A DNA stretch of 64,000 bases, from NCBI GenBank assembly GCA_037178675.1, contig JAYMGJ010000207.1, positions 43,517 to 107,516 on the forward strand, written 5' to 3'. The notes below the pieces were generated by a model that worked only from the letters and a program-made list of their open reading frames with translations, was not told where the DNA came from and did no database searches. Each line of letters opens with the position of its first letter. The stretch's first letter is position 1. The stretch comes from Scleroderma bovista (lineage: Eukaryota > Basidiomycota > Agaricomycetes > Boletales > Sclerodermataceae). The translations under genes and the position numbers were made by a program. This document shows, one piece after another, positions 1-64,000 of the stretch.

Positions 1-1
1 C

Positions 2-742
2 AAATGGTTCGAACCGGACCTACTCAACTCCGCCAATCCCCGCGCCCGTCCGCTATGGATGGACAACTACACCCAGTTCGTCTCCGAACTGAAGTCCAAC
101 TTCGGCCTGCATGACCCCGTTGGAGATGCCGAACATCAGTTGGACAACCTGTCCATGAAAGAAGGACAGAAAATCAACAAGTACGTGGTTGAGTTCAACT
201 GCCTCGCTGGCCAAGTCCGCAGCTATGGTGATGGCGCCCTCTGCCACATTTTCTACAGCGGTCTCCCCAACCGCATCAAGGACGAAATCTCTCGCGTTGG
301 CAAACCCCGCACCCTTGATGGTTACCGCACTCTCACGCAGACCATCAATGCCAGGTACTGGGAGCGCAAATCTGAAGTTGCGCGCCAAGCCAAGACCTCC
401 ACTTCCTCTTCGTCCAACTCCACCTCCAAAGGCAACTCCTCCGCCTCGTCCGACTCCAAGGGTAAAACCAAGGAGAAGGACAACAAGAACAAGAGCTCCG
501 AGAAGTCGAAGAGCTCCTCCGGTGCCAAGCCCGCCTCCTCCAAAACCCCCGCCCATCTTGGAAAGGATGGCAAGTTGACCGAGGAAGAGCGCCAGTGGCG
601 CATCAAAGATAAGCTCTGCATGTTCTGCGGACAGCCAGGCCATATGGCCAGGGACTGTCCAAAGTCCACCTCCAAGAGCTCTAAAGCCAAGGCCCGCTCT
701 GCCAAGGCTGTGACTCCTGCTGCTGCGGAGTCAAAAAATTAG
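2..742 (+). CDS. Gag (capsid/nucleocapsid) of Ty3/Gypsy element, 5' partial
   Basis: The frame is open from the first bases of the window, so the true start lies upstream. The N-terminal part resembles the retrotransposon gag capsid domain. A Lys/Ser-rich low-complexity linker follows. A zinc knuckle of the CCHC type (CMFCGQPGHMARDC) sits near positions 617-660 and would bind element RNA. The frame ends at a TAG (740-742) that directly follows a slippery heptamer, so pol is probably made by frameshifting. Many GC-rich ORFs on the opposite strand here are shadows. Confidence 0.9.
   Translation, partial: KWFEPDLLNSANPRARPLWMDNYTQFVSELKSNFGLHDPVGDAEHQLDNLSMKEGQKINKYVVEFNCLAGQVRSYGDGALCHIFYSGLPNRIKDEISRVGKPRTLDGYRTLTQTINARYWERKSEVARQAKTSTSSSSNSTSKGNSSASSDSKGKTKEKDNKNKSSEKSKSSSGAKPASSKTPAHLGKDGKLTEEERQWRIKDKLCMFCGQPGHMARDCPKSTSKSSKAKARSAKAVTPAAAESKN
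733..739 (+). promoter_or_regulatory. Candidate -1 programmed frameshift site (A AAA AAT)
   Basis: The last gag codons read TCA AAA AAT TAG. The heptamer A_AAA_AAT fits the X_XXY_YYZ rule for -1 slippage. Slipping back one base at this point enters the open pol frame directly. Downstream, a CCCAG...CTGGG pairing (about 755-775) could form the stimulatory stem-loop. Function is inferred from sequence only. Confidence 0.6.
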
Positions 743-3700
743 ACAGCAGCTCCCAGAACTCCGCACAAGCTGGGGGTTGCGTTGACTCCGACTGTGCAAC
801 TATGGAGTTACGCCTCAACGCATCCGCTCTCTCCGATCCCAACTCCCTTATGCCCTCCATCACGATTACGTCCCCCGTTGCTATTCCTCCTGTTTCCGCT
901 CTTGTTGACTCTGGCTCTAGTCACTGTTTCATAGATAGCAAATTTGTTAATAAACACACTCTTGAAACCTACGCAATCGCTCTGCTTGAACTCCGCCTCC
1001 TAGACGGTTCTACGAACACCTTCATTACTAAAGCCATCAAACTCGACATTCAGTTCTCCATAGGCGAAGTCAACTCCGAAACATTCTACGTAACTCCGCT
1101 GGATTCCTCCTGCGTGCTGGTCCTCGGACATAGCTGGCTCACCCACTACAATCCGTTGATTGACTGGGTTTTGGGCCACATCAAATTCCATAAAGGCACA
1201 CTGCGAATGCCCGCATCCCTGGTACCTCCTTCTGTTGAGTCCGCCTCTGTGACTGCCTCCACGGCTCCGCCACCAGAGGACTCATCTCCGCCCTCTGACT
1301 CCAACTCGCCTCAGTTGACCGCTCCCTATGTTTCGCTGATAGGCGCTGCTGCATTCGTGCGCGCTTGCAAACTCACGGGATCTACCAACTTCACATTGTA
1401 CATCCGCCCAGAAGACGCAAAGCTCTGCTCAGCCTCCACTGCCACTCCTGTCAATTCTCCCAATCTCTCCGCTGTGCCAGAAGTCTACCATGACTTCGCT
1501 GACGTCTTCAGCAAGGCAAAAGCTACCACGCTCGCTCCGCATCACGAGTATGATCTCCGAATCGATTTGGAGGAAGGCGCAAGCCCTCCACTGGGTACTG
1601 TGTACTCCCTTTCACAGACTGAATTAGGGGTGCTCCGCACATTCATCGACGAGCACCTCTCCTACGGCTTCATTCGACAGTCGACCTCCGCTCATGGAGC
1701 TCCTGTCCTGTTCGTATGCAAAAAGGATGGATCACTCTGCCTCTGCGTCGACTACAGAGGACTGAACAAAATATCAAAGAAAGACCGCTACCCACTCCCT
1801 CTCATCTCCGACCTCCTGGATTCCCCCAGCAAGGCAAAGATCTATTCAAAAATCGATCTCTGCCACGCGTACCATTTGGTCTGTATCACTGAAGGGGATG
1901 AATGGAAGACCGCGTTTCGCATGTGGTATGGTTCCTTCGAGTGGAATGTCATGCCTTTCAGCTTGACCAATGCTCCCGCGGCTTTCCAGCGATTTGTTAA
2001 CAGCATTCTCTCCGATATGCTTGATGTCTGTGTCGTCGTCTACCTGGACGTCATCCTTATCTACTCCGAAGACATTGAATCGCATCAAAAGCATGTCCAC
2101 GAAGTCCTCCGATGCCTCCGCAAGCATAATCTCTTTGCTAAACCGGAAAAGTGCGAATTCCATACCACCTCCACCGAATACCTGGGCTTCTGCCTCTCCC
2201 CCGATGGCCTTTCCATGTCCGCCGACAAAGTCAAAGCCATCTCTGACTGGCCAGGACCCCACAAGGTGAAGGATATCCAGTCCTTCCTCGGTTTTGCGAA
2301 CTTCTACCGTTGCTTCATCTTCAACTACTCCGACATTGTCGTGCCTCTCACACGGCTTACCTGCAAAAACATTCCTTGGAATTTTGGTGAGGACTGTCGC
2401 TCCGCCTTTAACCTCCTGAAGAAGGCCTTCACCTCCGCTCCCATCCTTACCCACTGGGTCCCTGACGCTCCGCTGACTGTGGAGACCGATGCTTCGGACT
2501 ATGCCATCGCTGGAATCCTTTCCATCACTGGCTCCGACGAGGTCCTCTGCCCTGTCGCGTACTACTCGCGCACTCTGTCTGCTCCGGAGCTGAATTATGA
2601 CACCCACGACAAGGAGCTTTTGGCCATTTTCAAGGCTTTTAAGCACTGGCGACACTACCTTGAGGGCTCCGCCACTCCGGTTGATGTGGTCACCGACCAC
2701 AAGAACTTGGAATATTTCTCCAGCTCCAAGGTCTTGACCCGCCGTCAAGCCCACTGGTCGGAGTACCTCTCCCAGTTCAACCTCGCCATCCACTTCCGCC
2801 CTGGACACCTTGGAGCTAAGCCTGATGCCCTCACTAGACGCTGGGACGTCTACCCAAAAGAGGGGGATAGGGACTACGCTCGGGTCAACCCACACAACCT
2901 CCGACCCATGTTCACCCAAGAACAACTCGCGTCCTCCCTTAGGGCAACAATTCTCCTCACTCCGGCAATCCGTGCTGCCATCCTCGTCAACGTGGAGCAA
3001 CTCCACAAAGACATCCTCGCAGCTCTCCCCTCTGATCCTGTCGTGCTCAGCCACAAGTCCGACTCATCCGATTCTCGGTGGTCATCAGACTCCGCTGGCC
3101 TACTCTGCCTTGATGATAGGATCTACGTGCCGGATGCTAATGATCTCCACCTCAGAGTCCTCCGCTACAAGCACGACCACCCGCTCTCTGGCCACTTCGG
3201 CCAAAACCGCACTTTGGAACTAGTCCGCCGGGAATATACCTGGCCAGGTGTCCGCACCTTCGTAAAAGACTACATAAGTTCCTGCACATCCTGCGGACAT
3301 GCTAAGGTCCCTAGGCATAGGCCCTACGGCCTATTAAAACAACTTCCAATCCCCGCTCGCCCATGGCATTCCATATCCATGGACTTCATCGAGCAACTAC
3401 CCTCCTCCGATGGATTCACCTCCATCTTAGTTGTCATGGACTGCCTCTCGAAGCAAGGAATATTCATTCCGACCTACGACACCATCACTTCCCTTGAGCT
3501 TGCCAAGCTCTTCGTCGCGCATGTGTTTTCCAAACACAGAGTACCCACCCATGTCACCTCCGACAGAGGTTCGGAGTTCGTTTCTCACTTCTTCCAATCG
3601 CTTGGAAAAGCACTCGGAATGACCTTACATTTCACCTCTGGCTATCACCCAGAAGGAGATGGTCAAACTGAGCGGATGAACCAAACACTTGAGCAGTACC

Positions 3701-3987
3701 TCCAAATCTACTGCAATTATCAACAAGACAACTGGGCTGAACTCCTCCCACTTGCGGAGTTCACGTTTAATAACTCTCCCAGCGCAACCACTGGTGTCTC
3801 GCCCTTCTTCGCTAATAAAGGCTACCACCCTGACATTGCAGTAAACTCCGACTTGGGCCTCAGTTCCTCCCGCGCTCAAGAATACACCTCCGACCTCAAG
3901 GAACTCCATGAGTTTCTCCACTCTGAGATGGCCCTTGCGCAACAGTGCTACCAAGGCCCCGCAGTATTGGGTTATGAGACTCAGTGA
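742..3987 (+). pseudogene. Pol polyprotein of Ty3/Gypsy (PR-RT-RNase H-IN), inactivated
   Basis: Read in the -1 frame relative to gag. Domains in order: aspartic protease (DSGSSHCFID, near 910-940); reverse transcriptase (about 1630-2200); RNase H (about 2480-2860, ETDASDYAIAG and TDHKNLEYF); integrase zinc finger (HDHPLSGHFG ... CTSCGHAK, about 3175-3310); DDE core (MDFIEQL, TSDRGSEF, PEGDGQTERMNQ, about 3380-3690). The RT active site reads YLDVILIYS where the family has YLDD: the second catalytic aspartate is Val (codon 2050-2052), so the enzyme should be inactive. The frame ends abruptly after the integrase at 3985-3987, inside non-element sequence. The large antisense ORF 1846-3054 is a shadow. 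Confidence 0.9.
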
Positions 3988-4017
3988 TAAAGGAAGGTCA
4001 CTATATTATCTACCTAT

Positions 4018-4347
4018 TGGGTTATGAGACTGGTATCTTGGAAAAAAGGTGTGGTGGGGGTTGCTGCAGTGGACCTAAAGGACAGAAGCTGTGGTAGGAA
4101 ATTGGTAACCCTGTAGTAACCTCAGTAGATGTTCAAGCTACTACATTAGAGTAGTACCTGTAGTAACTACTACAAGTGAGTATGTGTAGAAATGAGTGTG
4201 TAATGGACTACTTACCCTCAGTAGATGTTCAAGCTACTGAGGGACTAATAGGAAAATACTACTGTGTATGTGCGCTAGGAAGGCTTATGTAAGCCACGCA
4301 GTCACGTGCCTAAGTACCTAGTAACATGTGCTGGTTAATTTACAACA
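4018..4347 (-). repeat. Copia-type solo LTR remnant
   Basis: Read on the minus strand it starts TGTTGTAAATT and ends CATAACCCA, the TG...CA form of Copia LTRs. Its middle aligns by eye to the LTR of the intact Copia element at 58817-59123: both have an AATGA-TGTGTA-like stretch followed by TTACC(C)CTCAGTA and a stem-loop. The stem-loop here is CCCTCAGTAG (4215-4224) pairing perfectly with 4234-4243. A second copy of the CTCAGTAGATGTTCAAGCTACT-type segment lies at 4121-4142. A 17-bp direct repeat (3965-3981 and 4015-4031) marks the left edge. No target-site duplication was found. Confidence 0.55.
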
Positions 4348-5211
4348 TGGTAGATAAGTCAGTTTATCTGGAAAAATTTGTAGAGGGACACTGTAAATTC
4401 CTGGGATGGGGTCTCAGCGCTGGAACCCAGTGATTGGAAGGCGGTGCTTTAGCAGACGTCGGGATCGGGATTATGCGAGGCGCCGCGACGTCAAACGAAA
4501 TGTTCCGCTGGAGTGACGGCACCGTGTACCTCATGGGCGGGCGTACACTGACGGCATGAGCCATCAATGAGTGTTGCACCTTACAGCGGTGTACAACACA
4601 TGCTCTTTGACCTAGTTAGAAGTGGCTTATGAGCTGTGTAGCCATTGGATTTCATGCATACGAACAGTGTAATAACCATCTGTTGTACAGCAATGACTAT
4701 GACGACATACTAGCAAGTCGCTTCTTTGAAGTTCTAGGTGACAGGTAGGTATGCTGGTACTACTGAGTGCGGAATTTTTTTGTCATTCCAAGTGACGAAA
4801 TGCCGTCATCTGAGCGTTCTCAGCGCTCACCATTGTCCCAGCCTGTCGGTGACAGGCTCAAGTTTTGCAGCTCATATTTACACCTCTGTGTAAATCTCAC
4901 TGTAAATTTACTGCTTTACTCTACTTTACACTGACTTTACACCCCTTGCCAGCAATTTACTAGATTTACTGTTCGAACCAGTTGAACCACGAGGGTTGTG
5001 TGTCCATGTTTGACCATTTATGTCAATGCATCACCACAAGGCCTTGTAGTGCCGCCATGCCTCATTGATCCATCGTTGAGTCCTTTCCTCTACGCTCTCC
5101 CCCTACAAACCCCTGTATTAACGTTCGTGGACTCATCCATTGCCATCTCCAGATCGCAACTGACCTGTTCTAGGTGGCCGGAGCACCTTCCCTCATTCTA
5201 CACTGTGTAGA
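4348..5211. other. No gene seen; degenerate intergenic sequence
   Basis: Short ORFs only. The stretch 4880-4970 is rich in repeated TTTAC/GTAAAT words. No coding similarity was recognised until PRP8-like sequence begins near 5212. Confidence 0.5.
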
Positions 5212-8200
5212 TTGGGCCGATGTCATTTTATTGTGGGATATCAAGCATCATGTTTCCCACCAGTTGTCTTCTACATGCCAAAGGAATTGGGTGGTTGCTG
5301 CGGTCTTGGGGATGTTGTCTATGGGCCACGTCCTTATCCCCCCAGAGCGACTTATGGCGGTGGTCAAAGTGGATGGGTGTTGGAGGTTGGTTTCACTCTC
5401 TTTTACTCCCTGGCGATTACTCACTTCTGTGCTGGGATGTTCCTCTTAGGCTCTGCTCATGGTTGTCAGAGTACTTGATGAAACACAAGGAGGTGAATGT
5501 GCAAAACTGATGTCTTATTCTTGATGATCTAGAGGACAGCTGGGGCAGAGGGTATCCCGCATGTCAATACTCTTTTCCAGAAGGATCGTCACGCGCTGTT
5601 TAAACGGTAAGTCTACTCTCTTATACATTTTGTGCCTGTTTGACCAAAGTTGATTACAGTAACCCATCGGTGGATGTCACGGCATCATGGGGAAACGCGG
5701 CAGCTCAACAACTATCGTGTTGACATCATTGTTGTGCCGGGTGGTGTGGAAGGTATCTTGGAGCACACGTTGTTCAAGGGAACGTACTTCCCGACGTGAA
5801 AGGGTCTCTTCTGGGTAGAAGGCGTCTGGTTTCGAAGAGTCTATGCGATACAAGAAGCTCACCAATGCGCAACGTTCGAGTCTCAACTAAATTCCTAACC
5901 GTCGTTTCACGCTGTGGAGCCCGACGGTCAATCAAGCGAACGTCTATGTCGGTTTCCAGGTACAACTTGACTTGACTGGTATCTTCATGCACGGCAAGAT
6001 CCCTGCCCTCGGGATCAGCTTGATGTGGCAAAAAAGTCAGTCAATTCTTAGCTCATAACGTAAGTTTTCACTGAGCGATACCCATAGTTCACGAGAGCGT
6101 CGTCATGGACTTGTGTCAAGTGCTTGATCAAGAACTCGAGCCTTTCCAGATGGAGACGGTTCAAAAAGAAACGATCCACCCCCGAAAGAGTTACAAAATG
6201 AACTCGTCCTGCGCTGACATCTTGTTATTCTCGGCTTACAAGTGGAATATAACTCGACCTTCATTGGTCACTGAGGTATGTTCTTTCCTTTGCCTGCTGT
6301 TTTCTCAAATCAAGCTGATGTGAATTTCCTGTACTAGAATAAGGATATTCGGACAGTACGACGAGTAACAAATACTGGATCGACGTCCAGCTTCATTGGG
6401 GTGACTTCGACTCACATGATATCGAGCGATATACTCGTGCGAAGTTCTTGGACTATGCACGTGTACTGTTTTGTTCTCATATCCCATCTACTGACTTTCT
6501 ATCTTACCTGTCAGGTATCGGACTCTATGAGTATCTACCCGTCCCCCACAGGTGTTATGATTGGCATGGATCTCACGTACAACCTCTGGTCAGCGTATGG
6601 CAACTGGTTCCCTGGCATGAAGCCTTTGATTCAACAAGCCATGGCAAAAATTATGAAGGCAAACCCTGCTTGTCACGTTTTGCGAGAGCGCATCCGGAAG
6701 GGTCTCCAGCTGTATTCTTCAGAGTCGACGGAACCGTACTTGAATAGCCAGAACTACTCCGAACTGTTCTCCAATCAAATCATATGTAAGCGCCCCAGTC
6801 CATATATATGTACAATATCAACTGGATATTAATCAACTCGTAGGGTTCGTGGATGACACCAATGTCTACTGTGTCACCATCCACAAGACATTTGAGGGTA
6901 ACTTGACCACCAAGCCTATCAGTAAGTGTTGCGCCTACGAATTATCGTGTTAAAGGTTTCAAATACTTTTTTTTCAGACGGCGCTATCTTTATATTTAAC
7001 CCGAGATCTGGCCAATTGTTTTTGAAGGTCATTCATACCAGCGTCTGGGCGGGCCAGAAGCGTCTTGGACAGCTCGCAAAATGGAAGACCGCCGAAGAAG
7101 TTGCTGCCTTGGTCCGCTCGTTGCCCGTTGAAGAGCAGCCTAAGCAGGTTAATATTGCTTTGCTAACCGCCAGTGAGATTCGTGACATCATCTTTCAGGT
7201 CGTCTGCGTCGATCGTCGCCCAGGGGATGTTCCAGCTGAGGGAGATAGTAAATCAGATGGAGAGAGGGGTGTGCCAGTATTTGGAGTGGGGGCTGAACAT
7301 TGACCCGGCGACGTTGAAGGAATTCGAAGACATGGTATGCAAGGATTTTCCACCCCACCACCCACTGCCATACTGTTCACCGCCCCCACCTGTGGCCTCA
7401 CTCGTTGCCGTCCAACGAGCAACGGTACTCTTTGCCCAATGCACAGTACGTGCCTTCACTGCCCTCATTCAACTCGCCCCCAGAGACTCCCTTGCCCTCA
7501 TAATCTACGTCGTCACCCGCCTCATCTGTGTCACCCCCCACCCCAGTCGGCATCACAGATCTTTCTGCCAAGATCATGTTGGCTTCCACATCGCTGGGGT
7601 ACTCGAAGCTATCAGAACACGTTCACGCACCACCAACCAAAAGCAAGATGTTCGCCTTCACCCCCCCCCCCCTGGCGGTATGGTAATATTTTACATATAC
7701 ACCTCTCACTTGTCAGTTGCATCTAGAGCAGGTTTTCTTCTCGACAAAAGAAGCCAGATATTGTACACGGTGGTGTCACCAATCTGGCCCCACGATTCGC
7801 TATTCAACGGACAAGAATTGCTATGTATACCCCACCTCTACATCGCATTTCATCGTCACACCCTCAGTGCAACGACGGCAATTGGCGGAACTTGAGAAGG
7901 GCACCGAGGCACAGGGCCAGGTCACCGCCATTCAGACGTAAGTTGATGCATGCCACATCTTCGAGTAAAGCTAATGCCTTTCCGTAGCCAAATGACTAAC
8001 GTCCACGGTGATACCATACAGACTGTGACAACTACCAATTATGAACAACAGGTCTTCAGCAGCAAGTCGGACTGGTGTGTCCGTGCAATCTCCGCTACAC
8101 ATCTCTCTTCGCCTACAGCACATTTACCTGTCCAATGATGACGTGAAAGACGACGCTGGATCTTACACATATGTCCTGCCGAAGAACGTTCTGCGCGCCT

Positions 8201-8600
8201 TCATTACCGCTGCGGACCTTCAGACCCAGGTGGCTGCACTCCTGTACGGAGTTCCCCCCTCCCCCCCGATAACAAACACATCAAGGAAATTAGGGCGATA
8301 ACTTGGCCACCTCAGCGCGGAATCAACGACACTGTTGAACCTCCCTCGCACCTTCCCAGGGACGACTTCTTACTAAAAGACCTTGACCCTCTCAGTGGGT
8401 GGATCAAGACTCAGGCGCTTGAGCTTAACCACCTCTCACCTACCGATGTTACGACACATGCCAAGGTGATGGCTGAGCACTCTGAATGTGGTCCATCGTC
8501 GATATGTATCACCGCCTTGTTCACGCCAGGCCCCATCTCGCTATCCTCATATTCCCTTACGGTACTTGGATTTGCTAGTCGGGCCACCTCGCAGCCCCTG
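5212..8600 (+). pseudogene. PRP8 (U5 snRNP spliceosome core protein) pseudogene, C-terminal part
   Basis: Translated pieces in all three forward frames match conserved PRP8 in collinear order: FPPVVFYMPKELGG (about 5240), LEDLEDSWGRG (about 5525), [13 protein letters not shown] (about 5760), [14 protein letters not shown] (6105), [12 protein letters not shown] (about 6200), [12 protein letters not shown] (about 6535), SSQNY-type ELFSNQII (about 6760), [16 protein letters not shown] (about 6850), the [15 protein letters not shown] segment (about 7060), [11 protein letters not shown] (about 7170), TTTNYEQQVFSSKSDW (about 8030) and YTYVLPKNVLRAFI (about 8168). Several introns are still present. 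Frameshifts and stops are frequent, about 150 codons are missing between EEQPKQ (7146) and the SEIRDII motif, and a foreign insert sits at 7197-7860. Similarity fades just before 8658. The functional PRP8 must lie elsewhere. Confidence 0.9.
7197..7700 (+). pseudogene. Cyclin-domain gene fragment embedded in the PRP8 relic
   Basis: Starting right after the PRP8 motif SEIRDIIFQ, the translation changes to [17 protein letters not shown], then [14 protein letters not shown], which resembles the end of the cyclin box in basidiomycete PCL/PHO80-type cyclins. Downstream, in shifted frames, are Pro/Ser/Thr-rich segments and a KMFAFTPPPPW-like tail of the kind ending these cyclins. PRP8 sequence resumes near 7866. 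The fragment lacks most of the cyclin box and cannot be functional. The family assignment is from memory of the motif and is moderate. Confidence 0.55.
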
Positions 8601-8657
8601 ATTACAAATCACAGCGCGTGTGCATCCAGCCCCTCGAGCCTTTTCAATACGAGCACC

Positions 8658-10441
8658 ATGGGAATTGATGGATTATGGATGGTAAGTCAGCCATGCTGAC
8701 TTGTGTTGAGAGCCAACTAATGCTTCCAGGTTGTTGCACCTGCTGCGAGTCGACGCGCACTGGACGAGTTTGTCGTTAGTGAGGGCTTTCGCCCACTCAA
8801 TACAGGGGATGCCCCACAGCTCATGCGTGTTGGATTTAATGCAAGGTAAGGCGCATGCCGAATTGCATCCAGGACATAAAACTGACTTACAATGGTCTAC
8901 ATAGCCTCTGGATGCATGCCGCTTGTGACGTTAACAACGCGAGCGCCGGTGAATCCCCTGAGATCCAAACCATATTTTATCACCTTGTCACCATCTCACA
9001 GATGTTACTCCACGCTCACTTTGTCTTCGACGGACCACAAATGCCAAGATGGGCGTGTGGAAAGCACAAGAGTGCACCCCATTTCCTTACACAATGCTTT
9101 CAAGAACTACTTTCCGCCTTCGGATTTACCTGGCATGAGGTACATTCATTGCTGCAACAGCCGCTGCAAGTGCTGACATCCTCCCGAGGCCCCTGGTGAA
9201 GCTGAAGCTGAACTTGCCAAGCTCAATGCCCTCGGCACCATTGATGCCATTGTGTCAGATGACAGTGATGTGCTCGTGTTCGGTGCGTCATGTGTTATTC
9301 GGAGGTAAGTCAGTTTCCTGGTTTTCAATGTTAGCAAAGCTGATGGACAATAGCTCCCTGCGACATGAACGTTACGAAGTGGTCGATGTTTTCACTGAAG
9401 ATGCATTGAAGTATGGCGCCCACCTCAGCCGAGGTGGGTTACTGCTTATTGCGCTTATGAGCCGTGGTGACCGCAGTGTACGTCGTCGGTGTCCTGATCA
9501 TTATTCACTGACACAGCTTTGACAGGATGGCATTCAAGGATGTGGTATTGGTATCGCGCACAGGCTTGCCCAGTATGGGCTAGGTGACACGCTCTTGCAT
9601 GCCGCAAACACACTCCCCTTACTCGAATTCGTCTCAACATTCCTTGTTGATTGGCGGAAGGAGTTGTGTAGGGTTCTTACGTTGGATCCCCTTGGAATCC
9701 TGCAGCGCAAATATTGTGATCTTGCTCATGTCATTCAGGGCATGACTGACTTCCCTGATCCTGTTATCATTGCAAACTATTTGTCCCCTTTGACCTCGTG
9801 GTCGAAGGATGAGCCTGACCTTTCTGACTTGGCGACATGTCGTCAGCCTGACCTGACGGCTATCAGCCGATTCTGTGTACAGCGTTTCTCTTGGTCCACA
9901 GAAGCGGTCCTCAAAAATTTGAGTGGCGTTTGGACTGCTGTGGTCGTTCGAGCGCTCTGTCAGGTAAGCTACCAATGTCGTTACAAGAAAGGCAGCTGAT
10001 GTTTCCATCAAGCTCCCTCAACCACGCAACATGGCCTTTATGTTTTCACCTGCTGATCTTCACATTGTAACCTCACATCAGAAGTCGACACCCGCTCAGC
10101 CACTTACTGTATACAATGTGTCTGTTCGGAATGTATCGCTTCATGCAGCGACCATGTTTGGCATTTCAGGACATGTTGGCACAGCTCAAAAACCTCTAAT
10201 CGCAGCCCGGCGTGTTCACGCTATGGAAATACCAGCCTGTGTGGTTGACTATGGCGCACCCCATCTATCACAGGGCTCTCGAGTCACTGGTCATAAGATG
10301 GTGTTGGTACGTGGCCTCGATATCGTGGAGGTGGAAACTTGTTAATCCCACCTGCAGACACCAATGCCTCTCGAGAAAGAAAATGAAGTTGGAATTATAT
10401 ATGAGAAAAATAGTGTTATGGATCTCACAGTTTCGGATTGA
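8658..10441 (+). CDS. XPG/GEN1-like (PIN-domain) structure-specific nuclease, 476 aa
   Basis: Eight exons splice to an open frame: 8658-8681, 8730-8845, 8905-9139, 9189-9304, 9354-9477, 9526-9963, 10013-10306, 10358-10441 (1431 nt). The protein starts MGIDGLW, as Rad2/XPG/GEN1 nucleases do. Family metal-binding motifs are visible: VFDGP (D89), APGEAEAE (E129/E131), SDDSD (D149/D150/D152) and RGDRSDG (D203), followed by a helix-hairpin-like GIQGCGIGIAHRLA. Two positions differ from active enzymes: the N-terminal Asp in the VDAS-type motif is Asn (GFNAS, N45), and SGGDY is SRGDR. Family members cut flaps or Holliday junctions. Here it probably works with the YR gene that follows, for example in resolving transposition intermediates, but that is inference. 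Confidence 0.82.
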
Positions 10442-10645
10442 AAAGTTGTCGGGAGGGTCTTAAATATTGTCGTAGCAACAGTAGACTTGACGAAGATCTG
10501 TATCTCATTAGATTTTTCTTGACCTTGTTGAATGTCAGACTTTGTGTCGTACTCGCATTTCAAATGTTGTGAACCATCTCTTGACTACTCCCAGTACTGT
10601 AAACCCCCTGGCTACCTCAACACTCAAACTACATGCAACGGACAT

Positions 10646-13275
10646 ATGGCGAGGCAAAAGGCATCTGTCAAGAAACAACCTGTGGTTCCCGAGTCTCCAA
10701 CAAAGTCCAAGAAGAAGACACAAGGACCGGAGAGCTCGACATTAGAACAGGTTAAGCAGATCTCACAGGAGGGTAAAGACACGCACCTACAGTCCGACCA
10801 GACCAAGAAGGCCTATGCTGGACATGTCCGTCGAGGGCGCGAGTGGCTGCAGAGTGTCGTTAGTGGTGGAAATGATACTTCTGGCAGCAGTCTCGAAGAC
10901 TTCAAGGACCCAGAATTCAAACATGCATTTGAAGACATACCAAATAGGTTCTCTGCCAAGGCACTCTCCTTGTACCTGTCATTGAAAGGGTTCGGCCAAG
11001 AGCGGGGTCAGAGCACAGTTGAAGGTGTGCATGCAGCCTACAAAAAGCTGTGGGACAACGCGTGAGTTTCAATTGCCTTATGCTTCAATGAATTAATGTG
11101 GCCATGTCATTAGTGATGGTGACACCTACCGTAATAAATGGCATCATAATGATGCACGACAGCGATGGGAAGGGAACCCTGCAAACTCAGCAGACGTTGC
11201 AGATATCATGACAGCAGTCAAACACAAAATAGGCGCCGAAGGAGCTGACCGTGTGCATTCATCTGCGATGAAGAGAGAGCATATGGATAAGATTCTTGTG
11301 TGGACGAAATCAACTTGTCCAGAAATTGGAAGCGCATTGAATTTCCTCAGCATCGTGCTAACTAAGGGAAGGCTTTTACCCAGCGCATGTGGCATCAGCG
11401 ACAGCGCAAAGAGGCAGATCACGAAATACCTTCAATTCCTTGCCTTTACTTCCACAGCTTGGACGATCTGGAGCAGGTACGACATTAATTCAGATGACTC
11501 TATTGATCTGTCTTGGCTTACCAAATAATTTTGGCAGGTGCTTCGAGCTTGTGAAGCTCAAACGCGAAGATATTCGAATGGATATCTCACAGGCGGACTT
11601 CGTCCTTCTCAAATATCTACAGGGAGCGGATGATACCTTAACTGATAGTGATCATGAAGTTTATTACGAGATCCATCTAAAGAATAGGAAGGGATGGCAA
11701 AAAAAGACTGACAAGGGTAACCGAGAAATAGACCTACGAAGTAAGTTGCTTGAGATCTGATGCAGCTACTGTCCTAATGCTGCTGCTGTAGGTAATCGTT
11801 ACAAGATATACCCACGACCCGACTTGATGGCCTGCGACTCGTTCTTCTGGCTGCTCGTTTGGATGAGGTGGCTAGAGTATGCACATCTTGGCTGTCCGAT
11901 GGCAGATGGAGACTTTATCTTCCCTGCAATTGGTGCAAATGGAGCTGTGTACCCTGGTGAACCAATATCGCATGATAAGATCCAGAAATACATCAATGAA
12001 GCGATGACAGGCAGTGGTATTGAAGGCAATTTCTCGACGCATTGTTTCCGACGGGGGGGGGGCGCAATATCGGTTCATCCAGGCACGTGGAGAAGAAAAA
12101 TGGGACTTGGATGTGGTTCGATGGTGGGGCGGATGGGCAGAGGGGGAGCACGTTGAGTGTCGAGTTTCCTTTCTTGTCTTTTTTTCTTTTGACATCGTTA
12201 CCGTTGCACTTGCAGAACTACACCCTGATCCGTTACCTTTTGGACGAACTACATTATTACCAGCACGATTATAGTGACGCATTGCGGCGTCCCCGTCGAA
12301 GTGACGCCGATATGTCACTCATTGCTGACCGCGCTCTTCTAGCACCGGCCTCAAGAGAGGAACTTTGTTCCTTCCATTCATCGGTAACTGCAGATTTGAG
12401 GGAGATCCGCAACGCAGTCGCAACCTTGGACAACTCTATGTCCACTGTGTGTACCAAGGTTGGGCACATCGAAGACATGCTGGGCAATGTCACAAATTCT
12501 CTCCGCGGTCTCACTGAAGCCATCATTACGCGCTCAGGCCCCCTACCTAGTACAACGAGTATTGGCAATTATTCCCCGGCTTTTGGTACTAGAGGTACGC
12601 CGTTTGAATTTGCCTCTCTTCATCGTTGATTTCTTACTTTGAGTGGACTGTGCATGTGTGACAGAGCGCGGTGCCCTCCCGATGAGCCTAGCACCCGCTC
12701 CGAGTCCACCGGTTGTCCCAGTGCCTGAGAGAAACTTCGTTGGCCCACGACACTTTTCATTCACTTGCACATCTGTGCAACTACCGGTCACCCAGCCACC
12801 GCCAGTCGCTTCCGAAAGTAGCTACTCTGAATGCCCAAGTCTCATCGTCATTCCCGATGTGCCTGGTCGTAGGACAAGAACCCCGGCAAGGGAAGGGTGG
12901 AGGATCGTTGTCCGACACTGGCTGGAAGGTGACCCACAACTAAAGTTGTACGTTCCCCTCAAAGATTGGCCGTACGAGTATACGCACAGATCCAACCGCA
13001 AGTGGCAATCAAAGTACAACCAGCGGCGCACAATTGCAACCGAATTCCTTGAGCGGTGAGTGCCTACTCCCTCGATTTTCTTAATATCATGTCAATGCTC
13101 ACTGACATGTTCACTCAGGTACAATAGCAACGAGGAGGAATTTATTCAGGCGTATGGGGATGCCATCGAGAAGGGCATTGCAGCGCTCTTCAGAGCCATC
13201 ACCCACGCTCGCCAGGTTCGAGGAGATGCGGAGGTTCGAGGCCGTCGTCAGGCTTCCCACGCTGCCCAGCAGTGA
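10646..13275 (+). pseudogene. Tyrosine recombinase of Crypton-like type, one-base frameshift in catalytic motif
   Basis: Seven exons: 10646-11061, 11114-11476, 11538-11740, 11792-12151, 12216-12594, 12665-13055, 13119-13275. They give a 755-aa frame if one G is ignored in the run of ten Gs at 12053-12062. Start ATG 10646 (MARQKA) matches the start of copy 2. YR catalytic features: Arg-I motif RCFEL (R260), HCFRR (HxxR, at the frameshift), RWWGGWAEGEH, and the nucleophile Tyr in LIRYLLDE (Y454). The C-terminal part (PLKDWPYEY ... KYNQRRTIATEFLE) resembles a GCR1_C-like DNA-binding domain. The extra G may be a true mutation or a homopolymer sequencing error. Spliced intron phases match copy 2 at all six introns. 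Confidence 0.75.
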
Positions 13276-14910
13276 CGACGACAGTGACCAGCAATCATTT
13301 TCATTTTTCATTTTGGTTTTTCAACTAGACATTTCCTTCCTGTACCCTAGAGTCACTACAATGCTGCATTGCTTTTTCTGTCCCTCTGATGAGTCTGGTG
13401 ATCCCACAGCGAGCCGCCGAATTGAGTTTTTTCGTCCCTCGGCCTTCGGACAGTCTCACTCGGCCTGAGCCCAGCACCCGTTCCGTTCCGTCGAGCACTC
13501 CGTCGATCACGCCTGTCACGGCTCACGCTCACTGACGCTCGCGGACTTACGGCAACGATGCCGTCCCAGCGAGGCACCCCCATGCCGACATGGGCTCCCG
13601 ACTGTCGGGGTCCCGCCCCCTCTTTCCTGGAAAGGCAAGGCACGTGCCCCCGCTCCCGATCTGGCCTTGCAGCGACCGTAAATTTCTCGAGATAAGTAAA
13701 CATTCCAACTCAGTGGACATAAATCCGTACTGTGCGGGCAGACTCCAGCTGGGTGCACCTGTTCCACCGGGGTAAGCTTGAACGACTCGGTTTGAATTCT
13801 ACAACCGAGAGTTGCGACGCGACCGCGTTGGAGTGAAAACGTGAATTGAGTCGTTGACATCACCGTGACATCAATAAGGTCCCAATGATCCATCACCTAC
13901 GTTGATCGAAGGAACTGGGCCATCAAGGGGGTCGCTTAACTACACGGGGAAAGATGTGCGCAATTAAATATACGTTGATATCAGTGCACTCACGGGCATA
14001 GAATCCAATGCACTACCAGGCTGGCCTAGAAACTCTGTCAAAGTAACGGAAAGAACAAGAGGCAGAATAGGTGCAGGTGCAGGTGGGACCGCAGAAACGA
14101 GAGATACAGACTCAAAGATAATACCGATGAGTGTGATCGACGTCCGTTACACATCAGAGGACAAAGTGTGCATCTGACACTTGCGTAGGACGGCTTTTGC
14201 TAAAGCTGGCTTGTCGTGAATAGACACGAGATCATTGGTTCATTACTCGTCCCCAAACGGTGATACATGACGTGTTTGTGCAGGGCTCCTGGAAATATGA
14301 AAAGGATGAAAGATTAGACACGAGTGGTACGGTAGCATCTTCCTTGAAACTGTCAACGCCACCTTCACGTATCTATGAGTGACGTTGGCGTGGACAATCC
14401 TTTATCCCTGCCAGACCGCGATTTGTCGGTGTCCGAGGCGCTTCCGTAGTTGGCTTTGCAAATAGTAGAATTGCCTTTGCATGGAAAATGAGAGCGAAGC
14501 GACGGTCAACCTGATCAAATTATTCTTGATGGACTGTGCAATGAGACAGTCGTTCTGGGATCACAGGATGATGTGGATCAACGCACCGTGTGGTCACCCA
14601 TTCAACTGGACCCTTGGATTCGAGTCCATCACCCTCTATAGGAAGAGCTACAAGCTTCTCAGAGCAGAGCCATGGAAGATGCACAGGTCTGCGCTGGCGA
14701 GGTACGTGTGGAATTGATGCCACTTGACCAAAGACAGCATCGAGCAGCAAAGACCACGCGGCTCAGTGTTTTGGCGGTGCGATTCACAGTGCCACGACAA
14801 TATTCGATGACCCGGAGTCAATATGTTGCCAGTTGGTTCCAGGTCAAGACGGTGCGCTTCCTTCGGGTCGTCCACACCCACATTTTATTCCGTTTCCTCC
14901 ACAACCCCCG
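13276..14910. other. No gene recognised
   Basis: GC-rich to 13700 (much CG-rich sequence with short ORFs on both strands), then mixed sequence. Overlapping short ORFs at 14481-14881 on both strands have no recognised motif and look spurious. Confidence 0.5.
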
Positions 14911-16576
14911 ATGCAACTGTGAGCTAGAATTTGTACCCCCGTACTTCTATTATCATTGCTGACACTTTGCTCAAACAGGGAGCTAACCAGCACTCTTACC
15001 GATGTCATAGCAAACGGTAAATTGTGGTTTTACCACCATGGATAGGATCACCCCGGGTTGACACCAAGCGTCCTAGTGATACTCTACTATGACTACGTCC
15101 TGACACTTCAAAGAGAGGTAGAACTTTTCTGGCTGAAACCGCGCAGGTCTTGGGCTTTCGCACTTTTCATCGCCAATCGCTATGTTCCGATCATCGCTCG
15201 CATACCTACTCTAATTGAAATATTCTGGCCACCCGATATGGGAGAGGATGGAACCGTACGTGCCCTATTGCATTGAATATAACGTGTGCGCTCAGTCGCT
15301 GATTTCCTCCTCGCGCGTGTGTATGTAGTTGTCAGTTACTAGTGTATCATTGACTTTGCCAACAAGGTGTTGACATTTTTATAGCTGCAGAGCTGCTACT
15401 CTCTACGAGCGATTTGAAATAATCGTAGTACAGATTATAGGTGGAGGTAAGTGTTGGCTTTTATCTTCTCGTCCATTGTCTGACTTGGAAGGCAGCCATT
15501 ATGATGATGCGCATGTATGCTTTGTACGAGAAAAGCAGGCGAGTCCTATCATTCTTGGTTGCATATGCCACCATCTGCATTGCTGTGGGCTGCGTAAGTA
15601 GCTGCTTTTTCATGGTTGTCATCTTGTCACAGCCATTTGCGATCTGTCATCCAGTGGGCTATACTCACCCGGGAATCCGTGAGATCACCACTCGTGCCAA
15701 CGCCTCCACTGCAATACGGATGTAACCCTGCTCTAACTGTTGAAGGGTGCGGCATATCTGTTTTCCTGATTTCTCTTGTGATTAACACTTGTGGCACTCT
15801 TAGGGCTCAGCGTACGTAGTTGGATGGCGATACTCGACAGGTCGGCGATCTAATGCAATTCGCAGGCTTAGCTCTTGCATGGAGTGGCCAATTGGCCTTT
15901 GATGCGATAGTCTTGGCTATGACATTATGGAGAAGCCTGCGTATTAGAAAACTAGGCCACCATGCCTTGCTGGATGTCTTAATACGTGACGGTCAGTCCG
16001 ACCGATATCCTGACCTGTTTTCTTATTTGATTGTGACTGAAATGCACGCTTGTACAGGTTTCTTGTATTTCAGGTCAGTCTGTCGCCATATGTTGGTAAT
16101 CAGAGCCTTACACCCAGCAGTGTAATGTGTATCGCAAATGTTGGTAATATCACTGCATTTTTGGTAAGGCTTCGAACTACTTGCCGATGTCCAGCATGTC
16201 TCATGATCTGATAACGTTCAGGTGTGCGACACGGTAAATACACCAGTACTGCCTTGGTCAAAACTATCTTTTACTATTTACCTTACTAGTCAGCGTCGAA
16301 AGTAGCCTTGGCTGGCTTCACAAATTCGTAAGGACCGACAAAACTGTTCCACATTCTCTCTGATTTGTCTCCAGAATATCTGTCACAATGATTTCGCGGC
16401 TCATGCTCAACCTCCGCAGCCCAAAAATAACTGCATCGCCCCACCTATGCACACCTACCTACCTAAGGGATGGCACGTTGCTCGTAACGACGGTAGTTTC
16501 GCCGGATTTCACGTGCCCATCGAGATACGTTGACGAACCAGCTCTGGAACTGCAACAAATCAGTATACGATCATGA
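14911..16576 (+). pseudogene. DUF6533-type multi-pass membrane protein, locus 1 (probably decayed)
   Basis: Exon pieces read MQLELTSTLTDVIAN, then ILYYDYVLTLQREVELFWLK (15080-15140), the hallmark segment of the DUF6533 family of Agaricomycete membrane proteins. Later exons hold IIVVQIIGG, MMMRMYALYEKSRR (about 15498), ALAWSGQLAFDAIV (about 15870) and a C-terminal MISRLMLNLRSPK (16388 onward), ending at 16576. Several hydrophobic stretches are consistent with about seven membrane helices. The exon joining the sequence before 15255 to the IIVVQIIGG exon does not keep frame with the visible splice sites, so one base has probably been lost or gained. Function of the family is unknown. Confidence 0.6.
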
Positions 16577-18288
16577 CAGAAATTGGCACAGGGTTGCGAT
16601 GTGACTGTGAGTGAAGGAAGCACCTCAGTTAATCGTCTGTACATCGAGTTGCGTTTGGAGGAACCTGAACAAGGGTCATAGTGGGTTTCAGATAATTTTT
16701 ATGCTCTATCTTACAATACTAGAATACATACTAGTCCATCATGTATTGTTAGCACTTCCTCATTTACACCTTATACTGCATCAGCGCTGGTTTCGGGCAG
16801 CACGTTGTTGGCCTGGTTCAGACTGAACATTGAACATGGACCAAGCCAATACACAGCCTTACAGTAGGTCTTTTTTTTTTGGACAAGTGATAATATTGTG
16901 TAGCAACCGACTAGTCTAGCTCTAGTACATAAACACAACGCCTTTGTGGGGCGGCCGGTCCGAGGAAAAATGTTCTTACGCACTATCCGTCTTGCGACGG
17001 GGTGTGTGGGACTCCATAGGCTCACTGGTGAACCCGTTTCAGGTAGGGGACCTGGTGAGCGTGATAATACCCACTAAAACGTATGATGGTATTACTACAT
17101 AAGTCATACCAAACCGTCATAGTGTCTTTTCAATGCCGGCTTAAGTGCTTCTTCCAACAATTTCTAATGATCTAACTTACATACCATAGAGGCAATGATG
17201 ATCCGGGCATGGCCCGTTGGCATCCCCTACCTTGGGTATCAGGTGGAAAGCGTGTACACCCTACCTACTAATCGCCACTCCGAACGTTGAACGCCTTTGA
17301 CAGACATACAATAAGGGAGCTTGTCTTACCAAGTGTGAGTAGTATAGACGTCGATGCCAATCGGGACACTCCTGCATTGCCACCAAGCGCTGACTCCAGG
17401 GTTTTCTCCCATTTATTTACAGTATGAAAGGGTTTCGACGATCACGGTGATACGCCTCATGCTAAACCTTCGGGAAATTTAAAAAAATCCTTTTGAGGAT
17501 ACTCGGTGACCGAATATTTGATGCTTTGATGTGATCAACATCTGTCGAGGAAAGGGTTACATTTGTTAAGATATCGTGCGGCGATTGCCGGCGCGGTGTT
17601 ACAGTCAAGGATTATATCACACAAATGATCTAGCTTCCCTATGTCCGAGTAGTCCGGGACTACTCGGACATAGGGAAGCTAGATGGTGGGCGTCGAGGAC
17701 CAAGATGTTATTCCGTTGTGTATGTAAGCCACTACGGTACCATGTGTATTATATAAGTGGCAAGCTCTCAACTTGCACAGAAGGCACTTTTGGAACTTCT
17801 CGCCATCTGATCCCACTGGGCCTGGTCTTGATTTGTCGCCTGCAAGTGTGTTGGTATAGTTAGCACATATTTCTTCCGCTTTATAATGGTAGAAATGATG
17901 GGATCATTTGTGATATTGGCTGTGACCCAGATCAGTTATCTGGGCTGTGGCTACATAGTAACGCAGTCACCGGCAGAGTTCAGCGCTGCAGCGGCCGATC
18001 ATGTAAACCTCGACCGAAACTGAAAGGCGAGCCAATAAATCAACCAACAGAGTAAGTTACTTGCCGTCAGTTCATAAGACACCACGTTCTAGTCGGCTTG
18101 AACTGCAGCGGTGTTCGCTTCACTAGCTTTATGTAACTAAATGATAGTGAGATGCGGCTATGCAGCCTGTGCCAGTGGCTGTCACTTGACCCGCCAGACG
18201 AACTGGAAAGCTAACTTTTAGCACCCACGAATTCGTCCAAACCCTCTCCATTCCAAACCTTTTGGGATCACCTATTGCTTTTTCTTTA
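16577..18288. other. Intergenic part of duplication unit 1; no gene seen
   Basis: Most of this stretch has a shorter counterpart at 20520-21278. The segment 17253-17930 has no counterpart in unit 2 and contains the 57-bp palindrome. No credible coding sequence. Confidence 0.5.
17628..17684. repeat. Perfect 57-bp palindrome (28-bp arms, 1-nt centre)
   Basis: Positions 17628-17655 are the exact reverse complement of 17657-17684, with a single G at 17656 between them. The arms start ATCTAGCTTCC and end GAAGCTAGAT. Such a long perfect hairpin is expected to be unstable, so it is either recent, maintained, or an assembly artefact. Confidence 0.95.
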
Positions 18289-19965
18289 ATGGAATCTCAG
18301 CCAGTGTGAGTAGTATTCCGACATATCTTGCAAACCACTGCTAACTGTTGAACGGCGGCTGACAGTGATGTGAGCGTATCTTTCGCCGTTGTGACTTGCG
18401 GTAAGGCACCTTACATCCCACTACCATTCTTCTCCCGTCATGTGCTTTGAAGGAACGACTATCTTCCTTCAAATCTTGAGGTTTGCCTACGGGAGACTAG
18501 TCATGGCAGGTGCTGACACTCATCTACAGTACTCATGCTGTATGATTACGGACTAACATTCGCAAGGGAGATCGAGCTATTCTGGCAAAGACCCCGGAGA
18601 TCATGGCCTTTTGTCCTCTTCGTTGCAAACAGATATATCACCATCCTGGGCCACATACCGCCATCTATTTCCACTCTCTGGTCTTCAAGATACTTAGACT
18701 ATAGCGTATGTTGTGCCTATTACATTGATCGGCAGTTAATGGCTCACCTGACACTCGACTACAGTGGTGGGCCGATCCCACGACGTATTCCGCCGTTAAC
18801 TTATGCAGTTCGTGATCAGGTGCAGTTCTATGCGCCTCACTGACCAGCTTGTAATCGTGGTGGTCCAAATTATCGGAGGAGGTGCGTTGTTGATCATCTC
18901 CCCACGTGTTCACCGCAATAATGAACCAAAGTTATCATGGGCATGCGTATCTACGGTCTTTATCAAAAGAACCGGTCGGTTTTTATCTTTCTTCTGGCAA
19001 TTGGGCTTTGTGCGATCACCGCGGGCTGTGTGGGTGTCATCTCTCATCACATCACCACTTTTGAAGCTGACAAAGTAACAAGTGGGCAATCATTTCCTCG
19101 TCCGCCGATTCGACGACTTTGTCTCTATCTCAATGGGAGTTGATGAGTACTATGGACTGTTCATATTATTCTTCTCATTCGTGAGACTTCCGGTTCAGTA
19201 AAGCGTAGTCTGGTGCTCATTAACACTCTCAGGAGCCTATGTATGGCCACTCCATCTAAGAAAGTGAATGGTGTTTATGACGTAATTATATGCAGATCTA
19301 GCAGTAGCATGGAGTGGGCAGCTCATGTTCGACTTTGCTGTGTTCCTTCTTACGCTCTGGTCATCGCTCTGTGTCCGGATGGTGGGGAGCCGGAATGTGA
19401 CGGACATTTTGCTGCGGGATGGTGTGTTCAATCATTTCCATTACTTCTATTTACTTATAGGTTGACTAGGTACTCTATATTTCGCGTGCGTTGGTGTTCA
19501 CAAGACGTGCCAACGATTGCTGATGAAATTCCTAACTTCGCAGAGTAATGTGTGGAGCTAACATCGCAAATATTGCTATGTTGTTGGTGAGCTTTCTGCG
19601 CCACACTCCTGATTTCACAAGCTAACCTAATCTAGGTGGCAATGGTCAGCTATAATATCCCGCATGAATACGGTGTATTGACGTCATTCTCTCATCTATT
19701 AACAGAACCCCTTGCAAAGTCTCCTTGGCCCTTTCACGAACATGTAAGTTCCATCCATGGCGTTTGAAGTTTGAAGTGATTGATATTCTACACCAGAATT
19801 TCTTCTCTCATGATTTCAAGACTCATGCTGAACCTTCGTGATCCGAGTATAACGGTTACAACAACAACTTCTTTCCCTCCATTATCTCATGCAAGCATGT
19901 TTACAACACCCGCTCGTGATACAGGTGGTGTTAGTACTGGCCAAGCATCGATGTCGATGGCATAG
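18289..19965 (+). CDS. DUF6533-type multi-pass membrane protein, locus 2
   Basis: Start MESQPV at 18289, then spliced exons reading DVSVSFAVVTC, VLMLYDYGLTFAREIELFW (18530-18590), FVLFVANRYITILGHIP, and after an intron ending TTATGCAG (18803-18810) the segment IRCSSMRLTDQLVIVVVQII, then MGMRIYGLYQKNRSVFIFLL (about 18937). These junctions keep frame. The middle exons after 19030 are less clear. The 3' exons include an AWSGQLMFDFAVFLL-like segment (about 19310) and MISRLMLNLRDPS (about 19810), ending at 19965. Hydrophobic segments suggest an integral membrane protein. It is the best preserved of the three loci. The cellular role of this family is not known. Confidence 0.6.
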
Positions 19966-20329
19966 CCATGAAGCTACACAGTTTGCTCTTGATCATTGGT
20001 GCGTGCAATTACAGTTGCTGGTCGCATGGTCCTTAGTCTGGTGTTGGGTGGATTAGGTGAATTAGCTCAAGCTTTGATGAGGTCATTCGTTCATGTGACA
20101 CTCTTGCTATTTTCTTGCATAATTTATTTTGCACACAACCTCATGATCTGATAACGTTACAGTAGGTGTGCGACACGGTAAATACACCAGTACTACCTTG
20201 GCTAAACTATTCTTGACCATCTACCTTACCAGTCAGCGACGAAAGTAGCCTTGGCGGGCTTCACAAATTCGTAAGGACAGGCAAAACTGTTCTACATTCT
20301 CTCTGATTTGTCTCCAGAGTATCTGTTAC

Positions 20330-20519
20330 AATGATCTCGCGGCTCATGCCCAACCTCCGCAGCCCAAAATAACTGCATCGCCCCACCCATGCACACCTAC
20401 CTACCTAAGGGATGGCACGTTGCTCGTAACGACGGTAGTTTCACCAGATTTTACATATCCATCGAGATACGTTGATGAACCAGCTCTGGAACTGCAACAA
20501 GTCAGTATACGATCATGAC
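20330..20519 (+). pseudogene. Duplicated 3' exon of DUF6533 locus 1
   Basis: Matches 16388-16576 closely (MISRLMPNLRSPK...). A run of five As in the parent is four here, which shifts the frame immediately to a stop. It is an orphan exon left by the segmental duplication. Confidence 0.7.
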
Positions 20520-21278
20520 AGAGATTGGCTCAGGGTTGCGATGTGACTGAGTGAAGGAAGCACCTCGGCTCAGAATCATCTGTACGTCGAGTTGCGTTCG
20601 GAAGAACCTGAACAGGGGGATGACACAGTGGGTGCTCATTGACACTAGTTTCGGGCAATATGTTGTTGACTGAAGGAAAGTTCATGGACCAAGCCACCTT
20701 AGTACTACTTATTACTACACAAGCAATACCAAATTGTCCTAAATTGACACGGTGTCTTTTCAAATCCCAGCTTTCGTCTTCTAACAATTCCTGATGATCT
20801 AACCTACCATAGAGACGATGATGGTAGGCCTAGCATGGGGTAGTCCCTGAGATGGCCATAAAGTCGATGAAAAAAAAATGATGATGGCACGGCCCTCGTT
20901 GGCATCCCCTACCTTGGGTATCAGGTAGAAAACGTGAGCTGTTATCTGGGCTGTGGTTACATAACTCCGTGGCAGAGTTCAGCGGATGTAAACCTCGACC
21001 GAAAGGTGAGCCAATAGATCAATACCATCAGTTCATGACACACCACGTTCTTCGACATTGGACTCCAACCTCCAGCGGTGTTCGCTTCACTAATAGTTAA
21101 TGTAACTAAATGATAGTGAGATGGCTATGCAGCCTCAGGCTATGCTCAGCATCGATCAATTATGCCGGGCCCTGTCAGTGGCTGTCATGCTTGACACGCC
21201 AGACGAGCTGGAAAACTAGCTTTAGCACCCAAACCCTCTCCACTCCCAACCCTTTGGGGCCACTTATTGCTTTACTTA

Positions 21279-22920
21279 ATGGAATCTCAGCTGTGAGTAT
21301 TCCTCACAAGGACATATCTTGCAAACATTCGCACCACTACTAACTGTTGAGCGGCGGCTGACAGCGATGCGAACGTATTTTTCAACTCTGTGGATTGCGG
21401 TAAGGCATCTTACACCCTGTTACCATTCTTCTCCCTTTACTACTAGTGCTGACACTCACCTGCAGTACTATTGCTGTATGATTATGCGCTCACATTCGCG
21501 AGGGAAATCGAACTATTCTGGCAAAGACCCCGGCGATCATGGCCTTTTGTTCTCTTCGTTGCAAACAGATATATCACCATCCTGGGTCACATCCCGTCGT
21601 CTGTTACCTCTTTTTGGCCTTCAAAATATTTAGGCAATGGCGTATGTTGTATTTATTGCATTGGACAATAGTTAATGGCTCACTTGACCTTCGACTATAG
21701 TGGTGGGCCGGTCTCACAACATGTTCCGCCGTTAACTTATGCAACTCGTGATCAGGTGCAATTCTATGCGCCTCGCTGACCAGATTGTGATCGTGATGGT
21801 CCAAATTATCGGAGGAGGTGCGTTGTTGACCGTCTCCCCACGTGTTCATCGCAGTAATGAACCGAAGTTGTCATGACCATGCGTATCTATGGTCTTTACC
21901 AAAAGAACCGGTCGGTTTTGATCTTTCTTCTGGCAATAGGGCTTTGCGCAATCACTGTTGGCTGTGTAGGTGTCATCTCTGAACACATCACCACTTTTGG
22001 AGCTGACAAAATAACAAGTGGGCAATCTTTTCCAACCACGCCGCTTCATCAACTGATTCGATGCCGACTTTACCTCTATCTCAAGAAGAGTCGACGAATA
22101 ATTTGGGCTGTCCATATTTTTCTTCTCAGTCGTGAGACTTCCGGTTCAGTAAAACGCAGTCTGATGCTCATTAACACTCTCAGGAGCCTATGTATGTAAT
22201 GACCATTCCATCTCGAGAAAAAGGTGAATGGTATTTATGACGTGCTTATATGCAGATCTAGCAGTAGCATGGAGTGGGCAGCTCGTGTTCGACTTTGCTG
22301 TGTTCCTTCTTACGCTCTGGTCATCGCTCTGTGTCCGGATGGTGGGGAGCCGGAATGTGACGGACATTTTGCTGCGGGATGGTATGTTCAGTCATTTTGT
22401 TACTTCTATTTACTTATGGTAGACTGAATAGGTGCTCTATATTTCGCGTGCGTTGTTCACAAGACGTGCCAATGATTGCTGATGAAATTCCTAACTTCGC
22501 AGAGTAATGTGTGGAGCTAATATCGCAAATATTGCTATGTTATTGGTGAGCTTTCTTCGCCACATCCCTGATTTCACAAGTTAACCTAAGCTAGGTGGCA
22601 ACGGTCAGCTATAATATCCTACATGGATACGGTGTATTGAAGTAATTCTTTCATCTAACAGAACACCACTAAAAGTTTCCTTGGTCCTTTCACGAACATG
22701 TGAGTTCTATCATGGTGTTTGGAGTTTGATATGATTGATGTTCTATGCCAGAATTTCTTCAGTCATGATTTCAAGACTCATGCTGAACCTTCGTGATCCA
22801 AGTATAATGGTTACAACAACAACTTCTTTCCCTCCGTTATCTCATGCAAGCATGTTTACAACACCTGCTCGTGATACAGGTGATGTTAGTGCTGGCCAAA
22901 CATCGATGTCGATGGCATAG
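21279..22920 (+). pseudogene. DUF6533-type membrane protein, locus 3 (duplicate of locus 2)
   Basis: Start MESQL at 21279. Exons match locus 2: LLYDYALTFAREIELFWQR (about 21466), FVLFVANRYITILGH, MTMRIYGLYQKNRSVLIFLL (21873), DLAVAWSGQLVFDFAVFLL (about 22255), MISRLMLNLRDPS (about 22765), stop 22918-22920. The acceptor used in locus 2 (TTATGCAG) is TTATGCAA here, and the next AG gives the wrong frame, so this copy is probably inactive. Confidence 0.6.
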
Positions 22921-24107
22921 CCATGAAACTACACAGTTTGCTCTTGATCATTGGTGGGTGGATTAGGTGAATTAGCTCAAGCTTTGATGAGGTCATTCAT
23001 TCATGTGACACTCTTGCTATCTCTTGCATAAATTATTTTGCACACAACTTGTACAACTCAACCACAGTACATGCCCAATGCATTTTCCTGTCAAGTGTTG
23101 TCTGACTTCCTTGAGCCAGAAACAAGATTGTTCAAATCGGAGTGATGGGCTTGCATCGGACCAGCATCAGACAGAAAAGTTGGTACAAGAACAACCTTAC
23201 ACCATTACCTCAAAGTTTCCGCTTTGGAGAGGCAATCAATATACTGAGTATTTGGGCGGGAACATTCAGGCCGATTATCTGCATATCGGTAAAATGAGTC
23301 GGAGAGGTCAAGTTTTGCATAGGGTTGGTTGGGACAAACTCTTGGAATCAAGGGATCGACCATCGATGCCAGAACAACTATCATAACAACACTACACTGT
23401 TGTGTGGAAAGGTATTCTGATTCGGGGGGCGGCTTGCTGGCGTAAGGAAGGAAAAGGCGTTTTCGAAACATAGCGAACCAACAACACCTTGCCAAATAGG
23501 TTTCTGGAATTCACAGTGAACCGACCAAAGTCTTCCAGATCGATTTCACATGAGTCCTATGCGTATATTATCATTCGACTGCGCAAATGGTAAGGAACGT
23601 GATAGGAATCAGCGGGTGTGCGGAGTTCCCACAACACTTATGATACTCGTCCCATGGTTTGGACTATGTAGTGTCATAGGGTGTAGGCTTGCAATCCACT
23701 CCCTTTACAGACCTCTGGAAATATTCTCGTAACGAGGTCCCATTCGCAGGTGGAAAGTGGAGTGTTTGCAGTACAACAGACAGTGCACGATGCTGGAAAT
23801 AAACTCCAGTTGATCGTGACCCTGCGGATAATAATTATTCGCTTTTGAGTGAGAGCCTTGCTCCTAAGTATCCCGGGATTTTAGGCCAGAGAGCCGGTCT
23901 CACCTTACATCTAGTACCGCTGGGTCATCATGATCGGCAGACCATGATAACAGCCTATGACTTGGAATAGTCTTGAACTCCAAGTTGACTCCAACTGTGT
24001 TTATAGAGCCAAGTGTCGCGTCAACAAGTGTCAATACAACGCGCTACTCTGTTTATTATGGACTACGCGACCGCGACTACTCCTTTTTCCCCACCGCACC
24101 GCCAACA
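22921..24107. other. No gene recognised
   Basis: The first about 130 bp repeat the sequence downstream of locus 2. The rest (23050-24000) has only short ORFs without recognisable motifs; the 3' end presumably holds the promoter of the gene at 24108. Confidence 0.45.
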
Positions 24108-25299
24108 ATGCTCTCCAGCTATTCCATCCTCCCTCCTACCCCCCTTTACTCTTCAATGCACTCCAACACTCCATCCACTCCATCACGTTCTGCGACCACA
24201 ACCACGGCCAGACGATACCAGCCTCACAACTCATCACCACTCGTATCGAACGATTCCTCGCCTGCACATGGACCCTCTCCAAGTACACACAGAACCTCCT
24301 CGCCGCCTCTTATTCCGATGTCCTCGCCCACGACCGCTGCACAGAAACGCAGGAGGGGCCAGTATAAAAGTCTTGTGTCATCCAGAACACCCGAAGCATC
24401 GTCATCGGCGAGAAGGCTATTTTCCAGTGGAGGAGCAAGTGGAGGCTCAGGAAGCAGCAGCAAACGATCCGCCCAGGCATTCTTCTCTCGGATTGCCTCT
24501 ACTCAATTACAAGACTCGACGAAGCTTTTCTTGCGCGAGCAGTTTCAAGCACGGTGTCGTGAACACGCAAGGAAGGCTAGGCAACGCACTGTTAGCGAGA
24601 GGCGTGGATGCGGGAACAGTAGTGATGCGGGGGGGTTCATGATTGAAATAGCAGACGACGAGGAAATGGACTGTGATGAGGAAGAAACGGAGGATGATAT
24701 CATGCAGGACGAGGTGTGTTTCCACTTACTCTGCGAGGTGCTAGTGCTAAGGTAGTACAGCTGTTCAGACGCATCATGCAGAGCGCAAATCACCGAACGA
24801 AACATGCGTATCGGTTAAGTTATTCACTTGAAGTCGGGTCGTCGTTCGATCCAGACTTGGAGGATGTGAGTACCTGGGAGAGCGAACTTAAAGGTATGTC
24901 ATTTCTACTTCATTCCTGCGCTCCTTCCGCACTTACTCCTATCTCATAGTCAAACCCCCACCGTCCACAACTACATCAACCTTATTCTCTCCTATGCCTA
25001 TTTCAACACCGCCATCAATCCTGCACTCCGCATCAAAAATGACACCAACCCCACAGACATTCTCCCGCATGTCGATATCGAATGTAGCATCTTCTGGACC
25101 GTATCAAATCCCAGATGACGTCGACGATGAAGAACTCCAAGCATACGCTGAGCAATGTGCGATTTTTGCTGATTTTGCTGATATCGATCCGAATGCGGAT
25201 GAATTTGCGTCGTTGAGTGATCTTGAGGAAGAGCCCGAACAAGAGGGCGGGCGACAACATCGAGATGAGAACCAAGACCGGGATATGGATACATCCTAA
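24108..25299 (+). CDS. Conserved hypothetical protein, acidic, 362 aa
   Basis: Three exons, 24108-24713, 24761-24893 and 24950-25299, splice cleanly (1089 nt). The start MLSSYSILPPTPLYSSM is preceded by ACA, a good context. The N-terminal 100 residues are Ser/Thr/Pro-rich. The middle has a basic helix (FLREQFQARCREHARKARQR) and a strongly acidic stretch (DDEEMDCDEEETEDD). The second exon is the best conserved-looking part (LFRRIMQSANHRTKHAYRLS). The C-terminus is acidic (DVDDEELQAYAEQC...). I do not recognise a catalytic domain; I recall similar short proteins in Agaricomycetes without known function. It is the clearest ordinary host gene between the two nuclease-YR modules. Confidence 0.75.
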
Positions 25300-26002
25300 T
25301 GCCGTTGGGAAAGGGACATGTATCTATGCATACATATTACAGGGTAAAAGTTATAATCTACTGTATGTCTATTACTGGACGTAGTCATAGTCCGGGTCTG
25401 CAAACAGCTTTTGTAATCGCAGTTTTCTTCGCATGGATTCCTGGCGTGTCGAGCCAGTGAGTCATGGACTTGGGTTGTTATTGGGTGATCGTCGCCGAAG
25501 ATGGTGGGAGCGGGTGTGATTGAGTGATCCGTCGAAGAAGTGGGTGCAGAAAGTGTTGGATAGGCGAGGTCACAGTCGAAACAAGATGTACGAAGTGATC
25601 GTGGCCGTCTTCACTGTCATGATCATTAGCTATGGTGAGTGTAGTGGCAGAAGACTCATCGATGGAGTCGTACTATCGCAGGTAGTGTGCCCACTGTTGT
25701 CCCGCTAGTTGCTAATGTTCGTCGTCTGAACTACCAGAAGGTCCAAAGTGGTCATCGACATCGACGTTCTGCAACTGCTGGCGGTGGTCGTCATCGTCAG
25801 TCTGTGGTAAGTAGTGGTTGTCCATCACGGTACCACGTTTGCAACTGAAGTGCCATGCAGGTGCACCTGGCCAGGCTTCGGATATAGCACCCGTAGCCAA
25901 CGCGCTGTGTCCAGGGGTGCCCGAAGGGCTTTTGGTGTTTTCATGATGTACATTGACCATAGGTTCCTATTGGCTTGTGAAACGTCATCGAATCCTGTTC
26001 CA
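25300..26002. other. No gene recognised
   Basis: Short ORFs on both strands with no family motif. Confidence 0.45.
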
Positions 26003-26720
26003 CTAACAGGTTTGATGTTCTCGACACATTGATACTATTAGTAAGGAGTTTTCCAGAGCGGCGAGGGGCAGCCAGGTTTGAATGCCGCAGTTGGTGATGG
26101 GAAATACTCCAACTCGATCTTCCATGATTGAGCATTTGAGGTTGTGCTTGAGCTTGAGTTCTCGGACAATTTCGTCGTGGTCCATCAGCTCCATTTCATG
26201 ACAACCCCGGAAGAAGCTTGGATCGTTGGCGAGGACACCGCCAATCCGCCCACTTTTCCCGTCGCAACACCATGCAAAGATGCTTTGGCCGTTCGACATG
26301 CGGATGACCACAAGCTGAAGACGCAGAAATGGAGCAAGGCATTTCAGCGTCTTCAGCTCATCGGCATGTTCACATCCAGTAGACCCAACAGGGAATAGGC
26401 TGTCTTTGACTCGAGTTGTCGTCCGATAAGCAGCCCGCGACAGGATTTGAGTAACGCAGGGTGGATTTGAGGGGAAAGTCCCTCCGTCAGGAACATGCGT
26501 GATGACTTGGCCATTGCCACGAGTGTCTTCTGACACGTACTGCCAAAAACACAGCATGTCGGAGGTGGATACATCCGCCAGCAACTGCTCCTTGTACATA
26601 TCAGAGGTACTCACCCCTGCATGTTTACCCCTGCGTTCATCACGATCTCTTGAAGGAACTCGGATATGCATCATTTTCTGGGCTCTACGACAGATGTTGG
26701 GCACCTACGCACTCTAGACC
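26003..26720 (-). pseudogene. HET-domain (heterokaryon incompatibility) protein fragment
   Basis: Minus-strand frames contain, in order, TAYSLLGLLDVNMPM (about 26360), RLQLVVIRMSNGQSIFAW (about 26290), LANDPSFFRGCHEMELMDHDE (about 26200) and GVFPITNCGIQTWLPL (about 26090). These match the C-terminal end of the HET domain and the conserved segment after it in Agaricomycete HET proteins. The pieces lie in different frames and the N-terminal HET motifs are absent, so this is a relic. A second relic of the same family is at 58504-58816. Confidence 0.65.
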
Positions 26721-28465
26721 TATGTACGGCGCGCTGGTTAAGCCTGTGTTGTCATGTGAGCATACAAGACCCATGAGCAGAAGAAGACGGTCAGCTGTCA
26801 GGCACAGGACCGTGAAGGTCATCAGGGAAGTGGTGTGAACCTACAGTTTTCATCCCTTGATAAGAGGAAGAAGGCAGTCGAAGCACGACTGAAATGAGAT
26901 GAGATAGATTCGGTCGACTAAGTAGGTTGTAACAGAGAAGAGCAGAGAAGTCAGGCCGGCCGGAAGAGTTGTCTCGTGATCAAAGTTCTCCACCCGAAAA
27001 TTGCCCGAAAATGGAATACCTTTCCTTTTTCTCCATCTTCCTTTCTCAAATAATCTTCTTTCCTTAGCTACGATTGATAGCTGGCTCAGTGCTTCGTCGT
27101 CGTGGGAGTGGAGGGGATGGAGTAACACGACTGAGGAACGCTGAGGTGGTGAAGACGAATCGACTTGGGAGGGTATACATTCACTTCCATCACCACTGGA
27201 ATACAACTTACACTGACAGATGGATTCCGTGTACCCTGGTTTCCCTGAGCGGCAGACCTACTCTCAACATTGAACAGACGTTTACATCGCTCCCCTGTTC
27301 AAGTTGCGGTTTCAGCTCCCGAGAGCAGCCCCACTGCTTTGATTCACGCATGTTGCACGGCTCTTTCGATAGTTCACATTCTCACTTCAAACCCCGCACT
27401 CAGTCGACCACTAATTTAAGGAAACTTAGACGAGACAACTCAAGCTTCAGGTGCAGTATAATCCCTGCGGTGTGCTTCATTCCTCACGCGTGGGTGGGTA
27501 CCCACTTGTGTGGAAAGGCGTAGACTACTGTGACCGACGCAGATGCACCCTGCTCGACGGCATCGTCATCGACAACACTAGCTTCATTACTGATAGTGGA
27601 CATAACTGGTGCACAGTGAGTGCTTACACTTCTGTTCTTCTATATCCGTCATGCCCGTCCCTTCGAAGAGTGTCACCTGGTAGGCTACCTATTGTACACG
27701 ATAGCATGAAAATTCTTCCCGTACGAATCTCTGCCATTCAGCGCGTTCGAGGCGTATATGCATCAGATTTGCATCAACCTTGCAGCGTGGCATCGAGGAT
27801 CACTATTAGAAGTTAGAAGTTTTCCTCCATTAACCTTCAGCTGCGCTTTGGGCGTGTTCTCTGGACATCTGGTGAACTTCGGACGAGGACATATTCCAGA
27901 TTCCTTCTGATGACGTTGAGGTGAGCAAAGCCATGATGTTGTTTGTCGACCGCTTGGTCACATACTACTACTAGATTGGTTGATATAGGATTTGGAACCC
28001 TCCGAATTGGGGTGTCTGTTCTACTGGATAAGACTTAGTTCGAGAAATTGGCAGCGCCAGCTGCCGGATGCGGGACCGTGGGAGCGCGATCGGACGATCG
28101 GGCACCCCCACGTCGACGGGTGACGGCAACGATCGCTCTGCCGGAGGTCCGCCAGGGTTCCGCGACGGTGGGATGATGTTGATTATGTCACGGTGCCCTG
28201 TGCCCGAGAGAACCCGAAGGTCGGGGGAAACAGATGCGTTTCGTCGGTCGGGAGAGAGGACGCGAGACGCAGAGGCGCACGATGGTTAATTACATTATTA
28301 CACTACACGGACACACACCACTAGCGGTAGGAGGTGTTGTAGCGATCATTACTAGTATGGATAGTTGTTGCCCAAGCAGAGTGCGAAGCCGGACGGACAG
28401 ATAAGTTGTTGAGACAATGGCGAATGCACGAACCAAATGATATTGTAGTTCGGTATGGCAGCACA
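26721..28465. other. No gene recognised
   Basis: ORFs at 27074-27523, 27451-27816 and 28068-28289 lack recognisable domains. 28040-28280 is markedly GC-rich and shares short words with the region after copy 1 of the nuclease-YR module (13540-13590), too short to interpret. Confidence 0.4.
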
Positions 28466-31340
28466 CTATTCACTGCTCTGCCCTGCTGCCGCAGGCTGAG
28501 AACGTTTCTTCCGGCGCCTTGCCTTCGTCGACGGTGCGGCCGCGATCTGGTGCACAAGCGCGACGCGAGAGCGACGCTCTCCATTTCCGCTGTACAGTCT
28601 GCGCGCGTGCTGGATCTTGTGCAGGAGATCGGTGTGACCCCGACCGGCAGCGGGACCGTAGGCCTCCAGGAAGGCCGTCTCGTTCCTTTCGAACCTGGCA
28701 GTTTGGAAAAAGGAAAGAAAAAAAGAAAAGTTAAGGCGATGAGGCATTGTGTTCCCCCAGAGGGAGCAGAAAGCGTGACGGAAGACTTACTCGTCTAAGA
28801 ACTCCGTGGCAATCGTCCTGCGCTGCGCGAACTTCTCGTTGAAGCACCGATTCCGGCCGTTGTAGTGCTCCCGAGGCCAGTCCTTGAGCGGCGTGTGGAG
28901 GCCGAGGCGAGGCTCCCCCTCCGTCCAATGCCGCACGAGGTCCTTCCAAGACTGGGACTTGGGCGCGGGCGTCCCATCCGGGAGGTCGATGGGCAGCTTT
29001 GGGATGACCAGTCCAGGGGTCGGCCCGAGCTCAGCGGCAGACCTGCGTGCGCGCGCGTTAGACCAGGACTTGGCATGGCGCGCGACACTGCCCTGGGGAG
29101 GGACTTGAGTGGGGAGCACGGGCGCGTGAGAGCGCGAGTGCGAGTGCGAGTGAGAGCGTGGTCCCGTCTCCGACGTGCAACGCTCCGCTTGCCAGGAGAA
29201 TGTTGGGACGGACTGGGATGCTGGGGAGAATGTGGATTAGTGGGCCGTCCATCGCAAGGGTCCGAGTCAATAAAAAAAAATGAAGACATACCGCTGCCGT
29301 TGACGGTGACGATCTGACCTGATTGGATTTGGGACGGGTTCGAGAGTGAGGCGGATGTGGATGCGGACGTGGGGGTGCGGGAGTCTGGTGGTTGGAGGTG
29401 GTTACTTCCGCCGCCAAGCTGCTCGTGCAGACTCCTGATATCCTTGGCCAACGCCAGCTGGCCCTCCGTCAACGCCAGCTGGGCCGCACTGAGTTTGCTG
29501 AATGCGGCCTGGATCTCTGCTGAAAGAGAAGCCTGGACCATGTTGAGGGCCTCTGTGGTGGCCGGTCGCACTAGGGCTGCTTCTCCTGCGAGCGACTGGC
29601 CAGCTTCCCGCGAGGTCGGTGCGAGCGCGTCGCTGTGGTCGTGCTCGTAATGGTAGAGTTCGTCGAGCACGTATCTCATGAGGGTGCCGTGCTGTGAGTG
29701 AGGGGGGAAAAGGTGGAAAAAAATAATAATAAAGGGGCGTCACTGTGGTGAGTACCAGCCAAGAATGGGAAAGAACAAAGCGATCAATATCTCATCGCAT
29801 CGCATCTTGCTCACCTGCTCGCCCTCAGCCCACCCACCCCACCACTGGATTACATCCAGCGACCACCGTTGCCCAGTAGGTGCATACAGAAACCGATGTT
29901 GCGCCCCTCCACGCCGGAAACAGTGGGTTGTGAAATTCTTGAAGACGCCGGCTCCTTCTGTCGCCTCGGTGATCCACTTTTGCACAGTGTCGTGCCCGAG
30001 TTGGCTACCAGGCTGCAAGACGCCATTAGCACCCACTGCAGGGAAGACATAGTCATCCTGTGCCATTGGACGACCGAGGTGAAGCACCTCGACCCATTTG
30101 ATCCAGAGGAGCAGCCACAGAAAGGCGTCGCACCCAGCGCCCTCCTTCGGTTTTGGGTAGATCTTATAGTAATTGCCTGTGGGTATCGTGCTCATCACGC
30201 TGTTTCTAATGGTGCCCGCATGGGATTGACTCACATCTCAGCAGTTCCCTCATCCCCCGATCCATTTTCGTCTGCCAGCCCTTCCGATTCCGCAGGTAAA
30301 CCTCGAAGTACGTGTGGAGCTCGCCGTATGTCAACGAACGCTCCTCTCCCTGCAGGTACTTGACAAATATGGCATCCACAGCAGAAGCGGAAGCGATTTC
30401 AATGTCTCGTCGCCGGAGTTTGGTGAGTTCGCTGTTCCTGGTAGGCAAGTGAGTCCGAGCGGCAAGGTGCTGAAAGCTGTGAAGCGTTGTGCTTACCTTG
30501 TCCAGATTGTCCATGCAGTGGAACAAAAGGCGATTTGCTCAAGATGGCGTGTGATCACCGTGCGCTCGTCCAGGTACAAGACCTTTCCAGGTGGCGGCAC
30601 TACTGAGCCAGCCACTGCCAGCCGGATGAACTGAATCGGAAGGTCAAGGTCGCAGATGGATCTCGACCAGGTATGCATCATCTCCATATACTCCTTCGAC
30701 ATGGCAGCTGAATGTGTTCTCACTGCACCCTCGGCGTTCGACTTATTCTTGATCGCCGCCATGACATCGTCAACCATCCCAGAGCGAATGGGGTTGCCTT
30801 CCCAGCGGTGCCGCACCTCACTGTAGTGCCATGGGCCACGGTACGTGTCCCCGTCACTTGCTTCCAGGTCAGTGCAACGTTCATTGAAAATGATGCAGCC
30901 GTGACTCACGCCTCGTTCCACTGCATCAACAAGGCTGCACGGACCCCCTCCGCCGTGCCTTTTTTTTTATTCCCCCGGAACACCAACCAAGACAGGTACA
31001 GTGTCGTCGCCTTGGCAGACCACTTATTTGGGGTTACTTCGAAGGCCAGCGGAAATGTCGGGTCGTTAGATATTTCCTCCGCACCTTTGTCGGCCTGAGG
31101 GAAATCATCGGGCACAGTCGTTCCAGCTTCCGTTAGCAAGTGGACCTTCACCCATTGTCGTGCCCGTTGGACGTGCCCAGCGTAAGTCTTCCTCGTCTTC
31201 AATGCTCGGAGGTGAGTCTGTGTGCCCTCCTCCTGAACTTGGAGGGCCGCTTGCAAGGTTGGTTTTTCCGTTGCATCGCGGGGTGTTTTGGTCTTCTGAT
31301 CCTGCTTGCTAGGGTTCTTAGCAGCCTTTTCCCTGGGCAT
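28466..31340 (-). CDS. Tyrosine recombinase of Crypton-like type, intact, 804 aa
   Basis: Seven exons on the minus strand: 31340-30910, 30856-30497, 30437-30235, 30176-29815, 29691-29292, 29220-28791, 28694-28466 (2415 nt, no stop). Start MPREKAA aligns with MARQKA of copy 1. Visible YR residues: Arg-I in RNSEL (R264), HCFRR (H416, R419), QWWGGW (W443/W444) and the nucleophile Tyr in LMRYVLDE (Y459). A Ser/Thr-rich linker follows. The C-terminal PLKDWPREHY ... FAQRRTIATEFL segment resembles the GCR1_C-like DNA-binding domain of Cryptons. Role: DNA strand cleavage and rejoining at element ends. The complete catalytic set suggests it could be active. Confidence 0.8.
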
Positions 31341-31564
31341 AACAGCGGTAAGGCGTGTTTTGACCAGCCGACCGTCGATTCGGAAGGACAAGATGATGTC
31401 GGGTGTTGCAAAACCACTCAATTGCAAATATTTCGAGAGTACCTTGTATCTCCCCCCATGTAACTACCGCGCAATATCAAAAAATGCAGCATTCGAGAAC
31501 GAGTCATTGCACTCAGGAAACTACCATATTACATCGAGTCTCATCATCATTTAGTTTAGAGTGT

Positions 31565-33376
31565 TTAGTCCTCCTCCATCAGCTCAATCACCTCTTCGAC
31601 GACACCACTGCGCTCATCACGAGCCGTACCAACGGTCAAATCAATCACTGGCTGGGATGCACTGCCCAGCCTACCCCCATGCTCCATATCAACGCTGGAC
31701 ATCCCGGTGGTCAGCCGTGACAGGGCTTGTCCCCGCAGTAGGTTGGGCTTCGCGTACTCGAGCACAAGTGCCGGGATTTTCACCGTGCAGGACTTCCTGC
31801 TGGCGAATCCAAACAAGGTTGAATTGCTGGCAGGTGTGGAGCCCAGAGTGGGGACGAGGAGCCGCGTTGGAACAGAAACCTTGTATGAAGCAACCGAATG
31901 AGTAGTTCGCGACGGTTCATGGAAACTAACAACCTGCATGCCGTCCAGCATGCTATTGACTTCGCCAGGAAGCTGACTCGACCCATGATTTTTGGTGAGC
32001 ACCGGAGAGAAATGATCGTGGGCATACAGCAATGCTCACCTGCAACAACGCGCGTGTGACTACCCCAGTGCAGGAATCGTTCAGCTTCTGAACGAGTCCG
32101 TCACCCGACAAACCAAAATGCTGTGAACATATAGTGGAAATGGCTGGGAGGTCTGGTTGGCGAGCCACAACGGCAATGTCCTCGTCCGAGGGAACGCGAC
32201 CATTCGACCATGATGTGAGCGGACTGGCATACAGTGCTACAGCAGGGAGGTCAGGGAATTGCAGAAGTTCCGACTGTATGACTTGGGCGAGGCCATGATG
32301 GAGCTGCTGTAGATATCCACGAGGATCGGTGGACAGTGCATCGCAAAGGTCGTGGCGCCAATTTGCTATGTACTCCATGAACTGCAGGAAAGGCAGCGTG
32401 AAGGCAGCCTGCAGGAGGCTGTCACCAAACCCGTAGCAGGCCAGTTGGCGGGCAACATCTATATCGCATCCAGGAATTCCGATCTGCATGTAAATTCATC
32501 AGTAACAGATCATTTCACCAGAATAGATACACCCACATTGTAATCACCACCGCACATCAGTGCCACGAGAACAAGTCCACCCTGTGCGAGGTGGACGCCG
32601 TGCTCGATGGCATCTGACGTATAAATCTGCATGTCTTCAAATGTACCTGCCCATGGCAGACTGGTTTTACTTGTGAAAGATCCGCAACCGTTTGAATTAC
32701 AACATCCTTACCGTTGAAGCACACTGACAGCGCCAAACAGAAGCGCATGCTCACCATCCGTGACCACAACATCAACAAGTCCTTGTAAATTCAGTTGGGC
32801 AAGCTCCGCATCTGCAGAACCTGGCGCCTGTGACACACTGTCATGAAGGGGAAGGGAAAACTATGAAGGTGTGACCTACCACATGCCAGCTGAAGCCAAA
32901 GGCGGTAAGCATATCTTGGAAGCGCTGCACCAAAAGCAGGGGGGCCGCTTTCACCTCCCGTCCTGACTTGGGCTCGGGCTGGTTGGGCCCGTCAAAAACA
33001 AAGTGAGCGCTAACGACCATCTCAGACAGTGCAATGAGGCAGGAGAAAAGCAAGCGAGCTTTGAGCAACTTTCGGGAGCCAGCGTGACGTTGGGCAAACC
33101 CACTGGACATCTCGTGAATCCATGAGCTAAGGGAGCTATGATTCACATGCACACCGCAAAAAAAAAAAACATACCTCCCATTAAAGCCTGCTATGAGAAT
33201 CCACGGGGCACCAAACTCCCGAAGAGGCCTGCGAAAACCTTCATTGATGGCGAACTCGCCGAGCATGCACGACCTTGCTGCTGGTGCGAGAACCTATCGT
33301 GTAGAGTCTTTAGCCACAGGAATCAGGGGGGAAGTGAAAAAAAAATGCGCACACTCCATAGTCCATCAATTCCCAT
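31565..33376 (-). CDS. XPG/GEN1-like protein with degenerate active site, 499 aa
   Basis: Seven exons: 33376-33353, 33293-33175, 33135-32880, 32827-32712, 32669-32537, 32483-32040, 31972-31565 (1500 nt, open throughout). Starts MGIDGLWS. The fold motifs remain (VFDGP with D96; GGDYNIGIPGC with D214), but the catalytic acidic cluster is changed: APGEAEAE is APGSADAE (E to S at 137, E to D at 139), DDSD is DGEH (157-160), and the N-terminal Asp motif is GFNGS (N46). It is therefore probably not a metal-dependent nuclease, although the frame has been kept. It may bind branched DNA without cutting. The C-terminus (VIDLTV ... VIELMEED) is acidic; the end of copy 1 also has an MDLTV segment. Confidence 0.8.
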
Positions 33377-33536
33377 TCTATAACGTATGTCACGTAGACG
33401 ATCCTACTGAGGAAAGCAGAGAGGGGGGACACAGAGTGACGCTGCTGACACAGGCGCCACTCAGCTGACAAAGATGCCCCACAGCCACATGGTATGAGCT
33501 GCATTGAATCCTCCGGTACGGATGAATCGAATGCCT

Positions 33537-33832
33537 TCCGAATTTTGGTGGTCAAGAACCTATACTAGGAATGAGTCAGGCATAATATGATACACGCCGA
33601 TGCTGATCCTCACCGTCGCGTTCCCTATGCTGTTTACAATACTTTTCAGGTGGGCGTGAGGTTTCTCCAATGTGAATTCCACCATGTGCTTCGTATATTC
33701 CTGTGGTAACTTGCATGTGTATCGACTGTCGGCTCCTTCGCAATAACAAGGCCCGCTTCCGTGACAAAGGGAGAATTTTGGGGGTCAAGAACCTATAAGA
33801 ATGAGTCAGGCATGATATGATACACACCAAGC
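33537..33832. repeat. Direct repeat of about 57 bp, spaced about 230 bp
   Basis: 33537-33596 and 33772-33829 share GAATTTTG-GGTCAAGAACC and then GAATGAGTCAGGCAT-ATATGATACAC with a few differences. They lie between the CLF1 relic and the copy 2 nuclease gene. Probably a local tandem duplication. Confidence 0.6.
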
Positions 33833-33836
33833 CATT

Positions 33837-35740
33837 TCCTCCCAACTATAGGCATCATGCCCTGTACCTTTGCCACGTCTGTTTCCGTGCCGTTAGCTTG
33901 TTCGAATGCCTTCCATGCCTCCAGTAATGCAACACACTGAACATGGTCGGTGTCAGTGTAATGTCACTGAGTTTCAACATCAAGACGTACCTCAGCTTTG
34001 AGCTCTTTGTTCCTGAGGTCCTTGTAACCCCGCTCGAGGACCTGTCACGCCAGCTCTGGGTTCCCAGGCACCATCTTCTTCTCGCCGTCTTCTTCATCCT
34101 CCTCTTTCTCTCGCAATGCACGTGGCAGAGGAATAGATGAGCCTCAAATTCAGCGTGCGAGATCCATACTTTGTGGTGGCCACTGAGGCCGATAAGGTGT
34201 TCATATATTGAACGTGCTTTCTCGCGGTAACCTTGCTCGTCCACCTTAAAGTCGATATATGCCTTCCATAGCAACTCGGGCATCACGAGTGCAGACTGGG
34301 ACACCCCAAGTTCAAATATGGCCTCTGCTCATGAAAAGTCCTCAAGGGCAGTTTCGAGTTCAGCGTACTTGATCGTCGGGTCATACTGGAATACAGTGGT
34401 ATGCATGACGCGCAGTTGAAAACAACAAATTTTACGTACTTCGATGTATTTTTCATATAGCGTTCGTACACGATCGAATTCACATAGCTGAGCAAGTATT
34501 AGATCAAAAATGGTAGATAGTCCAAGGACGTACATCCATTTCCACCTGGATGTAACCCTTGAATAGCGCTTCCTTCGGGCACATCCCAATCGCAGTTCCC
34601 AGAATCTTCCGTGTGGCGGCAAGATCTAATCTTCGTATCTCAAACTGAGCAGCCATAATCCAAAGTTTCCCAAAAGTGAATTGTTTGTGGGGAACGAGGT
34701 TGAGAGCAGTACGATAGACCTGACGGGCGCGTTCGTAGTCCTGAAACGAGATTAAATGGTCTGCTTTAGCATCGTAGAGAGTAAACACTTGCCTTGGTCT
34801 CAATTTCCTCAAACAGGGCATAATCGAGCCAGAGGAAAATGTACCGTCGCCAATGACACTTTTCTTGTCCCGGAGGAACATGTGCCACAGCTCGTTCATA
34901 TATATCCCCCCACGCATTCTATTGCGGCATTTTCTTCGTCCTCTGTACTACCCTCCTCGCGGAGAGTTCGCAACGCACCTTCCTCCAGCCGTGCATAATC
35001 AAACCGTGCATCATAATTGCGTCCGTCGTGGGCCACTTCATCCTCATACTGTATATGTTGTTTCCCTAGTACGGTGCTCTCGAGAATCAATCGAGCACCA
35101 TGCTGCTTTTCAAATCTGGTATATGCAGCATAAAGGTTGCTTGATCTTGAACCGAGGAAGGCGATCAAGAGCAAACTTGGGCAAATATAAGATATATGAA
35201 AACACAAGATCAAGAACATGCCTTGTAAATCACACGAGCACGATCGTACTCTTTTAAGTGAACCTCCATCTGAAGACAGCCCGTGCTTTCTCGATTTGCT
35301 CTTCCTCATCACCAAAGAATCGCAGTACGGTCTGGAACACCTCGCGTGCCTTGTCATACTTGCCCCGTTCCTCCTCAAATTTGGCCCATTTTACCCAGAC
35401 TCTTGGTTCCAGACATACGGCTATCCAGCGTTCATATATTACGCTGGCTCTGTCCAGCTCGTTATAGCGCTCCTCCATCTTGGTGTAAGCCTGCCATGCT
35501 TTGTCGTCCGGTTCCCATTGCATCCAATGTTCAAAGACCTGGCGGGGGCCAGGGACATTTTGAAGGAGTTCCTCAAGATAGAAGCAACTTATATCAAAGT
35601 AGGTCCACGCGAGGAAGGAGAGTAACAGCACGGTCGAACAGGTTACAAGCATGTTGGACATTACGATTCTTGAGCTCCATTTCCGTATAACTCAACCATA
35701 GTGGCACGGAACGCGGATCAACGTTGGGCCCAGGGGTATA
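33837..35740 (-). pseudogene. CLF1 / crooked-neck (HAT-repeat splicing factor) pseudogene
   Basis: Minus-strand pieces follow the CLF1 order: [18 protein letters not shown] (about 35720), [20 protein letters not shown] (about 35560), [38 protein letters not shown] (about 35360), [12 protein letters not shown] (about 35110), [32 protein letters not shown] (about 34720), [17 protein letters not shown] (about 34570), [12 protein letters not shown] (about 34275) and MMPIVGRKW (33845). These are half-a-TPR (HAT) repeats of the NineTeen-complex factor. The N-terminal about 70 codons are missing, a short deletion with frameshift follows KARAVF (about 35270), a frameshift lies near 35150, and introns remain. 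CLF1 is essential in yeasts, so an intact copy must exist elsewhere. Confidence 0.88.
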
Positions 35741-36944
35741 TGGCTGGGTCCCTAGAGATAGCCCTATGTGATGGGAGGTGTGAGTTCAGTGGAGAAAGGT
35801 GTATTGGTCTGCAGCTGCTTACCGATGGTTTCCAAACACGATGCAGTCCAGGAAGCACATCTTGAGTCATTGGAGAGGCATGCGGGCCACAGCACAGGGT
35901 TGCTGAAGGGTGTAGCTTGGTGCGGTGAAGGGCGTGGGCAGTGGAGTATTGAGATCGGATGGTGGTCCCTGCTGAAGACGGTCCCCGTGCAGTCCAGAAG
36001 TGCACCATGAGTCGTTGGAGGGAAATAAGGGTGGCAAAGGCCACCGAAAGGGAGGAGGGTGCAGAGGTGGTGCAAATGAGGCAACACTGCCTGTGATGTC
36101 AGTCAGGGGGACGCTGCAATGGGTGAGAACTCACTGGTGCATTGGGAGATCGTTGCGCACAGCAGCGAGATCGCTGGGCAGCTGTTGGGCAAGGACGAGG
36201 ACAATGAAGGCGACGATGGAGGGAGTGCGAACACGAGGCCACACTGCTGGCAAGCATGTGGGTACACGCTTAGCCGTGACGTCATGCCCTGATCCAGGCT
36301 TGGAGGGTCTGAGGCTGCAAACCGGCTCAAGGTTGCAAAGTGCCGGAAAACCTGCAAAGTCAGTGCAAAGTTGCTTTGCAGCGAGAAATTGGCACACACA
36401 TTGGCAACCACGCCGACTGGCTTTGCAGAGCCAAGGCAGAAAATTTGCAAACTGGTGGGCGGGACAAAGTCGAAGGAGGTGGAGGCGGCACGGCATCGGC
36501 ATTAGTTGTTATGGTAAGTGTAGGGTCGGTGACAGGCACACATGGTAGTAGTATTCCTTTTAGTGGGGATTTAGCCGTGTCCACGGCCATGCTCGTGAGC
36601 CCAAGCATTAAGCATTAAGACCTAAGGAATAAGAAATGCCCTCTATGTGAGTAGATACCTACCGCCGAACTGTCCAGTGACAGTCCCCCACCGACTATAA
36701 GGCTATGACTCTAGAGTAAGAATCCTTGCACTGACGACGCCGTACAACATCAATGAGACATAGCCGAGCACAGTTGGCCTTTTTGGTCTCCGTTTGGTTA
36801 GCTTGGATGTCAGCGTGTTGTAAAGTAACGTGAAGCTACGGGATTTCCTTATTAGATGACGGAGATTGTTCGCGCAGGCTTATCGCTCAGTTGAAGTAAT
36901 CAGCGAAACAATCAGCGCACTAGATTAGTTACAATCAACGAGTT
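35741..36944. other. No gene recognised; repeat-like sequence
   Basis: Long overlapping ORFs at 36000-36548 (+) and 36103-36502 (-) shadow each other and have no domain. 36310-36450 has several repeats of the word TTTGCA/TGCAAA. 36620-36940 has no ORF of note. Confidence 0.45.
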
Positions 36945-38551
36945 CTACATAATCTGCTTTCCTCGGGTTACAATATCGTTCTGTATAGTATCAAGTATTG
37001 TGGCTAACTGAGGGTTAGCTCTGATCTGTTCAAGAGAATTCATACAATCATTAAATCTTCCACTCATTTCCAACCCAAAGTCAAGATGATGGTGAGTACC
37101 AGTTTGGTATTCCATAAGAACGGAGCAGATGGCGGTCCCTGCAAGAGCGAAAACCACATCTAGTTGAGTGCCATCACCCAAATATTCCTCTAGATTCCCT
37201 CCATGAGATGAAAATACTGTGTGTAGGATAATCGCGACAAGGGCCGGGTGACTTGGAATGCGATTGCCGTTGTAATCCGAAAGGAAGTAGCTGAGGTCCA
37301 ACAAAAGATGCGTGACTATCGTGCATTTGGAGCACAGATCTTCCCTCGGAGAAACCGACAACGGAGAGAGGAGCCCGAAGGCAGATGGCACAAGAATTTC
37401 GGCAGTGTTCTTGAATGCAAGACGAACGGTGCTGAATAGATTTGATAAAGATCGGTATATAGTGCTGTAGTTCTTATCGACCCAATGCTCGGCCTCTTCT
37501 GAAACAATGGGTTATTGCAATTGTAAATAACATAATGCAGCTATTCACCATTGTTCCCGATTTGTTTGCAAGCTGCATTAAGCATCGATCTCCGTGCCAT
37601 CTCCGGTCGTTGCTTGTCAGTCGGGAAGGGATTTTCCAGGAGGATTAGCGATTTGAGTTCGCTTTTTGCTTGCGATGCGATCAACGAGTCCAAACTTGAT
37701 GGTAATCTCTGTTGGCCCATTGGCGCCGCTGGTTCGTGCCGCGTTGTGCTGCTGGAGGAGGATGGGCCAGAAGGCCCTGGAGGCAGGGCACTTTGGATAG
37801 TGGGAGTGCGGGGAAGCGATCGGAGCAGGCGATCGCGTGAAACTTTTGAGATACCTGTAGATCTGTTCGTTGACTAAAGCAAGAAGTGAGTCAATTGCTT
37901 CAAAAGTGAGAGAAAATGACATACATGTATAACCTGGCGGTCTCCACGAGATAACGATTCATCTTCACGAGGGGGCGCGAAAGCTGCCACAATGCGCACT
38001 CGGGGATATGGGGCTGTATCACGGTGGCGATCATACATTGGCTCAAGCTGTTGGTAAAGAGCGTCCCCCCCTGGAAGCACCGAGGGGCGGTGATGCAGGA
38101 CACCCATTTCTGTCGTCTGATCGAGAACCCGGCCACTTAGATGCTGAGATACGAGCGGGTCGTCATAGTAGAAGTTTGGATTCGGCGCATGAGGTGACTG
38201 TTGGTAGTAATCGAATGGTGCTGCTTGCTGGATTAGATTCGGTGGGTTCTGCAATGCCATCGGATGCGCCGATGATGGCTGTCGTGGCTGGTCTGTTGCA
38301 TGGCCTACCTGAGTCGCCTCAGGATGTACGATCGCATGCATCGACAACATGGGTGGAGGCTGTGGTTGGTCTGCAGGAAGACCAAGCTGATCTGCCATCG
38401 GCTGCAAGCCGACGTTGAGGCCTGACCCTCGACCTGGCTTTGGGGCGGTCTGACAATGCGATTAGGTGCGGATCTGAAGCAAATACAACTGGCTTACATT
38501 TCGTCCTCTACGACGTGTGCGACCTGTCTGAGGAGGCTGAGAAGGGTTCAT
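36945..38551 (-). CDS. DUF6532-domain protein, 485 aa
   Basis: Four exons: 38551-38498, 38449-37925, 37873-37549, 37498-36945 (1458 nt, open). Start MNPSQPPQTGRTRR. The N-terminal half is Pro/Gln-rich and disordered. From about residue 265 the sequence resembles the DUF6532 domain widespread in Agaricomycetes: SELKSLILLENPFPTD, then an AEHWVDKNYSTIYRSL segment, LAFKNTAEILVPSAFGLL, a SPLSVSPRE turn, then SHPALVAIILHTVFSS, ending near GKQIM. The biochemical role of the domain is unknown. The gene lies next to a Plavaka transposase; members of this family are often repeat-associated in mushrooms (inference from general knowledge). Confidence 0.75.
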
Positions 38552-38795
38552 CGTGGATTGGTATCAAGCATCGATGCGCGGTTTGCACACTCTTTGTCCT
38601 CTCGAGTGATGTGACAACGAACCTCGATTTAGACTTCGAGAACATCAGGGCACGAGGAGCGGTGAAGCTTTGGTTTACATATCAGATTCGTACATAAATC
38701 TGGGGGAATACAGGAAACGTGTACTACGCGTTGCAAGGGGATGAGAAAATAGATCTGATGTAACAACTACAACTTGCCGATTGTCCTTCCTTCAC

Positions 38796-39508
38796 CTAGT
38801 CTTCGGATGGAAGCTGGTGCACGAGGTGATTCAGATGATCATCGATAGCGGAAAATTTCAAGATGTCGTCGTCGTAAATGCAAAGGAGTTGCTCGCGCTC
38901 TGCATGGACTTCGGCGCTGGTGTCCAGTGAGAGTAAGGACTCGAATAGCTCGAGGTCCTGAGAGGTACCATCCAAACTCTCCTTCTTCTCCTTCTCAAAA
39001 CCCTCCATAAGTGAGAGCTGCCTCTTAAGCTCCTCGATCTTCCATGCCGTAGCAAGGAGGCTCAGGCGCTGATATTCCCGGTGGGCCTCTTTGGCGAGGA
39101 TCGCTTTCTTCAATAGGGGTTGAGATAAATGAGTCATTTCACGGGAAAAAAATTCGCTAGACTAGAACATTTGTTAGTAAAGAGCACTCTTTACAACTGA
39201 ATTAAGCGTACCCCGATCATATCTGTCCCTTGTCTCGTGGTTGCTAAAGTCTCCTTGTAAGCAGGGTCTTCACTGCCAAAGACACGGCGACAAGAATAGG
39301 GCTGGAATCGACGGCCGGAAATGGGCCTCTGTGGTGATGCTGACTCTGATCGTCGCTTTTCTTTGGGCACCTTAACTAAGAAACTCCTTTGTGAAGGTGG
39401 CGAGGTGCAGTAACTTGATAGTTCAAAGGATACAGAAGTCCCACTGGACTTCGAAGTGGGGGTTGATGGCGACGACGTTAAGGAAGGTGTGTCAGAATCG
39501 GAAGACAT
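38796..39508 (-). CDS. Hypothetical coiled-coil protein, 220 aa
   Basis: Two exons: 39508-39212 and 39161-38796 (663 nt, open, phase 0 junction). The N-terminus (MSSDSDTPSLTSS...) is Ser/Thr/Pro-rich. The second exon is helical and charged (KKAILAKEAHREYQRLSLLA, then WKIEELKRQLSLMEGFEKEK), predicted coiled coil. No known domain. Its start is 97 bp from the start of the divergent Plavaka transposase gene, so the two may share a bidirectional promoter; it could be an accessory gene of that element. Confidence 0.65.
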
Positions 39509-39604
39509 ACGGGTTTGCTACAAGTTCGCAAGTCAAACACGTAGTGGTCGGAGTTTGAAGGACTTAACAATTTCGCAGCTGCCAGCAAGTACTACTGTAG
39601 CAAT

Positions 39605-42600
39605 ATGGGTGACGACCCTCTGCTGGTATTCGACGAGAGCATGTAAGGTTTTCACTTTCTCTGCTTAAGAGTCCAATAACTCACCTTGACCTTCCTAGCC
39701 CTGGACATATATCCTGTCCAGGTTGCAAAGCCGTATTTCCAACAGCTGATCATGTTGTAGATCATCTCAATAGTGATACATCGTGCTGGCCTGAAGACTT
39801 GCACTCAAAGACATTAGCACCACCCCCCGCCTTTGTCCGTGGCCTGACGAGATCACAGGTACAAAGCTTGACTTATGGGACATTTCACCCCAAGTCAGGA
39901 TACATCTTTGGTTCCGCTCCAAACCTCTTCGAACAAATGCAACAGAACGAATTCGAGTATCGCCGCCTTCACAATGCGTATTACCCTTTCAAAGATCAAG
40001 CAGAGTGGGAGCTAGGACGGTTCATATGTCAGAGTGTTTCAGCTAGCAATGCTGAGCGCTTTCTTAAGCTTCAATGGGTATGTACGCATATTTTCAAATT
40101 AGCTATGATTTTGAATCTACTCGACAAAGTTCAATGATCGACAGCCTTCTTTCAAGGACAAGAAACACTTGTACGAATGGATGGAGTCTTTACCGCAGGG
40201 AACGCCGTGGCATTGCACGGAAATCGCACTCTCTGGCTACACGTCGGTTCATCCAATCTACCTGATTTGGCGCGACGGATTAGAAGTGATCAAAATGATA
40301 TTCAGCAACCCTATATTTGCCAAGATGATGACTTACGATCCCCATGTCGTGTCTGTAGACGGACAACGGGAGTACGGCGAGTTTTTCTCTTCCAAATATG
40401 CTTGGGCATTACAGGTATAATCACACAGTTGGTTTGAATGGAATCATACTCACCCATGTATAGGACTTACTTCCCGAAGGCGCCACAATTATTCCCGTCA
40501 TGGCCGCATCTGACAAAACGGCAGTCACTAGCCATGCTGGCAACCTTGAAATGCACCCACTGTTCCTCACTACCGGTAACATCCGATCTGATGTACGCAT
40601 GAAGGCTACTTCCCATGCTTGGAGCCTGGCCGCGTTTATGCCAATCCCGAAATTCGACGTTCATCCTGATTATCAAACGATTCTGCAAGCCAGAGTCTGG
40701 CACAAGTGCATGGATATTGTATGTGCCAATCTCAAAGTCGCAGCTCGTACTGGCGTGTACACACCCGATCCTGATGGGCACCTTCGCTATTGCTTCACAC
40801 CACTCGTCGCTTACACCGCCGATCTCCCGGAACAGCAGATGATTTCAGGCGCTTCCCATGGCTCTTCCCCTGTCACTCTCGCAAAGGTCCAAGACTTTGG
40901 CGATGGCACACTCCACCCCCCTCGAGATGTAAAGCACATACTTCAGATGCTGTTCGAAATTTGTCAAGAAGTCGACCCTTGGGATGTGCACGCATTTCAG
41001 AAGAAGTGCAAAGAGCGGGGCCTTTTAGGTGTTCACCTACCCTTCTACAGAAACTGGTTTTTCACAGATCCCTCCATCTTCCTTGTCCCTGAACTGCTTC
41101 ACGCATGCCACAAGTTTTTTTTCGACCACATTTTAAAGTGGTGCAAAGAGGTCGTTGGAACTAGGGAACTCGATGCTCGTTACAAGTCGATGCACAAGCG
41201 TGTCGGCATACGCCACTTTACGTCCGGTGTATCCCATGTTCAGCAAATGACCGGGAGAGAGTACCGTGAAATCCAACGCACCATTGTTGCCGTTATTGCT
41301 GGTGCAGCTCCTCCTGGTTTCGTGAGGGCTATCCGAACTCTTATCGAGTTCATTTATCTTGCACAGAATCCTGTTCACACCGAAAGTTCAATCAGAAACA
41401 TGGTCAACGCGCTTCAGTCCTTCCACGCCCTCAAGCATTTTATTACGGAAGCCGAAGCCCGGAGAACGAAGACGGGTGTAAGGACCGATTTCAACATCCC
41501 GAAGCTCGAATTGTTTCAAAGCTTTGCGAAAGCGATCGAAACTGTTGGCACTCTCCCGCAGTTTACTGCTGACGTTTGCGAACGGCTCCTCGTCACTCAT
41601 TGCAAGCAGACTTTTGAACGGACATCTCGCAACCGCGACTTTACAGAGCAAGTCGTCCGTATCCTCGACCGCGAAGAGAGGATGCGCTTGTTCGACCTGT
41701 ACTCACTGATGCGATCGCATGACGTCTCCATGATCAACACTGTTACCGATCTCGAGCAATCATATGTCACCTATGTTGACCCTGCTCTATCTTGGGTCCA
41801 AGAGGTTCTTCCCGGTGAACAAATACGTCTGATAGGACCACGTCCCATACGCAACCACTTCCTTAAAGGCGTCCTCCGCGAGGATTCCCGAGCCGCATTT
41901 AACCTCACTGTGAAACCTGACTCATCGCGTCTCACCATTCAACAACTATCGTCGATGTACAAGCTCGGGGAATTTCCCTCTCTTTATGCATTGTATATCC
42001 ATCGATCTGTCCTCACATTACCAGACATCACTCAATCCCAGCTCACTTCCTGGAACGCCCTTTCTTTCAGCGCTTGGAGGAAATTTCGACTTCAACTCCT
42101 CTCTGTTTTCAACAATTGCACCGTCATGCCCTCCCGTTTAATCCAAGCGTACCCCCCTTCCAAAGACTTCCCATATGGATACGCGGATGCTGTACTTCTC
42201 AATTCTCAATCGCTAGGATACCCAACACCTGCAGGTAAGCAAGCCCCTCCTTGCACTCATTTGCACTCGATTTATTTTTATTCATAGGTCTTCCCGAATC
42301 TGTCATTGGACAGGTACGTGCCGTCTTCCGACCCCAAGTACGGGCTGGAACCGAGCTTCCCCCGTTTCTTTCTACGCCCCTCATATACGTGGACCTCTTT
42401 GATTGGGTGGCCAAGGACGACGACTTGGATATGTGGATCGTTCAGCGGCGCATGGTTACTGCTCCTGGAGGTTTGCAGAGAGCTGGTGCCATTGTTCCAT
42501 TGGTCAATGTCATGTTTGCTGTGGAGCTTATTCCTGTGTATGGTGAGAAGATAGATTGCACGGTGAACGAGAAGACGTCGCAAGAGGTTTATTCGCGCTT

Positions 42601-42658
42601 TTATCTTAATTCCTTCGCAGACAAGGAGTTATTCGAGTCTTTACGTGCCGAATTATGA
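39605..42658 (+). CDS. Plavaka-type (CACTA-like) transposase, intact, 947 aa
   Basis: Five exons: 39605-39642, 39699-40077, 40130-40414, 40464-42234, 42288-42658 (2844 nt, open). The N-terminus carries a C2H2-like finger (CPGCKAVF ... HVVDHL ... CW) as in Plavaka proteins. The core has motifs I associate with this family: DGQREYGEFFSSKYAWALQ, IIPVMAASDKTAV, LFLTTGNIRSDVRMK, the FTPLVAYTADLPEQQM segment, and a long C-terminal region with GIRHFTSGVSHVQQMTGREYR. These place it in the Plavaka group of cut-and-paste transposases common in Agaricomycetes. No stop or frameshift is seen, so it may be a recent copy or a domesticated gene. Terminal inverted repeats were not located by eye. Confidence 0.8.
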
Positions 42659-44002
42659 GATGCATACTTGTGTTCTGTAACTAGATACTCTTTGCACTGT
42701 CTGGCTTATCAGTACTGGAGATAAAATTTGATGCCTGATAACCACCTGATGATAAGATGGTAATAGGATATCTAACGGATCTCCCACCACAACCTTTCCT
42801 AATACGATGCTGCTGTAAGGCTCGTCACTTCTCCACCAATCAGATGCGTCAAACGTACGGGCACGTAAGCATCGTAAGCCGGCTATGTTAAGCGTTCATT
42901 TCAGTCGTTTTGCTGATGAAGAAGTAAAACGGAGACTAACGGCGAGTAGTAGAAGTAGTAATAAACTTACGCTAATTACAGCCGCGTTGACGTGGCCTTT
43001 AGCGGAGCGCTGCCGCGCAGGCCAAAGACATGAAGCACGAGCAACTGGCACGCCGCCGCCTCCCGTGGTAGATGCGGCCTTGGGGCGGGTCGGTGTCCGC
43101 AAAGGCGTCCGAACGCTTCCCCTCTGCCCTTCTCCCCCGGCCTCGTGTTTGCCATGCGCACCGCGGGAGGGGGGGGTTTACTACTAGTACTAGTACCAGC
43201 ACCGCCTAAGCGACGCTGCAGCGCCGGCGTGCGCGCAGGCGCAGTGACCTGTAGATAATAAAGTTTTGCCCTGACCTAAAAACGTTAGAACGTCACTGAC
43301 ACGGCATCCACGTCAGCCTCAGTTCCGTGCGCGTCGTCGCGCCCACCGTGCCGTTCCCGCTGCTCAGGATCGTCGAGATCGGTCGACGACGCTGCCGTCA
43401 AGGTCAGCGATGTCGGTGGATGCCGAAGCCCACATTGGCAGCCCCCCAGCACTGCCACTGGCCAATTTCCTCAGTTACAGCAACTTAGTTCTGGAGTGAC
43501 TATGCGAGGGATTTCACTGACTATGCTATCAAATAACTTAGGTACAAATTTGTATAAATGGTTGGGGCAAACTGCAGAACTTACATCCCGGCAGTGGCAT
43601 GGTTCTATGGAGAGTACAAGTAACTGACTTCCCCTGGTTTCTTTCCCTCCCTTCATATTGTGCTACGTCCTTCAGGCAGGTCCTCGGGAACGAAGCTTTA
43701 AGTAAATCAAACCTTGCAGCTCAAACCCGACAGTTTCACGGTGTTCACTCCATAGCACATGTGGTATCGCCCAGCTGGAATGGACAGAATTTTTTACCAA
43801 ACCACCAGCAGAAGGACTGTGTCCAGGATTTCTTGTAGAGTTATTCACTCGTGCTCCTTGCTTAGCGCCGCCGTAAGAAGCCTGTAGGTACTGTTTCAGA
43901 GGCTATACGGCGGTTCAGATCAAAGAACATGAATCTGGAAGAAAGACTAGGCATATGGCCAAAGTGTACAGTTCCTGTACATAGTCTAGAATGAGATAGG
44001 TA
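42659..44002. other. No gene recognised
   Basis: 42900-43450 is GC-rich with CpG-rich ORFs on both strands but no domain. 43470-44000 holds the region downstream of the oxygenase gene. Confidence 0.45.
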
Positions 44003-45557
44003 TCACGGAGCACCCTGACGAAACATGGCTTCGATACGTTTCCGCTCATAGTCACCCGCAGAGATGGGCTCATACTTGGGTGGCTGGTCTAGGGATATGC
44101 AACTCGGTATCGGCTAGATGGCAGTCACACGGATGATACGTGCGTGATTGTGATTTATGGAATGAGGAAAACCCAGGTCACGTACCTCGACCTGCACATC
44201 AGGGTTCGTGCCGAAGAACACTACGATGGAATACCGGTCCATACCAGTCCTATTGACTGCTCTGTGTACTGGCGACCTAAACACATCGTCTGCAACGAAT
44301 GAGATGGGACAGGAAGGAGAGCCATGGATGTGGACCTACTTGTCCATCGCCCAAGTTGGTCGGCGATGCTATAGCAGATCAGCTAGGGCGATTTCATACC
44401 CGCACCGGTCAACGTAACTCACTTGACAACCAACGTTCCAGGTATCGGGGTTACGTTGATCCATCGTCTCTCAGAGTTGAGGACCTGAAGAGCTTGGATG
44501 TCGGGTTCTTGCCATAAGATGGTGAAACACTAGCAAAGATGCGAATTAGTCATACGTGGGCTACAATAAAGGTTCTGACTTTGAAGCTGTGAAACGTGAG
44601 TGAATTAATCATAAATTCTCTAAGAGAATGAATTACTCTGTGTGAGCGCCAAGTCCAACGATGCGATCATCTACAGGACCTGTCTGAGGCGGATAATGGA
44701 TGGTCCGCATATCATGCGCTGATTCCTTCGTCTAAAAATGATCAAAGATGACCATGTTTGTCGAAGAACGGGTAGGAAAAAACATCCATGCCTTGTCGTC
44801 AAAGTAGGTTTCAGGGAGATCCAGGGCGAGTGCAAAGAGGCGGTATAACACCTTCCCGACAGCTAGAGCTGCATGACTTGTTCGAAAAATGGTAAGGTAT
44901 AGACCCGACGATGTTTACCTATCCCATGACGCACTAGTAGTTCAGGTAGGCTTCATGGAATCCGGCAGGTTCCAAGGGCCATACAATAGTACCTGCCTTG
45001 GGGCGGACCTGATTTTCGCTCGTCTCGTCGTTCTCCTCGGGAACGAGTTCTCTCCATCCAGCCCCGAAACCCTCCAGGAGATCGCCTCTGTTGGAGGGGT
45101 CGATGTTAGAGTCCAGCAGGGGGGCATACCCTTGAAAATTCCCAACTTTCTTGTGATAAAGCTTTCATCTATCAAAAATAGGACAAAATTTAACTGAGTG
45201 GAAATGCTACCTTCATCTTGATCTCGAGTGGAAGCGAAAAGTAGGCCTTCATCGCTGAAAACAAGCCGTCGATAGTCTCGTGATGTATCCCATGTCCGGT
45301 TACTGAAGGCGTGTATACAGTGGATGCGAGTGGGTTTGAAACGCGGGGTCTGCTCACTGTAAAATGCCCCCACTTCCATACACGCTTTCCTTATCTCGAG
45401 AGCCAGAGCAGTCTTTTGATCTCGTGTACCGTTTGCATCCGTTATGTCACTGTAGGGAATTCAGTAGTGGTAGTACATTTGAAAGAGCCGGTTTGATTGA
45501 CATCACTGGTATACTGTCGAACACACCCGGATCCCGTATCGTCGCTGAGTCTACCAT
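44003..45557 (-). CDS. 2-oxoglutarate/Fe(II) oxygenase, isopenicillin N synthase-like
   Basis: Exons on the minus strand read MVDSATIRDPGVFDSIPVM (start 45557), TALALEIRKACMEVGAFYS, VTGHGIHHETIDGLFSAMKAYF (about 45290), KKVGNFQGYAPLLDSN, GDLLEGFGAGWRELVPEEN (about 45060), YRLFALALDLPETYFDDKAW (about 44850), AHDMRTIHYPPQTGPVDDR (about 44680), GLGAHTDFKCFTILWQEP, then VFRSPVHRAVNRTG with DRYSIVVFFG (about 44240), and PIPSCISL ... GDYERKRIEAMF, stop 44005-44003. HTD, VHR and RYS supply the Fe(II) ligands and the 2OG-binding Arg-Ser pair of the family. The HTDFK junction needs a 7-nt microexon. The first intron boundary (after SIPVMSIKPALS) could not be resolved in frame, so either a 27-nt intron or a one-base lesion exists there. 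Substrate unknown. Confidence 0.78.
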
Positions 45558-46149
45558 CGTCGCTAAGAAAGAGCTTTTGGATGACGTAATCTTTTCAGGG
45601 ACTCTTCCCCTCGGTTTGGCCTTAGGCATGATCATCCCTGTTAGTCGCCTCCAGCAGTGTCTTCCTCGCTCGTCGAATTGCGATTTTATGCCACGACCAA
45701 TCAATCCTTGTAGCAGTGAGAATCTGGTAAATATAAACGCGACTCGCATCCGCCCAATGTTTCCGGATCACACTCTAGTGTTCCCTCCGCTGCCAAATCC
45801 TGTCTCATTCCTGCCGCGTGCCGTCTCATCATTCCACTTTTTTTTCATCTTCGTATTCAAATCTTCCAGTCTATCATCTTCTGCGATGAGCTCTGTGCTG
45901 TGGGAGGCCTGGAACAGCTTTTCGTCGAAGTCACGCAAAAGGCGTATCAGGGGTGTTGTAATGTCGACGACCACGCAAGGTATTATCTGTCCTTGTGAGC
46001 GGTAGTCTGAATGCGTATGCTGCGGTCATCGCAAACTGACGCCGCTTGACACTTTGCCATCCCCTTTCACCCGGCAGGTCTGTGCCCTTGGTTTGACCGG
46101 TATGACATACTCGCCCAAATCAGCCAGTTGTGTGGCTCGTGTCCAATCC
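45558..46149. other. No clear gene
   Basis: A minus-strand ORF (45974-45768) encodes a charged, possibly helical peptide with no family match. Its promoter or 5' context is not identifiable. Confidence 0.35.
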
Positions 46150-46640
46150 ATGATTATAGCCAGTTACACCAGCACCAGGACTCGCGCGACAACAACCACA
46201 ACAACAACTGTGATAACGACAAGATCACCACCACTGACACAACATGCCCAACTACAACCACAACCACCGCAAAATTTACGACGACGACAACGATCACGGC
46301 CAGCACCAGCACTTCAATGAAGAAGACCATAATCATGCCCAGTACCCCGATGCAACGATGACCAGCACCAGGTAAAGACGACACAACAACCATCACTACC
46401 CACAACGGGCCCAACCACCACCAGCACTCCAACGACGACAGCCACTACCACCACAGCACGACGATAAATTGTAAGACCACAACGAACCCTACTATCACTA
46501 CCACCTGCCATCGGTGCTTCCGTGAAACGTCTGACATTATCAGACAACGACGCCGTAACGACGCCCCACCACCACCACCAGTACCACCGAAGCACTACAT
46601 CATCATGCAGCAAGCAGCACGACGATGACAGCCACCCCCA
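46150..46640 (+). repeat. (CAN)n low-complexity tract
   Basis: Imperfect repeats of ACA/CAC/ACC triplets over about 490 bp give Thr/His-rich translations on the plus strand and Val-rich ones on the minus strand. The long minus ORF at 46820-46314 is a product of this composition. Confidence 0.8.
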
Positions 46641-46689
46641 CGACCTCCACCACCAATGTGCAGTGACGCCCATCCCTGCCATCCCTCCT

Positions 46690-47178
46690 ACCAACGTGCG
46701 TTGATGGCCTTCACCCTGAAACTGCAGATATTCTGAACTGTTCGCACTGCGAACAATGTGGGGCGTATGCATTCGACGCCGGGGCTCAACACGCCTCGTT
46801 AGACAGAAGAGAAAGAACAAGCGGTCAAAATCTCCACCCCACTTACAGAGAGTCTGCCGTAGAACGTGTCATGTGTGCGGATTTATTGTTGGCACTCCAC
46901 TTTCCTTTGGGGCAACGTCTCCATCTCGGCCTTCTCTGATAAGTGATCCAGAGCCCCCAAAGACAGATACGTCGGGGCCAGCAGAATCCCATCACCTTTC
47001 GAAACAAGACACCCCATCCATCTCCCAGCCAACACCTGCACTCTCACTGGTTCATCAGTCGTCGGGGCAACCACCCTCCCACGACTCCAAGAAAAGCAAA
47101 ACGAGGGTAGCTCGGACCTTGCAGGACATGCTCGAGCGCGATCGGCGGCGCGAGGAAGTCAAGAAGGCACATATTTAA
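46690..47178 (+). pseudogene. Possible Rpr2/Rpp21-type RNase P/MRP subunit fragment
   Basis: One frame gives LNCSHCEQCGAYAFDAG (about 46736-46790), and another gives KRKNKRSKSPPHLQRVCRR followed by CHVCGFIVGTPLSFG (46810-46920) and a basic end, TLQDMLERDRRREEVKKAHI, stop 47178. Two CxxC pairs separated by a basic region resemble the zinc-binding Rpr2/Snm1/Rpp21 family. The two halves lie in different frames and no intron explains this, so it looks like a broken or partial copy. The family call is tentative. Confidence 0.4.
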
Positions 47179-47471
47179 TGAGGATCGGAATGAAGCGAGT
47201 GCCTGTTAGAGTCTTCTAGAACCGCCAGTTGCATGATGGACATCAGATCCAAACACACACATCGAGAATGCACTGCTCTGTATGCGGCTTCCAGCCAAGA
47301 TCCCGAAATATCTTTGTACCGCCTCATCTTGTCCGAGTAGTCTGTGCTGCATGATATAATTCAGCATCTGTAATGCTGCGCTGATAGTAGTTGCCACCCG
47401 GTGACATTCACAAAATATGCTTAATTAATACCGATTTCTGCGCTTTCAGGGTGAAATTTGGTCTGGTCGCT

Positions 47472-50400
47472 TCAATGTGCTTCACCGAGTAATGATGGTC
47501 TAAGCATTTTGTAATATAAGGATGACATTGAAAGCCCTTGCCATCTGAACAACACGTTGCTCAATGTAACGCTTGTGTGCACATACAAGACTTCAAAGTC
47601 AAATTCTGAGAGTCGTTCCATCCAGCAGGCTTGACGGCCAGACAACCCTTTCTGGTCAAGAATGTGGGTTAGACTCTTGTGATCTGTCACCCATGTGAAC
47701 TTAATGCCCTGCAGGATATCCCTATGTCGTAGCATAGTCTCCACACCCGCCATCAATTCCTGTTCATGCACGGGATAATTCCGCTGTGCAGAAGACATTT
47801 TCACCAAGTAGAACGCAGCCACCTTGGCATGCTTCCAAGCATGGCCCTGGGCAACCATGCCCCCGATTCCATTTCCACAAGCGTCAGTCATGACCCAGAT
47901 TGGGTCACAATCCGGGCTGTAGTCCAGAGGAACACAGCAGTGTGGAGCGCATGCCGCGACATATCTTTTCACTGTTTCAAAAGCGCGTTGTTCAGTATAT
48001 CCCCACTGGTAAGGCCTGGTCTCGGCACACGCCTCGGCTAACACCCCTAGTGGAACGCGAACTTTATAGATATCATCCGCCAAATACCTCACAGCTCCAA
48101 CAAATCCTCGATACAGAGTTTGATTCGTCGGCACCTTCCAGTTGACAACGCGGTTGACTTTCTCAGGGTCCATTCGGATGCCATCGTCGGTCACAACGCG
48201 GCCAAGTATCTTAACGTCCTTGCACAAAAAATGGAGTTTTGTCTTACTCAGGTAAAGTTTCTCCCGATGAAGTATTTGGAATACAGTGGTGATGTGCTCC
48301 ACATGCTCATCAAGGGTATCAGAATAGATGATTGTATCATCAAGATACACGTCCATGAACACGCCAATAAATTCACCGAATATATGGTTCATCAATGCCT
48401 GGTAAGTAGCTGGGGCATTACAATCCCCTTGCTGGACCACATGACTAACCATATTCCCATCAGGTGTGGTAACCGCTGTCCGTTCCACATGTTCCGGTAT
48501 CACACGGATCTGTTCATATGCATCCTGTCCGTCAATAATGGTATGGAAAGGCTTCTTTGCCACTCGTTGTAAGATGCCCTCCATATCAGGCATCAGAGAC
48601 AAGAGCTTACGCATGTTTTTATTCCGTTCACGCAGATCCACCACCACGCGCAACCGTATCGGTGTTCCAGGTTTCGTTATCAACAACATCGGACAGGTGT
48701 TACACGCGGTAGTGAGTTCCCAGCGTCCGGACTTCAGGTACGAGTTCTTTTTCTCAATCCACAGATGTCGTAAGGCTTCTGGACATTTAGATGGGTGCCA
48801 AGGGTAAATTTTGCCCTCATCAATCAACAGAATGGAGTGGTTGATTGCCCTGAGCGGAGGCAGCGCAGTAGCGCCAGCTTGTGAGCACAATGGCTGAGCG
48901 AGTCTGCACAACCGCTCACGCACCCTTTCCAGGCTATCCTCATATACTTCCGTAGCTCGCGACTCGAGCACAGAAACCTGAGGAGCGTGCATCTCAAGAG
49001 GCTCCCTACTGCCAAGCACCACTCTAGGTGAGTTCAACCCTACCAAAACCCAGTGTTGATATAAAAATGGTGTCCCCAGAATCATATCGTAATTCTGGAG
49101 GTTAATAACATCGAAATACCTCTTGTAGTCCGTTCCTTGATACTGGAAACAGACCCGTACCCCGAAATTTACCTTCGAATGAGAACCCTGCACTGCAAGC
49201 TGTATGGTGAGCGGTTTTTCTAGCATGACGTGCTCTAATCTCAACTGTTCTACAAGAGTTAATGATACAAAATCGGCCAACGACCCCATATCAATTAGGG
49301 CATGCGCAGGTTGTCCATTCACATGTACAACGACGACAATCGGTTTGGGTATCGTACGCTTGAAGTCCCGCGTCACAGCCGCATTCCTCTGTATAGCAGA
49401 GAACCTACTAGACTGGGTAGGTCGCGCATGATTCAGCTCCAGAGTGTTAACAGAAATTTCACTTTCCATAGCATCAAATAGTCGACATATGTCGTCGCCT
49501 ACCCTGGGCTCTACAACTTCGTCGAGTGGGCCGACATGGAACCGTCGAATGTGTCGGTGATACCATCGGGCGACGTCAAATCGCAGATTTTCGGTCTTAT
49601 AGATCGGCAGGAGAACACGAGTACGTGACACCGCATCGTTTATCGCGTACGCTGCTGTCTCCTCCCTACAAACGCAGGTAAATCGGGTATTATCATCTAT
49701 TGAAGCCCACAGGTTGATTGATCTGATCAATCTTCCCAAAATCCGATCTTCAACTGGGCGGCCCATGGGTAGGTTGTAACCAACCCATCGCCGTTCTAAT
49801 TCATGGATTTCTTTGTCAGGCATCCTTTTCATCTGACCTATGAGACGCCAGTACCACCTATTGATGTGGAACTGATGGTCTCGTAATTTTCTTGAAGGGA
49901 TTAGGAGTCCATCCTCAAACGGATATAGGTCGTCCATCACAACATGAAAGCCGTTCTTGATATGGTACACGCAGAATCGATCCCGTGCGTATACCGCCAG
50001 ATCATCTGGATCCTCCCCAGGGTAGCACGTCGCGGTCAAATGCCCTCTCGCCCGCTCACTGAGCGGTTCTCCAAAATCGGTAGGTAGTTTACAAAATGGG
50101 AATTTGTATGGATACCATTCTGATACCTCGCTTCCAGCGTCTTCCGATGATTCGTTATCCTCACTGGAGTCCGCCAGTGTGGCAATAGAAGATCCAACGT
50201 CGGTCAGTGAATACTCGTCGCTCATTAATTCAGGTAGGTTGTCTATATCCTCGCGTTGTTTGTCTGATGCAGAAGGTTCCATTAGACTAGCGTGTACCCC
50301 GGACGCAGAATCCTTTGACAACCCCCACTGACACTCGATGTCCCCGAAATCCAGGTCTACACCATAACTTGTTATCCCAGGGGGTGAGTCACCCTTCAAT

Positions 50401-51266
50401 GCTGAAGTCAACTTATTTCGTTGTGGACAGTTTCGCGAGAAATGACCGGCCCCGCTGCAAATGAAGCATAGGCCCTCGGCCTTACGGCATTCCTCCTCGT
50501 CCTTGCTTAATTTAGGACGAGCAGTGTGTTCTTTCCTCCTATAATTTGCGCGAGTATCGTTGGTCTCATTTTTTGGCCTCGATGACTTCTGGCCAGAGAA
50601 TTTAGATTTCTGTCAGTCCTTGCCCCTCCGCCCTTTCTGGCGGTGGTGATTTTCCTTTTGGTATGTGTCTCCACTCCCTTCAGGCATGGTAGCTGCACTT
50701 CTGACCGCTGCGCCATCCTGACGCCTTAATGGCTTACTTTCCTTAGGCCCGGTCATAACAGACTTCAAGATCTCAATGATCTCCATGGCTGCCACAACCT
50801 CCTTCAGGGTTGACACTTCCGGGTTCAGTTTATCCCTCCACAGGTCGCGTTGGAACTCCCTATGGAGACCCTTCCAGAACTTGTCAACCTTCAAACGGTC
50901 GCTTCGTTCTCCAATAGTATTCCACATCTGGTTTAATTCGTGTAAGTACTCTCTTACTGTCAAGTTGTTCTGCATGAAAGCAGCTATCTTATCGCGCTGC
51001 AAGTTTTGGTAGTTGACAGGGAAACAGTAATTAAACAGCTGCCTGAAGAAATCTCGAAGACGCCAGCTGTATGGGTCGATGGCAACCTCTTCAGCGTAAA
51101 AGGTTCATCCCTTACCCGTTAGATAGTGGGCAATCATAAATACTTGCTTCTCATCAGGGACGTTGCCGTCTTTTACATATGCGGTGCCTTCCATCATGAA
51201 TTGATGGAAGGCCTTCAAATCAGCCGACCCATCATATTTCAGCGGCGGGACAGGTTTCAAAGTCAT
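47472..51266 (-). pseudogene. Gag-Pol ORF2 of Gypsy element 2 (gag-PR-RT-RNase H)
   Basis: Starts MTLKPVPPLKYDGSADLKAF at 51266, its ATG overlapping the TGA of ORF1 (ATGA). Gag capsid (MWNTIGERSDRLKVDKFWKG), CCHC knuckle CFICSGAGHFSRNC (about 50470-50430), protease-like LIDMGSLADF (about 49300; DMG in place of D(S/T)G, so probably inactive), RT with VYLDDTIIYS (intact YxDD, about 48340) and RNase H (TDACGNGIGGMV, WVTDHKSLTHIL). It stops at 47472 without integrase. In-frame TGA codons lie at 51105-51107 and 50613-50615, both at positions where Trp (TGG) would be plausible. Between them and the end, 979 codons are open. Confidence 0.85.
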
Positions 51267-52639
51267 CTTTCAGGACTTTCGTCTCGATTTCTGCCTTGCG
51301 CGTCGGGACTCACTGCGATGCCGCCTTCCCCGATGACGGCTACGGCCATGGTGTCTCCTGAATCCGAACCGCTTGATGACAATGTTGACGCGGATGACGA
51401 GTCCGACGAGGAATCACTTGATTCGCTTTCATCCGACGAAGTGTCTGAAGAGGTTGTTGATGAGTCCGAGCTCGCCTTGAAAGACTTTGACTCTCTCCGT
51501 TGTTTCTTACTCGTAGTTTTTGTTTCTTTGTCGAGGTGTTTGAATGCTAACCCAATATAACTTTCAGGGTCAATCTGTTCAACAGGTTCCATGGCCTTAG
51601 GAGTGTGATGGCGCTTCTGAGGCTTGTCACTCAAGGTGATAGCCTTATCCACCATGGCTTTCACTGGACTTAGATTCTTTCTTTCAGCAGTGTCTTTTTG
51701 CCGTTCATGTCTTGATGGGTGTTTATCCTTGGTAGGGTCCTGTTTAGATGCCTTGCACGCACGCCTCTTTTTAGGTTCGCGCTTGTTCTTTCTAATAGGG
51801 TGGGTTTCATCACTTTCCCCTTCAGAGTTCTCGACTGACGAATGCTCCATGTTTCGTGCTAGGTTCCAGGATGCCAGGGCAGCCCTCTGTCCGTCCAGGT
51901 CCAAGTCCTCGCTGACTTCAGAGAGGGCACCCCAATTTCGTGGGTCGATGCCCTTACCTTTATCAAGAGCGGACGTCCCTTCACCTTTAGAAGTCGTCTC
52001 ACTCGTCTCATCACTCTGCCTATGGGCAGGCCTATTTTTTAGTGCAGTGATTTGTTTATTAATTCTGACACGATCATTAGGTGTCAAGCGCTTTTCGGCC
52101 TCGCGCATCACGCGACCTAGTTCAACATCCAAAGTTTCAGGGCGTTGCCGGTTATCCCTTGATGTTGATCTGGATTTTCGTCCCTTACGTCTGACAGTTG
52201 TCCAACCTTGGTTGTCGTCCACGTTGTCCCTAACCTCCCTACCTGGGGTAGGCGGTGGCTCGGGCATGTCACTGTCGCTCAGTGACCCCTCCGATTCAGA
52301 TTCGGTATGAATCACAGCCATCACTTCTAAGTGATTGGCTATACTGCTTACTGGCACCCTCAGGTCACCAGGCATTACCGGCGAGCAGCGCTCCAAACTG
52401 GGACACACCGGCGAGGAACTCCTCAAGCCGGGCACCGACAAGACGACTCTCAAATCGGGAAGCGCTGATGAGACGGTTCTCAAATCGGGTAGTACCCCAC
52501 CTGTTTGCGTAGGACTAGGGGAAGATTCGCGTCCGTGAACGACGTTGCTGTATTGTCGCAGGGTGGCTAAGTTCGATCCTTCTTGTAGGTCCTCACTTCT
52601 GGTGTCGGAGTCAGAAGGACGAACGCTGATAGAGCCCAT
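51263..52639 (-). CDS. ORF1 of Gypsy element 2, disordered 458-aa protein
   Basis: Starts MGSISVRPSDSD. The protein is hydrophilic, with Pro/Ser-rich N-terminus, basic segments (RRKGRKSRSTSRDNRQR) and a C-terminal Ser/Asp-rich tail (DSSTTSSDTSSDESESS). No fold is recognised. Ser/Asp-rich ORF1-like proteins ahead of gag occur in some fungal Gypsy elements, and it may be an RNA-binding or gag-leader protein. The stop TGA overlaps the next ATG by three bases. The plus-strand ORF 51624-52310 is its shadow. Confidence 0.7.
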   Translation of the reverse strand: MGSISVRPSDSDTRSEDLQEGSNLATLRQYSNVVHGRESSPSPTQTGGVLPDLRTVSSALPDLRVVLSVPGLRSSSPVCPSLERCSPVMPGDLRVPVSSIANHLEVMAVIHTESESEGSLSDSDMPEPPPTPGREVRDNVDDNQGWTTVRRKGRKSRSTSRDNRQRPETLDVELGRVMREAEKRLTPNDRVRINKQITALKNRPAHRQSDETSETTSKGEGTSALDKGKGIDPRNWGALSEVSEDLDLDGQRAALASWNLARNMEHSSVENSEGESDETHPIRKNKREPKKRRACKASKQDPTKDKHPSRHERQKDTAERKNLSPVKAMVDKAITLSDKPQKRHHTPKAMEPVEQIDPESYIGLAFKHLDKETKTTSKKQRRESKSFKASSDSSTTSSDTSSDESESSDSSSDSSSASTLSSSGSDSGDTMAVAVIGEGGIAVSPDAQGRNRDESPER

Positions 52640-53029
52640 GCACCTGGGTAGGCCGTGTTATACGGTCAGCGGACGATGACAATCGGCCGTGCTACACGGG
52701 CTGGCGGAAGTGAGGCTTATGACTAGAGCTTTGCCGTATCACAGGGGTCAGCCCCCAACAGCATTGTCACGAAGTGACAATGGTGGGCCCATGGCTCTGT
52801 TGTCATCGCGGGGTAGGGTGAAAGTCTTAAGCCGGACAAATGGGTGTCGTCATGAAAATACTCAGGCTCAGAGGAGTAGCATACCAATAGAATAAGTGAG
52901 CCAGTACGCAATGGAGGCAGTGTGGTGAAATCTGACGGCAGCAATAACACCATAGTGAGCCGGTCAATCAGCATTGCGGCATGGTCAACAGTGTGGCAAA
53001 GTCAACACTCCGGCATGTTCAACGAGATG
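52640..53029. other. No gene; leader of Gypsy element 2
   Basis: Contains no ORF with a recognised domain. Could include the 5' untranslated region or LTR of the minus-strand Gypsy element, but no matching 3' LTR exists to define it. Confidence 0.35.
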
Positions 53030-54150
53030 ATGTGTCGATGAGATGTTGTGCCACTGATATGCAGTGCCGCTGATATGTGGTGCCGCTGATATGTGGTGCC
53101 GACGATATGTGGTGCCGGGTGTTATGTGTCAGCCGCATCTATTGCTGCATCAATTTAGTGCCAACAGTTCCTCATGCCGGATCTTGGCCTAACGGTAGTT
53201 ACTTAACACTATATGCACGGCGATACATATAGATAGAGGACATAGTATCTAGGGCCTAATGGGTATACAGGGAGATCAACTTTGTGGCCCAACGCACTCA
53301 ATGGGACACCTATCCACATGCCTTCCCAACTATATAGTTGTTCCCACATTGAGGGCTTGTTTAATCCTCTGGGACACCCCATTCATGGCTTGTCACTTTA
53401 AAATGTACTTGCAAGGTTTGCCTGCATAGCTAGATAACACCTCTGCTAGGGCCTGCCCAATGCTATGGGATACCATGGCCATTGCCTGTCAGACTGAGCT
53501 GGGCGCACTGACTATAAATGACGCTGTCTCCAGGGCTTGCCCAGAGTTATGGGACACCACACCTGTGGCTAGCACCCCTTAAAGGTACAGTCTCTGCACA
53601 GCCCATTGAAATGCAAGGGACAATAGTTCCATGGCCCTTTGGTAAGAAAGGGACTCTGTTGTTACAGCCTGATCAAAGCCCGAAACACACTATTCCTCTG
53701 GCCTGCCAACAGAAATGGCAAACCATATTTAGGGCCTGATGCAAAGCACGGGACACTGGCACTGCAGCCCTCCTACTCACTCCTATTTGTTGGGCTCTAT
53801 AATAGAATAGAGAACACTATATCCAGGGCCTCCTGCTCATATAGATGATACGGCACCTGGGGCTGTTATGTAATCATGGGACACCATCATATGGGGCTTG
53901 ACACATTGTGTGACACCACTTTAGCGGCGTGCCTTGGGAACTGCAGGAGGCGGGGCCTACTCTGCTACTTCTAGCCCCTTGGCCGCAATTCCATGGCTAC
54001 CCTGCTGCTTTGGCTGCCATGCTGCTAACAGTCCTTCGGCAGCAGCGGCTATCCCTGGTTCTCTGGCTGCATTGCTGTGGCATACCTTTCTTTTGCCGTG
54101 ATAGTACCGTGGCTGTACTTGTCATAGTGGAGGCCACCACTGCCACCCGG
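53030..54150 (+). repeat. Long diverged direct repeat, left copy
   Basis: Shares ordered blocks with 56500-57600 in the same orientation: GGGCCT..TGGGTATA-like start, GAGGGCTTG-TTAAT-CTCTGGGACACC, CATTCATGGCTTGTCACTTT, AGATAACACCT, AATGCTATGGGA, GGGACACCA-C-C-TGGCTAG, CTTAAAGGTACA, CAGCCCATTG, and TATTCCTCTGGCC. Overall similarity is moderate with indels. Between the copies lie a TET/JBP-like gene and an uncharacterised gene. Confidence 0.65.
53048..53117 (+). repeat. Minisatellite, about 17-bp unit, four copies
   Basis: Units of the form TGATATGTGGTGCCGC repeat with minor changes. A related but looser series (TTGTTCTGCCGACAGTG type) occurs at the start of the right-hand repeat at about 56500-56570. 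Confidence 0.7.
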
Positions 54151-54441
54151 CCATGATTGGTTACAGCCATCACAGCTGCAAACTTGACGACCAGCATAAG
54201 GTATCAACTTGCGGCACCCATTGTATTGGAAGATGCGGACGACACCCCCACCCAGACATGTGCTATTCCCATTCATGCCGATGTGTTCCCTGTGTGATTT
54301 CTGCCTCATTGTTAACCTGGCCGGGTGTTGCAGCCGCAGCTCAGACTTTGGCCGGCATTATATCACATGTGTCGCTTTGGCCGATATTTGATTAACCAAT
54401 TATTGTTGTGATGAACATATATGTAGGTATTCATACAATGT

Positions 54442-55255
54442 TTACCTACCACCCAAAGACTCCTCCCATTTCTGCCGCAATGCATTTGGTGCACGGGTTA
54501 GCATCTCAATGTCCTCCATCCTTTTTGCACAATGCTGCATCACCTCTATATGATATTTGAGGGCATTGTCCGAGCTCCGCAACATATTGTCACAGAAGTA
54601 CTGTGCATTTGACAAGGCCTCGTCGGAGGTATACCCAACGGTGAGTAGAATGGTGACCTTTCTATCAGCAACCTTGGAAAAGCATTAGTATCTAACACAA
54701 CACGAATAAGGGAGCATACCAGGTCCGGCGGAAAGAATGCCTCTGCCTCCGATACCATGTCCCGCAGCGGCCATGTGCTGTACCCTGCCGTACATGGGAC
54801 GTGGCCATTTACCCACCATGAGTTTGCCACTTGAAGTGTACTTGGAACCTGGACTTTGGCGGCCTTCACATGATAGACGTTCAACTGTCGCATTGCCGCA
54901 TACAGTCTTGCCGGTGGCAGATCTTCTAGTACGACCATTCTGTGCACCCTGCTCACCATCATTGGCAATATCATCTTCGCACCCATAGCCTGGCATGCGG
55001 CAAGCACACGTTCTAAATTTGCCTGGGGGCTCATGAGTGTGTTAATCAAATGTAATCATTCTCCACTTACCACTTCCGTTTGTACGTTTGCATACCATTC
55101 AGCTGTGGCCAGCATCCCCTCGGGCTGTTGTTGAACCGCATGCACCATCCGTCGAAAGTGGACTCCAACGTATTGCAATACCATGGACAGTTCGCAGGTT
55201 TCGCGCAGTTCGGATGTGGTATTCATGATGGATGGTGTGATGGCCGATTCGCCCT
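54442..55255 (-). CDS. Uncharacterised conserved protein, C-terminal part
   Basis: Exons on the minus strand: about 55255-55071, 55022-54720, 54672-54442, joined in frame with phase 0 introns. Reading: LQYVGVHFRRMVHAVQQQPE, NLERVLAACQAMGAKMILPM, VSRVHRMVVLEDLPPARLYA, QLNVYHVKAAKVQVPSTLQV, FSTWPLRDM-like YSTWPLRDMVSEAEAFFPPD, and a C-terminal MEDIEMLTRAPNALRQKWEE. The 5' end is uncertain; an acceptor-like TTAG precedes 55255, so more exons probably lie upstream. I have no function for it. It runs divergently from the TET/JBP-like gene. Confidence 0.55.
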
Positions 55256-55501
55256 AAGCCTTATAACATTCAGGCAATCAATGTTCTCACGGTCCACATG
55301 TCACCTGATGCATAATTACCACATTGTGCAACCGGGCATGTGTTGTTTCGCACCGGCCAATCGCCGATCAGCGTTGTTTAGAGGATCTAGCCGAGAATGG
55401 AATGTGTTGCATTGCCGTTTGCAAACAGATGTCCGCAGGATGCCGCACATCCCCCACTAAAATTTTTACTCCCCACATTGTCAAAAGTCGTCCTGTATCC
55501 A

Positions 55502-56546
55502 ATGGCCGGTGCAAATGCCGTGCCATCCAACTATACTTTGTCTGACATCATGGCATCATATATGCAGCGCCGCTTCCTGAATGAAGCATTCCCAGACTTA
55601 AATTCCCCCACCCCGGAAACACTTCTGTCCCTGCCGGTGGACGCAACTGTAGCCATGAACCAAATTGTATCCACCATCACACAGGCATACCATAATCGGA
55701 GTGAGCCAATTCTTTTATAGTTCTATTATCCCTTGCTTGATATCCGCTGAAGTTTCGTGCAGCATTGACTTGATTAGGTTGTCTGAAAGCCTCGGACCAA
55801 TGCAATCCGGCACAAATGAGCAACAGGAGATTAGGGTCCTCCGTAGACATCCTTCCTCTTTGACTGGGACCCTTTCCCGGCCCACCATTATTCTGGGAGA
55901 AGGTGACACAATTGCATTGTGGTATCTTCCCAGAGCTCTAGCTCCCTGCATCCAAGTATGGTATCATTCCACTCTCATTGTCCACTGTTGAGGCCTTTGT
56001 TTCTAGGAGCACATCGCGGCATCCATCGATCCACTTGCAGATCCACTGGAAGAGAGTATTACTAATCAATCATGGCGTACAACACACCAGTATTTCAAGG
56101 ATGATGTGGATATTTTCGGGTGCTTGGAATTCTCTCCGGCATGGCACATGCTCGGCCATTCTGTGAGTACCTTGTTCTTTTGACAATGCACTTGTTTGAT
56201 CTTCTGCTAGACCCCCAATGACATTCCGGGGGTGTCCAAGGCTTTGGCCGGTCCTACGGGCTATCAATGGAGCAAGGATATATGTCTTCCGTCGGCAATA
56301 CTTTCAGGTGTTCTTTCTATTATCCATCCGCCTCTATACCATGCCGGCCACCTTGCCATGCAACACTTGACTAACTGGGCGACTGGCCATGATCCCGGAA
56401 TGCTGGCGGCACTTGAAAATTGGTCCACTGTCTTCACCAATATCTCGCTAATTGTCAATCGAAGTACCCCCCTCCACAGGGACCCACACTCTCGATCTGC
56501 CGACAGCGTTGTTCTGCCGACAGTGTGTTCTGCCAATGCCATGTAG
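55502..56546 (+). CDS. TET/JBP-like 2OG-Fe(II) dioxygenase, C-terminally truncated (297 aa)
   Basis: Four exons, 55502-55700, 55753-55955, 56007-56162, 56211-56546, splice to an open frame of 894 nt. Segments read MAGANAVPSNYTLSDIMASY, RRFLNEAFPDLNSPTPETLL, SLGPMQSGTNEQQEIRVLRR, PTIILGEGDTIALWYLP, then GYQWSKDICLPSAILSGVL, HPPLYHAGHLAMQ, and NRSTPLHRDP. The last contains the HxD iron-ligand pair of the fungal TET/JBP family, which oxidises 5-methylcytosine in DNA. The protein ends about 20 residues later, so the distal His and the 2OG-binding Arg are missing and it should be inactive. The coding ends exactly where the right-hand repeat starts. An upstream exon may exist before 55502. Confidence 0.65.
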
Positions 56547-57600
56547 TGCCGATTGTGTTGTGCCACACCTGGCTTACCGCTACTTTAGAGAAGACCAGAT
56601 GCCCGGCCCTACATTTATACAAGGGATATAGTTCTAAGGGCCTGCTGTGTATATTGGGAGGCCAAACATTATGGCCGATCATACTGAAGGGGAAGCATAT
56701 CAGCTGGCCTTCCCATCTAGCTAGGTGTCCCCAGACGGAGGGCTTGCTTAATGCTCTGGGACACCGCATTCATAGCCTGTCACTTTGAAGTGTACTGCAA
56801 GGCCCTCCCATATAGGTAGATAACACCTTTCTGAGGGCCCACCTAATGCTATGGGACATTGTACCTATTGTTGCCGTGTGCCCTGACTATATAGATGAAA
56901 CTGGCTCCAGGGCCTACTCATAGTCATGGGACACCAATCCCATGGCTAGGTATTCTTAAAGGTACACCATGCATGCAGCCCATTGGAAAGCACGGGATGC
57001 TGTTTCTATGGCTGGCCCTGCAACAAGATGTTGAAGTCGCATGTGCACCCGGCGTAAACCGTCGACGAAGTGCACACAAGACTGCGACCCATATTAGTGT
57101 AGACTTAGTAATAGTCCTCTTTAGAGTAGATGTTACATGTCACACGTCACGTGTCACAGTCACGTGTCACAATGTTTGTTGTATATAAACAGCGTTCATC
57201 GCTTATATAATATAACAGCTCTTGACCAGCTACCGCTACCATCTCAGGTTGTGCACTCCACCCAACAGGTGAGTTGGAGTAGCAGTTCCTCTACATATAT
57301 AGGTATTGCTTCAACACAAGAAAGGGACACCAAAGGTACAGCCCAATGCAAAGCACAGGACACACTATCCCTCTGGCCCACTGACAGAAACAGGACACCA
57401 ATACCACAGCCAAATTCAAAGCATGGGACACTGGTACAGAGGCCTTTCTATTGACTCCCATCCACAGGTTAGCTGCATTGCGGCACTTACTACCGTCCTT
57501 TTTCCGAAATGCTGCGGCAGCCCCCCTGCAATCCTCGGCCTGAATGTAGTGGCTACCCTGCAGCATATAGTCCTCTGGCCGCATGCTGCGGCTCCCTTAC
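56500..57600 (+). repeat. Long diverged direct repeat, right copy
   Basis: Counterpart of 53030-54150, same orientation. It begins inside the last TET/JBP exon and supplies that gene's stop codon. 57300-57470 repeats part of the pattern a second time (CAAAGCA-GGGACAC blocks). Confidence 0.6.
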
Positions 57601-58503
57601 CGCATTAGGTCCTATTGCCACAGGCCATATCCTGATCTAGTGTACTAGTGTGTCAGCCCACCAATATTACTTGGTGACAACCTCTCCATGAGCCACCAAT
57701 ATGGCATGGTGAAACACCTTACCATTAGCCCACTCGTATGACATGGGGATGCACCATGGCTGGGCCCTATCTCAGCTGGCCATGTAGCACGGCTGATTGT
57801 CAGCTTTGTCTGTCCGTGTTGTATGGGACAATGCAGGTGCATTATGTGGCTGATAGGCAGCTTGGCGACTTCTTGGTTCTTGGGACTTGCAGGCAGTGAA
57901 TTTGCATGGGTGCGAGCATGTTTTCGGAGATTATATCTCGCAGACATTTTTATATGTTGGGTTATAAGTGGCAAAGATGTTTAAAGAGTTAAATGAGATG
58001 CAGTGGCGTACCCTTGGTCGTACGGTGGATGATCAGTCCTCGTCGAGTTATCAGGAAGCGCAACCGTGGGGTTTAGAGGAGTGGAGAAGAGAGTAGAGTG
58101 TGGTCTAGGGTAAAAATATGTAACAGTTGACCAGTAGTTTGTACTATGGACAACAGCACACGAAGATCTTATGCTCGAATTACCAGACCAAATTCTGATA
58201 TTGAGAAAAGACCAAAGGGAACTCTTACATCGGGAGCGACTATTTATACAGTACTACGGGAGGATATGGAGTAGAGATATTGGATGGCGACATACGTCTA
58301 ATATATGCATGACACTCGGCCGACTGTGATGGCCTAAAGGTTCAGCCGTCACAATAGGTCTCTCCTTGGACAGTCAGCTTGGACAGTGCGTACTTCGTGC
58401 GTCGTGTGGGGTGGTTCAGGGAACTCCAGAGTTAAGATTGAGGTATTTCGGTGTCGAGGTCTTCGTAGTGGACCACATGAATGGACCTACTTCGACGTCG
58501 AGG
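57601..58503. other. No complete gene; possible orphan first exon
   Basis: On the minus strand at 57947 a frame begins MSARYNLRKHARTHAN, which looks like a genuine N-terminal exon, but no continuation was found. The rest of the stretch has no recognisable coding sequence. Confidence 0.35.
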
Positions 58504-58816
58504 TGGAGGGACTCACATATTACTATTCATAGGGAGCCAATGGTGCCAACTGTGACATGCGAGCTCTCTTGTTACATGGTTGTCCATTGGATAGTGGGTA
58601 TGGACGAGATACCCAAGTTCTTGGATGAATTCGTCGAGGTCCATCAGTACCATCGAAGAACAACTACGGAAGAAGCTTGGATCATCGGTAAGGATACTGC
58701 TGGCAGTCCGCGAATTATCTCGGCTTCTGCAACCCCATGCAAAGATGCTCTGGTCATTCGACATGTGGATGATCTCCAGCTAAAGCCAGTGAAATGCCTT
58801 CTTTCCTTCCCCATTT
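58504..58816 (-). pseudogene. HET-domain protein fragment interrupted by the Copia element
   Basis: Minus-strand reading: GEGKKAFHWL, stop, LEIIHMSNDQSIFAWG, then SILTDDPSFFRSC and VLMDLDEFIQEL. This matches the same HET-family segment seen at 26003-26720 (YGEGKKAF-R-QLEIIRMSNDQSIFAW type). A TAG replaces the expected Gln codon. The 5' part of the gene should continue beyond the Copia insertion, outside the window. Confidence 0.65.
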
Positions 58817-59123
58817 TGTGAGGTGAACTGGCGCAGCTCGACACTAGACAAGAGTCACAAATGACTCAGTACTTCTGTGCAAACAGAGACTTCATTTAAC
58901 TAACCTAGACAAGAGTCACAAATGACTACATAGGTCAGTATCATAGTAAATGAATGTGTAGAGTAGCCTTACCTCAGTACTTCTGTGCAAACAGAGACTG
59001 AGGTACGAAACGAAAGAAAAACATCCTATAAAGAACGACCGTGATTATGTAAGGAATGCTCGGCGTGTCCATACTAAGTATAAGGGAAAAAATGGTACTG
59101 TAGGGACCAGGAATTTCAACACA
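58817..59123 (-). repeat. 3' LTR of Copia element (307 bp, with 61-bp insertion)
   Basis: On the minus strand it starts TGTGTTGAAATTCC and ends CACCTCACA. Relative to the other LTR it carries an extra 61 bp (58867-58927) made of a second CAGTACTTCTGTGCAAACAG-type segment and a repeat of the GACAAGAGTCACAAATGACT segment. Everything else is identical. The stem-loop around CCTCAGT...ACTGAGG is retained. Confidence 0.92.
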
Positions 59124-59145
59124 CCCACTCGACGAGATAGTCCTT

Positions 59146-62100
59146 TTAAATAATCAAACCCATACCTTCTATAAAACGAATGTGTTTCTCTCGACTGAGA
59201 GGTTTCGTGAGTACGTCAGCAACCTGTTCCGCAGTCGGAAGGTACTCCAGAACAATTTCTCCCTCGTCTACCTTCTCCCTGATGTAATGATGACGAATTG
59301 CAATGTGCTTCGTCCGATCATGGAAAGTGGCATTCTTGGCAAGAGACATCGCCGACTGATTGTCAATTAATAGCTTGACAGGCGTGTGCGAGAGTGATGG
59401 CTCGATCTCCGAAAATAATAATTTTAGCCAGGTGGCTTCCTTCGCAGCGGCAGCAGCAGCCATATACTCAGCTTCCGTGCTCGAGAGAGCGACGGATGGT
59501 TGCTTCTTCGACGACCAGCTGATAGCAGCTCCGGCTGTAACAAAAGTGTAGCCAGAAATTGAGCGACGGTCATTGACATCGCCAGCCCAATCCGCATCGA
59601 CGTAGCCCAGTAGGGACATTTCCGACATCTTCCTGTAAATGAGACGGGTGTCCGTCGTGCCACGTAGGTAGCGGTAAACTCGTTTTAAAGCTGCAAAATG
59701 CGCCTGTCCAGGGCAAGCTGCGTGTTTGCTCAACGCACCCACTGCATATGCCAGGTCTGGACGCGTCGCCAGCATGGCGTACATGAGTCCACCGAGCGCG
59801 CTTTGATACGTCTTAGCGTCGACTTCAGGGACATCAATTTTGACGAGCTTCGCGTTGGTCTCAAGTGGGGTGGAGACGGATCGTCCATCCTTTAAGCCGA
59901 AACAATCTAGGATCGTCTCGACATAGCGGCGTTGAGACAGAGAAATGATCCCTTGTTGGCGGTCGCGAACAACCTCCATACCTAGGATCCAGCGGGCTTC
60001 GCCCAGATCCATTATTTCAAAGTGTTCGGACAGCTGCAATTTCAGGCGTTTGATGGCGTCGAGATTCTTTGAAAAAATCAGTTTATCATCCACATAGACG
60101 GCGACGATCAGTAGATCGCCGTCCTCATCCTTGTAGAATAGACTATGGTCTGCATTGCTGCGCGTGAATCCAAGGGACTCGAACGTCTTGCACAGCATGT
60201 CATACCATGCCTTTGAGGCCTGTTTGAGACCGTACAGGGCGCGGAGTAGACGCCAGACGACCTTTGGGTCATTGCGGAAACCAGGCGGTGGACGGAGATA
60301 AATCTCCTTGTCCAATTTGCCATTGAGGAAAGCCGCTTTGACGTCTATTTGATGGACTTCGAGATCATGTTGAGCTGCAAGTGCGAGAAGTGAGCGGATG
60401 GTTGTGAACTTTGTAACGGGAGCAAACGTGTCCGTATAATCGAGTCCTTCCACTTGTGTGTACCCCTTTGCGACGAGACGAGCCTTGTACTTGTCGATTT
60501 CACCGTTCGGCCCGCGCTTGATTTTAAAAACCCATTTTGAATCGATTATCTTGCGATCGGGCGGTGCTTCGACTTCCTGGTACAGGCCGATCTCTTTGAA
60601 AGTATTTAATTCGACTCCCATGGCGCCCAGCCATAGATCGGCGTCTGGACGACCGACGGCGTCGCTGTAGGTGAGTGGTTCACTGTCTAGAGGTGTTGCG
60701 GTGGCAGCGCGGCGAGCACTTTGCGTGAGCGCGTCACAGTGTGACTCGTCACAGTCCACCATATCTGCGCATGCGTCTGTCTCTCCTCCGTCGTCAACAC
60801 CCACAATGCGACGTGGTAAGTCGTCTGTCCTTTCTTCGTTAAGTTGAATTTCCTCTTCTAGGGTGTTCCTCTCGTAGGCGTTGACGAAGAAACGCTGATC
60901 GTCGTCGCGGATCGGCGCTTTCCGGGCGTGAGAAGACCTTCTCACCGCTGGAGTGGGGATTGGGACCGGATACGGCGACGGCGGGCCTAACGCTTGGCCT
61001 GAGCGTCCGTCTGAGGTACGTTCCAGTCGTTTGGTGTACCGTTGACCCTTACTAACCTGCCGTTTGACAGGAACTTCGACTCTTGCGAGTTGGCGGCTCA
61101 AAACACCATCTGGAGGCGATCCAGAGCGATCGGATGAAACGGGTGCGTGTATCAACGCATTTTCGATATCGCTGACCCTTTCTGAAGGTGTCCCGTCGAC
61201 GGATTCGCCATCCGAGTCCTCGTTGGCGCTGGCTGTCTCCCCATCCCCAACAGGTGAGTCTGGGATCGTTTGTATGGCCTCAGAAAGTGTTCCGACCGCT
61301 AACGGCTTTGTTCCTTCAACGTTTAGACACGGATCGTCGATCTTAACGCAAGAGGGGGCGTTGGCGCTCCCTTCATCGAAGACAACGTCCCTGGACTCAA
61401 AAATTCGTCCGCTCGGACGGTGCACGCACACATAGGCTTTGCGGTTCTCAGCGAAACCTAAGAAAGTGCATTGGACTGACTTGGCGTCGAGCTTCCGCCG
61501 CTTCTCGTCAGGTACGTGGACGTGTGCCTTGCACCCAAATATTCTCAAATGCGCGACTGACGGCCTGTTTCCAGTGAACGCTTCGTGCGGTGTCAACCCG
61601 TCGGTGATCGCGCGAGTAGGTACACGATTTAGGACGTGCGTAGCGTAGAGGATTGCATCCCCCCAGTAGGTGTTGGGGAGTCCAGCGTCGAACAGCATTG
61701 CACGAGCCATCTCGACAAGTGTGCGGTTCATCCGTTCGGAGACGCCGTTCTCCTGCGGTGTGTACGCATTCGTCATTTCATGATGGATTCCTTTCGACTT
61801 AAAGTAGTCTTGTAGTGCCGTGGATCCGTATTCTCCGCCTCCATCGCTGCGAAAATAATTCGCGTGTTCGCCTGTCTCTGCCTCCGCTCGCTCGAGGTAT
61901 TCTTTGGTGAGCTTAGGCACTTCGTTTTTTAACTTTATTAACTTGACAACGAGGCGATGCGAATGGCCGTCGATGAATGTAACAAAGTAACGGTAGCCTC
62001 TCCGCGCTGTTGTTTCCATGGGTCCACAGACGTCCGAGTACGTTCTGTGTAGTACCCTTGGACTTTCGACATTGGATTCGGAAGGAATCACAGCGTGGTG

Positions 62101-63693
62101 CTGTTTCCCCTCGAGACAAGGTACGCATTTATCTTCGTGCGTTTCCTTCGAGTCGCTGATAGTCATGCCGTCGACCATTCCTTTCTTTAGCAATTTCAAA
62201 ATTGACTGAACATTTACATGTCCAAGTCGACGGTGCCAGACATCAATGTCGGCTTCCGAAGATGTCTTTCGAGATGCGAGAGCTGAAAGGGGAAGTTCAG
62301 GGTCGAGAGAGGTCGAGGGACCATTAACTATGTAGGCCGTTTGGTCTTCGGGAGAAGGCATTGCAGCTAGCAGGTACAGCGAGTTCCGTTTGTAGCCCTT
62401 GCCCACCACCTGATTCCTGTCTAGGATTCGACAGGAGTCGCGGCCAAAGGTAACTTCAAGATTGAATTCAGCTAAATATGAGACGGAAAGGAGATTCCCA
62501 TCAAGATTGGGCACGTAGTAGACATCGCATATGACGGTGGTCGCTATGTGCCCACCATCCAATTTAAGGTTGATGTGGATACGTCCTATACCCACCGCCG
62601 GGATAGACGTTCCATTTCCAACAGTAACGGATTGGGGTGGTACAAGCCGACGATACGTCGTGAACCATTTGCGCTGGCATGACATATGGGCTGACGCGCC
62701 CGAGTCTATAATCCAGTCGCGAATGGTGGCTTTGTCCATCTGGTTGCGGGCCATGAACAGACGAAGGGGTGGAGGTGAGTCTCCGTCCACCTGTGCGACA
62801 CGAGCCGCTAACTCAGTCTTTTCCTCCTTAGGCTTTTCTTTCGACTTGTCCGTTCCGTCCTTCGCAGCTACATCGCGCTTTTTCTTATAGCAGACGTCTT
62901 CCGTATGGCCGTCCTTTGAGCAGGTGCAGGTGGCCTTCTTCTTCTGACTCTTTTTACCAGACTTGGCTTTTCCCTTGCCCTTTGTTTGGCTCGTCGCCTT
63001 TGCACTAAGGGCTGTCTGCCCAGGCGATTTCCGTGACCTCTCTTCGATGAGAACTTGGTTTATAACCATGTCCGTCGTGAGTTTGTCATCCGCGGCCATT
63101 AAAATGGTGCGGAGGGTCGAATAGGATGTCGGGAGGGATATTACCATAGCTATGGCTACGAGCGAGTCATCAAGTGGCTGGCCAATGGTTTTTAAGACAT
63201 TAGCCTTTTGCCGCATCAGATTCAACTGGGATTCCATGGCAGTGTCGTCCGAGAGTGTGCTCCGAAAGAGTTCGCTTATAAGGTACGCAATAGATTGTTT
63301 CCCGCGGCCTTCGTATCGCTCACTGAGCTTTTTCCAGACTTCGGCGGATGTCGTGGAATAAAGGACTCCGCTGAGGGGTTCGTCCTTCAGTGTGAGTGTT
63401 AGTTGGGCGTGAGCCTCTTTGTCCTTCGCGAGCCATTCCTCAAGTTCATCTGGCTGTGTGGCTGCGTCCGGTTTCGGATCTTCTCCGCTAACGACTGACC
63501 AAAGGTGTCGGACACCCAGGACTGTTTGGACACGAAATTTCCACATGTGAAAATTTGTCCCGTCATTGTCAAGAGAAGGGATGTCGTATAAACGACTCGA
63601 GCCAGATGTGGCCTTGTTCGACACTGTAGAAAGTGTGGTTGCAGACTTCGAGGATTTTCCAGCCGCGGAGGCTGAGGTACCGGGAGCGGACAT
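59146..63693 (-). CDS. Copia Gag-Pol polyprotein, 1515 aa
   Basis: Start 63693 (MSAPGTSASAAG). Domains in order: gag (DNDGTNFHMWKFRVQTVLG; residues about 40-220), a reduced zinc knuckle CTCSKDGHTEDVC (about 258-270), protease WIIDSGASAHMS (about 325), gag-pre-integrase zinc finger HRRLGH ... CVPCLEGKQH (about 485-530), integrase DDE (YSDVCGPME, YFRSDGGGEYG, NGVSERMNRTL), RT from KWVFKIKRGPNGEIDKYKAR to YVDDKLIFS (about 1050-1230), RNase H GYVDADWAGD ... SSTEAEYMAAA, ending FIEGMGLII. All catalytic motifs look intact and no stop or frameshift exists, so the element may still be able to transpose. Confidence 0.95.
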   Translation of the reverse strand: MSAPGTSASAAGKSSKSATTLSTVSNKATSGSSRLYDIPSLDNDGTNFHMWKFRVQTVLGVRHLWSVVSGEDPKPDAATQPDELEEWLAKDKEAHAQLTLTLKDEPLSGVLYSTTSAEVWKKLSERYEGRGKQSIAYLISELFRSTLSDDTAMESQLNLMRQKANVLKTIGQPLDDSLVAIAMVISLPTSYSTLRTILMAADDKLTTDMVINQVLIEERSRKSPGQTALSAKATSQTKGKGKAKSGKKSQKKKATCTCSKDGHTEDVCYKKKRDVAAKDGTDKSKEKPKEEKTELAARVAQVDGDSPPPLRLFMARNQMDKATIRDWIIDSGASAHMSCQRKWFTTYRRLVPPQSVTVGNGTSIPAVGIGRIHINLKLDGGHIATTVICDVYYVPNLDGNLLSVSYLAEFNLEVTFGRDSCRILDRNQVVGKGYKRNSLYLLAAMPSPEDQTAYIVNGPSTSLDPELPLSALASRKTSSEADIDVWHRRLGHVNVQSILKLLKKGMVDGMTISDSKETHEDKCVPCLEGKQHHAVIPSESNVESPRVLHRTYSDVCGPMETTARRGYRYFVTFIDGHSHRLVVKLIKLKNEVPKLTKEYLERAEAETGEHANYFRSDGGGEYGSTALQDYFKSKGIHHEMTNAYTPQENGVSERMNRTLVEMARAMLFDAGLPNTYWGDAILYATHVLNRVPTRAITDGLTPHEAFTGNRPSVAHLRIFGCKAHVHVPDEKRRKLDAKSVQCTFLGFAENRKAYVCVHRPSGRIFESRDVVFDEGSANAPSCVKIDDPCLNVEGTKPLAVGTLSEAIQTIPDSPVGDGETASANEDSDGESVDGTPSERVSDIENALIHAPVSSDRSGSPPDGVLSRQLARVEVPVKRQVSKGQRYTKRLERTSDGRSGQALGPPSPYPVPIPTPAVRRSSHARKAPIRDDDQRFFVNAYERNTLEEEIQLNEERTDDLPRRIVGVDDGGETDACADMVDCDESHCDALTQSARRAATATPLDSEPLTYSDAVGRPDADLWLGAMGVELNTFKEIGLYQEVEAPPDRKIIDSKWVFKIKRGPNGEIDKYKARLVAKGYTQVEGLDYTDTFAPVTKFTTIRSLLALAAQHDLEVHQIDVKAAFLNGKLDKEIYLRPPPGFRNDPKVVWRLLRALYGLKQASKAWYDMLCKTFESLGFTRSNADHSLFYKDEDGDLLIVAVYVDDKLIFSKNLDAIKRLKLQLSEHFEIMDLGEARWILGMEVVRDRQQGIISLSQRRYVETILDCFGLKDGRSVSTPLETNAKLVKIDVPEVDAKTYQSALGGLMYAMLATRPDLAYAVGALSKHAACPGQAHFAALKRVYRYLRGTTDTRLIYRKMSEMSLLGYVDADWAGDVNDRRSISGYTFVTAGAAISWSSKKQPSVALSSTEAEYMAAAAAAKEATWLKLLFSEIEPSLSHTPVKLLIDNQSAMSLAKNATFHDRTKHIAIRHHYIREKVDEGEIVLEYLPTAEQVADVLTKPLSREKHIRFIEGMGLII

Positions 63694-63738
63694 TGTGCGG
63701 GAGGTTGTAGTACTATATCGTCTAGTGTTGTAGGAGCT

Positions 63739-63753
63739 CGGGGCTCATAACCT
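63739..63753 (-). other. Primer-binding site, initiator tRNA-Met anticodon-loop type
   Basis: Just inside the 5' LTR the element strand reads AGGTTATGAGCCCC. GGTTATGAGCCC is complementary to the anticodon stem-loop of eukaryotic initiator tRNA-Met (GGGCTCATAACC), not to a tRNA 3' end. This is the half-tRNA priming known for Drosophila copia and Ty5-like elements. Confidence 0.65.
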
Positions 63754-63755
63754 TT

Positions 63756-64000
63756 TGTGAGGTGAACTGGCGCAGCTCGACACTAGACAAGAGTCACAAA
63801 TGACTACATAGGTCAGTATCATAGTAAATGAATGTGTAGAGTAGCCTTACCTCAGTACTTCTGTGCAAACAGAGACTGAGGTACGAAACGAAAGAAAAAC
63901 ATCCTATAAAGAACGACCGTGATTATGTAAGGAATGCTCGGCGTGTCCATACTAAGTATAAGGGAAAAAATGGTACTGTAGGGACCAGGAATTTCAACAC
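63756..64000 (-). repeat. 5' LTR of Copia element (partial, cut by window end)
   Basis: Matches 58817-59122 exactly apart from the 61-bp insertion that is absent here. Expected length 246 bp, so the true edge should be at 64001. Confidence 0.93.

What the first reader, a model, noticed from the sequence alone, without database searches (positions are those of the whole stretch)
8658..33376. Two-gene mobile module: XPG/GEN1-like nuclease paired with a Crypton-like tyrosine recombinase
Two diverged copies (8658-13275 plus strand; 33376-28466 minus strand) have the same gene order, the same 204-224 bp spacing and the same intron phases (nuclease 0,2,0,2,0,0; YR 2,2,1,0,1,2). Seen directly: MGIDGLW start, DGP, EAEAE and DDSD motifs in the nuclease; R, HxxR, W, Y motifs and a GCR1_C-like end in the YR. 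Known: Cryptons are YR transposons with a GCR1_C-type domain; a partner XPG-family nuclease is not part of the described Crypton set as far as I know. Inference: the pair forms one element in which a structure-specific nuclease helps excision or integration, for instance by resolving branched DNA made by the YR. Conserved pairing after strong sequence divergence argues that the two genes work or move together.
Basis: partly seen in the sequence, partly recalled or inferred. Interest (0 to 1): 0.9.

Follow-up and report, generated by a model that had tools for sequence, protein, structure and literature searches.

The report
Fungal jumping gene with Holliday-junction nuclease
The window holds two diverged copies of a mobile element of mushroom-forming fungi that pairs a Cre-like DNA recombinase with a relative of the cell's own Holliday-junction-cutting enzyme GEN1 and carries pieces of host genes, a combination for which no published description was found.

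Summary
The pair is real and mobile. In the host genome 27 of 40 XPG-type nuclease loci have a tyrosine recombinase (YR) gene downstream on the same strand, always in that order. In other Agaricomycetes the two lie on one contig, side by side in one case, or are annotated as one protein. Ends are supported by several copies and by empty sites: 66 of 70 matches cross one copy's joined flanks. Left junctions read (T/A)A(A/T)GT in 12 of 12. The circular junction inferred for A is a YR-type site: two 16-bp inverted arms (14 of 16 matched) around 6 bp. A relative of the nuclease models as GEN1, a relative of the YR as Cre. Both window copies look inactive. That the nuclease resolves YR junctions is inference.

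The parts
4360..13697 (+). Element A, whole (left end CAGTTTATCTGG..., right end ...GAGATAAGT)
   Evidence: Shared ends in copies on C251, C346, C541 (both ends) and C552 (right end only seen); empty sites for the C541 copy
4358..4379 (+). Left junction of A: spacer GTCAGT (4358-4363, its GT shared with the target), left arm TTATCTGGAAAAATTT (4364-4379)
13680..13697 (+). Right junction of A: right arm AAATTTCTCGAGATAA (13680-13695) plus core GT
5246..8585 (+). Cargo of A: 3' part of a PRP8 gene with introns, decayed, interrupted at 7196-7851 by an insert similar to stretches of other loci, one of which (L028) encodes a cyclin-like piece
   Evidence: blastn to the host PRP8 gene at C239, 80-92%; phmmer to solved Prp8, E about 1e-91; similarity of the insert to L013, L014, L021, L023, L024, L028; L028 piece matches Cyclin_N at 7.5e-8, the window piece itself matched no Pfam family
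8658..10345 (+). Nuclease gene A, 7 exons, open frame, 461 aa, GEN1-like; first metal Asp is Asn
10646..13275 (+). YR gene A, 7 exons, frameshifted in a G run near 12055 (an upstream in-frame ATG lies at 10532)
28033..43482 (-). Element B, whole (right end at 28033, left end at 43482), with a foreign insertion inside
   Evidence: Shared with C109 over its length apart from the insertion; parts with C309 and C277; coordinates of its flanks
28466..31340 (-). YR gene B, 7 exons, open frame, 804 aa
31565..33376 (-). Nuclease gene B, 7 exons, open frame, 496 aa, active-site motifs decayed
33790..35790 (-). Cargo of B: CLF1/Crooked-neck gene, broken frames (about 35255-35570 was tested, the rest is read by eye from translations)
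   Evidence: (E 1.6e-41 best, 7e-38 to a Crooked neck-like protein)
36748..42918 (+). Insertion with a Plavaka-type transposase inside element B, after B integrated
   Evidence: Absent from the C109 and C277 copies; Plavaka transposase E 1.3e-70 at 40464-42284
28033..28051 (-). Right junction of B: arm CCAATTTCTCGAACTAA plus core GT
43462..43484 (-). Left junction of B: spacer GTTGCT, arm GTAACTGAGGAAATTGG
   Evidence: two copies only, both preceded by AAGT; arms 11 of 17

Best explanation
This is a DNA transposon of Agaricomycetes with a two-gene core at its right end: a GEN1-family nuclease and a Cre-fold tyrosine recombinase. Shown by sequence: shared ends, empty sites, a (T/A)A(A/T)GT target, and end sequences that in a joined circle form a YR-type site (inverted arms around 6 bp). 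Inferred: the YR excises the element as a circle and integrates it at TAWGT by strand exchange at the shared GT. Because the other four spacer bases do not match the target, a normal second strand exchange would be obstructed and a Holliday junction would persist; the element's own GEN1-like enzyme then cuts it. Between the left end and the nuclease the element carries host-gene pieces (PRP8, CLF1 and others), which move with it.
Against: No biochemistry, no circle seen. In both window copies and 12 of 120 listed relatives, the named GFNA ones all Pisolithus, the first metal-binding Asp is Asn; 66 have Asp and 42 could not be called. In this lineage the nuclease may cut poorly or only bind. 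11 of 38 YR loci have no nuclease found (the YR search scored 56 of 181 candidates, so both misses and undercounts are likely). The Mantel correlation can also arise from shared host history. A mismatch-repair bias could give the same one-sided junctions. The modelled stretch around the YR's Tyr has low confidence (residues 429-498 under pLDDT 50). Measured by target length, XPG scores nearly as high as GEN1 (0.80 against 0.82-0.85). One listed right flank (L013, GTACTTAGTT) may be a false pattern hit.
Confidence: 0.6

Rival explanations
1. A Crypton-like YR element in which the nuclease is a passenger or a helper for something else, such as repair of the donor site, copy number or defence, and plays no part in strand exchange.
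For: 11 of 38 YR loci lack a detected nuclease. The first catalytic Asp is Asn in both window copies and in Pisolithus relatives, and B's other motifs are decayed while its YR is open.
Against: Same order and orientation in 27 of 27 paired loci, and co-divergence across genera, is more than expected of changing cargo; the acidic residues are kept in 28-30 of 30 relatives, though not all of these are known to be paired.
Confidence: 0.25
2. A Helitron-like rolling-circle element that picked up both genes along with other host genes.
For: Captured host-gene pieces with introns; a hairpin close to B's right end (GGCAGC-TGGC-GCTGCC, seen by eye); gene capture is described for fungal Helitrons (PMC4289320, search listing and start of abstract only).
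Against: The ends form inverted arms, the target is (T/A)A(A/T)GT and not the A/T dinucleotide recalled for Helitrons, and a YR with conserved catalytic residues sits in the element.
Confidence: 0.05
3. A basidiomycete relative of Starships, with the YR as captain and host genes as cargo.
For: Tyrosine recombinase with cargo; weak DUF3435 matches (best E 0.021 among 7 of 35 members).
Against: For B the DUF3435 score is 14.0 against a cut-off of 25.8 bits. The YR lies at the far end and reads outward, whereas the Starship captain is recalled as the first gene reading inward; copy A is about 9.3 kb.
Confidence: 0.08

Closest known systems
Cryptons, CryptonF group (Kojima and Jurka 2011, PMC3212892; abstract, outline and passages seen)
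   Same: DNA element with a YR gene, short shared core at the ends, circular intermediate proposed; no reverse transcriptase recognised within the ends of A (the retroelement frame at 685-3984 lies outside)
   Different: Second gene for a GEN1-like nuclease; inverted terminal arms; no GCR1_C detected; host-gene cargo. The passages name a Mariner transposase and a C48 peptidase as partners, and no word beginning with 'nuclease' occurs in the paper
GEN1/YEN1 Holliday-junction resolvases
   Same: Nuclease core fold and motifs; best solved matches are the GEN1 entries 6grb-6grd, 5co8 and 5cnq
   Different: No GEN1_C domain in the window copies; the 19 rows with GEN1_C form one clade apart from the 12 paired nucleases
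Starships
   Same: YR-driven, cargo-bearing fungal elements (recalled)
   Different: Captain family, gene position and size (features recalled; for DUF3435)
Tn916/Tn1549-type elements and integrons
   Same: YR elements that join partners with mismatched spacer bases (recalled); Tn1549 and integron integrases are among the fold matches
   Different: Bacterial; no partner resolvase gene (recalled)

Membership tests
Crypton (CryptonF) | YR with catalytic R, HxxR, Y | tested here: met
   R 34/35 (1 gap), H 34/35, R 33/35, Y 35/35, also K 35/35; Cre-type fold of a relative. In copy A itself the YR is frameshifted
Crypton (CryptonF) | GCR1_C DNA-binding domain at the C terminus | tested here: not met
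   No Pfam GCR1_C hit in B at E<1, 0 of 35 relatives at E<0.1; the own-genome search gave 0, but the control genomes gave none either. A remote likeness was not tested
Crypton (CryptonF) | No terminal inverted repeats, 4- or 6-bp direct repeats at the ends | tested here: not met
   A short shared core (GT, within AWGT) is present, but inverted arms of 14/16 are also present
Crypton (CryptonF) | Circular intermediate | not testable with these tools
   Needs reads or bench work
Starship | DUF3435 captain YR | tested here: inconclusive
   Below cut-off in B; best E 0.021 in 7 of 35
Starship | Captain as first gene reading into the element (recalled) | tested here: not met
   The YR ends about 420-430 bp from the right end and reads outward in A and B
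Helitron | Rep/helicase protein | tested here: inconclusive
   None recognised by eye in translations of A; not every frame was scanned with profiles
Helitron | Insertion between A and T (recalled) | tested here: not met
   12 of 12 left junctions end in AWGT
GEN1/YEN1 resolvase | XPG_I region and GEN1 fold | tested here: met
   XPG_I 4e-17 in A and 1e-10 in B; the model of the Pleurotus relative P0023 matches GEN1 first
GEN1/YEN1 resolvase | GEN1_C domain (PF18380) | tested here: not met
   Not found in A or B; GEN1_C rows are a separate clade
GEN1/YEN1 resolvase | Full set of metal-binding acids | tested here: not met
   First Asp is Asn in A and B; B lost further motifs. Most relatives that could be called keep Asp: 66 of 78

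The most novel reading that the evidence does not exclude
A eukaryotic transposon class that splits site-specific recombination between two self-encoded enzymes: a Cre-like YR makes one strand exchange at a shared GT, and a recruited GEN1-type resolvase finishes the Holliday junction, so the element needs almost no spacer homology with its target. Its ancestor may also have carried a whole PRP8 gene, since different subfamilies retain different, collinear parts that together reach from near the start to near the end of the gene.
Probability: 0.35. Interest if true: 0.93.

Novelty: new variant of a known kind. Interest (0 to 1): 0.83.

Why it matters
YR elements are usually thought to finish recombination alone or to rely on host replication (recalled). 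An element family that appears to bring its own eukaryotic Holliday-junction resolvase makes the question of how YRs cope with mismatched targets directly testable. It may help explain why mushroom genomes hold so many proteins named only 'PIN domain-like', and it shows a route by which pieces of core spliceosomal genes are moved around a genome.

Tried and rejected
GCR1_C in the own genome gave nothing, and the controls did not ring either, so it is no evidence of absence. Helitron reading of B's right-end hairpin: dropped after the left ends, arms and targets were found. PRP8 as a fixed functional partner of the nuclease: dropped, because frames are broken, the retained part differs by subfamily and the B family has CLF1 instead. 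Single or repeated capture of PRP8 could not be settled: A and C834 share a few differences from the host copy (by eye), but there is no outgroup. Empty sites for window A, C251, C346, B and C109 were sought together with C834 in one query and not found (40 of 149 candidates were scored); window A's left flank is a repeat whose other copies stop about 12 bp short of the junction. Profile search of the YR against solved structures gave nothing at E<1. The fold list barely tests the YR's C-terminal domain. Literature: eight searches listed no paper that by title or abstract start describes an XPG/GEN1 plus YR element; only open-licence papers are held and the listed papers were mostly not opened, so this is weak evidence of novelty. 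The Prp8 mention in the Crypton paper concerns the age of domestication events and is unrelated. PMC13236599 (passages) mentions a viral A22-type Holliday-junction resolvase but not this pair; PMC10799480 (passages) did not bear on it.

One search used 11 pairs: window B, six same-contig pairs and four fused models; window A (broken YR) and the Hohenbuehelia pair (tags 21 apart) were left out. A first count of the Asp/Asn residue could include the start motif and was redone.

Full report
What was checked first. The window lies in a 51.8 Mb, 850-contig genome; the closest named relatives of both proteins are from Boletales (Scleroderma, Pisolithus, Suillus). Joining exons by hand gives a 461-residue nuclease in A and a 496-residue one in B, both with phases 0,2,0,2,0,0, and an 804-residue YR in B with phases 2,2,1,0,1,2. 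The YR of A is frameshifted in a run of G near 12055. Pfam finds XPG_I in both nucleases (4e-17 and 1e-10) and only sub-threshold Phage_integrase and DUF3435 in the YR. Both copies have Asn for the first metal-binding Asp. Among 120 listed relatives 12 show Asn there, 66 Asp, and 42 could not be called; 11 of the 12 have the motif GFNA, and those with names are Pisolithus, while Scleroderma P0003 has Asp.

The pair recurs. Searches of the own genome with XPG_I, the YR and the nuclease, grouped by place, give 40 nuclease loci and 38 YR loci. In 27 the YR lies downstream on the same strand, 685 to 4516 bp away between matched exons; none lies upstream within 12 kb. Of the 13 nuclease loci without a partner, C552 does have the YR region by blastn, several I take to be the fungus's own repair nucleases (C1 twice, C100, C119, C255, C302, C325; not individually typed), and the two on C647 look like one split copy. 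11 YR loci lack a detected nuclease; the YR search scored 56 of 181 candidates.

Other species. Among the 120 listed of 331 nuclease hits and the 120 listed of 140 YR hits, seven pairs share species and contig length: P0005/P0163, P0014/P0154, P0015/P0144, P0023/P0226, P0024/P0199, P0071/P0183 and P0104/P0213. For Pleurotus pulmonarius the locus tags are consecutive (EYR38_010709 and _010710); for Hohenbuehelia grisea they are 21 apart, so not neighbours; for the others distance is unknown. Four YR hits (P0220, P0225, P0238, P0240; Agrocybe, Mycena, Tetrapyrgos) are single annotated proteins of 1188-1245 residues that hold the nuclease followed by the YR; these may be merged gene models. Over 11 pairs the nuclease and YR distances correlate (Mantel r 0.85, 0 of 20000 permutations); shared host history may contribute. 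The DNA around these relatives could not be read here.

Ends and target. Copies of A on C251 and C346 (98-99% identical) and on C541 and C552 (about 84-94%) end together at window 13697; where the left side could be read (C251, C346, C541) they begin together at 4358-4360. B and its C109 copy share the ends 28033 and 43482; the C109 and C277 copies lack window 36748-42918, which holds a Plavaka transposase. Two further subfamilies show a left end (C517/C330) and a right end (C277/C420) of the same type. The C541 copy sits in a multicopy repeat: 66 of 70 matches to its joined flanks cross the junction without the element, at 85-100% identity; many of these are inverted pairs at one place, so independent sites are fewer. 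The C834 copy has one empty site, at 87%. Joined flanks of five other copies found none there. A scan for the right-end motif with one mismatch allowed finds 27 places against 2 for the reversed control. In 12 of 12 left junctions the host side reads TAAGT (5), TATGT (5), AATGT or AAAGT. For four of these the GT was part of the search pattern, and the two of B both have AAGT, so there the border is less sure.

Shape of the junction. Joining right end to left end of A gives AAATTTCTC(A/G)AGATAA-GTCAGT-TTATCTGGAAAAATTT: arms that match 14 of 16 in inverted order around six bases; shuffled arms do as well in 2 to 6 of 200000 trials. C834 also gives 14 of 16 (1 of 200000), B 11 of 17 (546 of 200000). 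This is the layout of a YR recombination site: the Crypton paper gives two inverted repeats of 11 to 13 bp around 6 to 8 bp (PMC3212892, passage). Four A copies in different surroundings keep CAGT after the left GT; among 25 distinct right flanks one begins with CAGT and none with B's TGCT (one of the 25, in L013, may be a false hit). I read this as exchange at the GT side only; repair bias could mimic it.

Cargo. Upstream of the nuclease, copy A holds the 3' part of PRP8 (phmmer to solved Prp8) and B a CLF1/Crooked-neck gene. The PRP8 gene taken to be the fungus's own is on C239. Compared with it by blastn, A keeps host positions 5184-8643 in pieces, L013/L014/L025 2283-3938, L019 801-2595, L021 801-3924 in pieces, L022-L024 parts of 849-1902 and about 3793-3946, C834 5297-5995 and C84 3980-4265, all in the nuclease's orientation and, in A, with introns. 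14 of the 20 loci fetched have PRP8 similarity at E<1e-8; L015-L017 and L026-L028 do not. L028 instead has a coatomer-alpha-like and a cyclin-like piece. The nuclease-side break in PRP8 differs between subfamilies and lies, by my estimate of the start codons, some 70 to 450 bp before the nuclease, L025 with a further insert excepted. One ancestral copy of the whole gene with different losses, or several captures, both remain possible. For A the pieces lie within ends shown by shared copies and empty sites, and for C517/C330 inside the shared left end, so they move with the element; for the other subfamilies this is inferred.

State of the copies. A has a broken YR. Of the other A-family copies inspected at the HxxR site, C251 and C541 stay in frame there but have Gln for Arg, and C346, C744 and C552 differ in the G run. 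B has an open YR but a nuclease without its motifs. So neither window copy is likely to be autonomous.

Verdict. The pair is a real, mobile module with defined ends, and its two proteins have paired relatives in several genera of mushrooms; the element is a YR DNA transposon, Crypton-like in its likely chemistry but outside the described Crypton set by its second gene, its inverted arms and the missing GCR1_C signal. The functional link between GEN1-like nuclease and YR is the best available reading and is untested.

Noticed in passing
window 685-3984, 47475-50612, 59149-63744: Gypsy- and copia-type retroelement open frames; 58905-59122 and 63783-64000 are identical and flank the copia frame, probably a young LTR pair cut by the window's end.
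   Followed up: no
L043 (C196:101640-103640): Two A-type right ends face outward 1.6 kb apart, a possible non-autonomous derivative with two right ends; a similar outer flank also occurs next to another right end for each (C87, C744).
   Followed up: no
right ends on C16, C87, C149, C196, C244, C327, C340, C744:17750: Right-end motifs with no YR row nearby, possibly truncated or non-autonomous copies.
   Followed up: partly
right flanks of element copies: T at the sixth base after the right core in 16 of 25 distinct flanks, hinting at a weak second half-site in the target.
   Followed up: no
window 16220-23020: Diverged direct duplications with spacings near 2.95 and 3.94 kb between the two elements.
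   Followed up: no
A-family copies and PRP8 pieces: Differences from the host PRP8 look mostly like C-to-T and G-to-A changes, suggesting methylation or RIP-like decay (by eye, not counted).
   Followed up: no
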